Source: Strigamia acuminata
Lineage: Eukaryota; Arthropoda; Chilopoda; Geophilomorpha; Linotaeniidae
NCBI GenBank assembly: GCA_949358305.1
Contig: OX442314.1
Location: forward strand, 7,991,060-8,055,059
Direction: 5' to 3'
Length of the DNA stretch: 64,000 nt
The notes under the pieces were generated by a model. The model did no database searches. It was not told the DNA's origin and saw only the letters and a list, made by a program, of their open reading frames with translations. Below, one piece after another: positions 1-64,000 of the stretch (positions are counted from its first letter, which is position 1; each line of letters starts with the position of its first letter). A program made the position numbers and the translations under genes.

Positions 1-632
1 CCATCCATCTTTTGATCCTTCGGCCAACAAAACAGCATCATTGTCACTACTCACTAGAATGGGGTTTGGCGTTATCTTGCTGCACAAAGATGGGCTTGCG
101 TTTATTTGCGACTGGGAATTTATTTCTAATAGCTGGAAAAACATTTTCCATCATCATTTTTTTACACATTAGCAGGAATATGTCCTTCATTATATTGTCT
201 TTTAACTTCTTGCCAAATTCGTGAAATAGTTAGTCTAGTAACTCCAAGTTTTCCTGCAATTTCATTAATGGCGCCACGACTCAACTTATTTCTTACATTG
301 CTTCGTTTTAGCAAGAGTTGCAGTATATAATTTCGCTGATTATCAGTTAATTGCTTCTTTTTGGTCACTTTTCTTTGCAAACAGCCATTTTCTGAATTCA
401 TTTTTATTTTATTTGAAGCACAACAGGTGCCATTTAAATTTGAGCCCATTTTGAGAAAATTCAATTCAGCAATAATGGAACAATAAACTAATTACCCATA
501 ATGCCACCTAGTGATCAGAAAGTGCACTTAATTTGAAAGATTATTCATTTAAAATATCTTAAAATTATACAAAACTAACGATAATCGAGAATTTTTTATA
601 GAAATGTATACCATAATTTGGGACAGAGGGAG
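1..632 (-). mobile_element. Mariner-like DNA transposon remnant, one end
   Basis: One terminus is visible on the minus strand at 611-632, reading CTCCCTCTGTCCCAAATTAT inward and flanked by a TA dinucleotide at 633-634, as expected for Tc1/mariner insertions. A CTCCCT(C/T)(C/T)GTCCC terminus is the hallmark of Stowaway and plant-type mariner elements. The interior carries a broken transposase (separate entry). The other terminus is off the left edge or lost. The stretch 465-610 holds nothing I recognise. Confidence 0.7.
35..464 (-). pseudogene. Mariner-like transposase, internally deleted
   Basis: The first part (464 down to about 165) encodes a basic N-terminal region with a helix-turn-helix pattern: LTDNQRNYILQLLLKRS, then KLSRGAINEIAGKLGV and TISRIWQEVKRQ. 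This is the pattern found at the N-terminus of plant-type mariner transposases. A stop follows at about 164. In a shifted frame (about 160 down to 35) the motif PIFVQQDNAKPHSS follows, which is the second catalytic aspartate block of DDE/D mariner transposases. The first catalytic block between them is missing, so the copy is internally deleted, frameshifted and cannot be active. The family assignment comes from motif recognition only. Confidence 0.7.
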
Positions 633-671
633 TACATTTTATTGGTACCATCCAATACAATAAACACTGAA

Positions 672-912
672 TTATACAGAGTGGAAGAAAAGTCTGTTCC
701 CCTCAAATATTTCCCGAGCAATTGCATTTAGGCCAACTTTGATGAAGCAATCGTATAGGAAGTTGGGTGAGAGCAATCCAATGATGTCATCAAATTTGAC
801 CTTGTAGGTCATTTTCAAAGTCATTTACTTGCTAACTTCTAAACCAATCAGGTTAGAGCAAAATTTCCAATTACAAAGTTGTAGAGCACCATCAAATTAG
901 TACTATCCAGAG
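672..912 (-). repeat. Interspersed repeat family Z, copy 1
   Basis: This stretch matches 28681-28842 and 33370-33602 in reverse orientation, sharing blocks such as ATACGATCGCTTCATCAAA, CCTTCAAGGTCAAATTT-like text and a GGGGAACAGACTTTT-like end. The copies are clearly diverged. I cannot assign a class; the repeated CACCCTGTATA-type end suggests a DNA element. Confidence 0.6.
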
Positions 913-1399
913 AGTTCGACTTGCCATGCAGAACGGTATCGCGCATGGCCTACGCAGCAGTATGGTCATCCATGAAATGGTAGACGGTACTGCGTACGCA
1001 GGGGGTTATAGCACGTGGCTCCACACAGCAGTTTAATCATCTGGGGTACTAATAGCAGACAGACTTAGTTGGCACCAAATACAATGGAAATCAGTTTACC
1101 AAACACATGGTGCTACTTGCGGTTACTGCGTACAGACTTTTTTGGCACCATCAGGTGATGGAACCAATTTCCGATAACACCGGTGCTACTGGCGGTAACG
1201 GAATGTTGTTATACCGCAAATGACCACTCAGCCCTGACAGGAGAATACCAAATGCACACAGGAGGGTATGCTCGTCGAGGCCTTCAATTGACGGGGGCTG
1301 CATTATTCTGTAGAATAATGCAACGGTTTCAAGAGATACGCAAATCACCATGAAACCAAATAACCAAAAACAAGATAAAACCGGGGGTTCACTTCCTGT
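913..1399. other. Unclassified intergenic DNA
   Basis: No convincing coding region, RNA or repeat is visible. Short open frames here (one on the minus strand from 1441 to 1151) have no recognisable motif. Confidence 0.4.
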
Positions 1400-1700
1400 T
1401 GTCAGGAAATACATACCCTTGGTGGGATTAAATCCCACCAATCCCGTATAGCAGGAAATGGATACGGAAGAGCATAATTCGGATTATGCTAATCTTAGCT
1501 GAGAACCGGAAATGGATACCGAGGACTGAGAATGAATTCCTAGAATGCATTCTGTTTCAATTCCTCAATCTCTCAATCCGAAATGTTCAATTTCTTCTGA
1601 GATTTGACGAGACTAATCGATTTCTTGGCAGATAATAATAATGTGTTTATATTACTGTTTTCAATTGTTCATCGGGTTTACAATAAATATTACGCATATT
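1400..1700. repeat. Diverged LTR-like fragment related to the solo LTR at 26956-27412
   Basis: It shares with that solo LTR the order ACCAATCC(C/T)GTAT, GGAA(A/G)TGGATAC, GCATAATTC(G/A)GATTATGCT, and CCGGAA(A/C)TGGATACC. It has no clear ends or target duplication, so it is a degraded piece. Confidence 0.5.
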
Positions 1701-1724
1701 TATTTTAAGCATTTATAACTATCT

Positions 1725-2139
1725 AGGGTTGCACCGAATATTCGGTTTATATTCGGTAATTCGGCCTATTCGGCCTAAAATATTTATTTATTTTAAAAAT
1801 GATATTTTTAAAGGAAATATTGCATTTTTTCTGTAAAAATTGCTTTTCAGAGGCAAAAATTGCACTTTATAGGCAAAAAATCACACTATTGAGGCAAAAA
1901 TCGCACTATTCAGGCAACATTCACTATTTTTAGGCAAAAATTGCATTTCTTTCAGAAAAAGGAAATTTTTAACTTAAAAAATTACATTTTTTGGGTAAAA
2001 GGAATATTTTACAACGTAAAAACTGCATTTATTAGATAAAAAGTAAATTTTTTCAGCCAAAAATCACTTTTTTTCAACAAAAAATTTTTTTTTTTAAATA
2101 TTTGGTTATTCGGCCTTTTTGGTATTCGGAGCAATCCTC
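1725..2139. mobile_element. hAT-like MITE with AT-rich interior
   Basis: The left end AGGGTTGCACCGAATATTCG pairs with the right end TATTCGGAGCAATCCT as short terminal inverted repeats. The flanks are imperfect 8-bp duplicates (AACTATCT at 1717-1724 and AACTATAC at 2140-2147). The interior is a degenerate array of roughly 20-30 bp units of the type AGGCAAAAATTGCACT. The AGGGTTGCACCGAATATTCGG end is common in animal hAT-type MITEs. Confidence 0.6.
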
Positions 2140-2142
2140 AAC

Positions 2143-4158
2143 TATACTCCTTCCAACTACAAGTTGGGCTCTTCTCCCATTGGGCAAGCCTCACCACTCC
2201 TACTGTACTGCCACCAGGAAAAGTATTTTTTTTTTATTTTTTTATTGTTTGGATTATTCTAATGCTTCAAATGTTTAAATTTTATTTGTATTTTATAATA
2301 AAATGTTTTTTGCATAAGTTACATGTTTGTTTAGTTTATTGGTTGCTTTGTCAGGAAGCAAACAAGTTTGGAATTTATTTATTTAACCTAGGTAATCGAT
2401 TACAATATCTGTACATCGATTACAATGTCTGTACATCGATTACAATGTCTGTACATCGATTACAATGTCTGTACATCGATTACAATGTCTGTACATCGAT
2501 TACAATGTCTGTACATCGATTACAATGTCTGTACATCGATTACAATGTCTGTACATCGATTACAATGTCTGTACATCGATTACAATGTCTGTACATCGAT
2601 TACAATGTCTGTACATCGATTACAATGTCTGTACATCGATTACAATGTCTGTACATCGATTACAATGTCTGTACATCGATTACAATGTCTGTACATCGAT
2701 TACAATGTCTGTACATCGATTACAATGTCTGTACATCGATTACAATGTCTGTACATCGATTACAATGTCTGTACATCGATTACAATGTCTGTACATCGAT
2801 TACAATGTCTGTACATCGATTACAATGTCTGTACATCGATTACAATGTCTGTACATCGATTACAATGTCTGTACATCGATTACAATGTCTGTACATCGAT
2901 TACAATGTCTGTACATCGATTACAATGTCTGTACATCGATTACAATGTCTGTACATCGATTACAATGTCTGTACATCGATTACAATGTCTGTACATCGAT
3001 TACAATGTCTGTACATCGATTACAATGTCTGTACATCGATTACAATGTCTGTACATCGATTACAATGTCTGTACATCGATTACAATGTCTGTACATCGAT
3101 TACAATGTCTGTACATCGATTACAATGTCTGTACATCGATTACAATGTCTGTACATCGATTACAATGTCTGTACATCGATTACAATGTCTGTACATCGAT
3201 TACAATGTCTGTACATCGATTACAATGTCTGTACATCGATTACAATGTCTGTACATCGATTACAATGTCTGTACATCGATTACAATGTCTGTACATCGAT
3301 TACAATGTCTGTACATCGATTACAATGTCTGTACATCGATTACAATGTCTGTACATCGATTACAATGTCTGTACATCGATTACAATGTCTGTACATCGAT
3401 TACAATGTCTGTACATCGATTACAATGTCTGTACATCGATTACAATGTCTGTACATCGATTACAATGTCTGTACATCGATTACAATGTCTGTACATCGAT
3501 TACAATGTCTGTACATCGATTACAATGTCTGTACATCGATTACAATGTCTGTACATCGATTACAATGTCTGTACATCGATTACAATGTCTGTACATCGAT
3601 TACAATGTCTGTACATCGATTACAATGTCTGTACATCGATTACAATGTCTGTACATCGATTACAATGTCTGTACATCGATTACAATGTCTGTACATCGAT
3701 TACAATGTCTGTACATCGATTACAATGTCTGTACATCGATTACAATGTCTGTACATCGATTACAATGTCTGTACATCGATTACAATGTCTGTACATCGAT
3801 TACAATGTCTGTACATCGATTACAATGTCTGTACATCGATTACAATGTCTGTACATCGATTACAATGTCTGTACATCGATTACAATGTCTGTACATCGAT
3901 TACAATGTCTGTACATCGATTACAATGTCTGTACATCGATTACAATGTCTGTACATCGATTACAATGTCTGTACATCGATTACAATGTCTGTACATCGAT
4001 TAAAATGTCTGTACATCGATTACAATGTCTGTACATCGATTACAATGTCTGTACATCGATTACAATTCTGGTGTTTTGGTCTATTTTTTGTACCACTACA
4101 CCAGTGAAATGGCTCGCCCAATGGGAGAAGGGCTCAACTTGTAGTTGGTTCGAGTATA
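2143..4158. mobile_element. Foldback element enclosing a giant minisatellite
   Basis: About 70 bp at the left (from 2143, with blocks CCAACTACAAGTTG and TTCTCCCATTGGGC) reappear as reverse complement at the right end (about 4090-4158, with GCCCAATGGGAGAAG and CAACTTGTAGTTGG), so this is one element with long terminal inverted repeats. Inner blocks (TTTATTGGTTGCTTTG; GTGTTTTGG-TCTA) match the shorter relative at 44806-45400. The interior is mostly the tandem array at 2395-4065. No transposase is encoded, so it is non-autonomous. I could not fix a target duplication. Confidence 0.7.
2395..4065 (+). repeat. 20-bp minisatellite, about 83 units
   Basis: The unit TACAATGTCTGTACATCGAT repeats head to tail with almost no variation. 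I saw one G-to-A change in the first unit and one C-to-A change near 4003. The unit contains the palindromes TGTACA and ATCGAT. It has no stop in any forward frame, and because 20 is not a multiple of 3 all three forward frames give the same cyclic 20-residue peptide. The long open frame across it is therefore an artefact. The near identity points to very recent expansion. Confidence 0.98.
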
Positions 4159-4290
4159 TATTCAAATTTGCCGGTACTATAACTTGTCGCCACCTATTGT
4201 TAGTGTAGCGCTTTGACAAATACGGTCTTTATTCCGTCACAAACTGGACAAAATCAGAATTGAGATGTGAAAGATCTGAAGCTAGCGTAC

Positions 4291-7200
4291 CTGCAGTAAA
4301 CAGTTTGAAGTAAATTGTTTTGGATGCAAGCATTTTTACACTTGAAATAAGCAGTTTTGTTCTCTTCACAAGGATTTCGCTTTCTATTTCTTAGGACAGT
4401 CTATTGCATAAAATCTAACTTGTAAGTTATATGTGAGTAGGAATATGATTTGTGTAATTTTTTACCTTATGTAGTCGAAGAGTTACACCATTCACCCATC
4501 CATATTGTAAAGTCAAAGGTGCCAAAATATTAACTTCTTCTTCCAGATTATTTAGGAAAAACTGAAAAGTATTATAATTTAAAAATCGATCTGTAAGTAT
4601 TGGATCAGCATAAATGACAAGATATAGTTAAACGATGTTTTCACTAAGGGAATGGTTTAGATTGAATTTTTTAATGAATAAAACTTACCGGTACCACAAA
4701 TTGTATGAGAATTAGGTCCTGTGTGTGACGGGTTGGTGTAGTGTGCCTAACAGCACAGCCACACAGTAAGATGGGTGACCCAACCCCTAGACAATGATTA
4801 AAGGCCAAAACCCAACAATCTGAGTCCCTGTCTTGTTATTACGTGATGTATGCGTCCCTCCCGCCGTGGTAAATCCCCATACCAGGGCGGGTAAGACCAT
4901 ATCGCAGCCATAGTGTTCTTAATATGTTTGGAATATATTTGGAATACATATCACTATTTTAAATTGTAATGATAGTTTTAATGACATTTATAATACAGGA
5001 TGTTGGAGGACCTACTAGTAATTAAAAGGATTACAAAGTGTACCTTTAGATGCTGATCACATACTTTTGAAGAAATTAGATTTAATTCAATGTGAAATGC
5101 AACATATGGGTTGACTAATTTTTCTGAAAAACATTGGAAAGTCAGAATCAATTGTCAGACACATCAGATAAAAATAAATTTTAATAGTCAAATAATTCAT
5201 CATAAAATTAAAATATTAGAATTTAAAAGTATCACAACGGTAAAAATTGAGCATGTCAGCAGGTTTAAAGTACGGAGTATACTTTTGTGCGAATACAATA
5301 TAGCCGAGAATTAAGAATGTCAGGCCAATTTTATCGCATTCGTGCTGAGAACGACTTGGTTGCCTTGTGATTGCAGATGACACCCGGTAGGGTTGTGGGA
5401 TTATTTCTTTGGGCGAGTGCGGTGCGGATTGTTGGGCAATAATCGGTTTTAGATTCTATGTAGTTTTTGTTCTAATATGTTGGAGGCATAAAAATGGAGA
5501 CGCGTGGTTGTTAGGTGAAAATATTAACAGTGATGGTTTTAATCTTAAACAGATGTTAAAAAGTGCGTGGAGCACCAAATACAATTCGGGTCACTGATTG
5601 GTCAGTGTCAGTGACAGGTGCACAGGTGACAAAGACACCTGGCGGACAGGAATACAACATTCAATAAACAACACTTCCCCTGAATGGCAATATTCCTACA
5701 TTTTAAAATTCAAAACATTTTTCTTAAACAATTCAGACATTTAAAAAATTAAAGTATTCATTCACAAACAATTCAAATATTAAAAACAATATTTCTTAAA
5801 CAATTTCCTTCAATCCAAATTGGGCGATCAATTCTTCGTGTTTTGGCTTAAAAAGCCCCTTGGTCAACACATCGGCGACCATCTTCTCACTCTCCAGGAA
5901 TTCTATGTCGATATCTCCCCGCTCACATGTTTCTCGAACGAAATGGTGGCGAATGTCGATGTGCTTGGTCCTGGAATGAAAAATTGGGTTTCGCACCAAT
6001 TTGTGTGCCCCCTGATTATCGCTATAAATGAGGGTCGTTTCTTTCTTCTTGTTGATGTATTTAATTTCGTCTAGGAAGTTTCGCAAGTAGATTGCTTCTT
6101 TTGACGCGTCGGCCAACGCCATATATTCTGCTTCGGTCGACGAGGTTGCGACGGTCTTCTGCTTTCTTGCTTCCCAGCATATTGTCGCGTTCGCGAGTTT
6201 AAAGCAGTAGCCGGTGTACGAGCGACGGTCGTCCAAGTTTGCTCCCCAATCTGCATCCGTGTAGCCGACTAAGTCTTTTCCGGTCTTTTCGAATTTTAGC
6301 CCGAGATTCGATGAGTGCTTCAAATATCTTAGGACGCGTTTTGCTGCTGTCCAATGAGTTCCGGTGAAACACGTATTATATTGACTTAATGCGCTGACGG
6401 TGTAGGAAATATCGGGTCGAGTGCAAACGGCGAGGTACATGAGTGATCCGATTAAACTTTGGTACGGGAACTTCTCTGGATCCAGTAGCTCTTCGTCGGT
6501 CCCATCCTCCTTTTTCTTGTTTTTCTGCAATTTCTGATTTGCGTCGAGTGGAGTTGTGTTTTTCGAGCAGCCTTGCATTCCGAAACGATTCAGTATGTCC
6601 TTAACGTATTTTTTCTGCGCCATCGTGATTGATTTCGTCTTTTCGTCCTGTTTAAACTCGATTCCCAAGCAGTAGTGAATTTGTCCTAAATCCTTCATTT
6701 TGAACTCGCTCTTCAGGTTCGATTTTAATTTCTCCAAGTTTCTTTTGCAGTTCGTTGCGATGATAAAATCATCCACGTAGATTGCGACGAGCGTGATGAC
6801 TTCTCCATTCATTTGGTAATACACGCATGGGTCTGCGTTTGTTGGCTTCAGTCCGTGCTTTTGCAACTTCTCGTCCAGTTTTTTGTACCACTGGCGACCC
6901 GACTGCTTCAATCCGTATAATGCCTTTCTCATCCGGCAGACTTTTCCTTTCTTGATTTTTATTCCAGCGATAAATTCCAAATATTCGGGGAATTCCATAA
7001 AAATTTCCTCTTCGATTTCGCCGTTCAAATATGCCGTTATCGCGTCCATTTGGTGTACGGTCAATCCCAACTCGGCTGCGATTGCCATCATCATTCGAAT
7101 TGATCCCGGTCGTGCGACGGGCGCGTAGGTTTCAAAGTAGTCGATGCCTGGCTGCTGTGCATATCCTTTGGCGACCAGTCGGGCCTTTCTGCGTTCGATT

Positions 7201-10200
7201 GACCCGTCTGCTTCAAATTTTGTGCGGAGGACCCATCTACATCCGATTACGTTTCTATTTTTCGGTCGGTCGCACTCCTCCCACGTTTCGTTTTCAATTA
7301 AAGCGTCGTATTCGTCCTTCATCGCTTTCATCCATTCTTGTGGGTCGTTTCCATTCAAAGCTTCGGCCGCTGTCGTTGGATCGTCGAGAATTGCTATCTG
7401 TGCAATTTCGTCCAAAACTTCATTAGTTGTTGTCGGATTCTTTCTGGTGTATCTCTTTCTGGGTGGGTCCCCATTTCGATTTGGGTAAGGTTTTGGCGTT
7501 CTCGAGGATCGTCGTGGAATTATTTGCGCGTTTTCATTCTGACGAGGTTCGGCTTCTTCGTGTTGCGTCTCTCTCTCGTCCTCATTGTCGGGCTCGTTCT
7601 CGCCTGCGCTCTCGACTTCGTCCTCGGAAATTTCGGTTCCATTCTCGATTTGATCTGTTCTGCAATCGGTGAGAATGTCATTAAAATTATTGTTATTATC
7701 GTTTTCTTCACATTCTTCATTCGTTTCATTTTCCGATTTTTCGACAAATTTCACATCGCGACTTTTTATAATTTTGTTTTCGCTTTTTGACCACAAGCGA
7801 TACGCCTTCGATCCGTCCCAATATCCGATGAGAATACATTCTTTTGACTTCGGTTCGAACTTCCCCTTGTTCGGTTTCTTGTCCAACGCGAAGACTCTGC
7901 TTCCAAAAACCCGAAAATAGTCGACATTCGGTTTTCTTCCGGTCCAGACTTGATGCGGGATTTCATTTTCCAAACTTCTAGTCGGGCATTTATTTCGGAT
8001 GTGGCATGCAGTGTTGATTGCTTCCGCCCAATATGAGTTAGGCAATTTTGCTTGCAGTAACATGCATCGTGCCATCTCGATCAAAGTTCTATTCATTCTT
8101 TCCGAGACGCCATTTTGTTCCGGGGTTCGTTCGACGCTGGTTTGGCGCTTTATGCCGTTTTCTTGTAAATACGTGTCGAATTTCTTATTTACATATTCCT
8201 TCCCGTTGTCCGATCGTAAAACTTTTAGTGCGCAACCAGTTTCCCTCTCGCAAAACGTTTTAAATGATTTGAATGCCTCGAAAACTTCGCTTTTGTGCTT
8301 CAGAAAATACACCTTGCACCACCTCGATTTGTCGTCGGTGAAGGTCACGAAGTATCTTGATCCGTTCATGGACTTTGTTGGCATTGGTCCGCAAACGTCC
8401 GAGTGTACAAGTTCCAGCAGTTTTTCGCTTTTTGACGTGGAGTCAGGAAATTTCGTACTTGCGTGCTTCCCCTCGATGCAAGTTTCACAAGTTGGCAGCT
8501 TGGCGTCCTTTTCCAAATTCATTCCGTCCGCCTTTTCGTTTAGTATTTTCAGACTTGACTCGTTCAGGTGCCCAAGTCTTTTGTGCCATTCTTGTATTTT
8601 CGTACTTGCTGGTTTTGCAGGTTTTGATCCGGTTCCGACTTCGATTTCCGCTGCAGTCGCAGCATCCTCGGTCTCGTCGACGATGTAATACAGTCCGTTC
8701 CTTTTTTCGGCGGTGAATACGATTTCTCCCTTCGGATTTATCACTTCTGCTGATTTATCATCGAAAATCACCTTGTGTCCCCGTTCTGTGATCTTCCCGA
8801 CTGACATCAAATTCGTTCGTAAATCTCGTACCAAAAGAGTTTCCGCCAAATCCAGCTTCACATTTCCGTTCCCGGTGTTGACGACAATTTTCGCGGTTCC
8901 TTTTCCGTCGATTTTTGTACTCGCTTTGCTGGCCAAATTCAGTTTTTGGTTTTTCAGGAATTCGATCGTCGAAAATGTTGAATCGTTCGAGCACATGTGG
9001 GAGCTGGCGCCGCTGTCCAAACACCAATTTTTCGGTCGTGACGTCTCGCTTATCAGTGCTGTCTCGATTTGCTCGCAGAAAAATAATTCGTACTTGGATT
9101 TCTCGGCTCTTGATGCGCTTTCCTTCTTGCTTTTACTTCGACAATCGGCGATTTTGTGGCCAATTTTTCCGCAACCGTGGCACTTGTATTTAAAAGCTGG
9201 TTTCTCGGTCGAATTCGAATTTTCGTCGCCGTATTTCTTTGGTTGCTTACGTTTTTGGAACGTTTTTCTGGCCATCATGGCGTCCGACACGTCTTCTTTT
9301 CCTTTTCCGCGGGCGATCGACTCGTCTTTGATTTTTCCCTCCAAAACTTCCAGTGAAGGCAATTTGTCTTGCGATTCTATTGCGCATCTGAAGTTGTCGT
9401 AAGAGTTTGGCAGGCTTAGTAGTAGTAGAATCGTCGTGAAGTCTTCGGGCATCTTGAAATCCATGTCTAGTAGCTTATCCACCAGCTCGAAGAATTCTTT
9501 TAAGTGATTCTCCACGTTTTCTCCGTCCGCCATTTTGTGTGTTGCGAGTCGTTTTAACAACGTGATTTTTCTTGCCGGTCCTTTGGATTGGTACACACTG
9601 TGCAACTTCTTCCATAATTCATTCGCGGTGTTGCAATTTTTGGCCATTCGAAGTTCCGATTGTTTTATATTTAGCAAAATGTCATTTTTGGCTGTTCGAT
9701 CACTTTTCTCCCACGTTTCGATCTCCTTCACGCGTTTCGCGTTTCCTTCGATGGTTTCTGGTCGTTTCGACGTACCTTCCGCGTGCACGAGTAGGTCCCG
9801 TTGATCCAAAATTGCTTCCATCTGGATCTTCCATGTGTCGAAGTTTTCCTTTCCCAACGCCTCGATTCGAGCTGAATTTCCGCCGCCGTTCGCCATCGTT
9901 TCTTAGTTCTGTTTTTTGTGGAATGTTCGTGTTAAATTCGTTTTTAACTTCCTCGAATGTTCCGGTACAAAACTTGATGATTTTTAAGCGCAGTGGAAGC
10001 GTGCTGGGCCCATAACCTGTAGTTTTTGTTCTAATATGTTGGAGGCATAAAAATGGAGACGCGTGGTTGTTAGGTGAAAATATTAACAGTGATGGTTTTA
10101 ATCTTAAACAGATGTTAAAAAGTGCGTGGAGCACCAAATACAATTCGGGTCACTGATTGGTCAGTGTCAGTGACAGGTGCACAGGTGACAAAGACACCTG

Positions 10201-13200
10201 GCGGACAGGAATACAACATTCAATAAACAACATTCTATTTGCCTAGCTATTGCTTGAAAATGTGTTCATTTAATTCTTTTGTCATTCTAGTTATCATAAG
10301 GTATTTTGCGGTTTGCAATATATTGCGACTTACTTATATTGTAAGCTATCATGCAGTTTCTACATGATACCATGTGTTATGCACAGATTAGTGAGTTTGC
10401 GGTTGCCAATTGTTCCTTATAATTATGAGTTACAAGCTCATAATTATAATTATAATTCCTTCTTGAAATAGGCACTTGCGGTACAATAAATATATTTTAT
10501 AAATTATACTTATGAATACCATGTAATGGTAGAACAAATCCCTACGCAAAAGAAAATGAGAATCTGTAATTTTACTAATTTGACAGTTTTCAGACATGAA
10601 ATTTTCTTCCAGTTTATTTATTTGCTTACCTGGAATGATTTTAGTTGTTTCTATCCTTCGATGGCAGAAAGAAATTGTGATTGAGGCTGAATGTTGAAAC
10701 AGGTCAGGCAGCCATTTTGAATTTCCATTAGCACCATCAGCGCCATTTGCAATAGTGGGAGGAGCTTCAAATAGTGTTAAGCGATCTGATTGGCTCCCTT
10801 ATTTTACAAAATAGTGTAAAAGTTGAGGAGTTACGTTATGCTATAAGTCCATTTTTATAATTATGAGCTTGTAACTCACAATTATAAGGAACAATTGGCA
10901 ACCGCAAACACAGTAAATGACAACAACAACAGTAAACAAACGCAAACACCCTCTACCAAATACACCAGTAACCTTTTTATCCGTTTTTATCAGTTTTTTT
11001 TTTGGTTTTCTGCAGTTTTGCATTTTTCGGCGGTTTTGTGGTATTTGTGATTTTTTGCGGTTTTTTGCGGTTTGCAGTGAATTTCCATAATCGCACTGCG
11101 ATTGTTATAAAAAACCGCAGTGCGATTATAGAAATTAAAATATTGCCGTGCGATATATCGCACTCGTGAACAACGCTAACACTCGGCATTGAAGTCAAAT
11201 TAACTATAAGTAAGTTCTCTCCAACAATGCATTTTGCATTTGTATTACTGTATTAACTACTGATATTGCAATGTGAAATGAAGGGTGAATTTGAAGAAAA
11301 GAAAATCTATAAATTACCTGTGTTTATTCGTGAGCAATTACCAAAAGGAAGTGGAATAGGATGAGTTGATAAATTACGCATTGTTACATCACCCATCTAC
11401 GAAAACAATACTTTTCAGTTTTGTGTTTCTTTTGGGAATACTCTGTATAACATTAATAGTGTATACCCGTGGAAAAAAAATTCCCCTTCTGTTTAGCTGT
11501 TTTAAGTTTACTTGCATAAAAATCTATTGAGATTCGACGACATCACTCTTGACCTGGTCTCTTTTCTTGCCCTAACAACAGTGTTGGGCAAGGTACTCCC
11601 AATATATACCGCGGTACAAGTACGCGGTACTTCCGCCGACGCTGAAATGTACCGCGGTCCCGGTACCGGTACTTGCTGCGTCCTCAAAAAGTACCGCGGT
11701 ACTGGTACCGAAACTTGCTACGTCCTCAAAAAGTACCGCGGTCCCGGTACAGTACCGGTACCGGGATTTTGCGGTACATCTCGCGGTACTCGGAAAAACG
11801 CAAGAAAACACGAGATTCTCGTGTTCTCTCCCGTTTTCCACTTTAAAGTTAAAAACTTGATGTTTGTACTCATTCAAAGTGAGTATAAACGTCAATAAGT
11901 TGTAATATTTGTAATATTTTTTGCTAATAAATTAAAATGAAGTCTTATTTCAACCAAAATTATAGTTTTCATTAGAATAACACGTCGTGCGCACGTACAT
12001 TCACCCGTTTTTTGACGGGTGCGCTGCATTGAAGCACCAGCCCATAATTTTGATTTACAGGGCGCCGAAAGTACCGCGATACAAGTACGCGGTACTACCG
12101 TGGACTACGAAAACTACCGCGGTACAAGTACGCGATACTTCCGTAGACTACGAAAAGTACCGCAGTGCAGGGCTGCGGTACAGGGCTGCGGTACAGTACC
12201 GGTACCGGTACTGTATCGTGCCCAACACTGCCTAACAATAGTATTAAAAGATAGACCGAGCAAATCATGATGTCATTAAATCTAAATGGTTGTTTACGCC
12301 TCCTTGTGAACAAACTTAAAACTGCCGTACCGGTACTGCAGAGATGTTTTTTTTCAATGGGTGTACCTTTTTTAGATTTTTACAATATTTCGAATTTTAT
12401 CATGGACGTTTACTGTTTTCCAGATTTCTTCCAGTGACAATTTGTTGCTGAACAATTGCCAGGGCGATATTTCATTGCAGGTTTTTTTGGTGTGCTTCAG
12501 TAAGTGTAATCTGGCTTCGTTCATCTTATTATTTTTTCGTTCGCCACAGATTGTGACTGACTGAAAATCGGTGTATCGACGTTGAACTATTTCAACGATC
12601 TTTGATACCGGTTCATCAATGTAGTAATTGAAACGAATGTGCAAGCAATACAACGTAAATCCTGCAGTCACAAATATTAGCAGATATTGAAGCTTTTTTA
12701 AAACTCTTGCTGTCATGGTTTGTTTTTTGCTTGCAGTGACTTTCTTCTTGCATATCTCATACAAATAGCGGATCTTATAGACGGGCTTCTTTTGATTTAT
12801 GTTTGATGCAACGTAATGTAAATACCAAGTAATTTCGGGTAATGAAAGTACTGATAGGCCAAGAAACAGGCCCAGATTGCCTCCGAAATCTGATAGTAGA
12901 GCAATAACGTCGTAGGTGTATCGTTCTACATACACGCTAATTTTCTCATTACTTATTATTACAGATGCAAGGAATGTTTTATCATCATCTGCTATGCCTG
13001 TGTCAGTGGATGTTGCTAAAGTTATTTGTTGACATGGACGTCGACAGAGACAAAAAGATGAAGGATTTAGGTAAGTAATGAATAATGCTGCGGTGACAAA
13101 TTGTTTGAATGTGTTTTCAGAACACTTGCAAAGTGGCAAATCCACTTTCATAAAGGGAAATCTGTCAAAGATGATTATTATTTTTTTATTGCATGACACC

Positions 13201-14846
13201 ACACCTGCATGTAATTCTTACCTGCATGTAAGATGCTTTTTCAGTTTTTTAAAGAGACAACTTTGATAGCATTCTTTGTATTCTTCATCACTGGAGCATG
13301 GATTTATAGATGAATTGAGAAATATGAACTAAAATTTAAAACAGAATAGTGATTTATGCAGTTAATAGTGAGTTTGCGGTTGCCAATTGTTCCTTATAAT
13401 TATGAGTTACAAGCTCATAATTATAAAAATGGACTTATAACATAACGTAACTCCTCAACTTTTACTCTATTTTGTAAAATAAGGGAGCCAATCAGATCGC
13501 TTAACACTATTTGAAGCTCCTCCCACTATTGCAAATGGCGCTGATGGTGCTAATGGAAATTCAAAATGGCTGCCCGACCTGTTTCAACATTCAGCCTCAA
13601 TCACAATTTCTTTCTGCCATCGAAGGATAGAAACAACTAAAATTATTCCAGGTAAGCAAATAAATAAACTGGAAGACAATTTCATGTCTGAAAAATGTCA
13701 AATTAGTAAAACTACAGATTTTCATTTTCTTTTGCATATGGATTTGTTCTACCATTATATGCAAGGGATTTGTACTGTTCACGTGGTATTTATAAGTATA
13801 ATTTATAAAATACATTTGTTGTACCGCAAGTGCCTAATCCAAGAAGGAATTATAATTATAATTATGAGCTTGTAACTCATAATTATAAGAAACAATTGAC
13901 AACCGCAAACTCACTATTTTCTTACGTAAAATTTTACTTTGTTATAACGCAAATGAATGTTTGATGTTTCACCAGGAAATTGAATTGCTACGCAGTAGTT
14001 ACTTCCAAAATCATAGAAAGCAAAGCAAAGCTATGTGCAAAAAAAAATAATTAATACAAATCATAATTAATTTTTATTTATTAAAATTACCGAATATGGC
14101 ACTGTAGGGCACATATAATCATAACTTTTTTCCATTTTTACTGTGACTACTTGTCCAACAAATGAGTCGCTTGAAGCTTTTGCTGTGTAAATGATTGATA
14201 AAATGTATTGAAGACACAGCTAAATGTTTGTTAATAGTTACAAAATTTAATCGTTGAGCAAATTCCACGCGTGCTGCTGGTTTCTGTTAGAACAATTGTT
14301 TTGTTTGAATTTGGATATCTCTGCATGAAATAATTAAGTTTTTAAATAATCATTTTTTAAAAATAATTATTTTTTTACTTTTATTTTTACGCTGACCACT
14401 TCTTTTGTCAAATTAGTCGCTTTCCAAAGTTCATCCATATGGTAATCTGGGATTGTCATCATAATTTCCCATGTATTAAAACATTGGCTGGCTTTATGAG
14501 TTCTTTTCCAAAGTCTGTCCATTTCTTTTGTATTTCTATTGCAGATCATCAAGTTTGGTAGTTCTACATCTTCCGATTTACTCGTCACATCAACAACTGT
14601 TGGATAACTTAAGTAATGCTTTATTCTACCGTAAGTCTGATAAGTGAGCATACACGTGCAAAATGAGAATAAAAGCAGCCAAAAAATGTGACGCTTGCTC
14701 CCACGATGATTGCTATTTATAAAATCATCCAAGCCGATTAAATTGCATCTGAGGTTGTTTACATCATCCTTCAACAATTGGTGAATTGCCAAACGTAGTT
14801 TACTTAATCCTTGCCTGTTTCTTCTCATGAAAGAAGAATTCTGCAT
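4291..14846 (-). CDS. Double-domain DEG/ENaC channel gene B (exons 1-10; last exon not in window)
   Basis: This is a predicted pickpocket-like, amiloride-sensitive sodium channel family (ASC) membrane protein with two subunits fused in one chain. By comparison with gene A the exons are 14846-14379, 14320-14242, 14182-14091, 14030-13938, 13328-13222, 13161-12384, 11395-11317, 5123-5044, 4561-4466 and 4400-4291. All have AG/GT borders and consistent phase, giving 660 codons. Exon 1 carries TM1 (WLLLFSFCTCMLTY). Exon 6 carries the pore-forming TM2 (SDFGGNLGLFLGLS), then the linker, then TM1 of the second domain (LLIFVTAGFTLYCLHI). Exon 10 is the cysteine-rich exon before the terminal exon. The exon with the second TM2 should lie beyond position 1 or is lost. 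Intron 7 contains the Copia element, intron 6 a hAT MITE, and introns 4 and 7 one MITE each. The intron stretch 4600-5040 has no recognisable feature. Confidence 0.85.
5459..5673 (-). repeat. Copia 3' LTR
   Basis: 215 bp, identical to the 5' LTR. It is preceded on the element strand by the polypurine tract CAGGGGAAG (5674-5682), and the outer flank is TTCTA (5454-5458). Confidence 0.97.
5796..9896 (-). CDS. Copia Gag-Pol polyprotein (1366 aa)
   Basis: One uninterrupted frame holds all Copia functions in the order typical of the family. It has a Gag region (residues 1 to about 235) and a CCHC zinc knuckle (CHGCGKIGHKIADC, near 240). The aspartic protease has WCLDSGASSH near 290. The integrase has an HHCC zinc region (about 435-485) and the DDE core with LVHSDVCGP, VLRSDNGKEY and PEQNGVSERMN (about 500-605). 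The reverse transcriptase has YAPVARPGSIR and catalytic YVDDF near 1040. RNase H has GYTDADWG, TSSTEAEYMAL and SDNQGA (about 1210-1300). Integrase before reverse transcriptase is the Copia signature. No key catalytic residue is missing, so the copy is probably autonomous. The ATG at 9896 is the first after the primer site. Confidence 0.97.
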   Translation of the reverse strand: MANGGGNSARIEALGKENFDTWKIQMEAILDQRDLLVHAEGTSKRPETIEGNAKRVKEIETWEKSDRTAKNDILLNIKQSELRMAKNCNTANELWKKLHSVYQSKGPARKITLLKRLATHKMADGENVENHLKEFFELVDKLLDMDFKMPEDFTTILLLLSLPNSYDNFRCAIESQDKLPSLEVLEGKIKDESIARGKGKEDVSDAMMARKTFQKRKQPKKYGDENSNSTEKPAFKYKCHGCGKIGHKIADCRSKSKKESASRAEKSKYELFFCEQIETALISETSRPKNWCLDSGASSHMCSNDSTFSTIEFLKNQKLNLASKASTKIDGKGTAKIVVNTGNGNVKLDLAETLLVRDLRTNLMSVGKITERGHKVIFDDKSAEVINPKGEIVFTAEKRNGLYYIVDETEDAATAAEIEVGTGSKPAKPASTKIQEWHKRLGHLNESSLKILNEKADGMNLEKDAKLPTCETCIEGKHASTKFPDSTSKSEKLLELVHSDVCGPMPTKSMNGSRYFVTFTDDKSRWCKVYFLKHKSEVFEAFKSFKTFCERETGCALKVLRSDNGKEYVNKKFDTYLQENGIKRQTSVERTPEQNGVSERMNRTLIEMARCMLLQAKLPNSYWAEAINTACHIRNKCPTRSLENEIPHQVWTGRKPNVDYFRVFGSRVFALDKKPNKGKFEPKSKECILIGYWDGSKAYRLWSKSENKIIKSRDVKFVEKSENETNEECEENDNNNNFNDILTDCRTDQIENGTEISEDEVESAGENEPDNEDERETQHEEAEPRQNENAQIIPRRSSRTPKPYPNRNGDPPRKRYTRKNPTTTNEVLDEIAQIAILDDPTTAAEALNGNDPQEWMKAMKDEYDALIENETWEECDRPKNRNVIGCRWVLRTKFEADGSIERRKARLVAKGYAQQPGIDYFETYAPVARPGSIRMMMAIAAELGLTVHQMDAITAYLNGEIEEEIFMEFPEYLEFIAGIKIKKGKVCRMRKALYGLKQSGRQWYKKLDEKLQKHGLKPTNADPCVYYQMNGEVITLVAIYVDDFIIATNCKRNLEKLKSNLKSEFKMKDLGQIHYCLGIEFKQDEKTKSITMAQKKYVKDILNRFGMQGCSKNTTPLDANQKLQKNKKKEDGTDEELLDPEKFPYQSLIGSLMYLAVCTRPDISYTVSALSQYNTCFTGTHWTAAKRVLRYLKHSSNLGLKFEKTGKDLVGYTDADWGANLDDRRSYTGYCFKLANATICWEARKQKTVATSSTEAEYMALADASKEAIYLRNFLDEIKYINKKKETTLIYSDNQGAHKLVRNPIFHSRTKHIDIRHHFVRETCERGDIDIEFLESEKMVADVLTKGLFKPKHEELIAQFGLKEIV
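9988..10017 (-). other. Primer-binding site for a half initiator tRNA-Met
   Basis: Directly inside the 5' LTR the element strand reads GGTTATGGGCCCAG and continues for 30 nt in perfect complementarity to nucleotides 10-39 of the initiator tRNA-Met gene at 57584-57655. Copia in Drosophila is known to prime from a tRNA-iMet fragment ending at nucleotide 39, and the match here ends at exactly that base. Confidence 0.95.
10018..10232 (-). repeat. Copia 5' LTR
   Basis: 215 bp, identical base for base to the copy at 5459-5673. On the element's strand it starts TGTTGTTTATTGAATG and ends with CA just before the primer-binding site. The outer flank is TTCTA. Confidence 0.97.
10388..10908 (-). mobile_element. 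MITE with about 60-bp terminal inverted repeats, copy 1
   Basis: The ends read AGTGAGTTTGCGGTTGCCAA and its reverse complement TTGGCAACCGCAAA. Both termini include the palindromic block ATAATTATGAGTTACAAGCT. The body is nearly identical to 13367-13916 in the opposite orientation. It has no coding capacity and lies in intron 7 of gene B, next to the Copia element. The right end is slightly degraded (CACAGTAAA in place of CTCACTA). Confidence 0.8.
10909..11300. other. Unclassified AT-rich intron DNA
   Basis: Low-complexity text with repeated GCGGTTTTT-like runs and small inverted motifs (CGCACTGCGATTGTTATAAA and AACCGCAGTGCGATTATA). No gene or clear element is seen. Confidence 0.4.
11579..12230. 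mobile_element. hAT-type MITE with GGTACCGCGG palindromic arrays
   Basis: The termini CAGTGTTGGGC and GCCCAACACTG form an inverted repeat. The flanks are perfect 8-bp target duplications CCTAACAA (11571-11578 and 12231-12238), the size made by hAT transposases. The subterminal regions are packed with GTACCGCGGT and CCGGTACCGG palindromes, which can fold into strong hairpins. It is a relative of the element at 55715-56580, sharing the CAGTGTTG end and the CGGTACATCTCGCGGTAC-like block. It lies in intron 6 of gene B. Confidence 0.9.
13367..13916 (+). mobile_element. MITE with about 60-bp terminal inverted repeats, copy 2
   Basis: The same family as 10388-10908 but inverted, with both ends well kept (AGTGAGTTTGCGG and CCGCAAACTCACT). 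It sits in intron 4 of gene B immediately left of exon 4, whose donor is at 13937. No coding capacity. Confidence 0.85.
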
Positions 14847-15560
14847 TGTATCTTATTTGCAATGGCCAGATTTCAAACTGGTTTCAACAATGTTTTTGTA
14901 ACGGCAATTGATGTATTGGATTTACCTGCTTTTGGTCATGTTAAGAAGATAATGAAAAGTTATCTGATGTCTACAGTGCTGAGTTCTGAATTGTCACTTG
15001 TAGCTAAAATGCAAATGGTTTTCTAGTCGATGTCGGGTTTCTTTTGCGCTTTTCGCTTGTCCGTTGTCCCTTATTTATCTGTCGGTGAACTTGTCTTGAT
15101 GAAAGACGATCAACTGCAAGATATTTGGTGTCAGATTAGTTCTGAGTCCTGAATGACTTATTTTTTATTTAATATCTTATTTCCAATAGAAGTACTTAGT
15201 GTGATTACTATCGATTTATACATTTCTTATTAATACGGTTGATGGTTGGAAAAAGGTTTTCTTGTTTTTTTTTTATACTGTTTGTTGAATTATTCACTGC
15301 ACGATCCATCCAAATCTAGAACGCCTACGCTAATTAGGGGCTAGTTGTGGTTAGTAATCAATCACACATGTCAATAATTTTCTCAAGGCACTTTTTACAT
15401 CCAGAAATGATTGATCGACAGTGGAATGAAGTTTAAACAAAGAAAAAATATCGCAGATGCCCATTAAGTTTATAAGGCCGGTGGAATCATTTGGTTTGAC
15501 TCAGCCAAGTTGAATTAAATTAAATGTTTGACCAAAACCTCGCACAAAACGGAACAATAC
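14847..15560 (-). promoter_or_regulatory. 5' flank of channel gene B
   Basis: This region lies upstream of the exon 1 start codon. It shares scattered similarity with the flanks of gene A (36830-37080) and the orphan flank at 30280-30530, for example AGTTCTGAGT-like text, a CCAATAG/CCCATAG block and a TTGTTTA-rich tract. A promoter is expected here by position only; I see no convincing TATA box. The rest of the stretch holds no gene. Confidence 0.35.
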
Positions 15561-15561
15561 T

Positions 15562-15720
15562 CGTATTTGTGTTATTTTAGATGTGGCCGCACATTGGCCA
15601 GATTTGTACCCCAATGGCCAATCCAACTGCCGGAAAAGTGACAAATTGTATTTACCACTTATCAATGAATTTTGGATTTCCAAGAAAAATTATATCTGAT
15701 AATGGACCACAATTCCGTTG
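15562..15720 (+). pseudogene. Gypsy integrase core fragment
   Basis: Translation gives a short piece ending in FGFPRKIISDNGPQF, the second catalytic aspartate block (SDNG.QF) of Gypsy-class integrases, preceded by a KVTNCIYHLSMN-like helix. It breaks off into unrelated sequence after about 15720. The following 15720-15880 is unclassified. Confidence 0.65.
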
Positions 15721-15884
15721 TGACTGCTTGGCCACCCACAGTGACCTGCGTCACTGCCACACACCGCCTTACGGCCCCAAGGTAGTCCCCTTTGCGGTGG
15801 ACTGACCCAGTACGGGGGAGTACTGATGTCACGCTCATTACCGACTACGAGTCGGGTCTGTTGCTCGCTAACTAGAGCATATGG

Positions 15885-16292
15885 CCAAATGTAAGGCACC
15901 AAGGATGCTTATTCCACTACTGCCAGGCACATTGGAGGAAGGTGCAATCGCTTGGCATGGTAACTTCGTACAAAGCAGTGCCAGAAGTGAAGAGCCTGGT
16001 GAAAAAGGCAATGGCATAACTGTTTTTGAAGCCCGAAGATATTCAAGCCAGATTTGATGCGGTGTACGACGAATTTTGTACTTCAAACCTAGGTGATGTT
16101 TTTGACAGAATGATCTATCTTTTCCTTGGGTATGTAAACGAAACTTGGCTTGATGGGGTAGCAGCAGTGCAGTTGTCTGTCTTCGACCAAGTTTGCCGAA
16201 CAAACAACGTCGTTGAAGCTTTCCATCCAACATTGCAACGCAAGCTGAAAGTCACCCACCTGAATGTGTGGGCTTTCATTGACACATTCTAG
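15885..16292 (+). pseudogene. Mutator-like (MULE) transposase C-terminal fragment
   Basis: The plus-strand reading contains VCRTNNVVEAFHPTLQRK followed by HLNVWAFID, which matches the C-terminal RTNN..E..H..L...HPN.W.FI block of animal MULE transposases. Upstream, in the same frame, AVPEVKSLVKKAMA is cut by an in-frame TAA at about 16016, just before LFLKPEDIQ. The catalytic DDE core is absent. It is a dead fragment. Confidence 0.7.
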
Positions 16293-16900
16293 TCTTTGGA
16301 GTTGGTATACTCAAGGAAATATACACAACTCCTAGGTGGTGCCTTGACGAAACGTGAGCGCCTTTAGAGTGCTTAGGGTCACGGAGAAATATCGGTCTGG
16401 TCTGCTCAGTATCCGGATGTACTGTTGAGAATGATGTGTGAATTCACCTTAAAATTCTTAAAGCATCAGGTGTTTTAATCCATCATTCTTTTAAAATACA
16501 GTATTTTTATTTTTATTTGATTTCTGTGTTGAATATTCAAACTTCAAAGTATGGATTCCACTGAAGGCCTAACCTTTGGATGGTAATTAAACTGTTGTAG
16601 GTTGTAGGACTGACTTTATTTGTAAATATGTGGGAACATGGACAGTGTTTAAATCCAACATCCAATATGTCAGAAAGTGAACAATAAGTTTGTTGCTGTT
16701 CCTTATCACTATGACAACCAAAACTGTCTGCTACTTATGATCATTTTATTGCGTTATTAATTTAAAATTACATTTAAAACACTTGTGTATAATAACAAAT
16801 GGAATAGTGTGCAGAAATATAATTAATTTTTGTTTTTCAAAGGATAATTATGTAGTTTTATACATGGTGAAGTACCACTGAACGACAGTAGATAGAATTA
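16293..16900. other. Gene D downstream flank, partly duplicated
   Basis: No gene is seen. The part 16785-16900 (AATAACAAATGGAATAG, AAAGGATAATTA, GACAGTAGATAG) resembles both 17515-18110 and 32140-32350, so this is the duplicated 3' flank of the channel genes interrupted by the two MITEs that follow. Confidence 0.5.
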
Positions 16901-17407
16901 CCGTATTACCCCGCTTATTGCCGCATGCCATTGGTCATGGGTTTATGACCATTTCAAATGGCGCCAAAAAAGTCTATATTGAAACATGCCGGTATAGAGC
17001 GAAACATGCCGGTATAGAGCGAAACATGCCGGTATAGAGCGAAACATGCCGGTATAGAGCGAAACATGCCGGTATAGAGCGAAACATGCCGGTATAAATA
17101 AAAAAAATTTTTTGTTTTTTTTTGTTTTAAAGAGCCCAGATGATAAATTATGTTAAAATTTGGGCCTGAAATTTAAGTTTTCTTGATATTCTGAAGATTA
17201 CTACTAATTTTTTTGAAATATTTATAGAAATTTAGGCCATTTCCTACATTTTGGACATCGAAATATGAGTTTTAAGCATGTTTTAGGCTCAAAATTAAAA
17301 AAAAATTCGTATTCAATTATACCGGCATGCCATTGAAAACGGGGTTTATTGGCATGCCGGCAATATTCGCACTTTACCGACATGTGGCAATAAGCGGGGT
17401 AATACGG
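16901..17407. mobile_element. Mariner-type MITE with TA duplication and internal 20-bp repeats
   Basis: The ends CCGTATTACCCCGCTTATTG and CAATAAGCGGGGTAATACGG form an inverted repeat between TA dinucleotides. The flank of gene A (about 32155-32185) has the uninterrupted sequence ATTATAAAAT, so it serves as an empty site and confirms a TA target duplication. A degraded relative lies at 29995-30272. Confidence 0.9.
16980..17095 (+). repeat. 20-bp tandem repeat inside the MITE, six units
   Basis: The unit GAAACATGCCGGTATAGAGC is repeated about six times. CATGCCGG also occurs near the MITE terminus, so the array probably grew from a subterminal motif. Confidence 0.95.
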
Positions 17408-17530
17408 TATAAAATTTGATATAGAATTTTAATAAAAAATTAATTTCTAACAATTATAAACAAATTAAATAATCGCATTATTAAGATACCGACTCTTAAT
17501 CTAGTAAATACAGAATAACAAATGGAATAG

Positions 17531-18012
17531 TAGGGGGTTTCATTAAATAAGCGATTAGTTGATTACGTTGATTACTTTGATTAGTCGATTACTTGATATA
17601 TCATGTGACTGAATTCAACCAATCCCAAGAATAATCATTCATCAAATAAGCAACTCAGCAACTAATCAAGTAATCATCCCAAACCATAATTTTCTGCTGA
17701 CTTTGGCCGATTATAAGTGGTCTGTCGACTGAAACCAACATGGCGGCGCCACACCTGCTCAAACTACACAAGGTCATAATAATAAAGTCTGCTCAGTTTA
17801 GGTTAAACTGAACACATGAAATGAGTTAGGTAGTTGCAATAATTATTTGTTGGAACTTTTTTTAAACAATTGCTACGAATTTACGCGCAATTTAAACAAT
17901 TCCGCCCATCGGAACAATAATCACATAATCAGATTTTTGTTGGGCCCTCAATTATTGAGTGATTATGATTTTTGCAATAATCAACTAATCGCTCATTTAA
18001 TGAAACCCTCTA
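17531..18012. mobile_element. MITE with TAGGGGGTTTCATTAAAT termini
   Basis: The left end TAGGGGGTTTCATTAAATAA pairs with the right end TTTAATGAAACCCTCTA. The adjoining GCGATTAGTTGATTA and TAATCAACTAATCGC blocks extend the inverted repeat. Gene A's flank (GGAATAG then TTTATGGAAAC, near 32292-32310) lacks the insert, so it is an empty site. The exact duplication is ambiguous (TA or TAG). Confidence 0.8.
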
Positions 18013-18623
18013 GTGTATGGAAACACAATTAATTTAGTTTTTAAAGGATAATTAGGCAGTACATTCGTTTCGTGAAGTGCTACAGAACATTTGATAGCAT
18101 TATAGAATTAAATACGTGTAATAACATTAAGGGATAATCTGGCTTATTTTGATTTTTTAAAATTTAAAATTTATATTTTTCTTGTAATAATTAAAAATAG
18201 AAGAAAAAATTAATTATGTACTACGCAAGAATTTAAATGTTTTATTATAAACAATTTTTATGTAGGCATCGTTTATTTGTGATAGCCTCACAGGCGCCCA
18301 ATGAGAATAGAGCAGTGCTTTTAGATCGGAGGAATATCAGTAAATAGAAGAGCAAAATAAAAGAGCATACTTCTATAGATAGGCACCACCAGCAAGAATT
18401 CAATTGTAAACAAGTTCAACAATTACAATCTGTTGTATTTCAGTTAAAAATGTAACTTTTATACTACTATGTTTTCAACAATGTAATCAGAAAACAACAT
18501 TATTTCAATGTGAGTGCATTAAAATAATTTTATGATTTTATATTCTTAAAATTTCAAATACGAAAATTGTTGCAACTGTGACTAAGATTTAAAAGATTTT
18601 GCATATTGATAGCTTTTCCCAAT

Positions 18624-19261
18624 TCATTTTTTATTGCTACTTTTAGAACCAAATCGAAAACTCTGATACCAATTATAAGTGTTTAAAATGCAAATATAGA
18701 ACGACAGTAATGACATTCCCAAACCTAATCCTACAATGCTACCGACATCGCTAAGCAATTGAGATACCGGGTATGCTTGTTGCTCTTCTATAATCTCTAA
18801 GTAAGTATCAGGGAATTGAAGAAGTATATGTGTTATAGATTTAAATAGAAATTTAGTCCCATGCAAACTAATTTTGTAAAAATTGTTTACGCATGGCAGT
18901 CTGCATTTGCATTGTTTTTGATTTGAGTCAAAAGCCTTTAAGTACATTAAATGAGCCGTAGTGATTTCCTTTGTTGTGTTACAAACTGGTAAATTCGATC
19001 TCCAAAAATAAGGTAATCTGAAACAAACAGCGATTTTGTGAATAGGTTGACTGCTGAAAAGGTTAGATATTTTTTTAAATAAAGATATAGGTAGATTTTC
19101 TATTGATAAAATCGAAATTTGAGAAAAGTGAATTATATGAACATAGCATACTTGCAGTTCAAAGTTTGGACAAAATCCTTTTTCATGCAAGCATTTTTAC
19201 ACTTGAAATAAGTATTTTTGTTCTCTTCACATGGATTATGCTTTGTATTTCTTCGTATAGT
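18624..19261 (-). pseudogene. Double-domain DEG/ENaC gene D, 3' exons only
   Basis: Only exons 10 (19261-19152, 110 nt, cysteine-rich, with NPCEENKNTYFKCKNACM) and 11 (19017-18624) remain. Both have the same lengths, phase and splice sites as in gene A. Exon 11 ends with the second-domain pore helix (LLSDVGSIVGLGLGMSLLSF) and a basic tail. Upstream, intron 9 is interrupted at about 19417 by LTR-element sequence, and no exon 1-9 homologue occurs before gene A's terminal exon. The gene is therefore a 3' stump, although the reading frame of the remaining exons is intact. A promoter-like remnant of the same family lies at 30280-30530. Confidence 0.75.
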
Positions 19262-19556
19262 CTAATTCAAACAATCAAAGTGCATTAGTATAAAAGTATA
19301 TACCATATTCCTTCGAAAAAGGGGCTTTTATTCAAAACTGCAATCGTCAACCGCAACTTTAATATCCGTTTTTCATAAAGAAAAATAATATTTTTGTGTA
19401 TTTAATGTAACGAACGTGCGAGTAGAACCTGTAGAGGGTGCCACGTGTTACAGCGCTAATAAAATCACTTCCTGTCTTACTAAGCCTAACCAAAGTCACG
19501 TTGTCATACTCAGCTACGTACAACAACTGGTGTCAGGAACAGGATTTTTTATCGCC

Positions 19557-19614
19557 AAGTCCCTGACACTCGAAATATCACTCACGTGAGTGATATTTCA
19601 AGTGTCAGGGACTT
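19557..19614. repeat. 58-bp palindrome in the retroelement leader
   Basis: The two 29-bp arms meet at CTCACGTGAG with no loop and differ at one position (ACACTCGAAA against ACACTTGAAA). It lies 12 nt downstream of the primer-binding site and upstream of gag, where retroelements carry dimerisation or packaging signals; that role is an inference. Confidence 0.9.
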
Positions 19615-19817
19615 TGTGAACCACGATGTGGATCAGCACGATGGCCAACGATCCAAACCAGGCGATAGGACCGAGTGGCGTGCGACTGCCAAAACCGTTA
19701 ATAATCACACCGGATAACATGGCGGCTGCATGGGAGGAACGGCTAGATTCCTATGAGTGGTAAGCCATAGCGGCACAAATTAATAACCGATCGGCAGAAG
19801 TTCAAGTCTAATTATTC

Positions 19818-20231
19818 ATGAGCAACATTGGTCCTGGAGCGAGAAAGGTATTTAACACTTTTGAACTGACTGATGTGCAGAAAAAGGACATAAAAGTGAT
19901 ACAGCAGAAGTTCACAGAGAAATTTGTGCCGACGGTTAACGAGAGCTTTGCGAGGTACGAATTTTTCAAACTCCGGCAGTCCGAAGGCCAATCGATTGAG
20001 GAATTCGTGACGGAAGCCTGCACAAAAATGGCAAAGTGCGATTTCAAGGCGTTGGCTGACGGATTGTTGCGGGATAAAATCGTAATCGAAATTCGAAGCG
20101 AGCAACAGTTGTTAGAAAAGGCCGGGCTGATGCTGGAGAAAGCTGTGCAGCCTGCTCGTTCATTCGAGGCGGTCGAAAAACAGCTAAAATCGATGAAAAC
20201 TACTGACAAATCGAAAGTGGATTTTGTTTAA
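19818..20231 (+). pseudogene. Gypsy Gag fragment (137 aa)
   Basis: The frame contains the helical Gag pattern KFVPTVNESFARYEFFKL, RQSEGQSIEEFVTEAC and ALADGLLRDKIVIEI seen in the retrotransposon Gag family of K02A2.6-like Gypsy elements. It ends early, before any zinc knuckle, in three imperfect copies of a GCGAATCGAAAGTGGAT unit and then runs into the Bel/Pao repeat. Confidence 0.7.
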
Positions 20232-20276
20232 GCGAATCGAAAGTGGATGTTGTTTGAGCGAATCGAAAGTGGATTT

Positions 20277-20900
20277 TGATGCCTAATGGTAATAAATTTA
20301 GGCGACCTATTCAACGTTTGATAAAAATGGAGATTCACTCCGGTCCTGTGCCGCCGGCAGTGTGAAAACCGACACGGTTTTACGCGTTTTGATTATTATT
20401 GCCACTGTTTATTTGTTTTTCATGTTGATTATTAAATTTTAATTGTTTTTATAATAATGTGAAATTTTGATATATTGCTCATTAATTGATGTGTTGTTAA
20501 TTTAATTTTGACAAACTATTATTTTATTGTGTTTTATTTGAACCCTTTTGAAATTGTATTTGTTTACTTGAAAATAACTGTTTTTCACTTTAAACCACTT
20601 ATCTTTTCCATTCCAAGAATTCACCTACTTTTAAATGTGTAACCAATTATCTTGCGCTCCCCTTTTGGAGCGCGTCATCTTTTCTCTGTGCACTTTACTT
20701 GTAGCACAGAAACATTAGTCATTTCCTTTTTGTATATTTAATTACCGTTGTTTAAAGAAAGAATAAAACCAGTCTTGAGGAAGTTTTTGAGTAGAAAAGT
20801 CAGGCTTCTTTATTTCTCACAAAAATTACATTTTAATTTGAAATAAGCATTGTTATTCAGGGATTTAATTATTTTATCCGCAATACCTTATTGCATTTCA
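20277..20900 (+). repeat. Bel/Pao 5' LTR (plus 84 bp of pol end)
   Basis: Relative to the 3' copy it has C for G at 20567, T for C at 20834 and lacks the 5-bp CAGTA-type insertion near 26610. It ends CATTTCA, five bases before the primer site. The first 84 bases encode the pol C-terminus in the other copy. Confidence 0.85.
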
Positions 20901-20904
20901 AATT

Positions 20905-20922
20905 TGGTGCCGAAACCCGGGA
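20905..20922 (+). other. Primer-binding site, tRNA-Phe
   Basis: TGGTGCCGAAACCCGGGA is the exact complement of the 3' end of animal tRNA-Phe, including the CCA tail. Confidence 0.85.
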
Positions 20923-20964
20923 AAACATCTAAGTAATTCCCTACATCATACGCTCAACCACAAA

Positions 20965-23900
20965 ATGGTGCGCGTATACGAGATAAAGAGGCGAGCGCTC
21001 ACGACGGCCATTACTGCTGCCAACGCCCTGATGACCACTATCACCACGGGAGTCAACAACGCAGCCCTATTGTCGAAGGACGAACTCGCCCTTTGGTCGC
21101 AACAACTCAACCAAAAGATGTTGAGAGCACAAAAGTCGTTTGAAGTCAGTTTGGAGCAAGCCAAGTCGGAACACGAGATCGATGAAACAATGGGCGATAT
21201 GGATGCAGTGGAAAACAGAGCAGCCGCTACAAAGGCAACGATAGACAGGTACATTCGATTAAATTACCCACCTGTTCCACCTGTAGTCGACGCTCCGCTA
21301 CCCGCACCCACGCCGATTGACCACGACGCGCTCGTCGCTGCCGTGACCGCCGCTGTAACCGCCACCGCTCGAGCCACTCCGCCGCCCGTAATCCACCAAA
21401 ACGTAAGAAGAAAACCGCTAGAAATTCCAAGGTTCGACGGGAAACGACCCGAGGACTGGGGGGGTTTCTGGAAGACTTTTTGCGTGCAAGTCGCGGACGA
21501 CGTGACACTCGACGAGGAGCAAAAACTGCTGCACTTACGCGCTCACCTGCTCGGCGACGCGATGGAGGAAATTAGAACACTCGAAATAAACGCCGCTAAC
21601 TACGCCGTGGCTGTAAACCGACTGACGAAAAAATACTGTGATCGGGCAGTGTTGGAAAACAGGTTTTTGTCTAACCTATTAAATTTGCCAATTATTAACA
21701 GTGAACGAGACATTGTTGGACTACAAAAGCTGCACCGACACGTGGAAATAAACGTGGAAAACCTGTCAAATATCGAGGTCCCGCTCGTAGAAATTCAGCG
21801 CATGCTGTTTCCCGTCTTAGCCGCAGCCATTCCAAGAACCGTGATGCGCAAATACGATGACGACTGCGACGGCGAACGATCGGTAATAAGATTAATGTCG
21901 TGGGTGCGAGAATTTTTGTTGAAGGAAAATCGCTACGAAATGATGATGAGCCAACAGAAAACGATCAAAACACCCACGCCAACTGATCTACAAAAAAGCA
22001 GCGGAGATTCGAAGGGGAAGCCACATCGACGCAGAGGAGGAGCCAAGGAAAGTTCCGTCAACTCACTCTCAGTGGTAACAAATAAATGTCAATTTTGTTC
22101 TTCCAATGAACACAGCAGAAAAACATGCCCACTCACGGTGGAAGAGCGGAGGAAGAAAATTCAATCTCAAGGAACCTGCATGAGATGTTTAGGCAGAACG
22201 CCCCATAAAACAGAGGACTGCCGCACCACCATGAAGTGTTTCCGATGCGACGGGCTGCATCACACTCAAGTCTGCGATCAACCACGAGTCAACCCAATCG
22301 ACAACACTGCGCCAAAAACACACGCTTCTGCCGTCGTGAGTAGAAACAATCGAAAATACGAGTTTTTAATGGTGATGATGGTGAACGTGATTGGTGAAAA
22401 AATAACGAAACCAGCCGTGTGCTACGTTGATGGCGGAGCACAACGGACATTTATAAGAACTGACCTGTCGAGAAAACTAAATCTAAAAATTATAGGAATC
22501 GAGCAAATGACCATATCCGTGTTTGGTCGCGAGCCGACGACTGGAGTCCACAACAAGGTGGAATTAACCCTCACTCCGACGCACGCCAAGACGCCTCGCA
22601 TTACAATCGAAGCCGTGGAAATCTCACACGTGACGTCAACACCTTGCAAAGTCCCGAACGAATATTTGAGCAAAAAATTGGAGGAGAAGGGAGTCCAAGT
22701 GGCGTGCAAACAAGTGGCTCTGCATTCCGACGAAGTGGATCTGCTGATCGGTGTCGACAATTACTGGAAAATTACAACAAAGAGAACAGAATTCATCGAA
22801 GACAACCTGATAGCAGTCAACACAAATTTTGGGTGGACGTTGCATGGACAGACAACCAATGGCGTACACATTCTGGCATCAACGGTGAGGACAAATCGAA
22901 TAACCCTTGTACGTTCTGCAGATGACATCATGAAGAAGCTGTGGGAATTGGAGGCCATCGGAATTCAACACGAGTCAATGGCCGACACGGACGAAGCTGA
23001 AGTTCTGCGCAAATTTGACGAGTCGATACGATGGACAGGAAAGAATTACTCAGTAGCACTGCCATGGATCGTCGACAGCAACGAACTCGAGGACAATTTC
23101 GCAATTGCCGAACAACGCTTCTTGAACCTGCTCAGAAAATTCCGACGACAGCCCAACTTATATTTGGAGTATAAGAAGGTCATCGAGGAACAGCTAGAAC
23201 AAGGCATCGTTGAAGAAGTGACTGGAGACACGTCCAACCCAATTTATTACATGCCACACAGGCCAATAATAAAAGAAGAGCGAGTTACAACAAAACTGAG
23301 GATCGTGTTCGACGCGTCAGCCCATCGAAAGGGGCAGCTATCGCTAAACGATTGCCTGTCCAAAGGTATAAACTTTTTGCCGTCCCTAATCGTTGTATTG
23401 ATGAAATTTAGACTCCGAAAAATCGCTGAGACGTCGGATATCCGCAAGGCGTTCCACATGATCGAAATTGAAGTAAAGGATCGAGACGTAACACGTTTTC
23501 TGTGGGTTTGCGCAGACTGGGACGGAACGGGACGAGCCAAAATTCGAGTACTATGCCAAACACGCGTTCTCTTCGGCGCAGCGCCCAGCCCTTTCCTTTT
23601 AAATGCGACCATCAAACGCCACATCAAGATCTACCAAGTCAAATATTCCGCCACATACGAATTACTTTGTCGATTTCTATACGTGGACGATTTGATCACG
23701 TCGGTGGACGACATTGACCAGGCAGTGAGGACATTCGAACAAGCTCGCGAAATGCTCTCATCAGCCGGCATGCAACTGGTAAAATGGCAGACTAATTCTC
23801 CTGAACTACGCGAAATATTCAGAAAAGAAGATCCTGCAGATGCAAAGGTGACATCAAATGAAGAATCCAAAGTGCTGGGATTGAAATGGGATCCAACTTC

Positions 23901-24852
23901 AGACAAACTGAGTCTACAAATCGAAAATATATCGAGCGTGGACAGCACAACAGTGACGAAAAGAGAAGTAGTCCAAATCTCCGCACAGATATTTGACCCA
24001 CTCGGATTCGTCACGCCATTCACCGTCACTGCAAGAATCTTTTTCCAATCACTTTGGCTGAGAAAATTGGAATGGGATGAAAAATTGGATGATGTTCTTA
24101 GACTCAACTGGCTTAAATGGGCAGAACAAATTCCAAAATTGAGTGAATTCCAAATTCCAAGATGGCTGGGAGTGAAAAATGAAATGAATTGCGAGATCCA
24201 TATTTTTTCCGATGCAAGCCCCAAGGCGTACGGTGCTGTCGCCTACATTCAAGACACCACGGAAGACTTAATCAATTCCTTTTTTATTTTTTCTAAATGT
24301 AGGGTGGCACCAGTCAAGCCATTAACATTGCCAAAATTGGAACTAATGGGAACTTTGGTAGCAGTCCGCATGGCCGACCAAATTAAAGAGGTGACAAGAT
24401 GCCGTGAAATTTATTACTGGACCGACTCCCAAATATGCATACATTGGATCCGCAACACAGCTAAAAGGCCGCCAACATTTATACAGAACAGAGTGCTGGA
24501 GATCCGAGAAAAGTCAAAAATCGACAATTGGCGTCACGTACCGGGCATCGACAATCCTGCTGACCGCTTGACACGCGGCCTGATGGTCGACGAATTGATG
24601 ACCGACCAGCTGTGGTGGAACGGACCAGATTGGATGCGAGGCCCTCGTGACGATTGGCCGAATTCGAATGTGGAAATTGCAGACGAGTCGGACGAGGACG
24701 ACATCGAGACTTGCATCGAATCCCTCCAAATCATTAATACTGAATTTATTTTCTCCAAATTTAGCTCGTTCAGTCGATTACGACGGGTCACGGCTTGGAT
24801 GCTGAGATTCGCCGCCAACACACGAACTGTCGACGTCTCAAATAAAATTTGA
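20965..24852 (+). CDS. Bel/Pao Gag-Pol, Gag through RNase H (1295 aa)
   Basis: The domains in order are: a Gag with a coiled-coil N-terminus and a DUF1759-like block (PRFDGKRPEDWGGFW, about residues 150-330); three CCHC knuckles (CQFCSSNEHSRKTC, CMRCLGRTPHKTEDC, CFRCDGLHHTQVC, about 375-430); a retropepsin (YVDGGAQRTFI near 487, with DGG in place of DSG or DTG, and LLIGVDNYW); a reverse transcriptase (RIVFDASAH near 775, catalytic YVDD near 907); a peptidase-A17 type connection (FDPLGFVTPFTV near 1010); and RNase H (FSDASPKAYGAV near 1080, WTDSQICIHWI). An in-frame TGA at 24850-24852 separates it from the integrase. The ATG at 20965 is the first after the primer site. Confidence 0.93.
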   Translation: MVRVYEIKRRALTTAITAANALMTTITTGVNNAALLSKDELALWSQQLNQKMLRAQKSFEVSLEQAKSEHEIDETMGDMDAVENRAAATKATIDRYIRLNYPPVPPVVDAPLPAPTPIDHDALVAAVTAAVTATARATPPPVIHQNVRRKPLEIPRFDGKRPEDWGGFWKTFCVQVADDVTLDEEQKLLHLRAHLLGDAMEEIRTLEINAANYAVAVNRLTKKYCDRAVLENRFLSNLLNLPIINSERDIVGLQKLHRHVEINVENLSNIEVPLVEIQRMLFPVLAAAIPRTVMRKYDDDCDGERSVIRLMSWVREFLLKENRYEMMMSQQKTIKTPTPTDLQKSSGDSKGKPHRRRGGAKESSVNSLSVVTNKCQFCSSNEHSRKTCPLTVEERRKKIQSQGTCMRCLGRTPHKTEDCRTTMKCFRCDGLHHTQVCDQPRVNPIDNTAPKTHASAVVSRNNRKYEFLMVMMVNVIGEKITKPAVCYVDGGAQRTFIRTDLSRKLNLKIIGIEQMTISVFGREPTTGVHNKVELTLTPTHAKTPRITIEAVEISHVTSTPCKVPNEYLSKKLEEKGVQVACKQVALHSDEVDLLIGVDNYWKITTKRTEFIEDNLIAVNTNFGWTLHGQTTNGVHILASTVRTNRITLVRSADDIMKKLWELEAIGIQHESMADTDEAEVLRKFDESIRWTGKNYSVALPWIVDSNELEDNFAIAEQRFLNLLRKFRRQPNLYLEYKKVIEEQLEQGIVEEVTGDTSNPIYYMPHRPIIKEERVTTKLRIVFDASAHRKGQLSLNDCLSKGINFLPSLIVVLMKFRLRKIAETSDIRKAFHMIEIEVKDRDVTRFLWVCADWDGTGRAKIRVLCQTRVLFGAAPSPFLLNATIKRHIKIYQVKYSATYELLCRFLYVDDLITSVDDIDQAVRTFEQAREMLSSAGMQLVKWQTNSPELREIFRKEDPADAKVTSNEESKVLGLKWDPTSDKLSLQIENISSVDSTTVTKREVVQISAQIFDPLGFVTPFTVTARIFFQSLWLRKLEWDEKLDDVLRLNWLKWAEQIPKLSEFQIPRWLGVKNEMNCEIHIFSDASPKAYGAVAYIQDTTEDLINSFFIFSKCRVAPVKPLTLPKLELMGTLVAVRMADQIKEVTRCREIYYWTDSQICIHWIRNTAKRPPTFIQNRVLEIREKSKIDNWRHVPGIDNPADRLTRGLMVDELMTDQLWWNGPDWMRGPRDDWPNSNVEIADESDEDDIETCIESLQIINTEFIFSKFSSFSRLRRVTAWMLRFAANTRTVDVSNKI

Positions 24853-26235
24853 GGACCATTGACCGTCGTCGAACTCAAACAGGCCGAGACGACGCTGATC
24901 CGAGCTGCACAAAGAGAATGTTACGGGATCGAGATGACACGACTACAAAACGAAAGGTCGTTGACTGACTCGAAACTGCAAAACTTAAACGTTTATCTAG
25001 ACGTTTCTGGCGTGCTCAAGTTGGACACTCGACTCAGGAACTCCAAAGACGCCATCACTGCAAACTCCCCCGTGCTTCTCCCGTCCGATCACGCACTCAC
25101 TAAATTAATTTTATCGTTTTCACATTCTCAGGTTTTCCATTGCGGTTTGACAGCCACCCTGGCATACTTCCGTCAGAATTACTGGACGCCAGCCGCGAGG
25201 AGAACCTTGAAAACGATCCTAAATAAGTGTGTGACTTGCAAGAGAATAAATGGACGATTGATGAGAGAGGTGCCCGGACAACTACCTTTTGATCGAGTGT
25301 CACAGTGCAGCCCATTCACCATTACCGGAGTCGATTTCGCAGGCCCAATCATCGTACGAGGAAGGAAGACGAAGGCGTACATCGCCCTCTTCACCTGCGC
25401 CAATATTCGAGCAGTGCACCTAGAACTGATTCCGTCACTGACCACTTCAGACTTCGTAGGCGTGCTAGAACGCTTCATCAGCCGACGAGGGATGCCTAGG
25501 ACCATCTACAGTGACAACGGGACGACGTTCCATCGTACAAACCGTGAACTGAACGCTCTGCTGCAAAATACGAAAGACGACTCCGTGCGTAATTTCCTAA
25601 CTCAAAAGGGAATTGAGTGGAAATTTATTGTTGAGAATGCTCCTTGGTGGGGGGGATTTTGGGAGAGGATGATTCAAACTGTCAAATCTTGTTTAAAAAA
25701 AACGATAGGATCAGCCTCTCTCAACTTTTTTCAATTGGAAACTTTGCTCACTCAGGTAGAAGCTATCATCAACAAAAGACCTATCACTTACATCTATGAC
25801 GCGCCAAACGAACCCGAAGCGCTCACACCGGCCCATTTTTTGACGGGGACCAACCCAACAAGTTTGCCATCTGCTGAAGACGCTGCCTCGAACGAACCGA
25901 CTCAGCAGTCATTTATCCACCAATGGAAGAGACGCCAAAGCATCTTGATGGACTTTTGGCGACGATGGTCGCGTGAGTATTTGGTCGACTTAAAGAGACA
26001 AGTGGGAAAACCAAATACTTGTCAACTTCAAACGGGAGATGTAGTGTTGGTGGAAGATTTACTAAAATCTAGAATCAATTGGAAAATGGCACGCGTCGTC
26101 AGCATACACCCCAGTAAGGATGGTGTGGCACGTTCGTGCGAACTTTTGATGCCTAATGGTAATAAATTTAGGCGACCTATTCAACGTTTGATAAAAATGG
26201 AGATTCACTCCGGTCCTGTGCCGCCGGCAGTGTGA
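24853..26235 (+). CDS. Bel/Pao integrase segment, same frame after an in-frame TGA
   Basis: Reading continues in the same frame directly after the TGA. GPLTVVELKQAE is followed by an HHCC zinc region (HCGLTATLAYFRQNYW, CVTCKR) and the DDE core: GVDFAGPI, YSDNGTTFH and PWWGGFWERMIQ. The C-terminus carries a Pao-type domain (GDVVLVEDLLKSRINWKMAR). No internal ATG is well placed, so this part is made only by readthrough or, more likely, was joined to the upstream part before a nonsense mutation. All catalytic residues of the integrase are present. Confidence 0.85.
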   Translation, partial: GPLTVVELKQAETTLIRAAQRECYGIEMTRLQNERSLTDSKLQNLNVYLDVSGVLKLDTRLRNSKDAITANSPVLLPSDHALTKLILSFSHSQVFHCGLTATLAYFRQNYWTPAARRTLKTILNKCVTCKRINGRLMREVPGQLPFDRVSQCSPFTITGVDFAGPIIVRGRKTKAYIALFTCANIRAVHLELIPSLTTSDFVGVLERFISRRGMPRTIYSDNGTTFHRTNRELNALLQNTKDDSVRNFLTQKGIEWKFIVENAPWWGGFWERMIQTVKSCLKKTIGSASLNFFQLETLLTQVEAIINKRPITYIYDAPNEPEALTPAHFLTGTNPTSLPSAEDAASNEPTQQSFIHQWKRRQSILMDFWRRWSREYLVDLKRQVGKPNTCQLQTGDVVLVEDLLKSRINWKMARVVSIHPSKDGVARSCELLMPNGNKFRRPIQRLIKMEIHSGPVPPAV

Positions 26236-26775
26236 AAACCGACACGGTTTTACGCGTTTTGATTATTATTGCCACTGTTTATTTGTTTTTCATGTTGATT
26301 ATTAAATTTTAATTGTTTTTATAATAATGTGAAATTTTGATATATTGCTCATTAATTGATGTGTTGTTAATTTAATTTTGACAAACTATTATTTTATTGT
26401 GTTTTATTTGAACCCTTTTGAAATTGTATTTGTTTAGTTGAAAATAACTGTTTTTCACTTTAAACCACTTATCTTTTCCATTCCAAGAATTCACCTACTT
26501 TTAAATGTGTAACCAATTATCTTGCGCTCCCCTTTTGGAGCGCGTCATCTTTTCTCTGTGCACTTTACTTGTAGCACAGAAACATTAGTCATTTCCTTTT
26601 TGTATATTTACAGTAATTACCGTTGTTTAAAGAAAGAATAAAACCAGTCTTGAGGAAGTTTTTGAGTAGAAAAGTCAGGCTTCTTTATTTCTCACAAAAA
26701 TTACATTTCAATTTGAAATAAGCATTGTTATTCAGGGATTTAATTATTTTATCCGCAATACCTTATTGCATTTCA
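26147..26775 (+). repeat. Bel/Pao 3' LTR
   Basis: This is the partner of 20277-20900, and contains an AATAAA signal (26636-26641). The pol stop codon TGA at 26233-26235 lies in the TGTGA that may be the true LTR start. Confidence 0.85.
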
Positions 26776-26955
26776 AACAGTTGCTCCTTAGTGCGGTTAA
26801 AGGCTGTTTGATGTTCCTCGCCCCAAACAAACGACGATTTTGATTTCTTCGTCAATTCGCGCAGGGGTTTCAATGTATCTGCTATGTTTCGAACAAATCG
26901 CCCGCAATAAATCACCATTCCAAGCAAACTCTTGACTTCCGACACCGTTCTCGTG

Positions 26956-27412
26956 TGACCGGTATACTAGTATATACCCTGATGAGATTAATTCCTACCA
27001 ATCCTGTATCACCGGAAGTGGATACAGGAAAAACGGGTTGCATAATTCAGATTATGCTAATCCTCATTAATACCGGAACTGGATACCCAGGACCGGAAAT
27101 GGATTCCATCAATCGGGTGATCGATTGATCGCTAACTCTCCTTTTCTTTAGAACGGAGGTTAAATCAGTTTCTAACAACAACATATATTCATATATAAGT
27201 TAATTATATTAATGTTTATCTAAGCTTCATTTCATCTTAATAAATATATTCTTATATTTATTCACGAGATTCTAACTCGCATTTCGAATTTACCGCTAAT
27301 GAACGATCGCTCCATCTAGTGACGGCGTAGAGCATTGACAAATGCGGGTTTCTCTGTAAACCTTCCATAAAATGTTCGTGATATTTATAAATACCACTTT
27401 TAAACCGTCACA
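26956..27412. repeat. Solo LTR with CTCG target duplication, inside Gypsy RT
   Basis: It starts TGTGACCGG and ends CCGTCACA and is flanked by CTCG on both sides (26952-26955 and 27413-27416). Removing it and one CTCG joins the Gypsy frame (KMEIP then TVSEVK) without a shift. It is related to the fragment at 1400-1700. Confidence 0.85.
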
Positions 27413-28197
27413 CTCGGTATTTCCATCTTTGTCACCGCCTCCATTTTACGTGGATCCACGGAAATTCCCCTGTACGAAAAAACGTGCCCATAAAAAACCA
27501 ACTCCCTTCTCTTCAACTCACATTTCGCGCCGTTTATTGTCAGTCCCCTTTCGCTCAACCGCCGTAGCACTCGGTGTAACGTTTCATCATGCGTTTTCAC
27601 CGAATCTCCCACAACGAAAATGTCGTCCACTATATTTATACATTTCGGAATTCCAATGATGACTTGCCGTATTTTGTCTTGGAAAACCTCGGACGCCAAA
27701 TTCACGCCAAAGAAAAGACGCTTGAATCGGAACAGGCCGACGTGAGTGGCAAACAAGGTATATTTTTTCGACTCCTTATCCAACTCGACTTGATTAAAGC
27801 CATGCACCAAATCTAACTTCGAGAAAACCCTTGCCTCCTCGGCCAACGTGATTAGATCTTCCAGTCGTGGTGTCGTATGCCGCACTCTCTTTATCGCTCA
27901 ATTTACTAAACGCGCGTCCACGCACAAACGAATTGCGTCGGGGTCAGCATCTTTTGGTTTGTCAACACAATGGATCGGCGAAACTCACGGTGTGGGCCCC
28001 ATGTCCTTTGTAATTCGCTCGATGATATCTATCTCAACCATGCGCTCTAACTCCTTCTCCACCTTCTTCCTAATCTTGAATGGCAGCGGTCGGTAGTATT
28101 GCGCCACCGGCACCACGCCCTCATTGACATGTAAATGGACTTGGCAATCTTTTAACTTGCCTATTCCTTTGAATAGTTCTGGGTATTGTAATAAATT

Positions 28198-28275
28198 TTC
28201 GGACCCAAAAATGAATTTTTGGACCCAAAAATGAATTTTTGGACCCAAAAATGAATTTTTGGACCTAAAAATGAA
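28198..28275 (+). repeat. 20-21 bp tandem repeat, four units
   Basis: The unit GGACCCAAAAATGAATTTTT is repeated four times with one C-to-T change in the last unit. It lies between the Gypsy RT entry region and a hAT-like end. Confidence 0.95.
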
Positions 28276-28379
28276 TGTCGCCCCTGACCTGTGGTGTCTG
28301 TATTTTACACACTATTAACAATATGTAGGAACTGGCCTACATGTTCAGCTTATACATTCACGAAAACTGTTTATAGAAG

Positions 28380-28487
28380 GCACCCTTCTCTGCATGACAC
28401 CCTTCTCTGCCTGGCGCCCCTCTCTGCCCGGCGCCCCTGGGTTACAGCCCAGTTAGTCCAATGGTAAAGGTGGGCCTGTCAGCCTTG
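28380..28487. mobile_element. hAT-like MITE end
   Basis: The text GGCGCCCCTGGG, CAGCCCAGTTAG, CCAATGGTAAAGGTGG and CCTG matches the right half of the well-defined hAT MITE at 54550-54777, and it contains the same repeated CACCCTTCTCTGC-like units. I could not find its left end, so the limits are approximate. Confidence 0.5.
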
Positions 28488-28680
28488 CCGTACTCTTCTC
28501 CAATTCGGGTTTTGGACTCAAGGCCAACTAGACCTCCCTGCTCAAAATATCCACTAAGGTTCCCGAATCGATAATAAAGTTTACTTTCCTTTCCTCCATC
28601 GTTAGCTGCACTTCCGGCATTCTTCCCTTTCCACCGATGTTGTCGGCACACAGCCCGACAGCAAATATTTCCTTAAGTGA

Positions 28681-28842
28681 ATGACCTTGAAAATGACCTT
28701 CAAGGTCAAATTTAATGACGTCATTGAATTGCTCTCACCCAACTTACTATACGATCGCTTCATCAAAATTGGCCTAGATGCAATTGCTCAGGAAATATTT
28801 GGAGGGGTACAGACTTTTAGAACACCCTGTATATATAATATG
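28681..28842 (+). repeat. Interspersed repeat family Z, copy 2
   Basis: Colinear with 33450-33602 (GACCTTGAAAATG, TTCAAGGTCAAATTT, ACGATCGCTTCATCAAA, CACCCTGTATA). Confidence 0.7.
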
Positions 28843-29990
28843 TGTTCAGTGGTTTCATATCCTTTGAACAAATAAAAATAAAAATTTATTTCAAAAATCA
28901 TTAATTTTCACATTAATTTTTTTTTTTTTAAGTTTTTTTCTGACTTTATTTCTGAATAAGCTCCGGGCCTGCATTATCGCTTGGTTTCATATTGGCGCCA
29001 GGCGGGGCGGCTCAAAACCAGAATTAGACGCCCGGGTTATTAAACGAGGCGGAACCGTATGCACATCCAGCACACATACTGTACACTTACTGGACCATGG
29101 GAAATTAAGGATACCGAAACATGTTATACATTTGGCTTGTGTATAATCAAAGAAACAATATTTAGAAGGACCTGTCACCTGTGCATAAAACCTATTGTTT
29201 AGAGTATATAGTTGTGGACTTTGTTCCAGCGCTGGTTTCATTCGCCTTCTAATAATTTAGGATAAAGCGGCATATGTATTTCATAGTTTGGCTGTCAGGA
29301 CTTAAACGATTCATTCTTTTATCAATATTTTGATGTAATTTTGAAAATATTAGTTTTTTTCATTGGCTTTCTGTACTTACAGTTTCCAAGTTTCATTTCG
29401 TGGATCCGTAGTACTCGATCTGTTTCGTCTTGCCACTGCATATATTGCAGTTGTCTGTCGGGAGAATATTTTAAAATTAATGACAGCTTGAATAAATTAT
29501 CACTATGGCACGAATCATTGAAAAGGTGGTTTCAACTACTAGTAATCACCAGTTGAATGTCAGGAAACCTATCATTAAAAATTTTTTGAAAGACCTATTT
29601 TCAGAAGAAATAATGATGTTTAATTACTATGTTGTGCACGTTTCTTCTCCAAACATGTTGTTGAAAATTTCTATTGACATTTTTCGTGTCAGCATATTTG
29701 ACGACGCAAAATGCTATTTTGCCATTTTGTGAATTTCTGATAAATTTATTAAATTTTGTTAAGAAATTTTGAATAAAGTATTGAAATTTTTACGCTTTTG
29801 TTAAATCTGATTTTTTTTCCAGTGTAATCAGTTCTCAAATTTTATCCTCATTCACCTCGTTGCCAATGTAAAGTTCAAACATACACGCGGTTTGGTGGCA
29901 AAGTAACAACTAACTCTTTATTCTCTTCACTCTCGTGACCAGCGCCCTGCGCCCTCTCGTGGTCACTCCTACAACTAATACTAGTACATC
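28843..29990. other. Unclassified intergenic DNA
   Basis: AT-rich sequence with short open frames only. The plus-strand frame at 29505-29732 (75 codons) has no motif I recognise. No RNA gene or clear element is seen. Confidence 0.4.
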
Positions 29991-29994
29991 AAAA

Positions 29995-30272
29995 CATTAC
30001 AGGGAGAATTGGAGAATTTGGGCCTGAAATTTGAGTTTTCTTAATTTTCGGAAGATTATTATCAAAATGTGGATAAATTCATACAAATTTCAACCGATTT
30101 TCTAAATTTTTGACATCCAAAAATGGTGTTATGCTTGTTTAAGCTCAAATCTTATTGAAAAAAAATTGCAATCACTTACAGTAGTGTGCCGGTAAAAATG
30201 GTGTTTATCGGTGTGCTGTAAAAACTCACACTATAGCGGCATGCGGCTGAAAGTGGGATAATATGGTATATT
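29995..30272. mobile_element. Degraded relative of the 16901 MITE
   Basis: It shares GGGCCTGAAATTTGAGTTTTC, AAGATTA and the end GCGGCATG...GGATAATA(T/C)GGTA with the right half of 16901-17407, but lacks the left terminus and the 20-bp repeats. Confidence 0.6.
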
Positions 30273-30279
30273 TTGAGTC

Positions 30280-30530
30280 TTTTATCCGGTTTTGGTTGTG
30301 CAGATTATTTGGTGACTACCAGCACTGAGTTCAGAATTGACTCTTCTCTTTTGTTTACAATAAATTCTTAGTCCCATAGTAACACTTTGTATGATGATTA
30401 CTGATTCATACATTTTCCATTAACGTGTCTCTGGTAGGTGACAGAAAGCGAAATTGGATTTTTGCACTGTGTATAATTATCCGCAGTAAATCTTATGAAA
30501 ATTTAATCAGAGTAAGTATAGAGCTTGCCA
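30280..30530 (-). promoter_or_regulatory. Orphan copy of the channel-gene upstream region
   Basis: It matches 36830-37080, the flank of gene A, over about 250 bp (GTGACTACCAGCACTGAGTT, TTCCCATAGTAAC-like text, GGATTTTTGCACTGTGTATA). No channel exon follows to the left, so this is probably what is left of the 5' side of gene D. Promoter function is inferred from position only. Confidence 0.5.
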
Positions 30531-30599
30531 TGAATTCAGTATCTTGAACCGCCCGTATCTAGCACGCATAAACTAATTGAAGTAAAAATTCATTATTGA

Positions 30600-32100
30600 T
30601 CTGGCCCAACTAGGAAGGCCTTTCCCTAAACAGGAAGTGCAGTCCTGACATAAAAGCCAAAGGTCTCTAGGCAACCATATTTAGGGCCGCTGCCAGATAC
30701 TTGGATGTTGCCCGATGGCTGGTGGGTCGATTCCACATTCTTTTGATGACGATTGGATTCTGGATGATTGAGTTTCCATGGTGTAGCCACTGCATGGAGC
30801 GGTATGGCATAGTCTGCGATTGATTCGGACGTGTTTTGATAACGTCTCTGGAATGCTCCCATACACGCGAGAAATGTGAAAATTTTCTTTTTGTTACTAG
30901 CAAATCCGTTGCTGTCAACATAGCACCCAAAATTATTGACTACTGTGGCATTGCTGCATTGCCACAAGGACCCACAATGCACAAATGGATAGCAGACGAC
31001 GCGAAGCGCGAAGTATGGCTACTTCTGGGCGCTGGTCATTTCCACCAGTGGGAAAATATGCAAATCTGAAGACAATGGACTTCAGGACTGATTGATCAAG
31101 ATTGATCTGGCTCGTTCATGTTCACGTGTGTTGGTCGTACCATAACGTGTATACAAATAAACGCTGCTAAACTTGATTGAATCGATGGGAATCTCTTCCA
31201 ACCAATTACAACAAAAACGCACCCCAATATCTGGTCCACTTTTCATAATAAAAAAGTGCGTCTGATAACTCGTAATATACGATACACGATAAACATTACC
31301 ACAAAGTTTATCACAAAGGAACAATCAGGCTTACCGTTAATGATTGAAAATCATAAAGAATTGTGTGTACAGGTGATTTTCAGTAAAGGAAAATTTCGAA
31401 ATAGACTTTCTAGTTATATTTCTCGGTTGGTTGTGCGAATAAAAATTGTATTTGTTTTTTTTTACAATTTTCTGTTAATCGACATGTGGAAACTATGACA
31501 ACAGTAATTGATAATGTTCCCTTTCAATTTTAACTCATAAATGTTGTAATTGGTTTTACTTTCACCGCACGTTGGATCAATTTTTTCTCATTTTAATTTT
31601 ATCAACATCATTCGTATATTTATGAAACAATTACGTTTTCTCTCTGAACAAGAAGAAATAGAAAAGGAATCTATACTGTATACATAATCCAACTATTGAC
31701 AATTTACTAACAGGGTCACCTCCACTAGTCAAAAGTAATTTGGGTTTTGAGGTTTAAATATGTTTTCTTTCAAAGCCTGACCATTTTTGTTAGTATTGGT
31801 ACTACAGACCGTTAAACCTGTTAAAATTAAAACGTGTACCGTGAATCGTTCGTTTCCATCAATGGATACACACATTCATTGAAGGAAGCGAGCGATTCAG
31901 TTTCTATAGTTGTAGATTTACGTACCGTAAAATTAAGGTGTTGACAAATGCAGCCATTTTGTATTCCTTCCTTTCCCCGCATTGGTGTTAAAAGATGACG
32001 CGGAAACGAATGAGACTCCGGGAAACCTGAAAACCTGAAACGTAGCTCCGAAGTTGATTCAGTCGAGATTGCAGGAGAAATTGAATAAATAACCGATAAC
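30600..32100. other. Intergenic DNA, possible degraded retroelement at 30626-30982
   Basis: A minus-strand frame at 30626-30982 reads FLACMGAFQRRYQNTSES and IADYAIPLHAV, which faintly resembles the RT-RNase H connection of Gypsy elements, but the match is weak. The remainder to 32100 shows nothing I can classify. From about 32140 to 32400 the downstream flank of gene A is homologous to the flank of gene D. Confidence 0.3.
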
Positions 32101-32540
32101 TTGGCCCAGTGGGTTCCAATAGTTAGGTACAGTGTGTTTTATACGTTTTATACGACAGTAGATAGCATTATAAAATATGATATAGGATTTTTAATAAAAT
32201 TTATTTCTAACAAGAGTTTAATTGTAAACAAATTAAATAACTACATTATTAAAATACCGACTCTTAATCGAGTAAATACAGAATAACAAATGGAATAGTT
32301 TATGGAAACAGAATTATTTTAGTTTTAAAAGGATAATTAGGCAGTACATTCGTTTTCAACAATGTAATCAGAAAACAACATTATTTCAATGTGAGTGCAA
32401 TATTAAAATGATTTTTTTTAAATTTTATATTCTTAAAATTTCAAATGTGAAATTTATTGCAACTGTGATTTTTGCATATTGATAGTTTTTCCCACAATTG
32501 ATTTTTTATTGCTACTTTTAGGACCAAATCGAAAACTGAT

Positions 32541-35500
32541 TCACCAGATCCTACTCCGATACCAATTATAAGTGTTTAAAATCCAAATATACAACGACAG
32601 TAATGACATTCCCAAACCTAATCCTACAATGCTACCGACATCGCTTAGCAAATGAGATATTGGATATGCCTGTTGCTCTTCTATAATCTCGAAGAAAGTA
32701 TCAGGAAATTGAACAACTATATATGTTACAGTAGATTTAAATAGTAATTTAGTCCCATGTAAACTAATTCTGTAAAAATTGTTTATGCACGGCAGTCTAC
32801 ATTTGCATTGTTTTTGATTTGCGTCAAAAGCCTTTAAGTACATTAAATGAGCCGTAGTGATTTCCTTTGTCGTGTTACAAACTGGTAAATTCGATCTCCA
32901 AAAATAAGGTAATCTGAAACAAACAGCAATTTTGGATTGGAATCGGATATTGGAATTGGAATTGGAAATCTGATTAGGATGTTGGAAGTTAAGAGAGTGA
33001 TTTAAGATAATTTAATGATAAACTTGTGTCTACTTCAGAAAATTGCGATTTTTTTAAAAAATTTTAGTACAAAAGATTTGAGGAGTAGTCATTTTTAGAC
33101 TAAATAAATGCTGCTCTACAAGTTTACAATTGGAAATTTCTGTCTATCTCTAATGGTTTCCAAGATAATTTTCAATGACCTTGATGGAACATCCCAAGGC
33201 CAAATTTTGGGTCATTGAAAAATTGCCCCACCCAACTTTAATATTTCACCATCATTGGATTAAATGCATTGTCAGCACTTTCAGAAATATTTCGTAGAGT
33301 TACAGATTTTTTTAACCATCCTGTATAAAAAGAAAACATTTAACTTAAGATGACTAAGATAAGTTGGATAGTACTAATTTGATGATGCTCTACAACTTTG
33401 TAATTGACTTTTTTGCTCTAACTTGATTGGTTTAGAAGTTAGCAAGTGAATAACCTTGAAAATGGCCTTCAAGGTCAAATTTGATGACATCATTGGATTG
33501 CTCTCACCCAACTTCCTATACGATCGCTTCATCAAAGTTGGCCTAGATGCAATTGCTGAGGAAATATTTGAGGGGAACAGACTTTTGTTTCACCCTGTAT
33601 AAGCTTATTTGTTTAACTTCTTATTTTTAGATAAATGTAATCATATTATTCAGTAATTTTAAAGTTAATAAAGATGTTCATTCATTTTAAACTATTTGTT
33701 CATTATTGCTGTATTACATTTTTACCCCTAGACATTAATTTAACAGTCAAATTCAAAGTGAAATATATGAACACAGCATACCTGCAGTTTAAAGTTTTGA
33801 CGAAATCCTTTTTCATGCAAGCATTTTTACACTTGAAATAAGTATTTTTGTTCTCTTCACATGGATTACGCTTTGTATTTCTTCGTATAGTCTATTTCAC
33901 ACAATGAAAGCACATTAGTACATATTTACCAGGCAAGTACCACATTCCTTCGAAGAAGAGGCTTTTATTCAAAACTGCAATCGTTCACCGCAACTTTGAT
34001 TTCCGTTTTTAAAAAAAAAATATAATATTTTTGTGTATTTAATGTAACGAACGTAACGTACGTTGAACTTTTGTTGCATTACATACAAAAAAATACCGTA
34101 TTGTCACAATAATACGGTATTTTGCTCTCTCAGCCGTGGATCTTAGTCGAGGGCGACTCTTGATCGAAGGAAAAGGGTATGTACAATATCTTTAATTTAC
34201 TACCTTAACTGGTCGAAGAGTAACCATGTTTCCCGATTGATACTCTAAAGCCAAAGGTGTCACAATGTTAACTTCTTCTTCCAGGTTATTTAGGAAAACC
34301 TGAATATTAGTATAATTTAAACTTAGGTCTGTATACTGTACATGGTGTCTGATTATATTGTTAGGAAACGAGGTTTAACTAAATTAAATGGTGTTGTGGT
34401 ACCTTTAGATTTTGGTCACAGACTTTTGAAAGAGATATATTTCTTAATTTAAGTAGAAGCTGAGCATCTCGAATGACTGATTTTTCTGAAAAGCATTTGA
34501 AAATCATAATTTGAAATGGCTTGTGAATTCTTAGAAATTAGATTTGTAAATTACCTGCATTTATTCGTGTGCAGTTACCAAAAGGAAGTGAAATAGGATG
34601 CTTTGATGCGTTTAATGCTAATTTATATCCATAATGATACTAGAAAAACAATAATTTTCATTCTTCTATTTTTGTAAATTTACAGTACCATACTTATGTA
34701 TACTGTATACCTCATTATCGATTTCAATTTTCTCATGAATATTCAGTGTGTCCCATATTTCTGCCAGTGACAATTTGTTGTTGAACAATTGCCAGGGCGA
34801 TATTTCATTACAAGTTTTCTTGGAGTGTTTCAGTAAGTGCAATCTGGCTTCGTCCACGCCATCATTTTGTTGTTCGCCACATAGCGTAATTGACCGAAAT
34901 TCTGTGTAGCGACGTTGATCTATTCTAACCATCTTTGTAACCGGTTCATCAATGTAGTAGTTAAAACGAATGTGCAAGCAATATAATGTGAATCCTACGA
35001 TCACAAATACCAACACAAACTTAAGTTTTTTTAAGACACCAAATGTCATGGTTTGCTCTTCATTCTCAATAACTTTCTTCTTGCATGTTTCGTACAAATA
35101 GTGGATCTTATAAATGGATCTTTTTTGGTGAATGTTAGTTGCAACATAATATAAATACCAAGTGATTTCAGGTAATGAAATTAATGATAGACCGAAAAAC
35201 AGACCCAAGTTGCCTCCTAAATCTGACAGTAAAGCAATAACGTCATAGATGTACCGTTCTTCAAACACACTGATTTTCTCATTAGTTATTGCTAAAGACA
35301 CAGATATACTATTTTTATTGTCGCCTGTGCCTGTATCGGTAGATGGTGTAAACGTTATTTGATGACACGGACGTCGACATGGACATGAAGAAATTGGGTG
35401 AGTGGTGTCAATTACTTCACGCGCTCTACCGTATTGCACGAGTGTGTTGTTTGAACATTTACATAGTGGTAAATCTGTTTTTGTAAAGGGGAATCTTGCA

Positions 35501-36686
35501 CAAAAAAAATTAAATGACGATTTATTTGGTTCTTGGTGTACTAGTAACACCATCATAGTCTTACCTGCATGTTAGATGCTCTTTAAATTTTTTGGTTAGA
35601 CAACTCCGATAGCATTCTCTAAATTTGTCTTCACTGGAGCATTTATTTGTAGGTGAATTAAGAAATATGAACTAAAAAATAAAAATCAAATTAAATGGTG
35701 TCTAGTGGTTTTATAATTTTGGATAAAATTTTACTTTGTTATAACTGAAATAAATTTTTGATGTTCCACCCAAAAATTGCACTCCTGGGCAATAGTGTTT
35801 CCCAAAATTATTGAACGCAAGGAAAAGCTAAGAATGAAAAGAAAACAAAATGAATAATAATTACAACCGTAATTATTGAAATTACCCAATGTGGCGCTGT
35901 AGGACAAATGTGATCATAATTTTTTTCCATTTTTACTGTCAGTACTTGTCCAACAAATGAGTCGCTAGAAGCTTTTGCTATGTAAATCGATGATAAAGTC
36001 TATTAAGTAGAAGGTGCTAAATATTGTGTGTGTAGTTACGTAATTGAATTGTCGAGCACATTCCTAATTCATAGCCAATTTCAATCAGAACAATTGATTT
36101 GTTTGAATTTCTATATCCCTGTAAAAATAAATTAGAATTTTTTCTTTCGATTTTTAAATACTTTTTTCTTTTATCTCTTTACTTTTAATTTGACGCTCAC
36201 TATGTCGTTCGTCAAATTAGTCGCTTTCCAAAGTTCGTCCACATTGTAAGTTGGGGTTGCCAAAAAGGTTTTCATCATGTGAAAGCATTCCCTGATTTGA
36301 GGTTTGAGGTTTACATGAGTTTTATTCCAAAGACTGGCCATTTCTTTCGTATCACTATTGCATATCATCAAGTTTGGTAGTTCGACATCTTCCGATCTAC
36401 TCGTTACATCAACAACTGTTGGATAACTTAAGTAATACATTATCCTATCGCAACTCTGATAAGTGAGCAAGCACGAGCAAAATGAGAATAAAAGTAGCCA
36501 AAAGGTGTGATGCTTTGTCCAACGTCTTCTACTGCTTACGAAATCATCCAAACCGTCTAACTTGCATCGAAGTTTATTTTCATCCTCCTCCAGCAATCGG
36601 TGAATTTCCGAACGAATTTCAAATCTTTCCCTCCATCTTTTTACCAAACAATTGTTCTGCATTGTATCTGTTACCTCCATGTACAT
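32541..36686 (-). CDS. Double-domain DEG/ENaC channel gene A, complete (801 aa)
   Basis: This is a predicted plasma-membrane cation channel with two amiloride-sensitive channel (ASC) domains in one chain. The 11 exons are 36686-36183, 36118-36040, 35977-35886, 35827-35735, 35671-35565, 35494-34711, 34639-34555, 34485-34403, 34299-34204, 33891-33782 and 32913-32541. All have AG/GT borders, and the phases add to 802 codons with stop. TM1 is at residues 61-79 and LPNLMICN follows (family motif FP.vTiCN). TM2 is at about 383-409 with the filter-type GLS. A linker of about 40 residues leads to the second TM1 (about 449-466) and RSITLCGE; the second TM2 (about 768-790) has GMS. The N-terminal His-Gly gating motif of ENaC/ASIC reads Asp-Gly here. 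The only copy in the window that looks fully functional. Confidence 0.9.
33010..33602 (+). repeat. Interspersed repeat family Z, copy 3, in intron 10 of gene A
   Basis: The longest copy of the family. Its right part matches 672-912 (inverted) and 28681-28842; the left part has a partial second copy of the same text (GACCTTGATGGAACATCCCAAGG, CACCCAACTTTAAT). It ends CACCCTGTATA. Confidence 0.65.
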
Positions 36687-37560
36687 AATTCAAACTATGG
36701 TACTAGTGGATGTCACTGTAAGGCCAATTGATATCTTGTAAATAACTTGTACATACTTACTCCGTACGGCGACTATTCATCGCGCGACCACTCATTGCGT
36801 AGTCTTTTACCTGTGTGAAAAAGTACTGCAAATTATTTGTTGACTACCAGCACTGAGTTTAGAATTGATTTGGTGACTACCAGCACATTGACTCTTCTCT
36901 TTTGTTTGCAATTAATTTTTATTCCCATAGTAACCCTTTGTTTAATGACTATTGATTCACACATTACCCATTAACGTGTCTGATGAGTAAAAGACAGCAA
37001 AATTGGATTTTTGCACTGTGTATAATTATTCACAGCAAATCTTTTGTGCAGAAAATTTAATCAGTTAGTATTTGTAAAGGCCTTTTAATTATTTAAATGC
37101 GCATTATATGAGAAGCATTAAATATTCACTAAATAAATGTTGCAGGAATTGGCAATTATTTAAAATGATTAATAAAGGATTTTATAAATGCAAATGAGTG
37201 AATGTAAACCTATTAGCATAGACACATTTAAATGCATTATATAAAAAGCAAGTTACTTTAATTAAATAAGTATAATTGCAAATAAACTCATATTTACAGA
37301 GCTTTACATTTGAAGCAATAATAGAACTTAAACATCAATTAATAACTAATAATTCTATATGAGAAAATATAATCATTAAATAACTCTAAGTAGAAAAATC
37401 TAACTAAACAATTTAATGTTAAAGAATATCTGAGGAGTTATTTCTATATCATCATACCCAAATAATAAATAATTTAATAAATTTAATAAAGTAATTTAAC
37501 ATGCAAGCAATAAATATAAATATAAATTAATTAAGCTAACACAAAACTAAAATTCAAATA
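36687..37560 (-). promoter_or_regulatory. 5' flank of channel gene A
   Basis: This is intergenic DNA between the divergent gene A and the cullin copy. The part 36830-37080 is conserved with 30280-30530, including a small internal duplication of GGTGACTACCAGCAC. From 37080 to 37560 it is plain AT-rich sequence. No clear core promoter motif is seen. Confidence 0.4.
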
Positions 37561-37660
37561 TCGCGCACATTTCAGAGAAGCAAACATTCGTTTGTTCAAC
37601 GTTTAGTGAACGTTCACAGTTCTGACCAATGTCCGTCTTCCGTATGAATTACATTTCCTG

Positions 37661-37668
37661 TATATAAG
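37661..37668 (+). promoter_or_regulatory. TATA box of the cullin-5-like copy
   Basis: TATATAAG lies 81 bp before the ATG. A CCAAT box (GACCAAT) is at 37623-37629, and TCAGCGTTACA about 25 bp downstream fits an initiator region. Confidence 0.65.
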
Positions 37669-37748
37669 CTGCAGATTTCAGCGTTACAATCATCAATCAT
37701 CCTAGCAGCTTCGAATCGTGGTTGTAGTAACCAATTTATTCGTTTACA

Positions 37749-39101
37749 ATGCAAACTCCAGCCGAAAAGGATTTCGAATTCATTTGCGAGATAAGTTTAA
37801 AGCTTTTGCTAGGAAAATCACTTACTGTTAACGAATGGAACGATCTATTTTCCACCGTGCACACACTCACGACACGGGACGAAAATCAAAAAGAACTAAT
37901 CTACCTCGCGCTACAAAAGCAAATTTTATCGACCATCGAGCGCTTGCAAGCAAAATTACCGACGGAATGCGAACCGGACGTCTACCTAAAAGCATACACC
38001 GACGAATGGAAATCATTTTTCCTCCTTTGCCAACGTTATTCCTTACCGTTTGTAAAATTGGAATCGAAAGTACTTGACGGTTGTGACAGGTACAACGTTT
38101 GTAATCTCATGCTGCAGAGTTGGAATGAAAGTATTTTTTCGGACAAGAAGGAACACATCCACAAAAGCGTTATGAAGTTAATCGAAGCGGAGAGAAACGG
38201 CCAGACGTGTGATCCGCAGCTAATAATTGGAATCCGCGAGTCTTATGTAAATTTATGCACTACTCCCAAAGACAGTTTATCCCTTTATCGGGAGTTTTTT
38301 GAGAAAGCGTACTTCGAAGACACTCGGGCGTTTTATGGGACCAATGCGCAGGAGTATCTGAGGGTCAACGGAGTCGAGAATTACATGAAATATGCCGATA
38401 TACGACTCAGCGAAGAGATTAGGCGGGCGGAGAAATATTTGGACGCGAGTTCGCGTCAAGAATTGACTAAAATCTGCGGCGATGTTTTGGTGTTTCCGGT
38501 CAAGGAAGTCGTTTTAGCGGAGTGTGGGGCAATGATCAAGCGCAACGATATTGACAATCTTCTACGAATGTTTCATCTGTTGAATCTCGTGCCCGAATGT
38601 ATTCCACCTATGCTCGTCGAGTTGGAGGAATGTATCGTCAAAGCTGGTTTGGCGGAGATGGTTGCGGGAGCTGAAACGATCGTTCAGGATTCCGAGAAAT
38701 ACGTGCAACAACTACTTGATCTCTTCAATCGGTCTAGCGAATTAGTCGAGAAAGCTTTTGAAAATAATTCGAGATTTCTTTCGGCGAGAGATAAAGCGTT
38801 CAAGAGAATTGTCAACGGCACTGCGATTTTTAATTTGGAACTTGCGTCCAGGACAAAAACTCAGCCGGAGTCGAAATGTTCCGAGTTGTTGGCCAATTTC
38901 TGCGTCAAGTTGTTGAGTAAGACGAGTGTGAGTAAGAAACTGACCTCGGAGATCGTCGAAAGCAGATTTAAAGGAGTGCTGTTATTGCTGAAGTATGTGC
39001 AAAACGAAGATGTGTCCATGATTCGCTTACAGTTGCACCTGACGAGACGCTTGATTTTGGAAAATTTGGCGGACAACGACATGGAGAATATGGTCGGTTA
39101 G
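37749..39101 (+). CDS. Cul5-like: Cullin-5-like protein, intronless and C-terminally truncated (450 aa)
   Basis: The frame is colinear with cullin-5: cullin repeats (WNDLFSTVHTL, LMLQSWNESIFSDKK, LIIGIRESYVNLC), FYGTNAQEYLRVNGVENYMK, VVLAECGAMIKRN, SEKYVQQLLDLFNRSSELV, KTQPESKCSELLAN, VLLLLKYVQNEDV and HLTRRLILENLAD. Cullin-5 is the scaffold of SOCS-box ubiquitin ligases; its N-terminal half binds Elongin BC adaptors and its C-terminal half binds Rbx2 and NEDD8. Here the protein stops at residue 450 of roughly 780 because TAG (39099-39101) replaces the Trp codon after ENMVG; about 25 further open codons follow (LRDVGMPAG) and then homology ends. The RYHKA-type stretch is altered. The lack of introns suggests a retrocopy. 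It may be a pseudogene, or a truncated adaptor-binding protein expressed from its own TATA box. Confidence 0.85.
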   Translation: MQTPAEKDFEFICEISLKLLLGKSLTVNEWNDLFSTVHTLTTRDENQKELIYLALQKQILSTIERLQAKLPTECEPDVYLKAYTDEWKSFFLLCQRYSLPFVKLESKVLDGCDRYNVCNLMLQSWNESIFSDKKEHIHKSVMKLIEAERNGQTCDPQLIIGIRESYVNLCTTPKDSLSLYREFFEKAYFEDTRAFYGTNAQEYLRVNGVENYMKYADIRLSEEIRRAEKYLDASSRQELTKICGDVLVFPVKEVVLAECGAMIKRNDIDNLLRMFHLLNLVPECIPPMLVELEECIVKAGLAEMVAGAETIVQDSEKYVQQLLDLFNRSSELVEKAFENNSRFLSARDKAFKRIVNGTAIFNLELASRTKTQPESKCSELLANFCVKLLSKTSVSKKLTSEIVESRFKGVLLLLKYVQNEDVSMIRLQLHLTRRLILENLADNDMENMVG

Positions 39102-39179
39102 TTGAGAGATGTGGGAATGCCGGCCGGAAAGCCCAGAAAAGCCATTCAGATTTCGCCAGAAGTGAATTATTAGTAAAAA

Positions 39180-39784
39180 TGTGTCATTTTTTTCCTAAAA
39201 AATTTTTTAAAAATTGTTTATTTTAATTGTGGTACTAATAATTATAAATAAATAATTGATCTATTCAACACTTCTTGTCTTTTACCATAAACAATCTTTT
39301 AAGGCAAATTAAAATGTTGGTGCAAAGAACTTGTTTTTGTAATTTTCATCGTGTTTCAAACAGTCTACAACTTTTTCTTTTAACAGTTGTATATCGTTTA
39401 TTTTCCTTAGATATTTTTCGTAATTTCGAATTTTTATGCGTGCTGTGTTGCAGGGAAGTTTTTAAGGAGGAGTTTGTTATTGCAATGCGATTTTATCTTT
39501 GCGCACTGTAATAAATCTCAGAATTGACACGTGGTAAAGTCATTACAGATTTTATATTCCCCAAAACGAAACCAAAACTATCAAAAACATCCTACAAAGC
39601 AACAAAATGCACTAAAAACACACAATAAAAAACTAACAAAAACATCCTACACTAAAAACACCAAAGCAACAACAAAAACAAAATTGATTTTTTAAATCAC
39701 ATCTTTGTAGTTGCCGTTTTATGACTTTTTGCTGACATAACATACCGGTATTCTTGTACTTGAATAACTTTACGAAAACCATAT
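39180..39784. other. AT-rich intergenic spacer
   Basis: This follows the cullin copy and precedes the terminal exon of gene C. It contains an A/C-rich simple stretch (AACAAAAACATCCTACA repeated, about 39560-39680). No gene is seen. Confidence 0.5.
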
Positions 39785-40165
39785 TTAATGGTCTTCTTTG
39801 TGGTCAAATCGACAACCCATTCTCAAATTCTGACGACTCTTATACCAACTATAACTGTTTAAAATGCAAATGTAGAATGACAGCAATGACATTCCCAGAC
39901 CTAATCCTACAATGCTACCGACATCGCTTAGCAATTGAGACAGCGGATATTTCTCTTGCTCTTCCATAGTCTCTACGAAGTCATCAGATAATCTAATAAC
40001 TAGGAATGTTATAACATTTAATGCATATTTATTCCCATGCATGGTAGTTCTGTAAAAACTGTTTTCGCAAGGTTGTTTACATTTGCATTGTTTTCGTTTT
40101 GACTCAAAATTATTGAAGTACGTTAAATGAGCAATGGTAATTTCCTTTGTTGTGTTACAAGATGG

Positions 40166-40286
40166 TGTGAGAATGATTAGACAACCGTTAGGCTTGAATG
40201 TCGTAACTAGACTGCTTGATTCATGATTGTTGCATATAGAACCGATCTTGACCAGAACTGGCCGCCAGAGGGAGCTATCGCTCACA
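40166..40286 (-). repeat. TRIM-like 3' LTR (121 bp)
   Basis: Starts TGTGAGAATG and ends ATCGCTCACA on the plus strand; same as 42599-42719. It is translated in the flanking frames as an artefact (SLWRPVLVKIGS). Confidence 0.95.
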
Positions 40287-40344
40287 CGACCCCTCCAACA
40301 AGATTGTCGTCCCCGACAATTATTATTACAAAACACTAGATAAA

Positions 40345-42225
40345 TTATTTTCGTAGCTCGCTGGTCCCATGTTTTCCGTCTGATTGGCTTGCGCCACCAT
40401 GCCAAACTTGGTTTGTTCCCCTTCGTGAATATTCATGGCTCGATTCGAATCCATTCACCTCGATCTCATCGTATTTCTCGTCGTACTCCTCGCCTTTCTC
40501 GTCGTATTCCTCGCCTTTCTCGTAATTCGCATCAACTTCGTCTGAACTAGCATCAACTTTGTTCGAATTCGTATTAAACTCTAGTTTCATCTTGCCTTCA
40601 TCCATCTTCGACCTGTCCTCTTCCAATTTCGCCTCATTCGCATCTCGATTCGTCTTATTTCTATCTTGATTCGTTTTAGTCGCATCTCGCTTCATCTCAG
40701 TCACATCTCGATTTACTTCATCCGCATCTCGATCTACTTCGTCCGCATCTCGACCCACTTCGTCCGCATCTCGATTTATTTCGCTCTTTTCGTCAAAATC
40801 GTTTTCGTTCTTGTCATCATTAGGTGCGTTCAATCTGCTAGTCGAAAGTCACTTAACTGACTTAACTGACTTTCAGAGGGCGGAAGTGACGATAATTACG
40901 TCACATTTTCACCAAGTAAAGTCACCTAAGTGACTTTCAGAAAAGTAACTGGAAAGTTCCTTTTCCACCTTTTAAAAGTGACTTATGTGCGTGCGCATGC
41001 GCATTGCACATTTAACAAATACAGTGGCAGCCATTTTGTTCTCGATGAACACGGTAAATTCACACGTGTGGCACACGGTAAATATACGTGTGGCACACGG
41101 TAAATATACGTGTGGCACACGGTAAATATACGTGTGGCACACGGTAAATATACGTGTGGCACACGGTAGATTCACGTGTGGCACACGGTAAATTCACACG
41201 TGTGGCACACGCTAAATTCACGTGTGGCAATGCACGGTAAATTCACGATAAATTCACGGTAAATTCACGATAAATTCACGGTAAATTCACGGTAAATTCA
41301 CGGTAAATTCACGGTAAATTTGGCAAATTCATGGTAAATTCGGCAAATTCACGGTAAATGGAAATGGAAGTCTGGTGGTAAGTAAGTGCATTCAATGAAA
41401 AGTGACTTTGAGGAAAGTAAGGAAAGTGAAAGTCACTTCTTCTAACACAGATTGAACGCACCTATTGTCTATTTCTTCTTTTTCATCTAATTCTTCGTTG
41501 TTCTCGCCAAAGTCGTTGATTCGCGCATCGTCATTGCTGCTACACGCATCACCATCGCTATCCAACGCGTCAATTTCACCGCTCCACCCATCAAATTCTA
41601 GTTTTATTGCATTTTTAACCAATTTCGTCTTGTCCTCGTCCACTTTCGTCTCGTCTTCGCCTACGTCCACTTTTGTCTCGTCTACGTCCACTTTCGTCTC
41701 GTCCTCATCTACGTCCACTTTCGTCTCGTCTTCGTCTACGTCCACTTTCGTCTCGTCCTCGGTCTCCTGCTGCAAAATTGCCGCGTTTCGCGCGACCATC
41801 TGCTGCGTCAACGCCGCCATTTGCTGAACCAGCGCGTCCACCGAAAAACTCGGCCCAGCTTCAGATTTGGTGTTCTCGAACATCCGCTGCATCAACGCCG
41901 CCATTTGCTGCAAAATTGCCGCGTTTCGCGCGTCCATCTGCTGCATCAACGCCGCATGATTACGAGCGCTATCCGCTGCTTCACGTCTCTTCTCCTGCTC
42001 CTGCCGAAATTTCTCCAATGCAATTTGTTCTTCCTCCCGATCCGCCAACTCCTGATCTTCGTTATCCAACCGCAACCATATCAAAATCGACGACCGATCC
42101 AGATCCGTCGTGTCCCAACTTCGCCGATCCGCCTCCGCCTTTAAAACTGGATACGAAAATTGCCCCAACACGTCTCTATTGCACGACCTAAGCAGCATGT
42201 TCAATTCGCCTGACATAGTCTCCAC
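40345..42225 (-). CDS. Gag-like frame of the TRIM element, split by a 640-bp MITE
   Basis: The frame starts at 42225 (METMSGELNML). It has a helical N-terminal part with SSILIWLRLDNEDQELA and coiled-coil repeats (ALMQQMDARNAAILQQMA), then an acidic repeat (DETKVDVDE, several copies), reaching the MITE at about 41463. It resumes in the same frame at about 40822 with acidic, asparagine-rich repeats (NRDADEV units) and ends at 40345. Without the 640-bp MITE and its 2-bp duplication it would be about 412 codons. No zinc knuckle is visible; assignment as Gag rests on position and helical character. Confidence 0.55.
40823..41462. mobile_element. MITE nested in the TRIM element, with internal tandem repeats
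   Basis: The ends GGTGCGTTCAATCTG and CAGATTGAACGCACC are inverted repeats flanked by TA on both sides. Just inside are AAGTCACTT-type inverted blocks. It holds two related arrays: about 22-bp CACGGTAAATATACGTGTGG units (41050-41230) and 11-bp TTCACGGTAAA units (41230-41360). Confidence 0.85.
41050..41360 (+). repeat. CACGGTAAAT tandem arrays
   Basis: About seven 21-22 bp units sharing CACACGGTAAAT and CGTGTGG pass into about ten shorter ACGGTAAATTC units, so the short unit looks like a collapsed form of the long one. Confidence 0.95.
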
Positions 42226-42598
42226 AGTAGCTTGATTCTTTCCAACTTTGTCAACTTCTTTCCGTTATCTCCACGTGTCTTTAACGCAAATTTCCGAAAC
42301 TTCCTTCTTTCTTTGTTTCCTTCGTCTTTGTCTCCAATTCGAACGTTATCTGCACGTGTTCTACGTATAACGCACGTCGTCTCCGTCTCCAATTCTCCGA
42401 AACTTTTCTGTTTCCTTCGTCTCCGTCTCCAAATTTCTCCGCAACTCGATTTTCGACAATGTTAAGCCCACGCGCTCTTCATCCAAATCGCCGTCATCAA
42501 CTTCCAACTTCAACTTGCAACTAATTTCAACTCCTCAACAACGTTTCAACTTTTCAACTACTTCTTCCCCAAGATCCTTTTTTTCGTCGACTGTGCCA

Positions 42599-42719
42599 TG
42601 TGAGAATGATTAGACAACCGTTAGGCTTGAATGTCGTAACTAGACTGCTTGATTCATGATTGTTGCATATAGAACCGATCTTGACCAGAACTGGCCGCCA
42701 GAGGGAGCTATCGCTCACA
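42599..42719 (-). repeat. TRIM-like 5' LTR (121 bp)
   Basis: Partner of 40166-40286, followed outside by the duplicated GATGG. Confidence 0.95.
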
Positions 42720-43129
42720 GATGGCAAATTAGACATCTCTGCATAAGGCAATCTGAAACAAACAGTTGTATGGTAATATTCACAAAAGCAACCTCAGTAG
42801 GAAACAGAAAAGGCTAAGTATTTTCAAACAACAAATATTATACTACTAGTAATATTAACATACCTACAGTTACCGGTTTGAAATAAATTCTTTTTCATGA
42901 TGCAAGCATTTTTGCACATGTAATAAGTAGATTTGTTTTGTTCACATGGATTACGCTTTGTATTTCTTTGTATAGTCTATTTCATCAAATGAAGTTTAGT
43001 TTAGTATGAGCAGGTGTGTTATTTGTTTAGTTTGTTACCTTGTATGCACGAAACACTATAGAGGTCACCCATCCATAATTTATAGCCAAAGGTGCCAAAA
43101 TGTTAACATCATCTTCCAGATTATTCAGG

Positions 43130-44665
43130 TGTGACGGTTACACTGTCATGCACTTTGCTATTTTTGGACGTTTATTTTATCCATAGATGGCGCTAGTACA
43201 ATTTAGCGGTAATTTCGAATTTCGGTTATTTTTGAAGGAATAAAATATAAATTATCATTTATATTTTATTCTCCCTCAAGTTTAAACAATTATTAAACAT
43301 TTTTAGATGTGTTAATATTAGCTGATTTGTTTGTCACATAATTCTATTGAATTATGTGCAAATTTCACACCTGGTGAAGTCACCATTCACCACCCACTGT
43401 GAGTTGGACTCCTTTCGGATTATAGTCAAAGGGACTTAATCCAAAGTGTGTCCTGCGTATCCAGTTCCTGTAGTGGACCTAGTAGAAGACTATGTCCTGG
43501 GTATCCACTTCCTATAGTCTAGGATTGGATGGATTTAGGTGACCAGTGATCCCATTGGATCACTGGGCAGCCCATTCTTCACACCGAGCATATATTCCCT
43601 TGCAAAACGGATTTGGCTTGCTCTCTTGTTGGTGGTCTGTTCCTGACACCACTTGAACCGGGTTTGGTGGACTTAGGGCCACTTGGGTGAATTTAGTTCA
43701 TCTTGTTGCACTTAGGGGCAATGAATAGCTGTAGCTATGGAAAAGTAACATTTATCTATTTTAATATTCATTCTCAGAATTCCAATACAGGCCGGGTACA
43801 AAATACTTGATATTTAGTGTAAGAATCTAGAGTGAGTAGAAGACTCACAGACACACTGCCCGCCTCTTCATACCAACATTCCGTTGAAGAATTAAATGTA
43901 GAATCTAGAGTGAAGCGATTCACAGACGCATTATTGGGGTAACCGATGTGGAGTAATTTCCCGGTTACTCTCCCGCCAGCCAGAACCGACGTGGAGTAAT
44001 TTCCCGGTAATGGATAACCTTTCCTGTGAGAAACTTCTGATTCAATTCGTTGTTGGTTTGATGGAACATTTAAGTTTGACTTAGATGTTGATTGCACTCG
44101 GGGCAAAAATAGCTCGGCGCTATTTTAATATATTATTTATTTTCACAGTTTTAGTTAAGTTTGTGACTCTAAAATATCATGATTAATTTCATAGAATTAA
44201 TATGAATATTTATTCTCACATTGTTACATCTCGCGGTAATTATTGATTTCAATAATTATCTGCGATGCGATGTGTGTGACGATACAGAAAAGTCAACCGC
44301 ACCTCTCGGATATAACCCACCCAGCCTAACCATTTACACGCCTTTTAGAACCAAACCCCGGACCATTTAGAAGCCAAAGCCATTCATAGATGACATCTTT
44401 TACGTCACAGCAATAAGACCGTTACAAATTCTTATTGCATGACTGAAGCCTTCAAATGATATTATTTCAGGGCTTTTGCCAAATAACTGTATAGTTTAAC
44501 TTATCGTTATTTTAGCCACTTGTAGGCATAATATTTATATAAGTTTCAAACCGGAATAAATGTTATATGTTTTGAGAAAACATCAGGTTTGCATATTTTA
44601 CACTTTCACACAGATAGTTCACACTTTAGTTTAGCAATTGCTATCTCCAGAAGGTAATCGTCACA
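43130..44665 (+). repeat. Long 5' LTR of the exon-9 element
   Basis: It runs from TGTGACGGTT to GTCACA, two bases before the primer site. The first 410 bp match 51185-51587 in reverse (diverged), and the last 124 bp match 51588-51711 almost exactly. A length near 1.5 kb is long but possible for Gypsy-class LTRs. Short open frames inside are not credible genes. Confidence 0.7.
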
Positions 44666-44667
44666 CG

Positions 44668-44685
44668 TGGAGGTTCCACCGAGAT
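44668..44685 (+). other. Primer-binding site, tRNA-Gln
   Basis: TGGAGGTTCCACCGAGAT is the complement of the 3' end of animal tRNA-Gln (acceptor GGTTCCA) with CCA. Confidence 0.8.
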
Positions 44686-44805
44686 AGGTTGCAATTTTTG
44701 AAGTGAACTCTGTGATCTAAGTGTAAATTTGAAAAGTGACTTTTAATTATTCTATGTAAATATTATAATTACAAAGTTTCCGAATTTTTTCCGCAAAAAA
44801 TTTAT

Positions 44806-45400
44806 CTATACTCGAGTAGCATTCAAAAAGCAGGTTTACAAAGTCTGCTCCCATTCGTCAGTTTCAAGGTCAGCCAGTTTACTACTAACTCCAGTCTGTA
44901 GGAGAAGTAGTTTTAGTTTTTATTTATTGTTGGGCTTGTTATGACTAGTTTTGTTAATGTTATTTTGATTTTTTTTCATAAAAAATGTTATTTCCATCAT
45001 TAAAATGAAGTTTTACACATTAAAAAATGTCAAACTCATGTTTGTTGTGTTTATTGCTTACATCGTCTGGAAAAAAATATATTTTTGAACTATTTATTGG
45101 TTACTCAGTCTGGAGCCTAAACAACTTTTGAATTATTTATTGGTTACTCAGTCTGGAGCCTAAACAACTTTTGAATTATTTATTGGTTGCTTTGTTATGC
45201 CGTTTAGTAAAATATAATTATGAAGGGCAACAGATATTGCTTCAACTTGTGGGCAGACATCTTTGTTTAACCTTGACAATGTACAGACATTGTAATCGAT
45301 GTGTTTTGGGTCTACTTTTCTGGATCACTACACTCAGTAAACTGGCGACCAATGGGAGTAGACTTTCTAAACCTGCTTTTTGAATGCTACTCGAGTATAG
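44806..45400. mobile_element. Foldback element, short relative of the minisatellite element
   Basis: The ends CTATACTCGAGTAGCATTC and GAATGCTACTCGAGTATAG continue as inverted repeats for about 60 bp (CAAAAAGCAGGTTTA...TAAACCTGCTTTTTG). The inner right side (GTGTTTTGGGTCTA, GATCACTACAC) matches 4065-4105. It contains a single inverted copy of the 20-bp unit of the 2395-4065 array (ACAGACATTGTAATCGATGT, about 45281-45302). A 45-bp unit (GGTTACTCAGTCTGGAGCC) is present about twice at 45090-45180. Confidence 0.85.
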
Positions 45401-47550
45401 TTCTTGTTCATTCGTTCTTTCAAAAAATCCTTGTTATCTTTTGAAAAATGTCTTAGTTTGAATTTTGTTGATTATTTTATGTAACTATTATAATTGGAAA
45501 ATCTCGAATTCTCTACGAAAAATCTACTTCTGTTTTGATTAGATTTTTTCAAGATATTTTATTATATTTTGGAAATTTCGAAATTATGAATTTTTTTTAA
45601 TCAAGAAATTTGACTTATAAAATTCTTGTTGTATTTTGAAATTGTCTGAGACCAAATCCTCTGATTATTTTGCTAATTCATTCTAATCAAGAAAGTTACC
45701 AATTTAATTGTTTTCTAAAAATCTACTGTGGATTCTATTAAGTTTTTCAAAATATATATTTCTGTTATATTTTGAGAAATCTCGAAACTACGAATTTCGA
45801 CGCTAAAATGGATAAAAAAATTTGGAAATAAAAACTGTCACGGCCCGTGTTTCCTACGCGTACAGTTTACGCATTGTTAACCCGTGTTTGTTCCTATTAA
45901 ACCTAATTTGTGATTCTCCTACCTTTGTTGTTTTGTTTATGTTTGATTCGTGAGTTTTCCTCATTTTCCTTCTATCTTATCTCTTACTCTCTCCTAACTT
46001 TCTCTTCATTCTCTCACTTTTCTCTTATCTACTCCTAGTTTTTCTTCTTTAGTTTATGATTTTGATGCAAGTCTATTTGCATATCTATTCTGGTCAGTAC
46101 GCGTCGGCGTTAGTCATACACTTAGTATGCACCGACTGTACTGATTGGCTCTTGACTCTTCCGTGATTGGTCAAGCTTGGTTGAGTCCAAGTTTACCTCT
46201 CACCCTATTTTTCCTCTTTTGCTTCAGTTGATCTCAGTATCCCGAACGCGTAGGTGCTCCTTTGGAGCCGGTGCTCATGGCTGAGGTTTAACTCCGAAGC
46301 TCACTCGTAGCTTTGCATTCGCCCTGGAATTCTGCAACACGGTTTCAGGCTTTCATTTCATTTCGCGTGTTAACTCACGGTTTTACACCACTCGTTCACC
46401 ATTTGTTTTCCTGCTCCTTTTTGTTCATGTTTTATCGCCGTGACGCGTTATCCAAGGCCAAACAGGATTTGTTGGCCATAAGTTCGAAGTTTGTGTCGTT
46501 TATTTCGCGTGTGCGTGCATCTAGCTTAGTTTAGCCGCCTGCCATTTGGGCTTTAGCTTTAATTAAGCATTAAGTCAGGTTTAGAGTTAGGTTTAGGGCC
46601 CGTGCGTTGTATAAGCACGAGTAAATTGCCCATCCTCGTTCAGACTCGACAGTTTGGGGTTGCTTATGAGCCACTACGAGACGTGCATTCGTTTGCCTTC
46701 GTGTGAAAACACGATTGTTGGCGGGTCACGCGTTGGGTTTTGGTTCAGACGCGACTACCGGACATTCTGTCCCCGAGTTTTACAGCGCGGGATACCCGGC
46801 CACAAATAAATATTAGTGTGGTGCACAGTATCTGAGAGTGTGTTAGCTGCCACTTCCTGCGCACATTCGATTTACGGCAGGTACGAAACTACCAGGGTGT
46901 GTGAATTTACTGTTTCGCGGCGTCTTTCAAACGCTTCTAAACCACCTAGACTCGCGATCCATCACAAAACAATAAAATTTTATTTTCAAGTTGGGTAAAA
47001 CTTGACTAGTTTTGTTCTATTGTTCTGTTCAATGTTAGGTGTTGTAGTAAAATATGAGATCTATGAATACGCATTTAAGATGCAATTCTTGATTTCTACC
47101 TCAAGGAGGGATTTAAAGGGATGAAGGAGGAAATCACCCGAGGCAAGGCCATGGGAAAGTGCATTAAATTATTCTGCTGTTTGAATTAAAGAGTTTTAAA
47201 AGGAAGTAGGTCATTGACTTCACCTGCTTCTATCACAACTGGTTTTTTTGGAACGTTTCATTTTACTGGAGGGAAAATGAATAAATGACGTGATTTGTTT
47301 ACATGTACTTTGTTGGCAAAATCACACATATTAACCATTTTTAGGAAAGTGGGAGGTAATTAAAGTGAAAGTGGGGGTAAATCGTATGGACTTCCAATGA
47401 CAGTGGGCAACATTTGCCATTGTTTAAAGTTTTCTGAGGGTATTGGAAGTGGGGGTTACGGCAAAATTAAAAGTGGGGGTAATTTTAAACGGTTTTTCTC
47501 GAGATGGTGAGTCGAATGCTATATTGCACGTATGGGTCAGGGTGTTTGAT
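45401..47550. other. Unclassified interior of the composite insertion
   Basis: 45401-45830 is AT-rich. At about 45838 a more GC-rich tract begins with TGTCACGGCCCGTG and runs to about 47000 with an AATAAA-like signal near 46970, which looks like another LTR or leader, but I found no second copy or primer site. The short open frames have no recognisable motif. Confidence 0.35.
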
Positions 47551-47554
47551 CACA

Positions 47555-47956
47555 TGTTGAATCTGCACTTGGTGAAATTTTGGCTATGTCCAACACGCTT
47601 CATTGGTGAAATTTTGGCTATGTCCAACACGCTTTGTTGGTGAAATTTGGCTATGTCCAACACGCTTCGTTGGTGATATTTTGACTATGTTCCACAAGCT
47701 TGGTTTGATATTTCGGCTATGTTCCACAAGCTTGGTTTGATATTTTGACTATGTTCCACAAGCTTGGTTTGATATTTCGGCTATGTTCCACAAGCTTGGT
47801 TTGATATTTTGACTATGTTCCACAAGCTTGGTTTGATATTTTGACTATGTTCCACAAGCTTGGTTTGATATTTTGACTATGTTCCACAAGCTTGGTTTGA
47901 TATTTCGGCTATGTTCCACAAGCTTGGTTCGATATTTTGACTAAGTTCCACAAGTT
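47555..47956 (+). repeat. 32-bp tandem repeat, about 12 units
   Basis: The consensus core is GACTATGTTCCACAAGCTTG followed by GTTTGATATTTT. Early units carry the variant GGCTATGTCCAACACGCTTC. Two sub-types (TTTTGACTAT and TTTCGGCTAT) alternate, suggesting amplification of a dimer. Confidence 0.95.
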
Positions 47957-49224
47957 TCTGTATTTATATTTGTACTTATTTCTTATTTCATGTATTTATA
48001 TTTGCAATTATTTCTTATTTTAATTAAAATTCAATTCATTTGTAAATAAATGTATTAAGATTTTTTAATAAAAAATAAATAAATAGGAAATGTAAAATGT
48101 GTAATTCAATTTATTTGCAGATAAATGTATTAAGATTTTTTAATAAAAAAGTCAATTGAAATGTTTAATAGGAAATGTAAAATGTCTAATTCATTTCATT
48201 TACAAATAAATGTATTAAGAATTTTTACATTTCCTATTAAACATTTCAATTGACTTTTTTATTAAAAATTATCTTTATTTGACCTAAAAACAATTTCATT
48301 TTAAATAAAAATTCAATTGCCCCTGGGGAAATTTTTTTTATTCACAAATGAAATGTGACCTAGTTGAAAGACCAGTTTAATTGCAAAAGAGTTGAAATGT
48401 ATTAACACAATTTAAAATGAGAATTCATTTGATTTTTTTGTCCTGTGTGTTGTTATTAATTCCTTATTTTAATTCTATTTACAAAAAAAAATAAAACTTA
48501 TTTTTAAATAAGAAAAAGTTAATTGAAAGAAAGTTTTTATTTGTTAATAGATATTAAAGTTGGAATTTATTAAACCAATTTAAAAATGAAATGGAATTAG
48601 AATTAAAACTATCCATTAGAAAAAATCAAATGAATTCTCATTTGATTCTTTTTAATTCCATTTTAACTTTTATAATTAATAATTTTCATTTACAAATAAA
48701 AATTTTATTCCTTCTAAGTAATGGAACTTTCCAAAACCAGCTGTGTTAAAAGTAAGCCATGTGACAGCATGTAATATATCTTGTAGGAAAAACGGATATG
48801 TGATCAAACAAACAAATTGATAAACATTTATCAAAACAAAAAAAAACAAAAAAAAAATGTTAAACAGTCGAATGAAAATATTTTTTTCCTCACCAGCAAT
48901 TAAATTTCCCCCCCGAAGGCTTTTGCTCTTTAAAAACAAAAATAGCCTTTAGAGATTTTTTTTAATGAGTCAGAAAAAACAGGTTTTCAAAGTGACTCAA
49001 TCAGAAATAAATGAATAATAAATTGTAAAGAAAAATAATTTTATTCAGCTTTTAATTAAAAATTCTTTTACACATTTTATTTGTTTTTCAAAATTTTTTT
49101 TTTACATTGACAAACGAGTTAGCAGAACAGGGGGCACTGCAATGATTACATACGTCACAATTAAACAAGACACTGTTAAATGAATGGCGTAAGAATGCTC
49201 TAGTATGTTCATAAAACTCCATTT
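47957..49224. other. AT-rich DNA with weak minus-strand frame
   Basis: A highly AT-rich stretch with inverted blocks such as GAAATGTTTAATAGGAAATG and CATTTCCTATTAAACATTTC (48160-48250). The minus-strand frame at 48939-48676 has one hydrophobic segment (FFLFFFVLINVYQFVCLI) but no recognisable family. It may belong to the Polinton fragment to its right. Confidence 0.3.
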
Positions 49225-49518
49225 TTATAAACATTCCTTCTCTTCATCAAAAAAATCTATATCCTTAATTTTCTTGCCCGGAATAATTTGATACAACTGC
49301 CTTATGTGTACTCTTGTTTCTGAGTTGAGAGAATCATGTATTATTCTTGCTCTTCTTTTTATTATTTTGCTTAGTTCAGGAAATTGTCCATCAATGCGAA
49401 ATACAAATGCAAAATTATTTATATCTGTAATTTCAGCCCCCCATCTACTTATAAGTTCAAAGATTATTTGCAGTAATATTTTCTCACTTTTTTCATAAGT
49501 TGCACAAAAAAATTCCAT
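49225..49518 (-). CDS. Hypothetical protein, 97 aa, next to Polinton genes
   Basis: A charged, compact frame with an ATG start (MEFFCATYEKSEK) and an acidic tail (DFFDEEKECL). I do not recognise the family. Its strand and position downstream of the Polinton protease suggest it is part of the same fragment, but this is inference, and the region 49560-50430 between them has no convincing frame. Confidence 0.3.
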   Translation of the reverse strand: MEFFCATYEKSEKILLQIIFELISRWGAEITDINNFAFVFRIDGQFPELSKIIKRRARIIHDSLNSETRVHIRQLYQIIPGKKIKDIDFFDEEKECL

Positions 49519-50429
49519 GTTATTCAGCTGAGAAATAATTTATTTTTAATTGAAAATTTAATTAAAATGATGTTTACATACTATATTTTTAATTTATTTT
49601 TAATTGAAAATTTAATTAAAAGCAATTTTATTTATATTTTTAAAAATTTATTTATTTATTATGCATTGCCGGATGAGTCACGCTGCTTTAATATAATTAC
49701 ATGGTCACGTGTTTTGAATTAAATCAGGTGTTTATTCACATATTCATTTTTATTTCCAGATTTAATATGTGAAATATAATTTGTAATTACACCCAATTAA
49801 TCAAAAGACTATTTCCTTATTCAGAGAAAAAACAGTAAAACTAACAATATAAATATTATTTTAAAAACTTGTGATAATTAATTACATAATGCCGCATTAT
49901 ATATATATATAGAGTAGCATTTAGCCGAATAAATGACTTATTTCAGCCAATTCCTGGATTTCGGCGATAGTTACATTGTCGTGTATGTATTTGACGTGTT
50001 CAATATTCTCACTGGAAAATCTACCAAGTTTCTCCACCAGAGTTTGAATCTTGATCTGAAATGCCACAAAAGTAACGAATCGGTTCTCTGATCTATTGAG
50101 CCTCCATAATTAACCAAAAGGAATAATGATAAATGTTTCAAAATTATTTTCCTTTCATCGGTAGTTTTGTTCTGTTGGAGTTCAAAGAGATACATTTTAA
50201 TTCTTTTCTTTCTCAAATTGAAGTGAATATAATAATGTTGCTTTTTTTATATATAGAAAATTTTTGTTACGGTTTCATTTTTGATTTGATACGGACTTTA
50301 ACACATGCCCGTGCTTGTTTGCAGACTTTCCGTAAGGTTTTGTGCGAATCTTTGTTGATTTCAAATTAGGATCGTTTTAACTTCTTAAATAATTTCATTT
50401 TTTTGTGAAAAATGGAAATTGGGTTTACT

Positions 50430-50849
50430 TTACAACAACTCGAGATTATTCATTCCTCGAATGATTTTAATGATTGTATTCTGCCTGAGATTAAGATTGG
50501 CTGCTAAATAGAGCGCAAAGAGGCAAAACATCCCGCAAGAATCCTCTTTTGTCAACGAATACACTTCTTTTGTAGCATAATCTAGGGTAACGTCTCTTCC
50601 GACAAAATCAATGATCTCTTTAGGTGGAACGTTTCCCAAATTATCAAAGTATATGCCTCTGTCATTGCAAAGATACAAGCTGACCCAATGGGTACCACCA
50701 CCCGTCGATGGGTCTAAATTGATGACGAAGCTTTCATTCTTGCCCCGGTGATTCGCGAGCGGTTTCAAGCAATCGATGGGCAACACGTTGTTGAAGTGAG
50801 CGATACGTAGTTTATTCTTCGCCCAGTTGTAAATTTCCACGTTATTCAT
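50430..50849 (-). CDS. PRO: Polinton/Maverick adenain-like cysteine protease
   Basis: The 139-residue frame shows the catalytic order of adenovirus-type maturation proteases: His in GTHWVSLYL, Asp in GIYFDNLGN, and Cys in DSCGMFCLFAL. Polintons encode such a protease to process capsid proteins. The ATG overlaps the stop of the integrase frame (ATGA at 50849-50846), which is compact virus-like packing. The frame is open from start to stop with all three catalytic residues, but the surrounding element is incomplete. Confidence 0.8.
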   Translation of the reverse strand: MNNVEIYNWAKNKLRIAHFNNVLPIDCLKPLANHRGKNESFVINLDPSTGGGTHWVSLYLCNDRGIYFDNLGNVPPKEIIDFVGRDVTLDYATKEVYSLTKEDSCGMFCLFALYLAANLNLRQNTIIKIIRGMNNLELL

Positions 50850-51193
50850 TTTTTAATGTCGATGAGATCATCCACCCATGAATTATGCTTCTGATTGTAG
50901 CCGACCCATTTCACTAGGTACTTCCATGATCCATCGCTGTTTTTCTTTTTTCTAATGACTTTCTCGATCAAGTAGGGATCATCTACCCTGGTTTCAGTTT
51001 TTTGGAGTTCTTCACGGTAAAAGGAACCTTCGATCGATTCTCCCAAACTGTCTTTCAATTTGAAAATTGGAGGTTCATACGTCGTGTCCACTTTATCAAT
51101 TGTAAAGATTTCATTAGTCCAATTTTGCAAAAACCCTTTGTCAAATATGGATTTGGATTTGGAAATACGCACTCGGCAGTCAAATCCATCCAA
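50846..51193 (-). pseudogene. INT: Polinton integrase, C-terminal part with chromodomain
   Basis: It contains the C-terminal domain pattern VRISKSKSIFDKGFLQNW and FKLKDSLGESIEGSFYREEL, followed by a chromodomain (YLIEKVIRKKK, WKYLVKWVGY, NSWVDDLIDI). This arrangement is typical of Polinton integrases. The catalytic DDE core is missing because the frame is cut at about 51180 by LTR sequence; the apparent start codon lies at that junction. Confidence 0.8.
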
Positions 51194-51587
51194 TCCCAGA
51201 TCATAGGAAGTGGATACTCAGGACATAGTCTTCTACTAGGTCCACTACAGGAACTGGATACGCAGGACACACTTTGGATTAAGTCCCTTTGACTATAATC
51301 CAAAAGGAGTCCAACTCACAGTGGGTGATGAGGGGTGACTTCACCAGGTGTAAAGTTTGCACATAATTCAATAGAATTATGTGACAAATAAATCAACTAG
51401 CATTTAAACATCCAAAAGTATTTAAAAGTGTCTAAAGTCGCAGTGGAATAAAATATAAATAGTAATTTATATTTTATTCACTCAAAAATTGTCGAAATTT
51501 GAAATTACCGCTAAAACGTATCAGCGCCATCTATTGGTGAAATAATCGTCCTATACTAGCAAAGTGTATGACAGTGTAACCGTCACA
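51185..51587 (-). repeat. Inverted LTR start, related to 43130-43540
   Basis: On the minus strand it begins TGTGACGGTTACACTGTCAT and follows the 5' LTR for about 400 bp with many differences (TAGATGGCGCT, TTGGACTCCTTTTGGATTAT, GTGTGTCCTGCGTATCCAGT). It abuts, head first, the plus-oriented LTR end at 51588. Confidence 0.75.
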
Positions 51588-51711
51588 AGTTTCAAACCGG
51601 AATAAATGTTATATGTTTTGAGAAAACATCAGGTTTGCATATTTTACACTTTCACACAGATAGTTCACACTTTAGTTTAGCAATTGCTATCTCCAGAAGG
51701 TAATCGTCACA
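51588..51711 (+). repeat. 3' LTR end fragment of the exon-9 element
   Basis: 124 bp, nearly identical to 44542-44665 (GTTTCAAACCGGAATAAATG, CTCCAGAAGGTAATCGTCAC). It is followed by the CAGG duplication. Confidence 0.85.
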
Positions 51712-53729
51712 CAGGAATAACTGAAAATATAATATTCTTTAAAAATTTTATTCTTGGATTTTTTTTTTTTTTCATCTTAGAACCAAGATTAAGTTTTTCA
51801 ATAAATAAAAATGTCTATACGTAGATTGAATTCACAAATCTGGAGTTCAAACATTTTTTTATGCCTTTGCATTTTGAAAATTTTGACTGCAAACATTTTT
51901 GTGAACTTTAAGCTTATATACTGCTATACTAGTATTACCTTTAAATGCTGGTCACATGCTGTTGGAGGGAATAAATTTTCAAATTTAATCATGAGGTAAG
52001 CGGTTAAGTCGATTGATTTTTCTGAAAAACATTGAAACAGTCAAAATTATGGCTGGCTTTTTTACGCCGCAGAAAAAAATTTCAATAACTTGTTCATTTT
52101 CATTGCAAATGAGGCACAATTAATTAATTCCTATAAATTGCCCAAATGTGTGCTCTCAGAAATTAAATGTGTTAAATACCTATGTTTATTCGTGAGCAAT
52201 TACCAAAAGAAAGTGGAATCGGATGCATTGATATGTTTAGTGGTGTTTTATATCCATATATTTCCTACAAGAAAAATAATTTGATGTGATTGTTTTTGGA
52301 ATATAACATACGGTAGTATACTTTATTCTCAATATCAATTGTGTCATGTATGTTGAGTGTTCTCCAGATTTCTTCCAGCGACAATTTGTTGCTGAACAAT
52401 TGCCAGGGCGATATTTCATTGCACATTTTCTTGGTGTGTTTAATTAAGTGTAATCTGGCTTTGTCCATGTCATCATTTTGTTTTTCACCACAGACCGTGA
52501 TCGACTGAAATTCTACAAAGCGACGTTGATCTATTCTAACGATTTTTGTTACCAGTTCATTAATGTAGTATTTGAAACGAATTTGCAAGCAATATAAAGT
52601 GAATCCTGCAGTCACAAATACCAGCACAAACTTAAGCTTTTCTAAGATTTTATCTGTCATCGTTTTCTCTTCACCGGCCAAGACTTTCTTCTTGCATGTT
52701 TCATACAAATAGCGAATCTTATTGTCGGGCCTTTTTTGATTTGGGTTTGACGCAACATAATGTAAATACCAAGTGATTTCAGGTAATGAGATTATCGACA
52801 GACCGAGAAACAGACCCAGATTGCCTCCTAAATCCGAAAGTAGAGCAATAACATCATAGGTGTACCGTTCTTCATACACGGTGATTTTGTCATTAGGTAT
52901 TTCTAAAGATATAGATACAGTATTTTTATCATCTGCTATGTCATTATCACTGAACGGTGTAAAAGTTAATTTTTGACATGAACGTTGACATAGACAATCG
53001 GAAATTGGTTTTGTATTTTCCATCAATTCAAGTGCAATATGGTATTGTTCGTGTGTGCTGTTCGAACATCTGCATAGTGGTAAATCGGTTTCCGTAAAGG
53101 GGAATCTTTTAAAGGAGATATTTAATTAATGTTTTTGTGATACCATCTCATATATTGTTACCTGCATTTTAGATGCTTTTTAAATAGTTTCGATAGACAA
53201 TTTCTGTAGCATTCTCTGTATTCGTCTTCACTGGAGCATTGATTTATAGGTGAATTAACAAATATAAACTAAAAATCAAAACAGAATAAAGTGATCCATA
53301 CATAGTAATTTTTAAGTTATTGGGTAAAATTGTACTTTCATATAACTCAAATAAATTTTTGTTGTTGCACCGGGATATACTACAGTTACACCAAACTGTC
53401 TTTCAAAATTTGAGAACGCAAGGATAATCTAAGTGTAAAAAGAGAATCAATAACAGTCACACAAGTGTTGTTTATTAATATTACCTTATAATAAGCTTTA
53501 GGGCATATGTTAGACATTTTTTTCATGGTTAATGTCAGTAGTTCTCCAAATAAATATTTACTAGAAGCTTGTGCTGTAACAATAAATGATATGTATAGAT
53601 AGTGCTGAGTTTTTGAATGTTTGTTTGTAGTTACGAAATTGAAATGTCGAGCATATCCCATATTTACGGATGGATTCTGTCTGAACAATCATTAAATGTG
53701 AATTTGAAAATTTCTGCAAGAAATAAAGG

Positions 53730-54549
53730 CCATAAATTATGTTTAGACATAAAACTATGTCTAGGAGGACACAAACCATGCAGCAACACGACAATAACAA
53801 CAACAAATGCCACAGTGGAAAACAATTCCCATCAATAGATGGCAACAACAACAATACCACAACAGAAAACAATTTCCCATCAAGAGATGGCAGTGACTTT
53901 GTTGGAATGATAAGGTCTAAGGTTAAATATAAGTAGAAAGTATCTTATACCTTACTTATTTAATATTGTACGTGAAAGTCATAGGTTGTTGTGACCCCAA
54001 ATGTCCTCATGATATTTGGATAAAATTTGTTAATATTATGTAATAATTTTAATGTATTTATTTCGCTCTTGCCTATGCTACAGTATCTATCGGCTATTGG
54101 CAAAAATTCATTACAGCTACCATGGTAACGATACTGCCAAAATTAGAGGATTGCTATGGCTAGCCCCTATTGAGCACCGTTGCTAAGTACGAAGTGTGCC
54201 AGACACATCGGATAAATCCTCTACCGGACCTCCTCGACGAAGGGCTACAGACTGAACACCTACCGCCTCTGACCACGTTCGATCGAAGACCGATCCTGCT
54301 CCAGAGCTGACAGTATTTTGTGAGTTCCTGCGAACAAGAAGACTGGATTCATCCACGGCGCTGTACTGCCGGTTGTATTCGATCTTCCACATAGAATTTC
54401 CAGCTTCAACTCGTGGTTCAAACTCACGTTTCTCCACCGGCCTAGCTCCCTATCTACCTATCTAGCCACTGTTCTGGCTCCTTAGCCAAGCAAACACCGT
54501 GAAGTCGCCAGATTTTACACCCTTTGTGTCTTACACATTGAGCGGCAAT
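53730..54549. other. Intron 1 of gene C, no feature before the MITE
   Basis: A short simple run of CAACAACA-like units lies near 53800-53870 (CAGTGGAAAACAATTCCCATC repeated in part). No gene or further element is seen. Confidence 0.4.
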
Positions 54550-54777
54550 CAGGGACGTCTTTACACTTTTCAGCGCCCTGGGCTAATAAAACTCAGGCGC
54601 CCTTTGCCCAGCACTTTTCTGTGGCCGGCGCCCTTCTGTACCCATCAAGCCTCTGTGCCCATCGAGTTTCTGTGCCCGGCGCCCTTCTGTGCCCATCGAG
54701 CCTCTGTGCCCGGCGCCCCCCTGTGCCCGGCGCCCCTGGGCTGCAGCCCAGTTAGCCCAATGGTAAAGGTGGCCCTG
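54550..54777. mobile_element. Short hAT MITE with perfect 8-bp duplication
   Basis: The ends CAGGGACGTCTTTACA and GGTAAAGGTGGCCCTG are imperfect inverted repeats. GCGGCAAT is duplicated at 54542-54549 and 54778-54785. The interior consists of GGCGCCC(T/C)TCTGTGCCC units. It lies in intron 1 of gene C. Confidence 0.9.
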
Positions 54778-55714
54778 GCGGCAATTCGAGGGGAAACAAC
54801 ACTCGTTGTTTCTTTTAAGGCCAAATAATCTATAGAAGACCTGAAACAGCATTCAACTGGTTCCGCCACTTGAATTCCGGGACTGATTTAATTTAACTCA
54901 TTGTTTGGAATATCCAGGAATGCAGGAAGATGTTAAAAAAAATTTAAAAGATGTATTTGATACATTTACACTTTTTTAACCCTATTATTTATCCTAGTGT
55001 ACTGTGCTTCTTTGAATCTTTTATTGTTATAAATTTTAAAAAGACGTGTTTTTTGTTTTTACCTTTATTTTTGCGCTTACTATTTCTTTCGTCAAATTAG
55101 TCGCTTGCCAAAGTTCTTCTATCTCGTATGTTGGATTTGCCATCAGAGTTCTTACCATGTTAAAGCAGCCGGTGTGGATTTTTCCATAAGTTTTATTCCA
55201 AAGTCTGGCCATTTCTTTCGTATTGGTACTACAAATCTCAAAGTTAGGCAGAATGACATCTTCTGATCTGCTGGTCACGTCGACAGCCGTAGGATAACTT
55301 AAGTAATGCATTATTCTGTCGTAAGTCTGATAAGTGAGCATGCACGTACAAAATGAGAATAAAAGTAACCACAAGACGTGATGCTGTCTCTGATGTCTTC
55401 TACTGCTTACGAAATCATCCAAACCGATTAACTTGCATCGAAGTTTGTTTGCATCCTCCTCCAGCAATCGGTGAATTGCCGAACGTAGTTTTCTCATCGA
55501 ATAATTATTTTGCATATCTGTGACGCTATTGGACAAAAACTTATGATCAAGGCTTCATTGGCCCCAGTGGATTACTTAGAAATGTTCAAAGTTGAGGTTG
55601 TCTTAAATTATTATCCGTCGCAAAAAGAGAACCTGTTTACTTTTCTTTTTGGTACTTTGCTTACCAACCTTATTTACACTGGTCATTATCACAGAATCAT
55701 TATCTGCATACAAG

Positions 55715-56580
55715 CAGTGTTGTGCGCGGTCCCGGTCTCGGACCGGCGATCCAGGACCGCCGGTCCGCGGTCCCGGACCGCGGACCGTGACCGCGCTCCT
55801 TTTAAAAGGCCGGTCTAGGACCGCGGACCGGGACCGCGCTCCTTTTAAGAGGCCGGTCCAGGACCGCGGACCGGGACCGCGCTCTTTTTATAAATCCGTG
55901 GACCGCGGACCGCTTTTGCGGTACATCTCGCGGTCCACGAGAAAACACGAGATCTTCTCGTATTTTCTCGTGGATCGCGAGATTATACCGCAAAATACGA
56001 GATTATCCTAGTTTTATCGCGTTTTCAACTTAAAATTTGATATTTAATAAACATTATATATACTTTAAAGTCCATTCTCGTTTCATTGTACGCCTATTAT
56101 AAGTGCATTCGTTCCTCGCGCGTCGTACAGACGCCGTACCGTATCGCTAACGTTCGCACGGGCCGTGCGACGCCATTAGCGAACCGAACCTCGTTTTCCC
56201 AAACTTTTGCACGACTTGTCGTGCTAATTTTTCATCTCTCTGCTCTCTGCTTTTTTTAATAAATTATTAAATATCAAATTTTAAGTTGAAAACGCGATAA
56301 AACTACGATATTCTCGTATTTTGCGGTATAATCTCGCGATCCACGAGAAAACACGAGAAGATCTCGTGTTTTCTCGTGGACCGCGAGATGTACCGCAAAA
56401 ACGCGGTCCCGGTCCTGGACCGGGACCGCGTTCCCGGTCCGCGATCCACAGTGGACCGCGGACCGGGAACGCGGTACCGCTCGTGGGACCGCGGACCGAG
56501 ACCGCGGTTCTTTTTAGCTGCCGGAACAGGACCGCGGACCGCGACCGCGGTACCAGGACCGCGGACCGCGCACAACACTG
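55715..56580. mobile_element. Large foldback hAT MITE with GGACCGCGG arrays
   Basis: The termini CAGTGTTGTGCGCGGTCC and GGACCGCGCACAACACTG are perfect inverted repeats. The 8-bp duplication is CATACAAG (55707-55714 and 56581-56588). Subterminal arrays of GGACCGCGGACCG palindromes flank two long inverted arms (CTCGCGGTCCACGAGAAAAC and its complement), so most of the 866 bp can fold on itself. No coding capacity; several open frames on both strands are by-products of the repeats. It lies 180 bp upstream of gene C. Confidence 0.92.
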
Positions 56581-56588
56581 CATACAAG

Positions 56589-57299
56589 ATGTCTTTCCTG
56601 ATTGTGTCATTTTTATGTCTTTTTCAGTGTTGGTCATAAATTATATCATTTTATGTATTTTTCATTTCTGGCCATAAAATATATCATTTTTATGTATTTT
56701 TCAGTTGTAGTCATAAATTTTATTATTTTTATCTTTTTAATCGTTTGTTAAGCAAACTCAGCTAGCAAAACACATCCGTTGACTGGTCCGTTGACTGGAG
56801 GGTTATCGTCGATGTTATTATCGGGTCTACATCGGGAAACAAGGTTAGGAACAGTCTGTTTTGCTCATTAGTTTAAGAACTTTAATCAGCTTTTGTCGAT
56901 TATAGGAAATTGTATTTTGTTTGTAAAAATATGATTGGTTTAGTCGATGTGTTTTTATTTGTTTATATTTTTGTAATTTTTGTAATGAGGTGTAAAATCT
57001 TATTTTTAAATTTTGTAAAACAATTATTTTGAATATAAATTGATTTTTTTAATTTTAATTGATTTGTTTTCAAAATGTTTATAATTTTTTTTATAGAAAT
57101 AAGCAAAAGAATTTATTACAGCTAAAACTAATCTTAAAAAATGAAAGTTTTCTTGGCATAAATTTAATAATAAAAATAATTGTACATTCAGAACCTGTGG
57201 CGCTAAATTCAAATTGAAAAATAAAATACACGAAATAAATACACAAAATAAAATGGTTTTTCGTCATTATCGTTTAAAACCGAATCGGTACTCGACTTA
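56589..57299. other. AT-rich intergenic DNA
   Basis: Begins with three imperfect copies of a TTTTATGTATTTTTCA(G/T)T block (56600-56740). No gene is recognised. Confidence 0.4.
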
Positions 57300-57915
57300 A
57301 ACGCGTTTAAAACGCGCAAAATGCATCTAGGCAGTCATCACATAGTTTTTCCGATTCCAGTACAGTTGTGTTTTCACAACTAGACTGGGAGGTAGCACAG
57401 GCGCCACTTTTGTTGTGAGAAAAATCATCAAAAATAAAATTTTATTTATTATAAAATATGACAATCGTAATTACTCCCTCGATGGTCAATCTGGAGGATT
57501 ACAAGATCTGTTATGAAAATAATATTCCAAGTTGGAAATATTTAATAATTAATTAATTCAGCGAAAAATAAAAAATAAAGTATTAGCAGAGGGTGGTTTC
57601 GATCCACCGGCCTCTGGGTTATGGGCCCAGCACGCTTCCACTGCGCCACTCTGCTGACGATCATTCTTTCCGCAAAAACACATTCTTATTATTGACAAAT
57701 GTCTTTGTAATAAATTTTGCCGCCAGATTGTCAAATAAAACAATAAATACATAAAATGAGAGCATACCTGACTACAAAGTCTTTTAAATACGTTTTATAA
57801 CTTTAAAAAAATCCATCTAGACAGCCATTTTGATAATTTTACCGATTCCACTATGGTTGTGCATTCACGACTGAACTGGGAGATGTCAAAAAGCGCCACC
57901 AGGGCACCACTCTCG
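57300..57915. repeat. Pair of about 110-bp direct repeats flanking the tRNA gene
   Basis: 57300-57420 and 57800-57915 share the order ATC(T)AG(G/A)CAG, TACCGATTCCA-like text, GTTGTG, TTCAC(A/G)AC and CTGGGAG followed by GCGCCAC. They are diverged, which suggests an old local duplication or two copies of one short element. Confidence 0.55.
57584..57655 (-). tRNA. tRNA-iMet: Initiator tRNA-Met (CAT)
   Basis: 72 nt, no intron. On the minus strand it begins AGCAGAGTGGCGCAG and has the initiator anticodon arm CTGGG-CCCATAA-CCCAG with three G-C pairs and C at position 33. It has the A1:T72 end pair and the initiator-type T-loop GGATCGAAACC in place of TTCG. All four arms pair. It is likely functional. 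The Copia primer-binding site at 9988-10017 is complementary to its nucleotides 10-39. Confidence 0.98.
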
Positions 57916-58473
57916 TCACAATTTGCGCGCGTTTTTCAATTCGGGATCTGCGCCGTACGACATTAATTTTGATATGATAGCGCAGTTTCCGGTTTCGGCA
58001 GCTGTATGCAACGCTACGCTCAAAAACGAGAGCGAAAACCGATAAATGCAGGCGACGTGAAGCTTCTTCGTGCCACAAAACTCGTAATAAAGTGTTTTGT
58101 CAACCGTTGCGGGTATCGAAGCGGAGTATTTTAATGGGGTGTTGATGAGAAACCCTTTTTTCAGCAAATATTCGCAATGGCGGAGGTTGTTTCGAACTAT
58201 TACGTCGTGCATTACGTAACCGATGTTCTCCAAATCGCCTGGAATGATCGTTAAGGAACTAGTACGGTGGATGATGTCATTTGTGGATAGTCCATCGGCT
58301 CGAAGGCGGTTTGATAGTGTTGACACACAGCTGCTTCGTTTCCCTGTGCAAAATAAATGAAATGTAGATAAATATTTGTTTTTAAAAAATGTAAAAATGA
58401 ATTTTTTTTTATTAAAATGTGTCGATTCTTCACCTTTTTTGAGTGTTTTTGGCTCGGACACACAATTTTCCAT
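57916..58473 (-). CDS. Small ankyrin-repeat protein (155 aa, two exons)
   Basis: Exon 1 (58473-58434) encodes MENCVSEPKTLKK and ends at a GTGAAG donor. Exon 2 starts at 58343 after TTTTGCACAG and continues in phase to a TGA at 57916. Two ankyrin-type units are visible: DVIVRNNLRHCEYLLKKGF and VALHTAAETGNCAIISKLMS followed by YGADPELKNA. The middle (about residues 90-120) is not ankyrin-like. The protein ends abruptly after the second unit, so it may be a truncated copy of a larger ankyrin or ankyrin-SOCS protein. Function unknown. Confidence 0.55.
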   Translation of the reverse strand: MENCVSEPKTLKKGEESTHFNKKKFIFTFFKNKYLSTFHLFCTGKRSSCVSTLSNRLRADGLSTNDIIHRTSSLTIIPGDLENIGYVMHDVIVRNNLRHCEYLLKKGFLINTPLKYSASIPATVDKTLYYEFCGTKKLHVACIYRFSLSFLSVALHTAAETGNCAIISKLMSYGADPELKNARKL

Positions 58474-59022
58474 TTTAGAAAATTCAATTCTTGAGATTTT
58501 TGGATGACACGATGAAAAATGAAACAAAAACAAAACAAAAATCGATGAAAACGAATGAATTTCTCAAATGTTCATGCTTTTATTTCCATCCTCCACTGAG
58601 AAATGACAAATGACAATGACAATGACAAAATAGAAGAAATTAACTGATAATCAGCGAAATTATAAACAACAGCCCTTGCTGAAACAAAGCATTGTTAGGA
58701 ATAAGGCACCATTAATGAAATTTGCAGGTAAATTGAAATTACTCAACTAACTATTTCACGAATCGGCGAGAAGTTAAAAAACAATACAATGAACATATTG
58801 GACATATTCCTGCCAAAAGATAAACATGACAAGGTATGCTTGACATTGCGATGTTGTATGGAGTCAGGGATGATAGATTGCAAAGAGTGGCAACCATTAC
58901 AAAATTCACAAATTCAGGGCAATCATTACAAGTTATTGTTATGGAGTATTATTTATTGTTTACTTAATTTATTTATAATTTAACTTAATTATATTAAAAC
59001 CTGAAATGTATACCATAAATTG

Positions 59023-59843
59023 TGTGGTGACCCAGTTGGATAAGTGTCCCCCCAGGGCGGATACTTGTCCTCTGAGTCACTATGATTGAAGAGTCGTTCC
59101 CCCCCGAGTTGGCTCCACCTCCCCATGGCAGGTGTGTGCCCCGAGGGGGAGGAAGCGGCTGGTGGTCAGCCCCCATTGGTTGATCGCCGGCCCTTCACCC
59201 CACTGCATAAAAGGCTGTGTTTCCCGCCTAAAGTAAGAACTTACACAAACGACACCAAGAACACAGCAACTACCTCACCGTCAGGCCAACTTCAACTACA
59301 AGTTAGGATTGATCGAGGATCGCTGAGTAAAGTGCAAACTGTAACTCTCACGAAGTCACTTGCGAGCTATTCCTGCGAAAGCACGAGAATAGCCCTTGTG
59401 AAATCACCCAGAATAATCGCCCAGACGATTATTCGCCGAAGTAAGTGTCCGAGTGCTTTGTAGGGAACCCCAAAGTTCCTAGACGAGGCCTCTGCGACGC
59501 TAAACCAAACCCTAGACAACAGGCACGGATAGAAGACTCGAGAGAGCATTCCACCGCGTCCGTGAAGACGAATCCGTGACGAATTAACGACAACTCGAGA
59601 CGCCGCCTTTGTTCCGCCGACCACGCGGAATCGACGACGCCATCTTGAGAAATCCTTTGTTCGACGCTGACCACGTCGACTCTAGAATTATTACTGAGTG
59701 TATTTTAAAGGCATAAAGCCTGGTGAATAAATTACCTGTTTATTTACATACATTTAGTATTCATTTGGGTATTTGCATAATTGATCACAGGTAAAGTATT
59801 ACACGTTAGCGCTATTTAAACCTATACAAAGTAGGACGCGACA
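59023..59843 (+). repeat. Gypsy 5' LTR
   Basis: Starts TGTGGTGACCC and ends CGACA, two bases before the primer site. It contains an ATTGG (inverted CCAAT) at about 59175, a TATA-like CATAAAAGG at 59206-59214 and an AATAAA-type signal near 59725. Limits are inferred because the partner LTR is not in the window. Confidence 0.65.
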
Positions 59844-59845
59844 CG

Positions 59846-59863
59846 TGGGGGCCTGTCCGGGAT
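59846..59863 (+). other. Primer-binding site resembling tRNA-Pro
   Basis: TGGGGGCCTGTCCGGGAT differs from the tRNA-Pro complement used by many retroviruses only in the central CT (in place of TC). Use of tRNA-Pro is likely but not certain. Confidence 0.6.
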
Positions 59864-59937
59864 TTAGAAATAAATCTCAAATCTGAGCTTGTGATCTCTC
59901 AATAAGATAACCCAAATCGTAGAATTATCGAAAGAAA

Positions 59938-62900
59938 ATGTCAGACAAAGACGAACAATCCAAGTCTGAAACCGAGCAGAGAATGCCCGAGAAGGGAAAA
60001 AGCACCTCCGACTACCACCTAAGGTCGGATGGTCCCGTCCCTGAAATGTCCGCAAAGGCGAAAGCCCGAGCGAATAAAAGGAGAGCGAAGGCGCAGAAAG
60101 AGGAGCAAGCTGCATCGCTCGCGGCCCTAGACGGGCCAGAGCGAGAGCGGGTTCCCTTGAAGATGCAACCCTTCGAAGATACCGATCCGGAAGCCCAAGA
60201 AAATCGAGAAGAAATTCGCGACGTATCACCGGGACGGGTATCGATATTAATGACCGAGGAGACGAATGAAGCTCCGAGAGAAACGGTCACGGTCGGCACA
60301 AACCCATCACCACCAACGGCTCAGACGTCCGTAGAGCAAACCCCACGGAAAAACGACGGCGGGACCCCGATAACCCCCCGAGTTACGGCGAGTCCTGCAG
60401 TTGTTTCCGTCGAAGTATCTCACCTAATTCGGTTGACGCAGCAAGCTGCCCAACTAAAAGCGATGATAGACATCCCAGTAGGAACATCAGTCTGGGAATC
60501 AATTACTCTACTCACGGACGCTATCTGCGCGGCACAAGCCCCGACGCCGGTCGCAAGACCAGCAGCGGAGATGCCCATGCCCCAGGTAACGCCCAGTGAC
60601 ACCGGAGGTTTCGCGCCAGATCCCAACCGAGCACTTCACCAATCCAGAGAGAAGGCCCGCGAAGAAGCCGGACAAGAAGCGACTAATCGCCAGCGGAGAC
60701 TGAGCGCAGAGCGGCGAGAACTCTGGAAGGAAGAGGAAGAAAGGGAACAACGCGAGAGAAGAACCACCGAGAGAACAGAGAAACTGGTCCAAAAAATGAG
60801 GGAAGAACGAGAAGCTAAAATTCGAAAAGAATGGAACGCCACAGTAGAAGGGCGACATCGAGAAGCTCAAGAGTACGAGGACCAATTTCAAGCGCTCGTA
60901 GCTCAAAGAAAAGCAGAAAAGCTACAAATGTTGCGAGAAGAAGCCATTTTACAACATCAGAAATGGGAAGAACGACATCGCGAGAGGTTAAGAGAAGAGG
61001 AAGCCAGAAAAGAAAAAGAACAGTTCCTAAAAGAGAAAGAGGAATGGGACCGAGTCAGATGGACCGAAGAGTACAAAGCAAAGAAACAAGCCATAATAGA
61101 TGAGCAAAAAAGATGGGAAGCCGAAAACTGGGAGAAAGAAACAGAAAGGTTCCAAAAAGAGTACGAACAAGGCGTCTCGGACAGGAAGAAAAGGGAAGAA
61201 AACCCGAAACGGAAGTCGGAACCCCCAAGCGGCTCTGATACCGACACAGGAGAAGATGCAACAAAGCCGGCAAAAACGGCGAAAAGGGGGAAATCTCAAA
61301 AGAGAGACGGGTCGGTCCCAAAAACAAAAGACCGTCACCCCTCAAAAAGATCCGAGACGGGAGCAGCCATCGACGCGTTACTCGAAAAGAAAAACGCAAA
61401 TAAAAACCGGGAACGCCCCGAAAGCGAAAAAAACAGCTGGCATTCTTTTTACGAGAACAACGACGGAGAGGAGCCGCCGCCATCCGGAGGCTCGAAACAG
61501 AAGAAGGCTGGCGGAGAGAACCCCCCGAGAGGACCGAGGTTTCACCCCCAAGGAGATCCCTCCGAGCCCTCCGATTCGTCGGACGACGACCATCCGAGTC
61601 GACCGTCTACAGGGAGGAGTCAAGAAGGCAGCGATGGGCACCGGTCGAACCGGCCGAATGCTTCAGACCGCTCCTCCCGGAGCTCCAACCCTCGTTCAGA
61701 GGAAGGGAACTTTCAGGACTCATCTGGCCGACATTACACGATGTCTGAGCTAGGCCGAGCCCTGCTGAACTCTTTCAGAAGAGAAGGAATCGATCTAGGC
61801 CATCCAGGCGACGAACATAATCGCGCTGGAGAGAGAGTCAAGCGCAAATATGGCGTACGAAACGAACCAAGCAGTGAAGCCACGGGTAACATCCGCTGGC
61901 AACACTATATTCAAACGCGATTTGACGGTTCGTGGAAGGCCGGAGACCGCTTCCTGGACGAAGTAATGCGTATCAAGAAAGCGACAAAAGCCACCGTCGC
62001 CGACATGCTAACCCACGGGCTGGTGGAGCTAACCACGGGGTCGGCTCGAGAATGGTATCAGGGACTGAAAAACCCAACCTGGGACGATTTTCTCGTCCGT
62101 TTCGACCTCCGATACGGCGAGACTCCAGACGAGATCAGTAACAAGTTACGTGGTCTACGACAAGCCCCAGGAGAAACATTAGCCGACTACGACGCCCGAG
62201 CGAAACTCCTGTTTGCAAGAGCGCCGTATGAAATAAACCCCGCTGGTTTTACGATGATCTTTTACGGGGGATTATCGGCCCACTCGCAAAGAATTCTGCT
62301 AGACATGCGCGCACCCCGCACCGGCGATTACCAAGATGTCAGTAACTATCTTCTAACAAACACGTTAGAAATAGAACAGCGGTATTACGCCACTTTGCCC
62401 CCGGAGGAAGCTGACGCACACGAGAAACGGTTGCAAACGAGCGCCGAGCGTCACAAGACCTCAGAGAAATTAATGAGGCCAAGTGAATATTTGAGCGGTA
62501 TAATGAGTCTCACCGAAGCATCCTTCGGACGAATGCTGACGCCTAAGGCAGGCAGTATCCTTCCAGCCAACCCAATAGCTGCCCCAAAAAAGGCACCGGC
62601 AGCAACGGCGATGCAGGTGACCTCGACGGACCCCACCCAGATGGAGAAAGTCGAAGAGACAACACCTCTCGCCACAGCTAAAGAAGAGGAGCCAGCATCG
62701 AGCGACGAGGAAGCCCTAAACGAGCACCTCGAAAACTTATCGACGGGATGCGACGATCAAGGTCCCTATTTGCACCATGCACACCGGGCCTTGGCAATCA
62801 CACAATTCAGAGCACACGTGCAGGCAACCAAAGCGAGAGGAGCATTGGGAGGAAAAAGACGATTCCCGACGCCCTTCGTCCCGAAAAAACCGGGATTCAC

Positions 62901-63078
62901 TCCCACAGGGGATAAAAGTAACATCAAATGTTACAGCTGTGGAGAATACGGCCACTACTCAGATAAATGTGAGAAAACCGTCAAAGAAAAAGACATCATG
63001 CAAACCATGATAAAAATGATGATGGAGTTAAAAACTGATCTAGCAAAAAACTTCCGAGCGCAGGCGTCGCCGAAATAA
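59938..63078 (+). CDS. gag: Gypsy Gag, unusually long (1046 aa)
   Basis: The N-terminal part is charged and probably disordered. Residues about 230-430 form a long Glu/Arg/Lys-rich helix (EKLVQKMREEREAK, RHRERLREEEARKEKEQ), likely coiled coil. About 430-640 is Ser/Arg/Asp-rich and disordered. The retrotransposon Gag (capsid) domain is at about 654-800 (WQHYIQTRFDGSWKAGDRF, EWYQGLKNPTWDDFLVRF, YDARAKLLFARAPYEI). One CCHC knuckle (CYSCGEYGHYSDKC) is at about 998-1011. Most Gypsy Gags are 300-500 residues, so the N-terminal extension is unusual. The frame ends 24 nt after a slippery heptamer. Confidence 0.92.
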   Translation: MSDKDEQSKSETEQRMPEKGKSTSDYHLRSDGPVPEMSAKAKARANKRRAKAQKEEQAASLAALDGPERERVPLKMQPFEDTDPEAQENREEIRDVSPGRVSILMTEETNEAPRETVTVGTNPSPPTAQTSVEQTPRKNDGGTPITPRVTASPAVVSVEVSHLIRLTQQAAQLKAMIDIPVGTSVWESITLLTDAICAAQAPTPVARPAAEMPMPQVTPSDTGGFAPDPNRALHQSREKAREEAGQEATNRQRRLSAERRELWKEEEEREQRERRTTERTEKLVQKMREEREAKIRKEWNATVEGRHREAQEYEDQFQALVAQRKAEKLQMLREEAILQHQKWEERHRERLREEEARKEKEQFLKEKEEWDRVRWTEEYKAKKQAIIDEQKRWEAENWEKETERFQKEYEQGVSDRKKREENPKRKSEPPSGSDTDTGEDATKPAKTAKRGKSQKRDGSVPKTKDRHPSKRSETGAAIDALLEKKNANKNRERPESEKNSWHSFYENNDGEEPPPSGGSKQKKAGGENPPRGPRFHPQGDPSEPSDSSDDDHPSRPSTGRSQEGSDGHRSNRPNASDRSSRSSNPRSEEGNFQDSSGRHYTMSELGRALLNSFRREGIDLGHPGDEHNRAGERVKRKYGVRNEPSSEATGNIRWQHYIQTRFDGSWKAGDRFLDEVMRIKKATKATVADMLTHGLVELTTGSAREWYQGLKNPTWDDFLVRFDLRYGETPDEISNKLRGLRQAPGETLADYDARAKLLFARAPYEINPAGFTMIFYGGLSAHSQRILLDMRAPRTGDYQDVSNYLLTNTLEIEQRYYATLPPEEADAHEKRLQTSAERHKTSEKLMRPSEYLSGIMSLTEASFGRMLTPKAGSILPANPIAAPKKAPAATAMQVTSTDPTQMEKVEETTPLATAKEEEPASSDEEALNEHLENLSTGCDDQGPYLHHAHRALAITQFRAHVQATKARGALGGKRRFPTPFVPKKPGFTPTGDKSNIKCYSCGEYGHYSDKCEKTVKEKDIMQTMIKMMMELKTDLAKNFRAQASPK

Positions 63079-63096
63079 ATTCAGCTTCGTCTGCGC
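63045..63096 (+). promoter_or_regulatory. Programmed -1 ribosomal frameshift signal, gag to pol
   Basis: A AAA AAC at 63045-63051 is placed exactly in the gag frame (X XXY YYZ). After a 6-nt spacer, GCGCAGGCG (63058-63066) can pair with CGTCTGCGC (63088-63096) as a 9-bp stem with one G-U pair. The pol (-1) frame opens after a TGA at 63036-63038 and the gag frame closes at 63076-63078, so only a 37-nt overlap exists and the heptamer lies inside it. Confidence 0.88.
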
Positions 63097-64000
63097 CAGC
63101 CGCGGAAATTAAAAAGAAGAAATATCACACTGGACCCGCAGGTCATGCCTTGGCAGAGGCACAGATCAAAGACCGCATACAGACCGTTCCGAAGAAGGAG
63201 GAAAAAGTGACGTTAACGAGTATGCAAGTGAGAACGAAACCGGAGGTCGACATGGATTGGACGGACCTTCCGTTCAATCTGGAGGTTGAGCCCCAGACAT
63301 TACGCGTATTTCACTGCAATGTCACGAAAACACATTGCGAAACTCTGTGTATGCTGCCAGTGGAGATAGAAAACCAAAAATTGTTCGGTCTACTGGATTC
63401 AGGAGCGGACCGTTCATTCATATCCGAGGATATAGTAAAAGACTTGGATATTGGAAAAAAGGTGGCACAAGTGAACGCGAACGTAGAATTGCTCACCGCC
63501 AACGGCTACGTCAAGCCGAAGGGCGTAGTTCGCATCATGATCGACTGGAAGGGGGGGAACCTGTCCCACCCCTTCATAGTCTTGCCATCCCACGACAAAG
63601 TATTCCTCCTAGGGATGGATATCATGGCGAAACTGAAAATTCAGCCAAACCCGATAACCCGTTCATGGAACTGGATAAGTCCCGAGGGAGAACGGCCAGT
63701 CCCCGTGGTCCCCCAAAAATTACTGGACGAAGCCAGGGACAAAGAGGAATACGGAAGAGGATTGCGAAAATTCGTCCAAGATTACGATTTCGCAGCCTTC
63801 ACTCTGGAATTACAAAGGAGTAACGTCGTGGACACCCTGGTCGAGGAGGCAGCACTGCGTGTCAACGAGGCATCGCTACTAAGGCGAGTGCTTCGAAAAC
63901 ATGAAAGAATTCTGACCAAGACACCTGGTCGAACGACGGAGGCAACCCACGAGATAGTCTTAACCACAGACAAGCCGATTCGAGTGCCTTACAAGGGGAT
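63045..64000 (+). CDS. pol: Gypsy Pol, protease and start of RT (partial)
   Basis: Reading in the -1 frame from the slippery site gives an open frame to the window end without any ATG needed. The retropepsin has LLDSGADRSFI (about 63390), VELLTANGYV and KVFLLGMDIM (about 63600), matching Gypsy proteases (catalytic DSG, then the LG.D flap-end motif). The text after about 63750 leads into the RT with KTPGRTTEATHEI and TTDKPIRVPYKG, the usual RT entry region. The RT core lies outside the window. Confidence 0.88.

Follow-up and report, generated by a model that had tools for sequence, protein, structure and literature searches.

Results

A complete two-domain gene and its neighbors in the window

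The window analyzed here is a 64,000-nucleotide stretch of chromosome 1 of the centipede Strigamia acuminata (C1:7991060-8055059), and the two-domain DEG/ENaC genes that it contains, with exons placed using peptide queries from one gene, are all on the minus strand. A sequence-only reading of this DNA had described a cluster of such genes, and three exon 6 fusions are indeed present, but only one of the genes is complete inside the window. The complete gene (32541-36680, minus strand) has 11 exons and encodes 799 codons plus a stop from the ATG at 36680; the 801 codons of the earlier reading are reached only from an in-frame ATG at 36686, two codons upstream. Its 10 introns all have GT donors and AG acceptors, and the exon-end phases run 0,1,0,0,2 and then again 0,1,0,0,2, the same series in each half, which upholds the 11 exons with matching splice phases that had been read from the sequence.

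Exon 1 (36183..36680), placed by the gene model and by alignment with the solved channel BRTNaC1, encodes the N-terminus, TM1, and the beginning of the domain 1 ectodomain, and exons 2 to 5 (36118-36040, 35977-35886, 35827-35735, and 35671-35565), supported by splice sites, phases, and paralogue matches, continue that ectodomain. Exon 6 (34711..35494) is the fusion exon, and it carries the pore helix of domain 1, a 40-residue linker joining both channel domains (35020..35139), and TM1 of domain 2. In the gene model, exons 7 to 10 (34639-34555, 34485-34403, 34299-34204, and 33891-33782) provide the ectodomain of domain 2, and exon 11 (32541..32913) its end, the pore helix of domain 2, and the stop codon, all of these exons being on the minus strand. 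Exons 2 to 5 correspond to exons 7 to 10 in order and phase, while in exon 6 the first half is the counterpart of exon 11 and the second half that of exon 1. Single-domain genes likewise have a phase-2 boundary ahead of the pore exon, on both sides of the junction in L042 and L044 and on the acceptor side in L006. As had been claimed, the frame of exon 6 is open in all three window genes (the other two copies are at approximately 12384-13161 and 52320-53105, minus strand), with no stop from the pore sequence GGNLGLF.GLS ... LPEITWYL through the 40 residues into the second TM1, after which a second FxS[VI]T[ILV]CG motif follows in the same frame. Exons 7 to 11 then add a second ectodomain and the pore sequence GLGLGMSLLS.

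The other copies in the window, identified by paralogue matches on the minus strand, are incomplete or interrupted. Exons 1 to 6 of the second gene are at 12384..14852, with the first Met at approximately 14846 and the end of exon 6 set by eye at a GT; the matched parts of exons 7 to 10 fall within 4290..11375, and exon 11 (C1:7989994-7990368) is 0.7 to 1.1 kb past the left window edge. An LTR element that looks Copia-like by eye, its two 215-nt end repeats identical, separates exons 7 and 8 of this gene. The third gene has exons 1 to 7 at 52184..55524 and exons 8 to 11 at 39785..52022, with exon 11 split by a 2554-bp insertion (40166..42719, minus strand) that has identical 121-bp TG...CA end repeats and a 5-bp duplication, CCATC, and that looks like a recent LTR-type insertion breaking the exon. 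A fourth unit is a 3' remnant consisting of exons 10 and 11 only (18660..19261); its exon 11 (18.7-19.0 kb) is 88% identical to that of the complete gene. For its exons 1 to 9, no match was found at E 0.3 between the remnant and the complete gene, with the sole exception of a 12-residue chance-level match to exon 7 at 24.3 kb, and the same interval contains an element with near-identical end repeats that appears by eye to be BEL/Pao-like.

Identity of the two channel domains

The 799-residue chain matches Pfam PF00858 (ASC) with 149.1 bits against a cut-off of 23.6, in three stretches of which the best is 449-783, and either half, searched on its own, has matches among solved DEG/ENaC structures. 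BRTNaC1 (PDB 8ymr, 8ymw, and 8ymx) is the best solved-structure match for both domain 1 (E 1.7e-15) and domain 2 (E 3.5e-10); PDPNaC1 (PDB 9jf7) aligns to domain 1 (E 2.3e-13) and is absent from the domain 2 matches among solved structures. The two domains are 25% identical to one another over 134 aligned positions (E 5e-10), and they share one frame, in departure from the usual DEG/ENaC layout, in which a chain has a single ASC domain. Hydropathy at a cut-off of 1.5 detects both TM helices of domain 2 and, in domain 1, TM2; the fourth helix, TM1 of domain 1, was positioned solely by its alignment to BRTNaC1. An AlphaFold model that combined exon 6 with its three window paralogues had a mean pLDDT of 35.7 and was discarded. 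The ASC family search also matched one of 14 control genomes, that of Thermotoga maritima.

A His-Gly motif before TM1 is typical of DEG/ENaC channels. The Asp-Gly that had been reported at this position in domain 1 is found in the complete gene, one of the three in the window, but the other two have Ile-Gly, and the L045 genes have Thr-Gly. No His-Gly motif is recognizable by eye in the linker preceding domain 2.

Number and distribution of two-domain loci

A search of the genome (237,517,015 bases in 157 contigs) with exon 6 of the complete gene gave at least 141 matches. Of these, 136 were entered, the five left out being short fragments; 125 of the 136 span both domains, and 111 of the spanning matches are stop-free. 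Exon 6 from a distant cluster on C6 gave at least 146 matches, all of them entered, with 141 spanning and 132 stop-free. The union of both queries comprises at least 225 loci on 10 scaffolds in which pore 1 and a second TM1 are in one frame, 204 of them stop-free and 21 with a stop in the matched stretch. These are loci, near-identical copies included, and not proven genes, and the figure is a lower bound for spanning stretches because only the best candidates were scored in the searches. Many of the two-domain loci are in tandem clusters, and the tandem cluster described earlier thus holds on a far larger scale than one window. Among close spanning copies, 80 of 89 are followed on their own strand, at a distance of no more than 30 kb, by a domain 2 pore exon of their own, and for 56 of these the distance is no more than 5 kb (96 of 150 domain 2 pore-exon matches were used in this pairing). 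The second pore exon is also present in all seven distant loci that were fetched (L040, L041, L049, and L051-L054).

These numbers make it scarcely credible that the fusion stems from misassembly or from pseudogenes that happen to lie in a row. Such an account could point to the window itself, where one of the three larger genes is broken and a further unit is a remnant, and to copies elsewhere that are identical in exon 6 (L012 and L013); against it, the loci are spread over 10 scaffolds of an assembly described in the accessible text of PMC10556566 as built from HiFi and Hi-C data, the great majority are stop-free in the matched stretch, and the copies tested are under purifying selection. 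With at least 225 loci genome-wide, chance is not a reasonable account of the fusion.

The linker is open, constant in length, and constrained

In none of the 30 exon 6 copies fetched with the complete-gene query does a stop codon interrupt the frame from pore 1 to the second TM1. Five copies do carry a stop within the final one or two codons of their match, beyond the point where the exon probably ends. The segment that connects the end of pore 1 with the middle of TM1 measures 47 residues in all copies but one, which has 48. An in-frame Met is absent from this stretch in 14 of the 30, which consequently offer no start for domain 2 alone, and a polyadenylation hexamer is present in three. Pooled dN/dS over 29 copies (L013, identical to L012, was dropped) is 0.445 for the linker, compared with 0.160 for the pore, 0.460 for the domain 1 ectodomain part, and 0.361 for the part with the second TM1. 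Between the complete gene and L055, in which all 11 exons are matched, dN/dS is 0.23 to 0.44 across seven parts, with the linker lowest. In five further pairs, usable values are below 0.7 except for 1.07 in one short ectodomain comparison and 0.82 and 0.85 in two parts of the comparison with the broken third gene; one linker value of 0.07 among the pairs rests on saturated dS. Exon 1 of L046a and L056 and exon 11 of the second window gene were excluded from the pairwise comparisons as apparent mis-hits, and L046a is without exons 2 and 3.

The absence of stops, the fixed length, the lack of an in-frame Met in 14 of the 30 copies, and the low dN/dS together argue that the linker is translated in one piece with both domains and that all three parts matter. 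It is conceivable, though improbable, that exon 6 is instead shared by two single-domain genes whose transcripts end or start in the linker, so that no fused protein is made. The in-frame Met that 16 of 30 copies carry either in the linker or in the first half of TM1, together with the few polyadenylation hexamers, would suit such an arrangement, but domain 1 would then have no end, since no copy has a linker stop, and nearly half of the copies would lack a Met for domain 2. The fixed length of the linker, its dN/dS well below 1, and the presence, in most close copies, of a domain 2 pore exon after exon 6 in the same orientation also speak against it. We therefore consider it very probable, judging from gene structure and patterns of substitution, that one chain carries two fused DEG/ENaC subunits as a natural tandem dimer.

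Fixed differences between the two halves

Pore exons of 16 domain 1s, 18 domain 2s, and 14 single-domain sequences were compared residue by residue. The G-x-S filter is present in all 16 domain 1s (GLS in 15 and GFS in one) and in 17 of the 18 domain 2s (GMS in eight, GLS in eight, and GVS in one), the exception being GLC. The residue pair preceding the filter is GG in every domain 1 and in 13 of the 14 single-domain sequences, and it is GS or GN in every domain 2; an Asp and an Ile ahead of the pore helix are found in every domain 1 but in no domain 2. Four pore-exon cysteines are invariant in both sets (16/16 and 18/18). The earlier remark that the two domains differ is thus borne out by fixed differences, and the halves are specialized, with neither one looking dead.

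It is doubtful that one domain alone forms the pore of a conventional trimer, with the remaining domain kept outside it as a regulatory or spare unit. That every domain 2 has lost the second Gly immediately ahead of the filter might be taken as a sign of such a division of labor, but the filter itself is retained in all but one of them, and domain 2 has dN/dS values similar to those of domain 1.

Origin of the fusion

A tree of 48 pore exons, from which shorter pore fragments were left out, was built from the same 16 domain 1s and 18 domain 2s, with 13 single-domain sequences from this genome and BRTNaC1. All domain 1s fall into a single clade (95/84) and all domain 2s into a second (98/88); the domain 1s were drawn from various sites on C1, C6, and C8 and include subfamilies with identities as low as 26-32%. 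Since each domain has its own clade, the genes most likely radiated after the fusion had occurred, and the two-domain gene most likely has one origin.

On the free tree the two domains are not sisters: BRTNaC1 joins domain 2, and the single-domain genes join domain 1 (90/81, not starred). A common doubling, which would put both domains of the double chain on one side of the tree, could not be rejected (p 0.22), and the duplication of one gene and the fusion of two diverged neighbors are for that reason not separated. The simplest history, suggested by the exon correspondence, would be one in which two adjacent genes lost the first stop, the intervening DNA, and the second start, so that the last exon of one gene and the first of the other merged into exon 6. 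The six-exon form of the ancestor in this history is something that we infer, because the published PDPNaC1 gene is reported with nine exons in the consulted portion of PMC12714832.

Discussion

Assembly of a two-domain subunit

DEG/ENaC channels have three subunit positions, and it is because of this that genes for two fused subunits are odd. The predicted chain would run TM1-ectodomain-pore-TM2, a short cytoplasmic linker, and then TM1-ectodomain-pore-TM2, and with three positions to fill, it would need one extra domain, or leave one out, or combine as three chains to build two trimers. The stoichiometry problem raised by the sequence-only reading is therefore a real puzzle, two domains in one frame having to be accommodated in three positions. 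Our preferred assembly, which we offer as a guess that falls somewhat short of an even chance, is a trimeric cation channel made of one two-domain chain and one single-domain subunit, in which both domains of the chain would be neighbors, the subunit order would be fixed, and the single-domain subunit would fill the third position. We favor a single-domain partner because the genome contains many single-domain pore exons that end soon after the pore helix, and because the linker is of constant length, as expected for neighbors within one trimer; BRTNaC1-like single-domain genes, for example, are found at C6:3.52 Mb.

Double chains might also assemble on their own. Three chains with six domains could form a domain 1 trimer linked to a domain 2 trimer in a double-barrelled channel, which we regard as unlikely but worth weighing: the filter and the constraint are kept in both domains, and separate clades for the two domains are what would be expected if each trimerizes with its own kind, but the fixed 40-residue linker would suit neighbors in one trimer at least equally well. 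A trimer built from two chains with one domain omitted seems to us slightly less probable than that.

A possible sensory family

The two-domain genes may form a large set of sensory channels that respond to chemicals, acid, or temperature, as do BRTNaC1 and PDPNaC1, their relatives from centipedes. By analogy with receptor families, a sensory role is the most likely one, since tandem clusters with turnover, here in the form of a remnant and young insertions, are the pattern that such families show. In its fullest form the proposal would be that the fusion occurred once in a centipede lineage, that the more than 200 loci serve as tuning receptors, that every chain occupies two channel positions in a set order, and that a shared single-domain co-receptor takes the third position; we think it unlikely that every part of this speculative scheme is right. 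It would be comparable in logic to the odorant receptors of insects, but on a trimeric sodium channel.

A large expansion of DEG/ENaC genes in spider mites was reportedly described by Ngoc et al. 2016. DEG/ENaC members have been shown or suggested to act as chemoreceptors in insects and mites (PMC7738191), and the available text of that source does not describe a two-domain layout for them. In the sister species Strigamia maritima, the genome paper, as far as its accessible text goes, gives 77 gustatory genes, of which 17 are seeming pseudogenes, and 69 ionotropic-receptor genes, of which 15 are IGluRs, and lists "sodium transport" among the functions enriched in lineage-specific duplicates (PMC4244043); in a word search, degenerin, ENaC, pickpocket, amiloride, and sodium channel have no occurrence in the accessible main text. 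The 225 loci, 204 of them stop-free, outnumber either the gustatory or the ionotropic-receptor set of S. maritima, and the two-domain channels may therefore constitute a major sensory family that has been overlooked. The open-licence PMC literature yielded no account of a DEG/ENaC subunit that naturally has two domains, in agreement with the earlier statement that no family with this layout was known, though ASC-ASC proteins may be on record elsewhere without having been noticed.

Comparison with known channels

The closest known relative in structure, BRTNaC1 (broad-range thermal receptor 1), resembles both domains in being a myriapod channel of similar size per domain. It differs from the fusion in having a single domain in a 431-residue chain, with three chains per entry, and it has His-Gly at the position where domain 1 has Asp-, Ile-, or Thr-Gly. 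PDPNaC1 is a centipede DEG/ENaC channel that functions as a proton-dissociation channel of antennal neurons and, unlike the fusion, is described in the consulted portion of its report as a single-domain protein of 421 residues that forms a homotrimer and is encoded by nine exons (PMC12714832). The solved ASIC structures are matched by both domains and FaNaC by domain 1, which have the ASC-type channel domain in common with them. ENaC and the insect pickpocket channels likewise have a channel domain of the ASC type, and in ASIC, FaNaC, ENaC, and pickpocket alike there is one domain per chain, with a longer ectodomain and the His-Gly motif. Chains with two pore-forming units, like the fused DEG/ENaC subunit, occur in the two-pore-domain K+ channels and the TPC channels, but the pores of those channels use an even number of units that is divisible among two-unit chains, whereas DEG/ENaC channels have three. 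A two-domain subunit in a family with three positions makes the determinants of DEG/ENaC stoichiometry directly testable.

Mobile elements and other open frames around the channel genes

In the second two-domain DEG/ENaC channel gene, exons 7 and 8 are separated by an element (5459-10232) that is Copia-like by eye. Its minus strand carries an open frame of 1368 aa, and its 215-nt end repeats are 100% identical. Upstream of the 3' channel remnant, a fourth copy consisting of exons 10 and 11, lies a BEL/Pao-like element (20274-26777), also classed by eye, whose open frames measure 1327 and 460 aa and whose end-repeat pieces span 300 nt (100% identity) and 164 nt (99%). In the channel gene whose exon 11 is split by an insertion, exons 8 and 9 are separated by a large gap, which contains a minus-strand stretch (50430-50852) with a weak match to Peptidase_C5, the adenovirus-type endoprotease family, that scores slightly below the family cut-off; our guess is that it is a Maverick/Polinton remnant.

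Between two of the channel genes, a 456-aa open frame on the plus strand (37731-39101) gives a strong Cullin match (E 1.5e-76) covering positions 12-426 of the 620-position profile, and this frame is perhaps a truncated retrocopy. Toward the right end, a minus-strand open frame (57916-58563) has a weak ankyrin repeat close to its end, and a 1051-aa plus-strand frame (59923-63078), gag-like by eye and containing a CxxCxxxGHxxxxC motif, lies in a G+C-rich stretch. Near the left end, a 20-bp tandem repeat (2395-4070; ~84 copies, 99% matching) leaves all three plus-strand frames open.

Candidate single-domain partners

Elsewhere in the same genome, at C6:3.52 Mb (locus L006, 1474-1890), there are two DEG/ENaC pore exons spaced ~2 kb apart that resemble BRTNaC1, the single-domain myriapod channel of solved structure, with 41-43% identity across the matched part, and the second has one stop inside the match. 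These BRTNaC1-like single-domain exons are candidate partners of the double chains.
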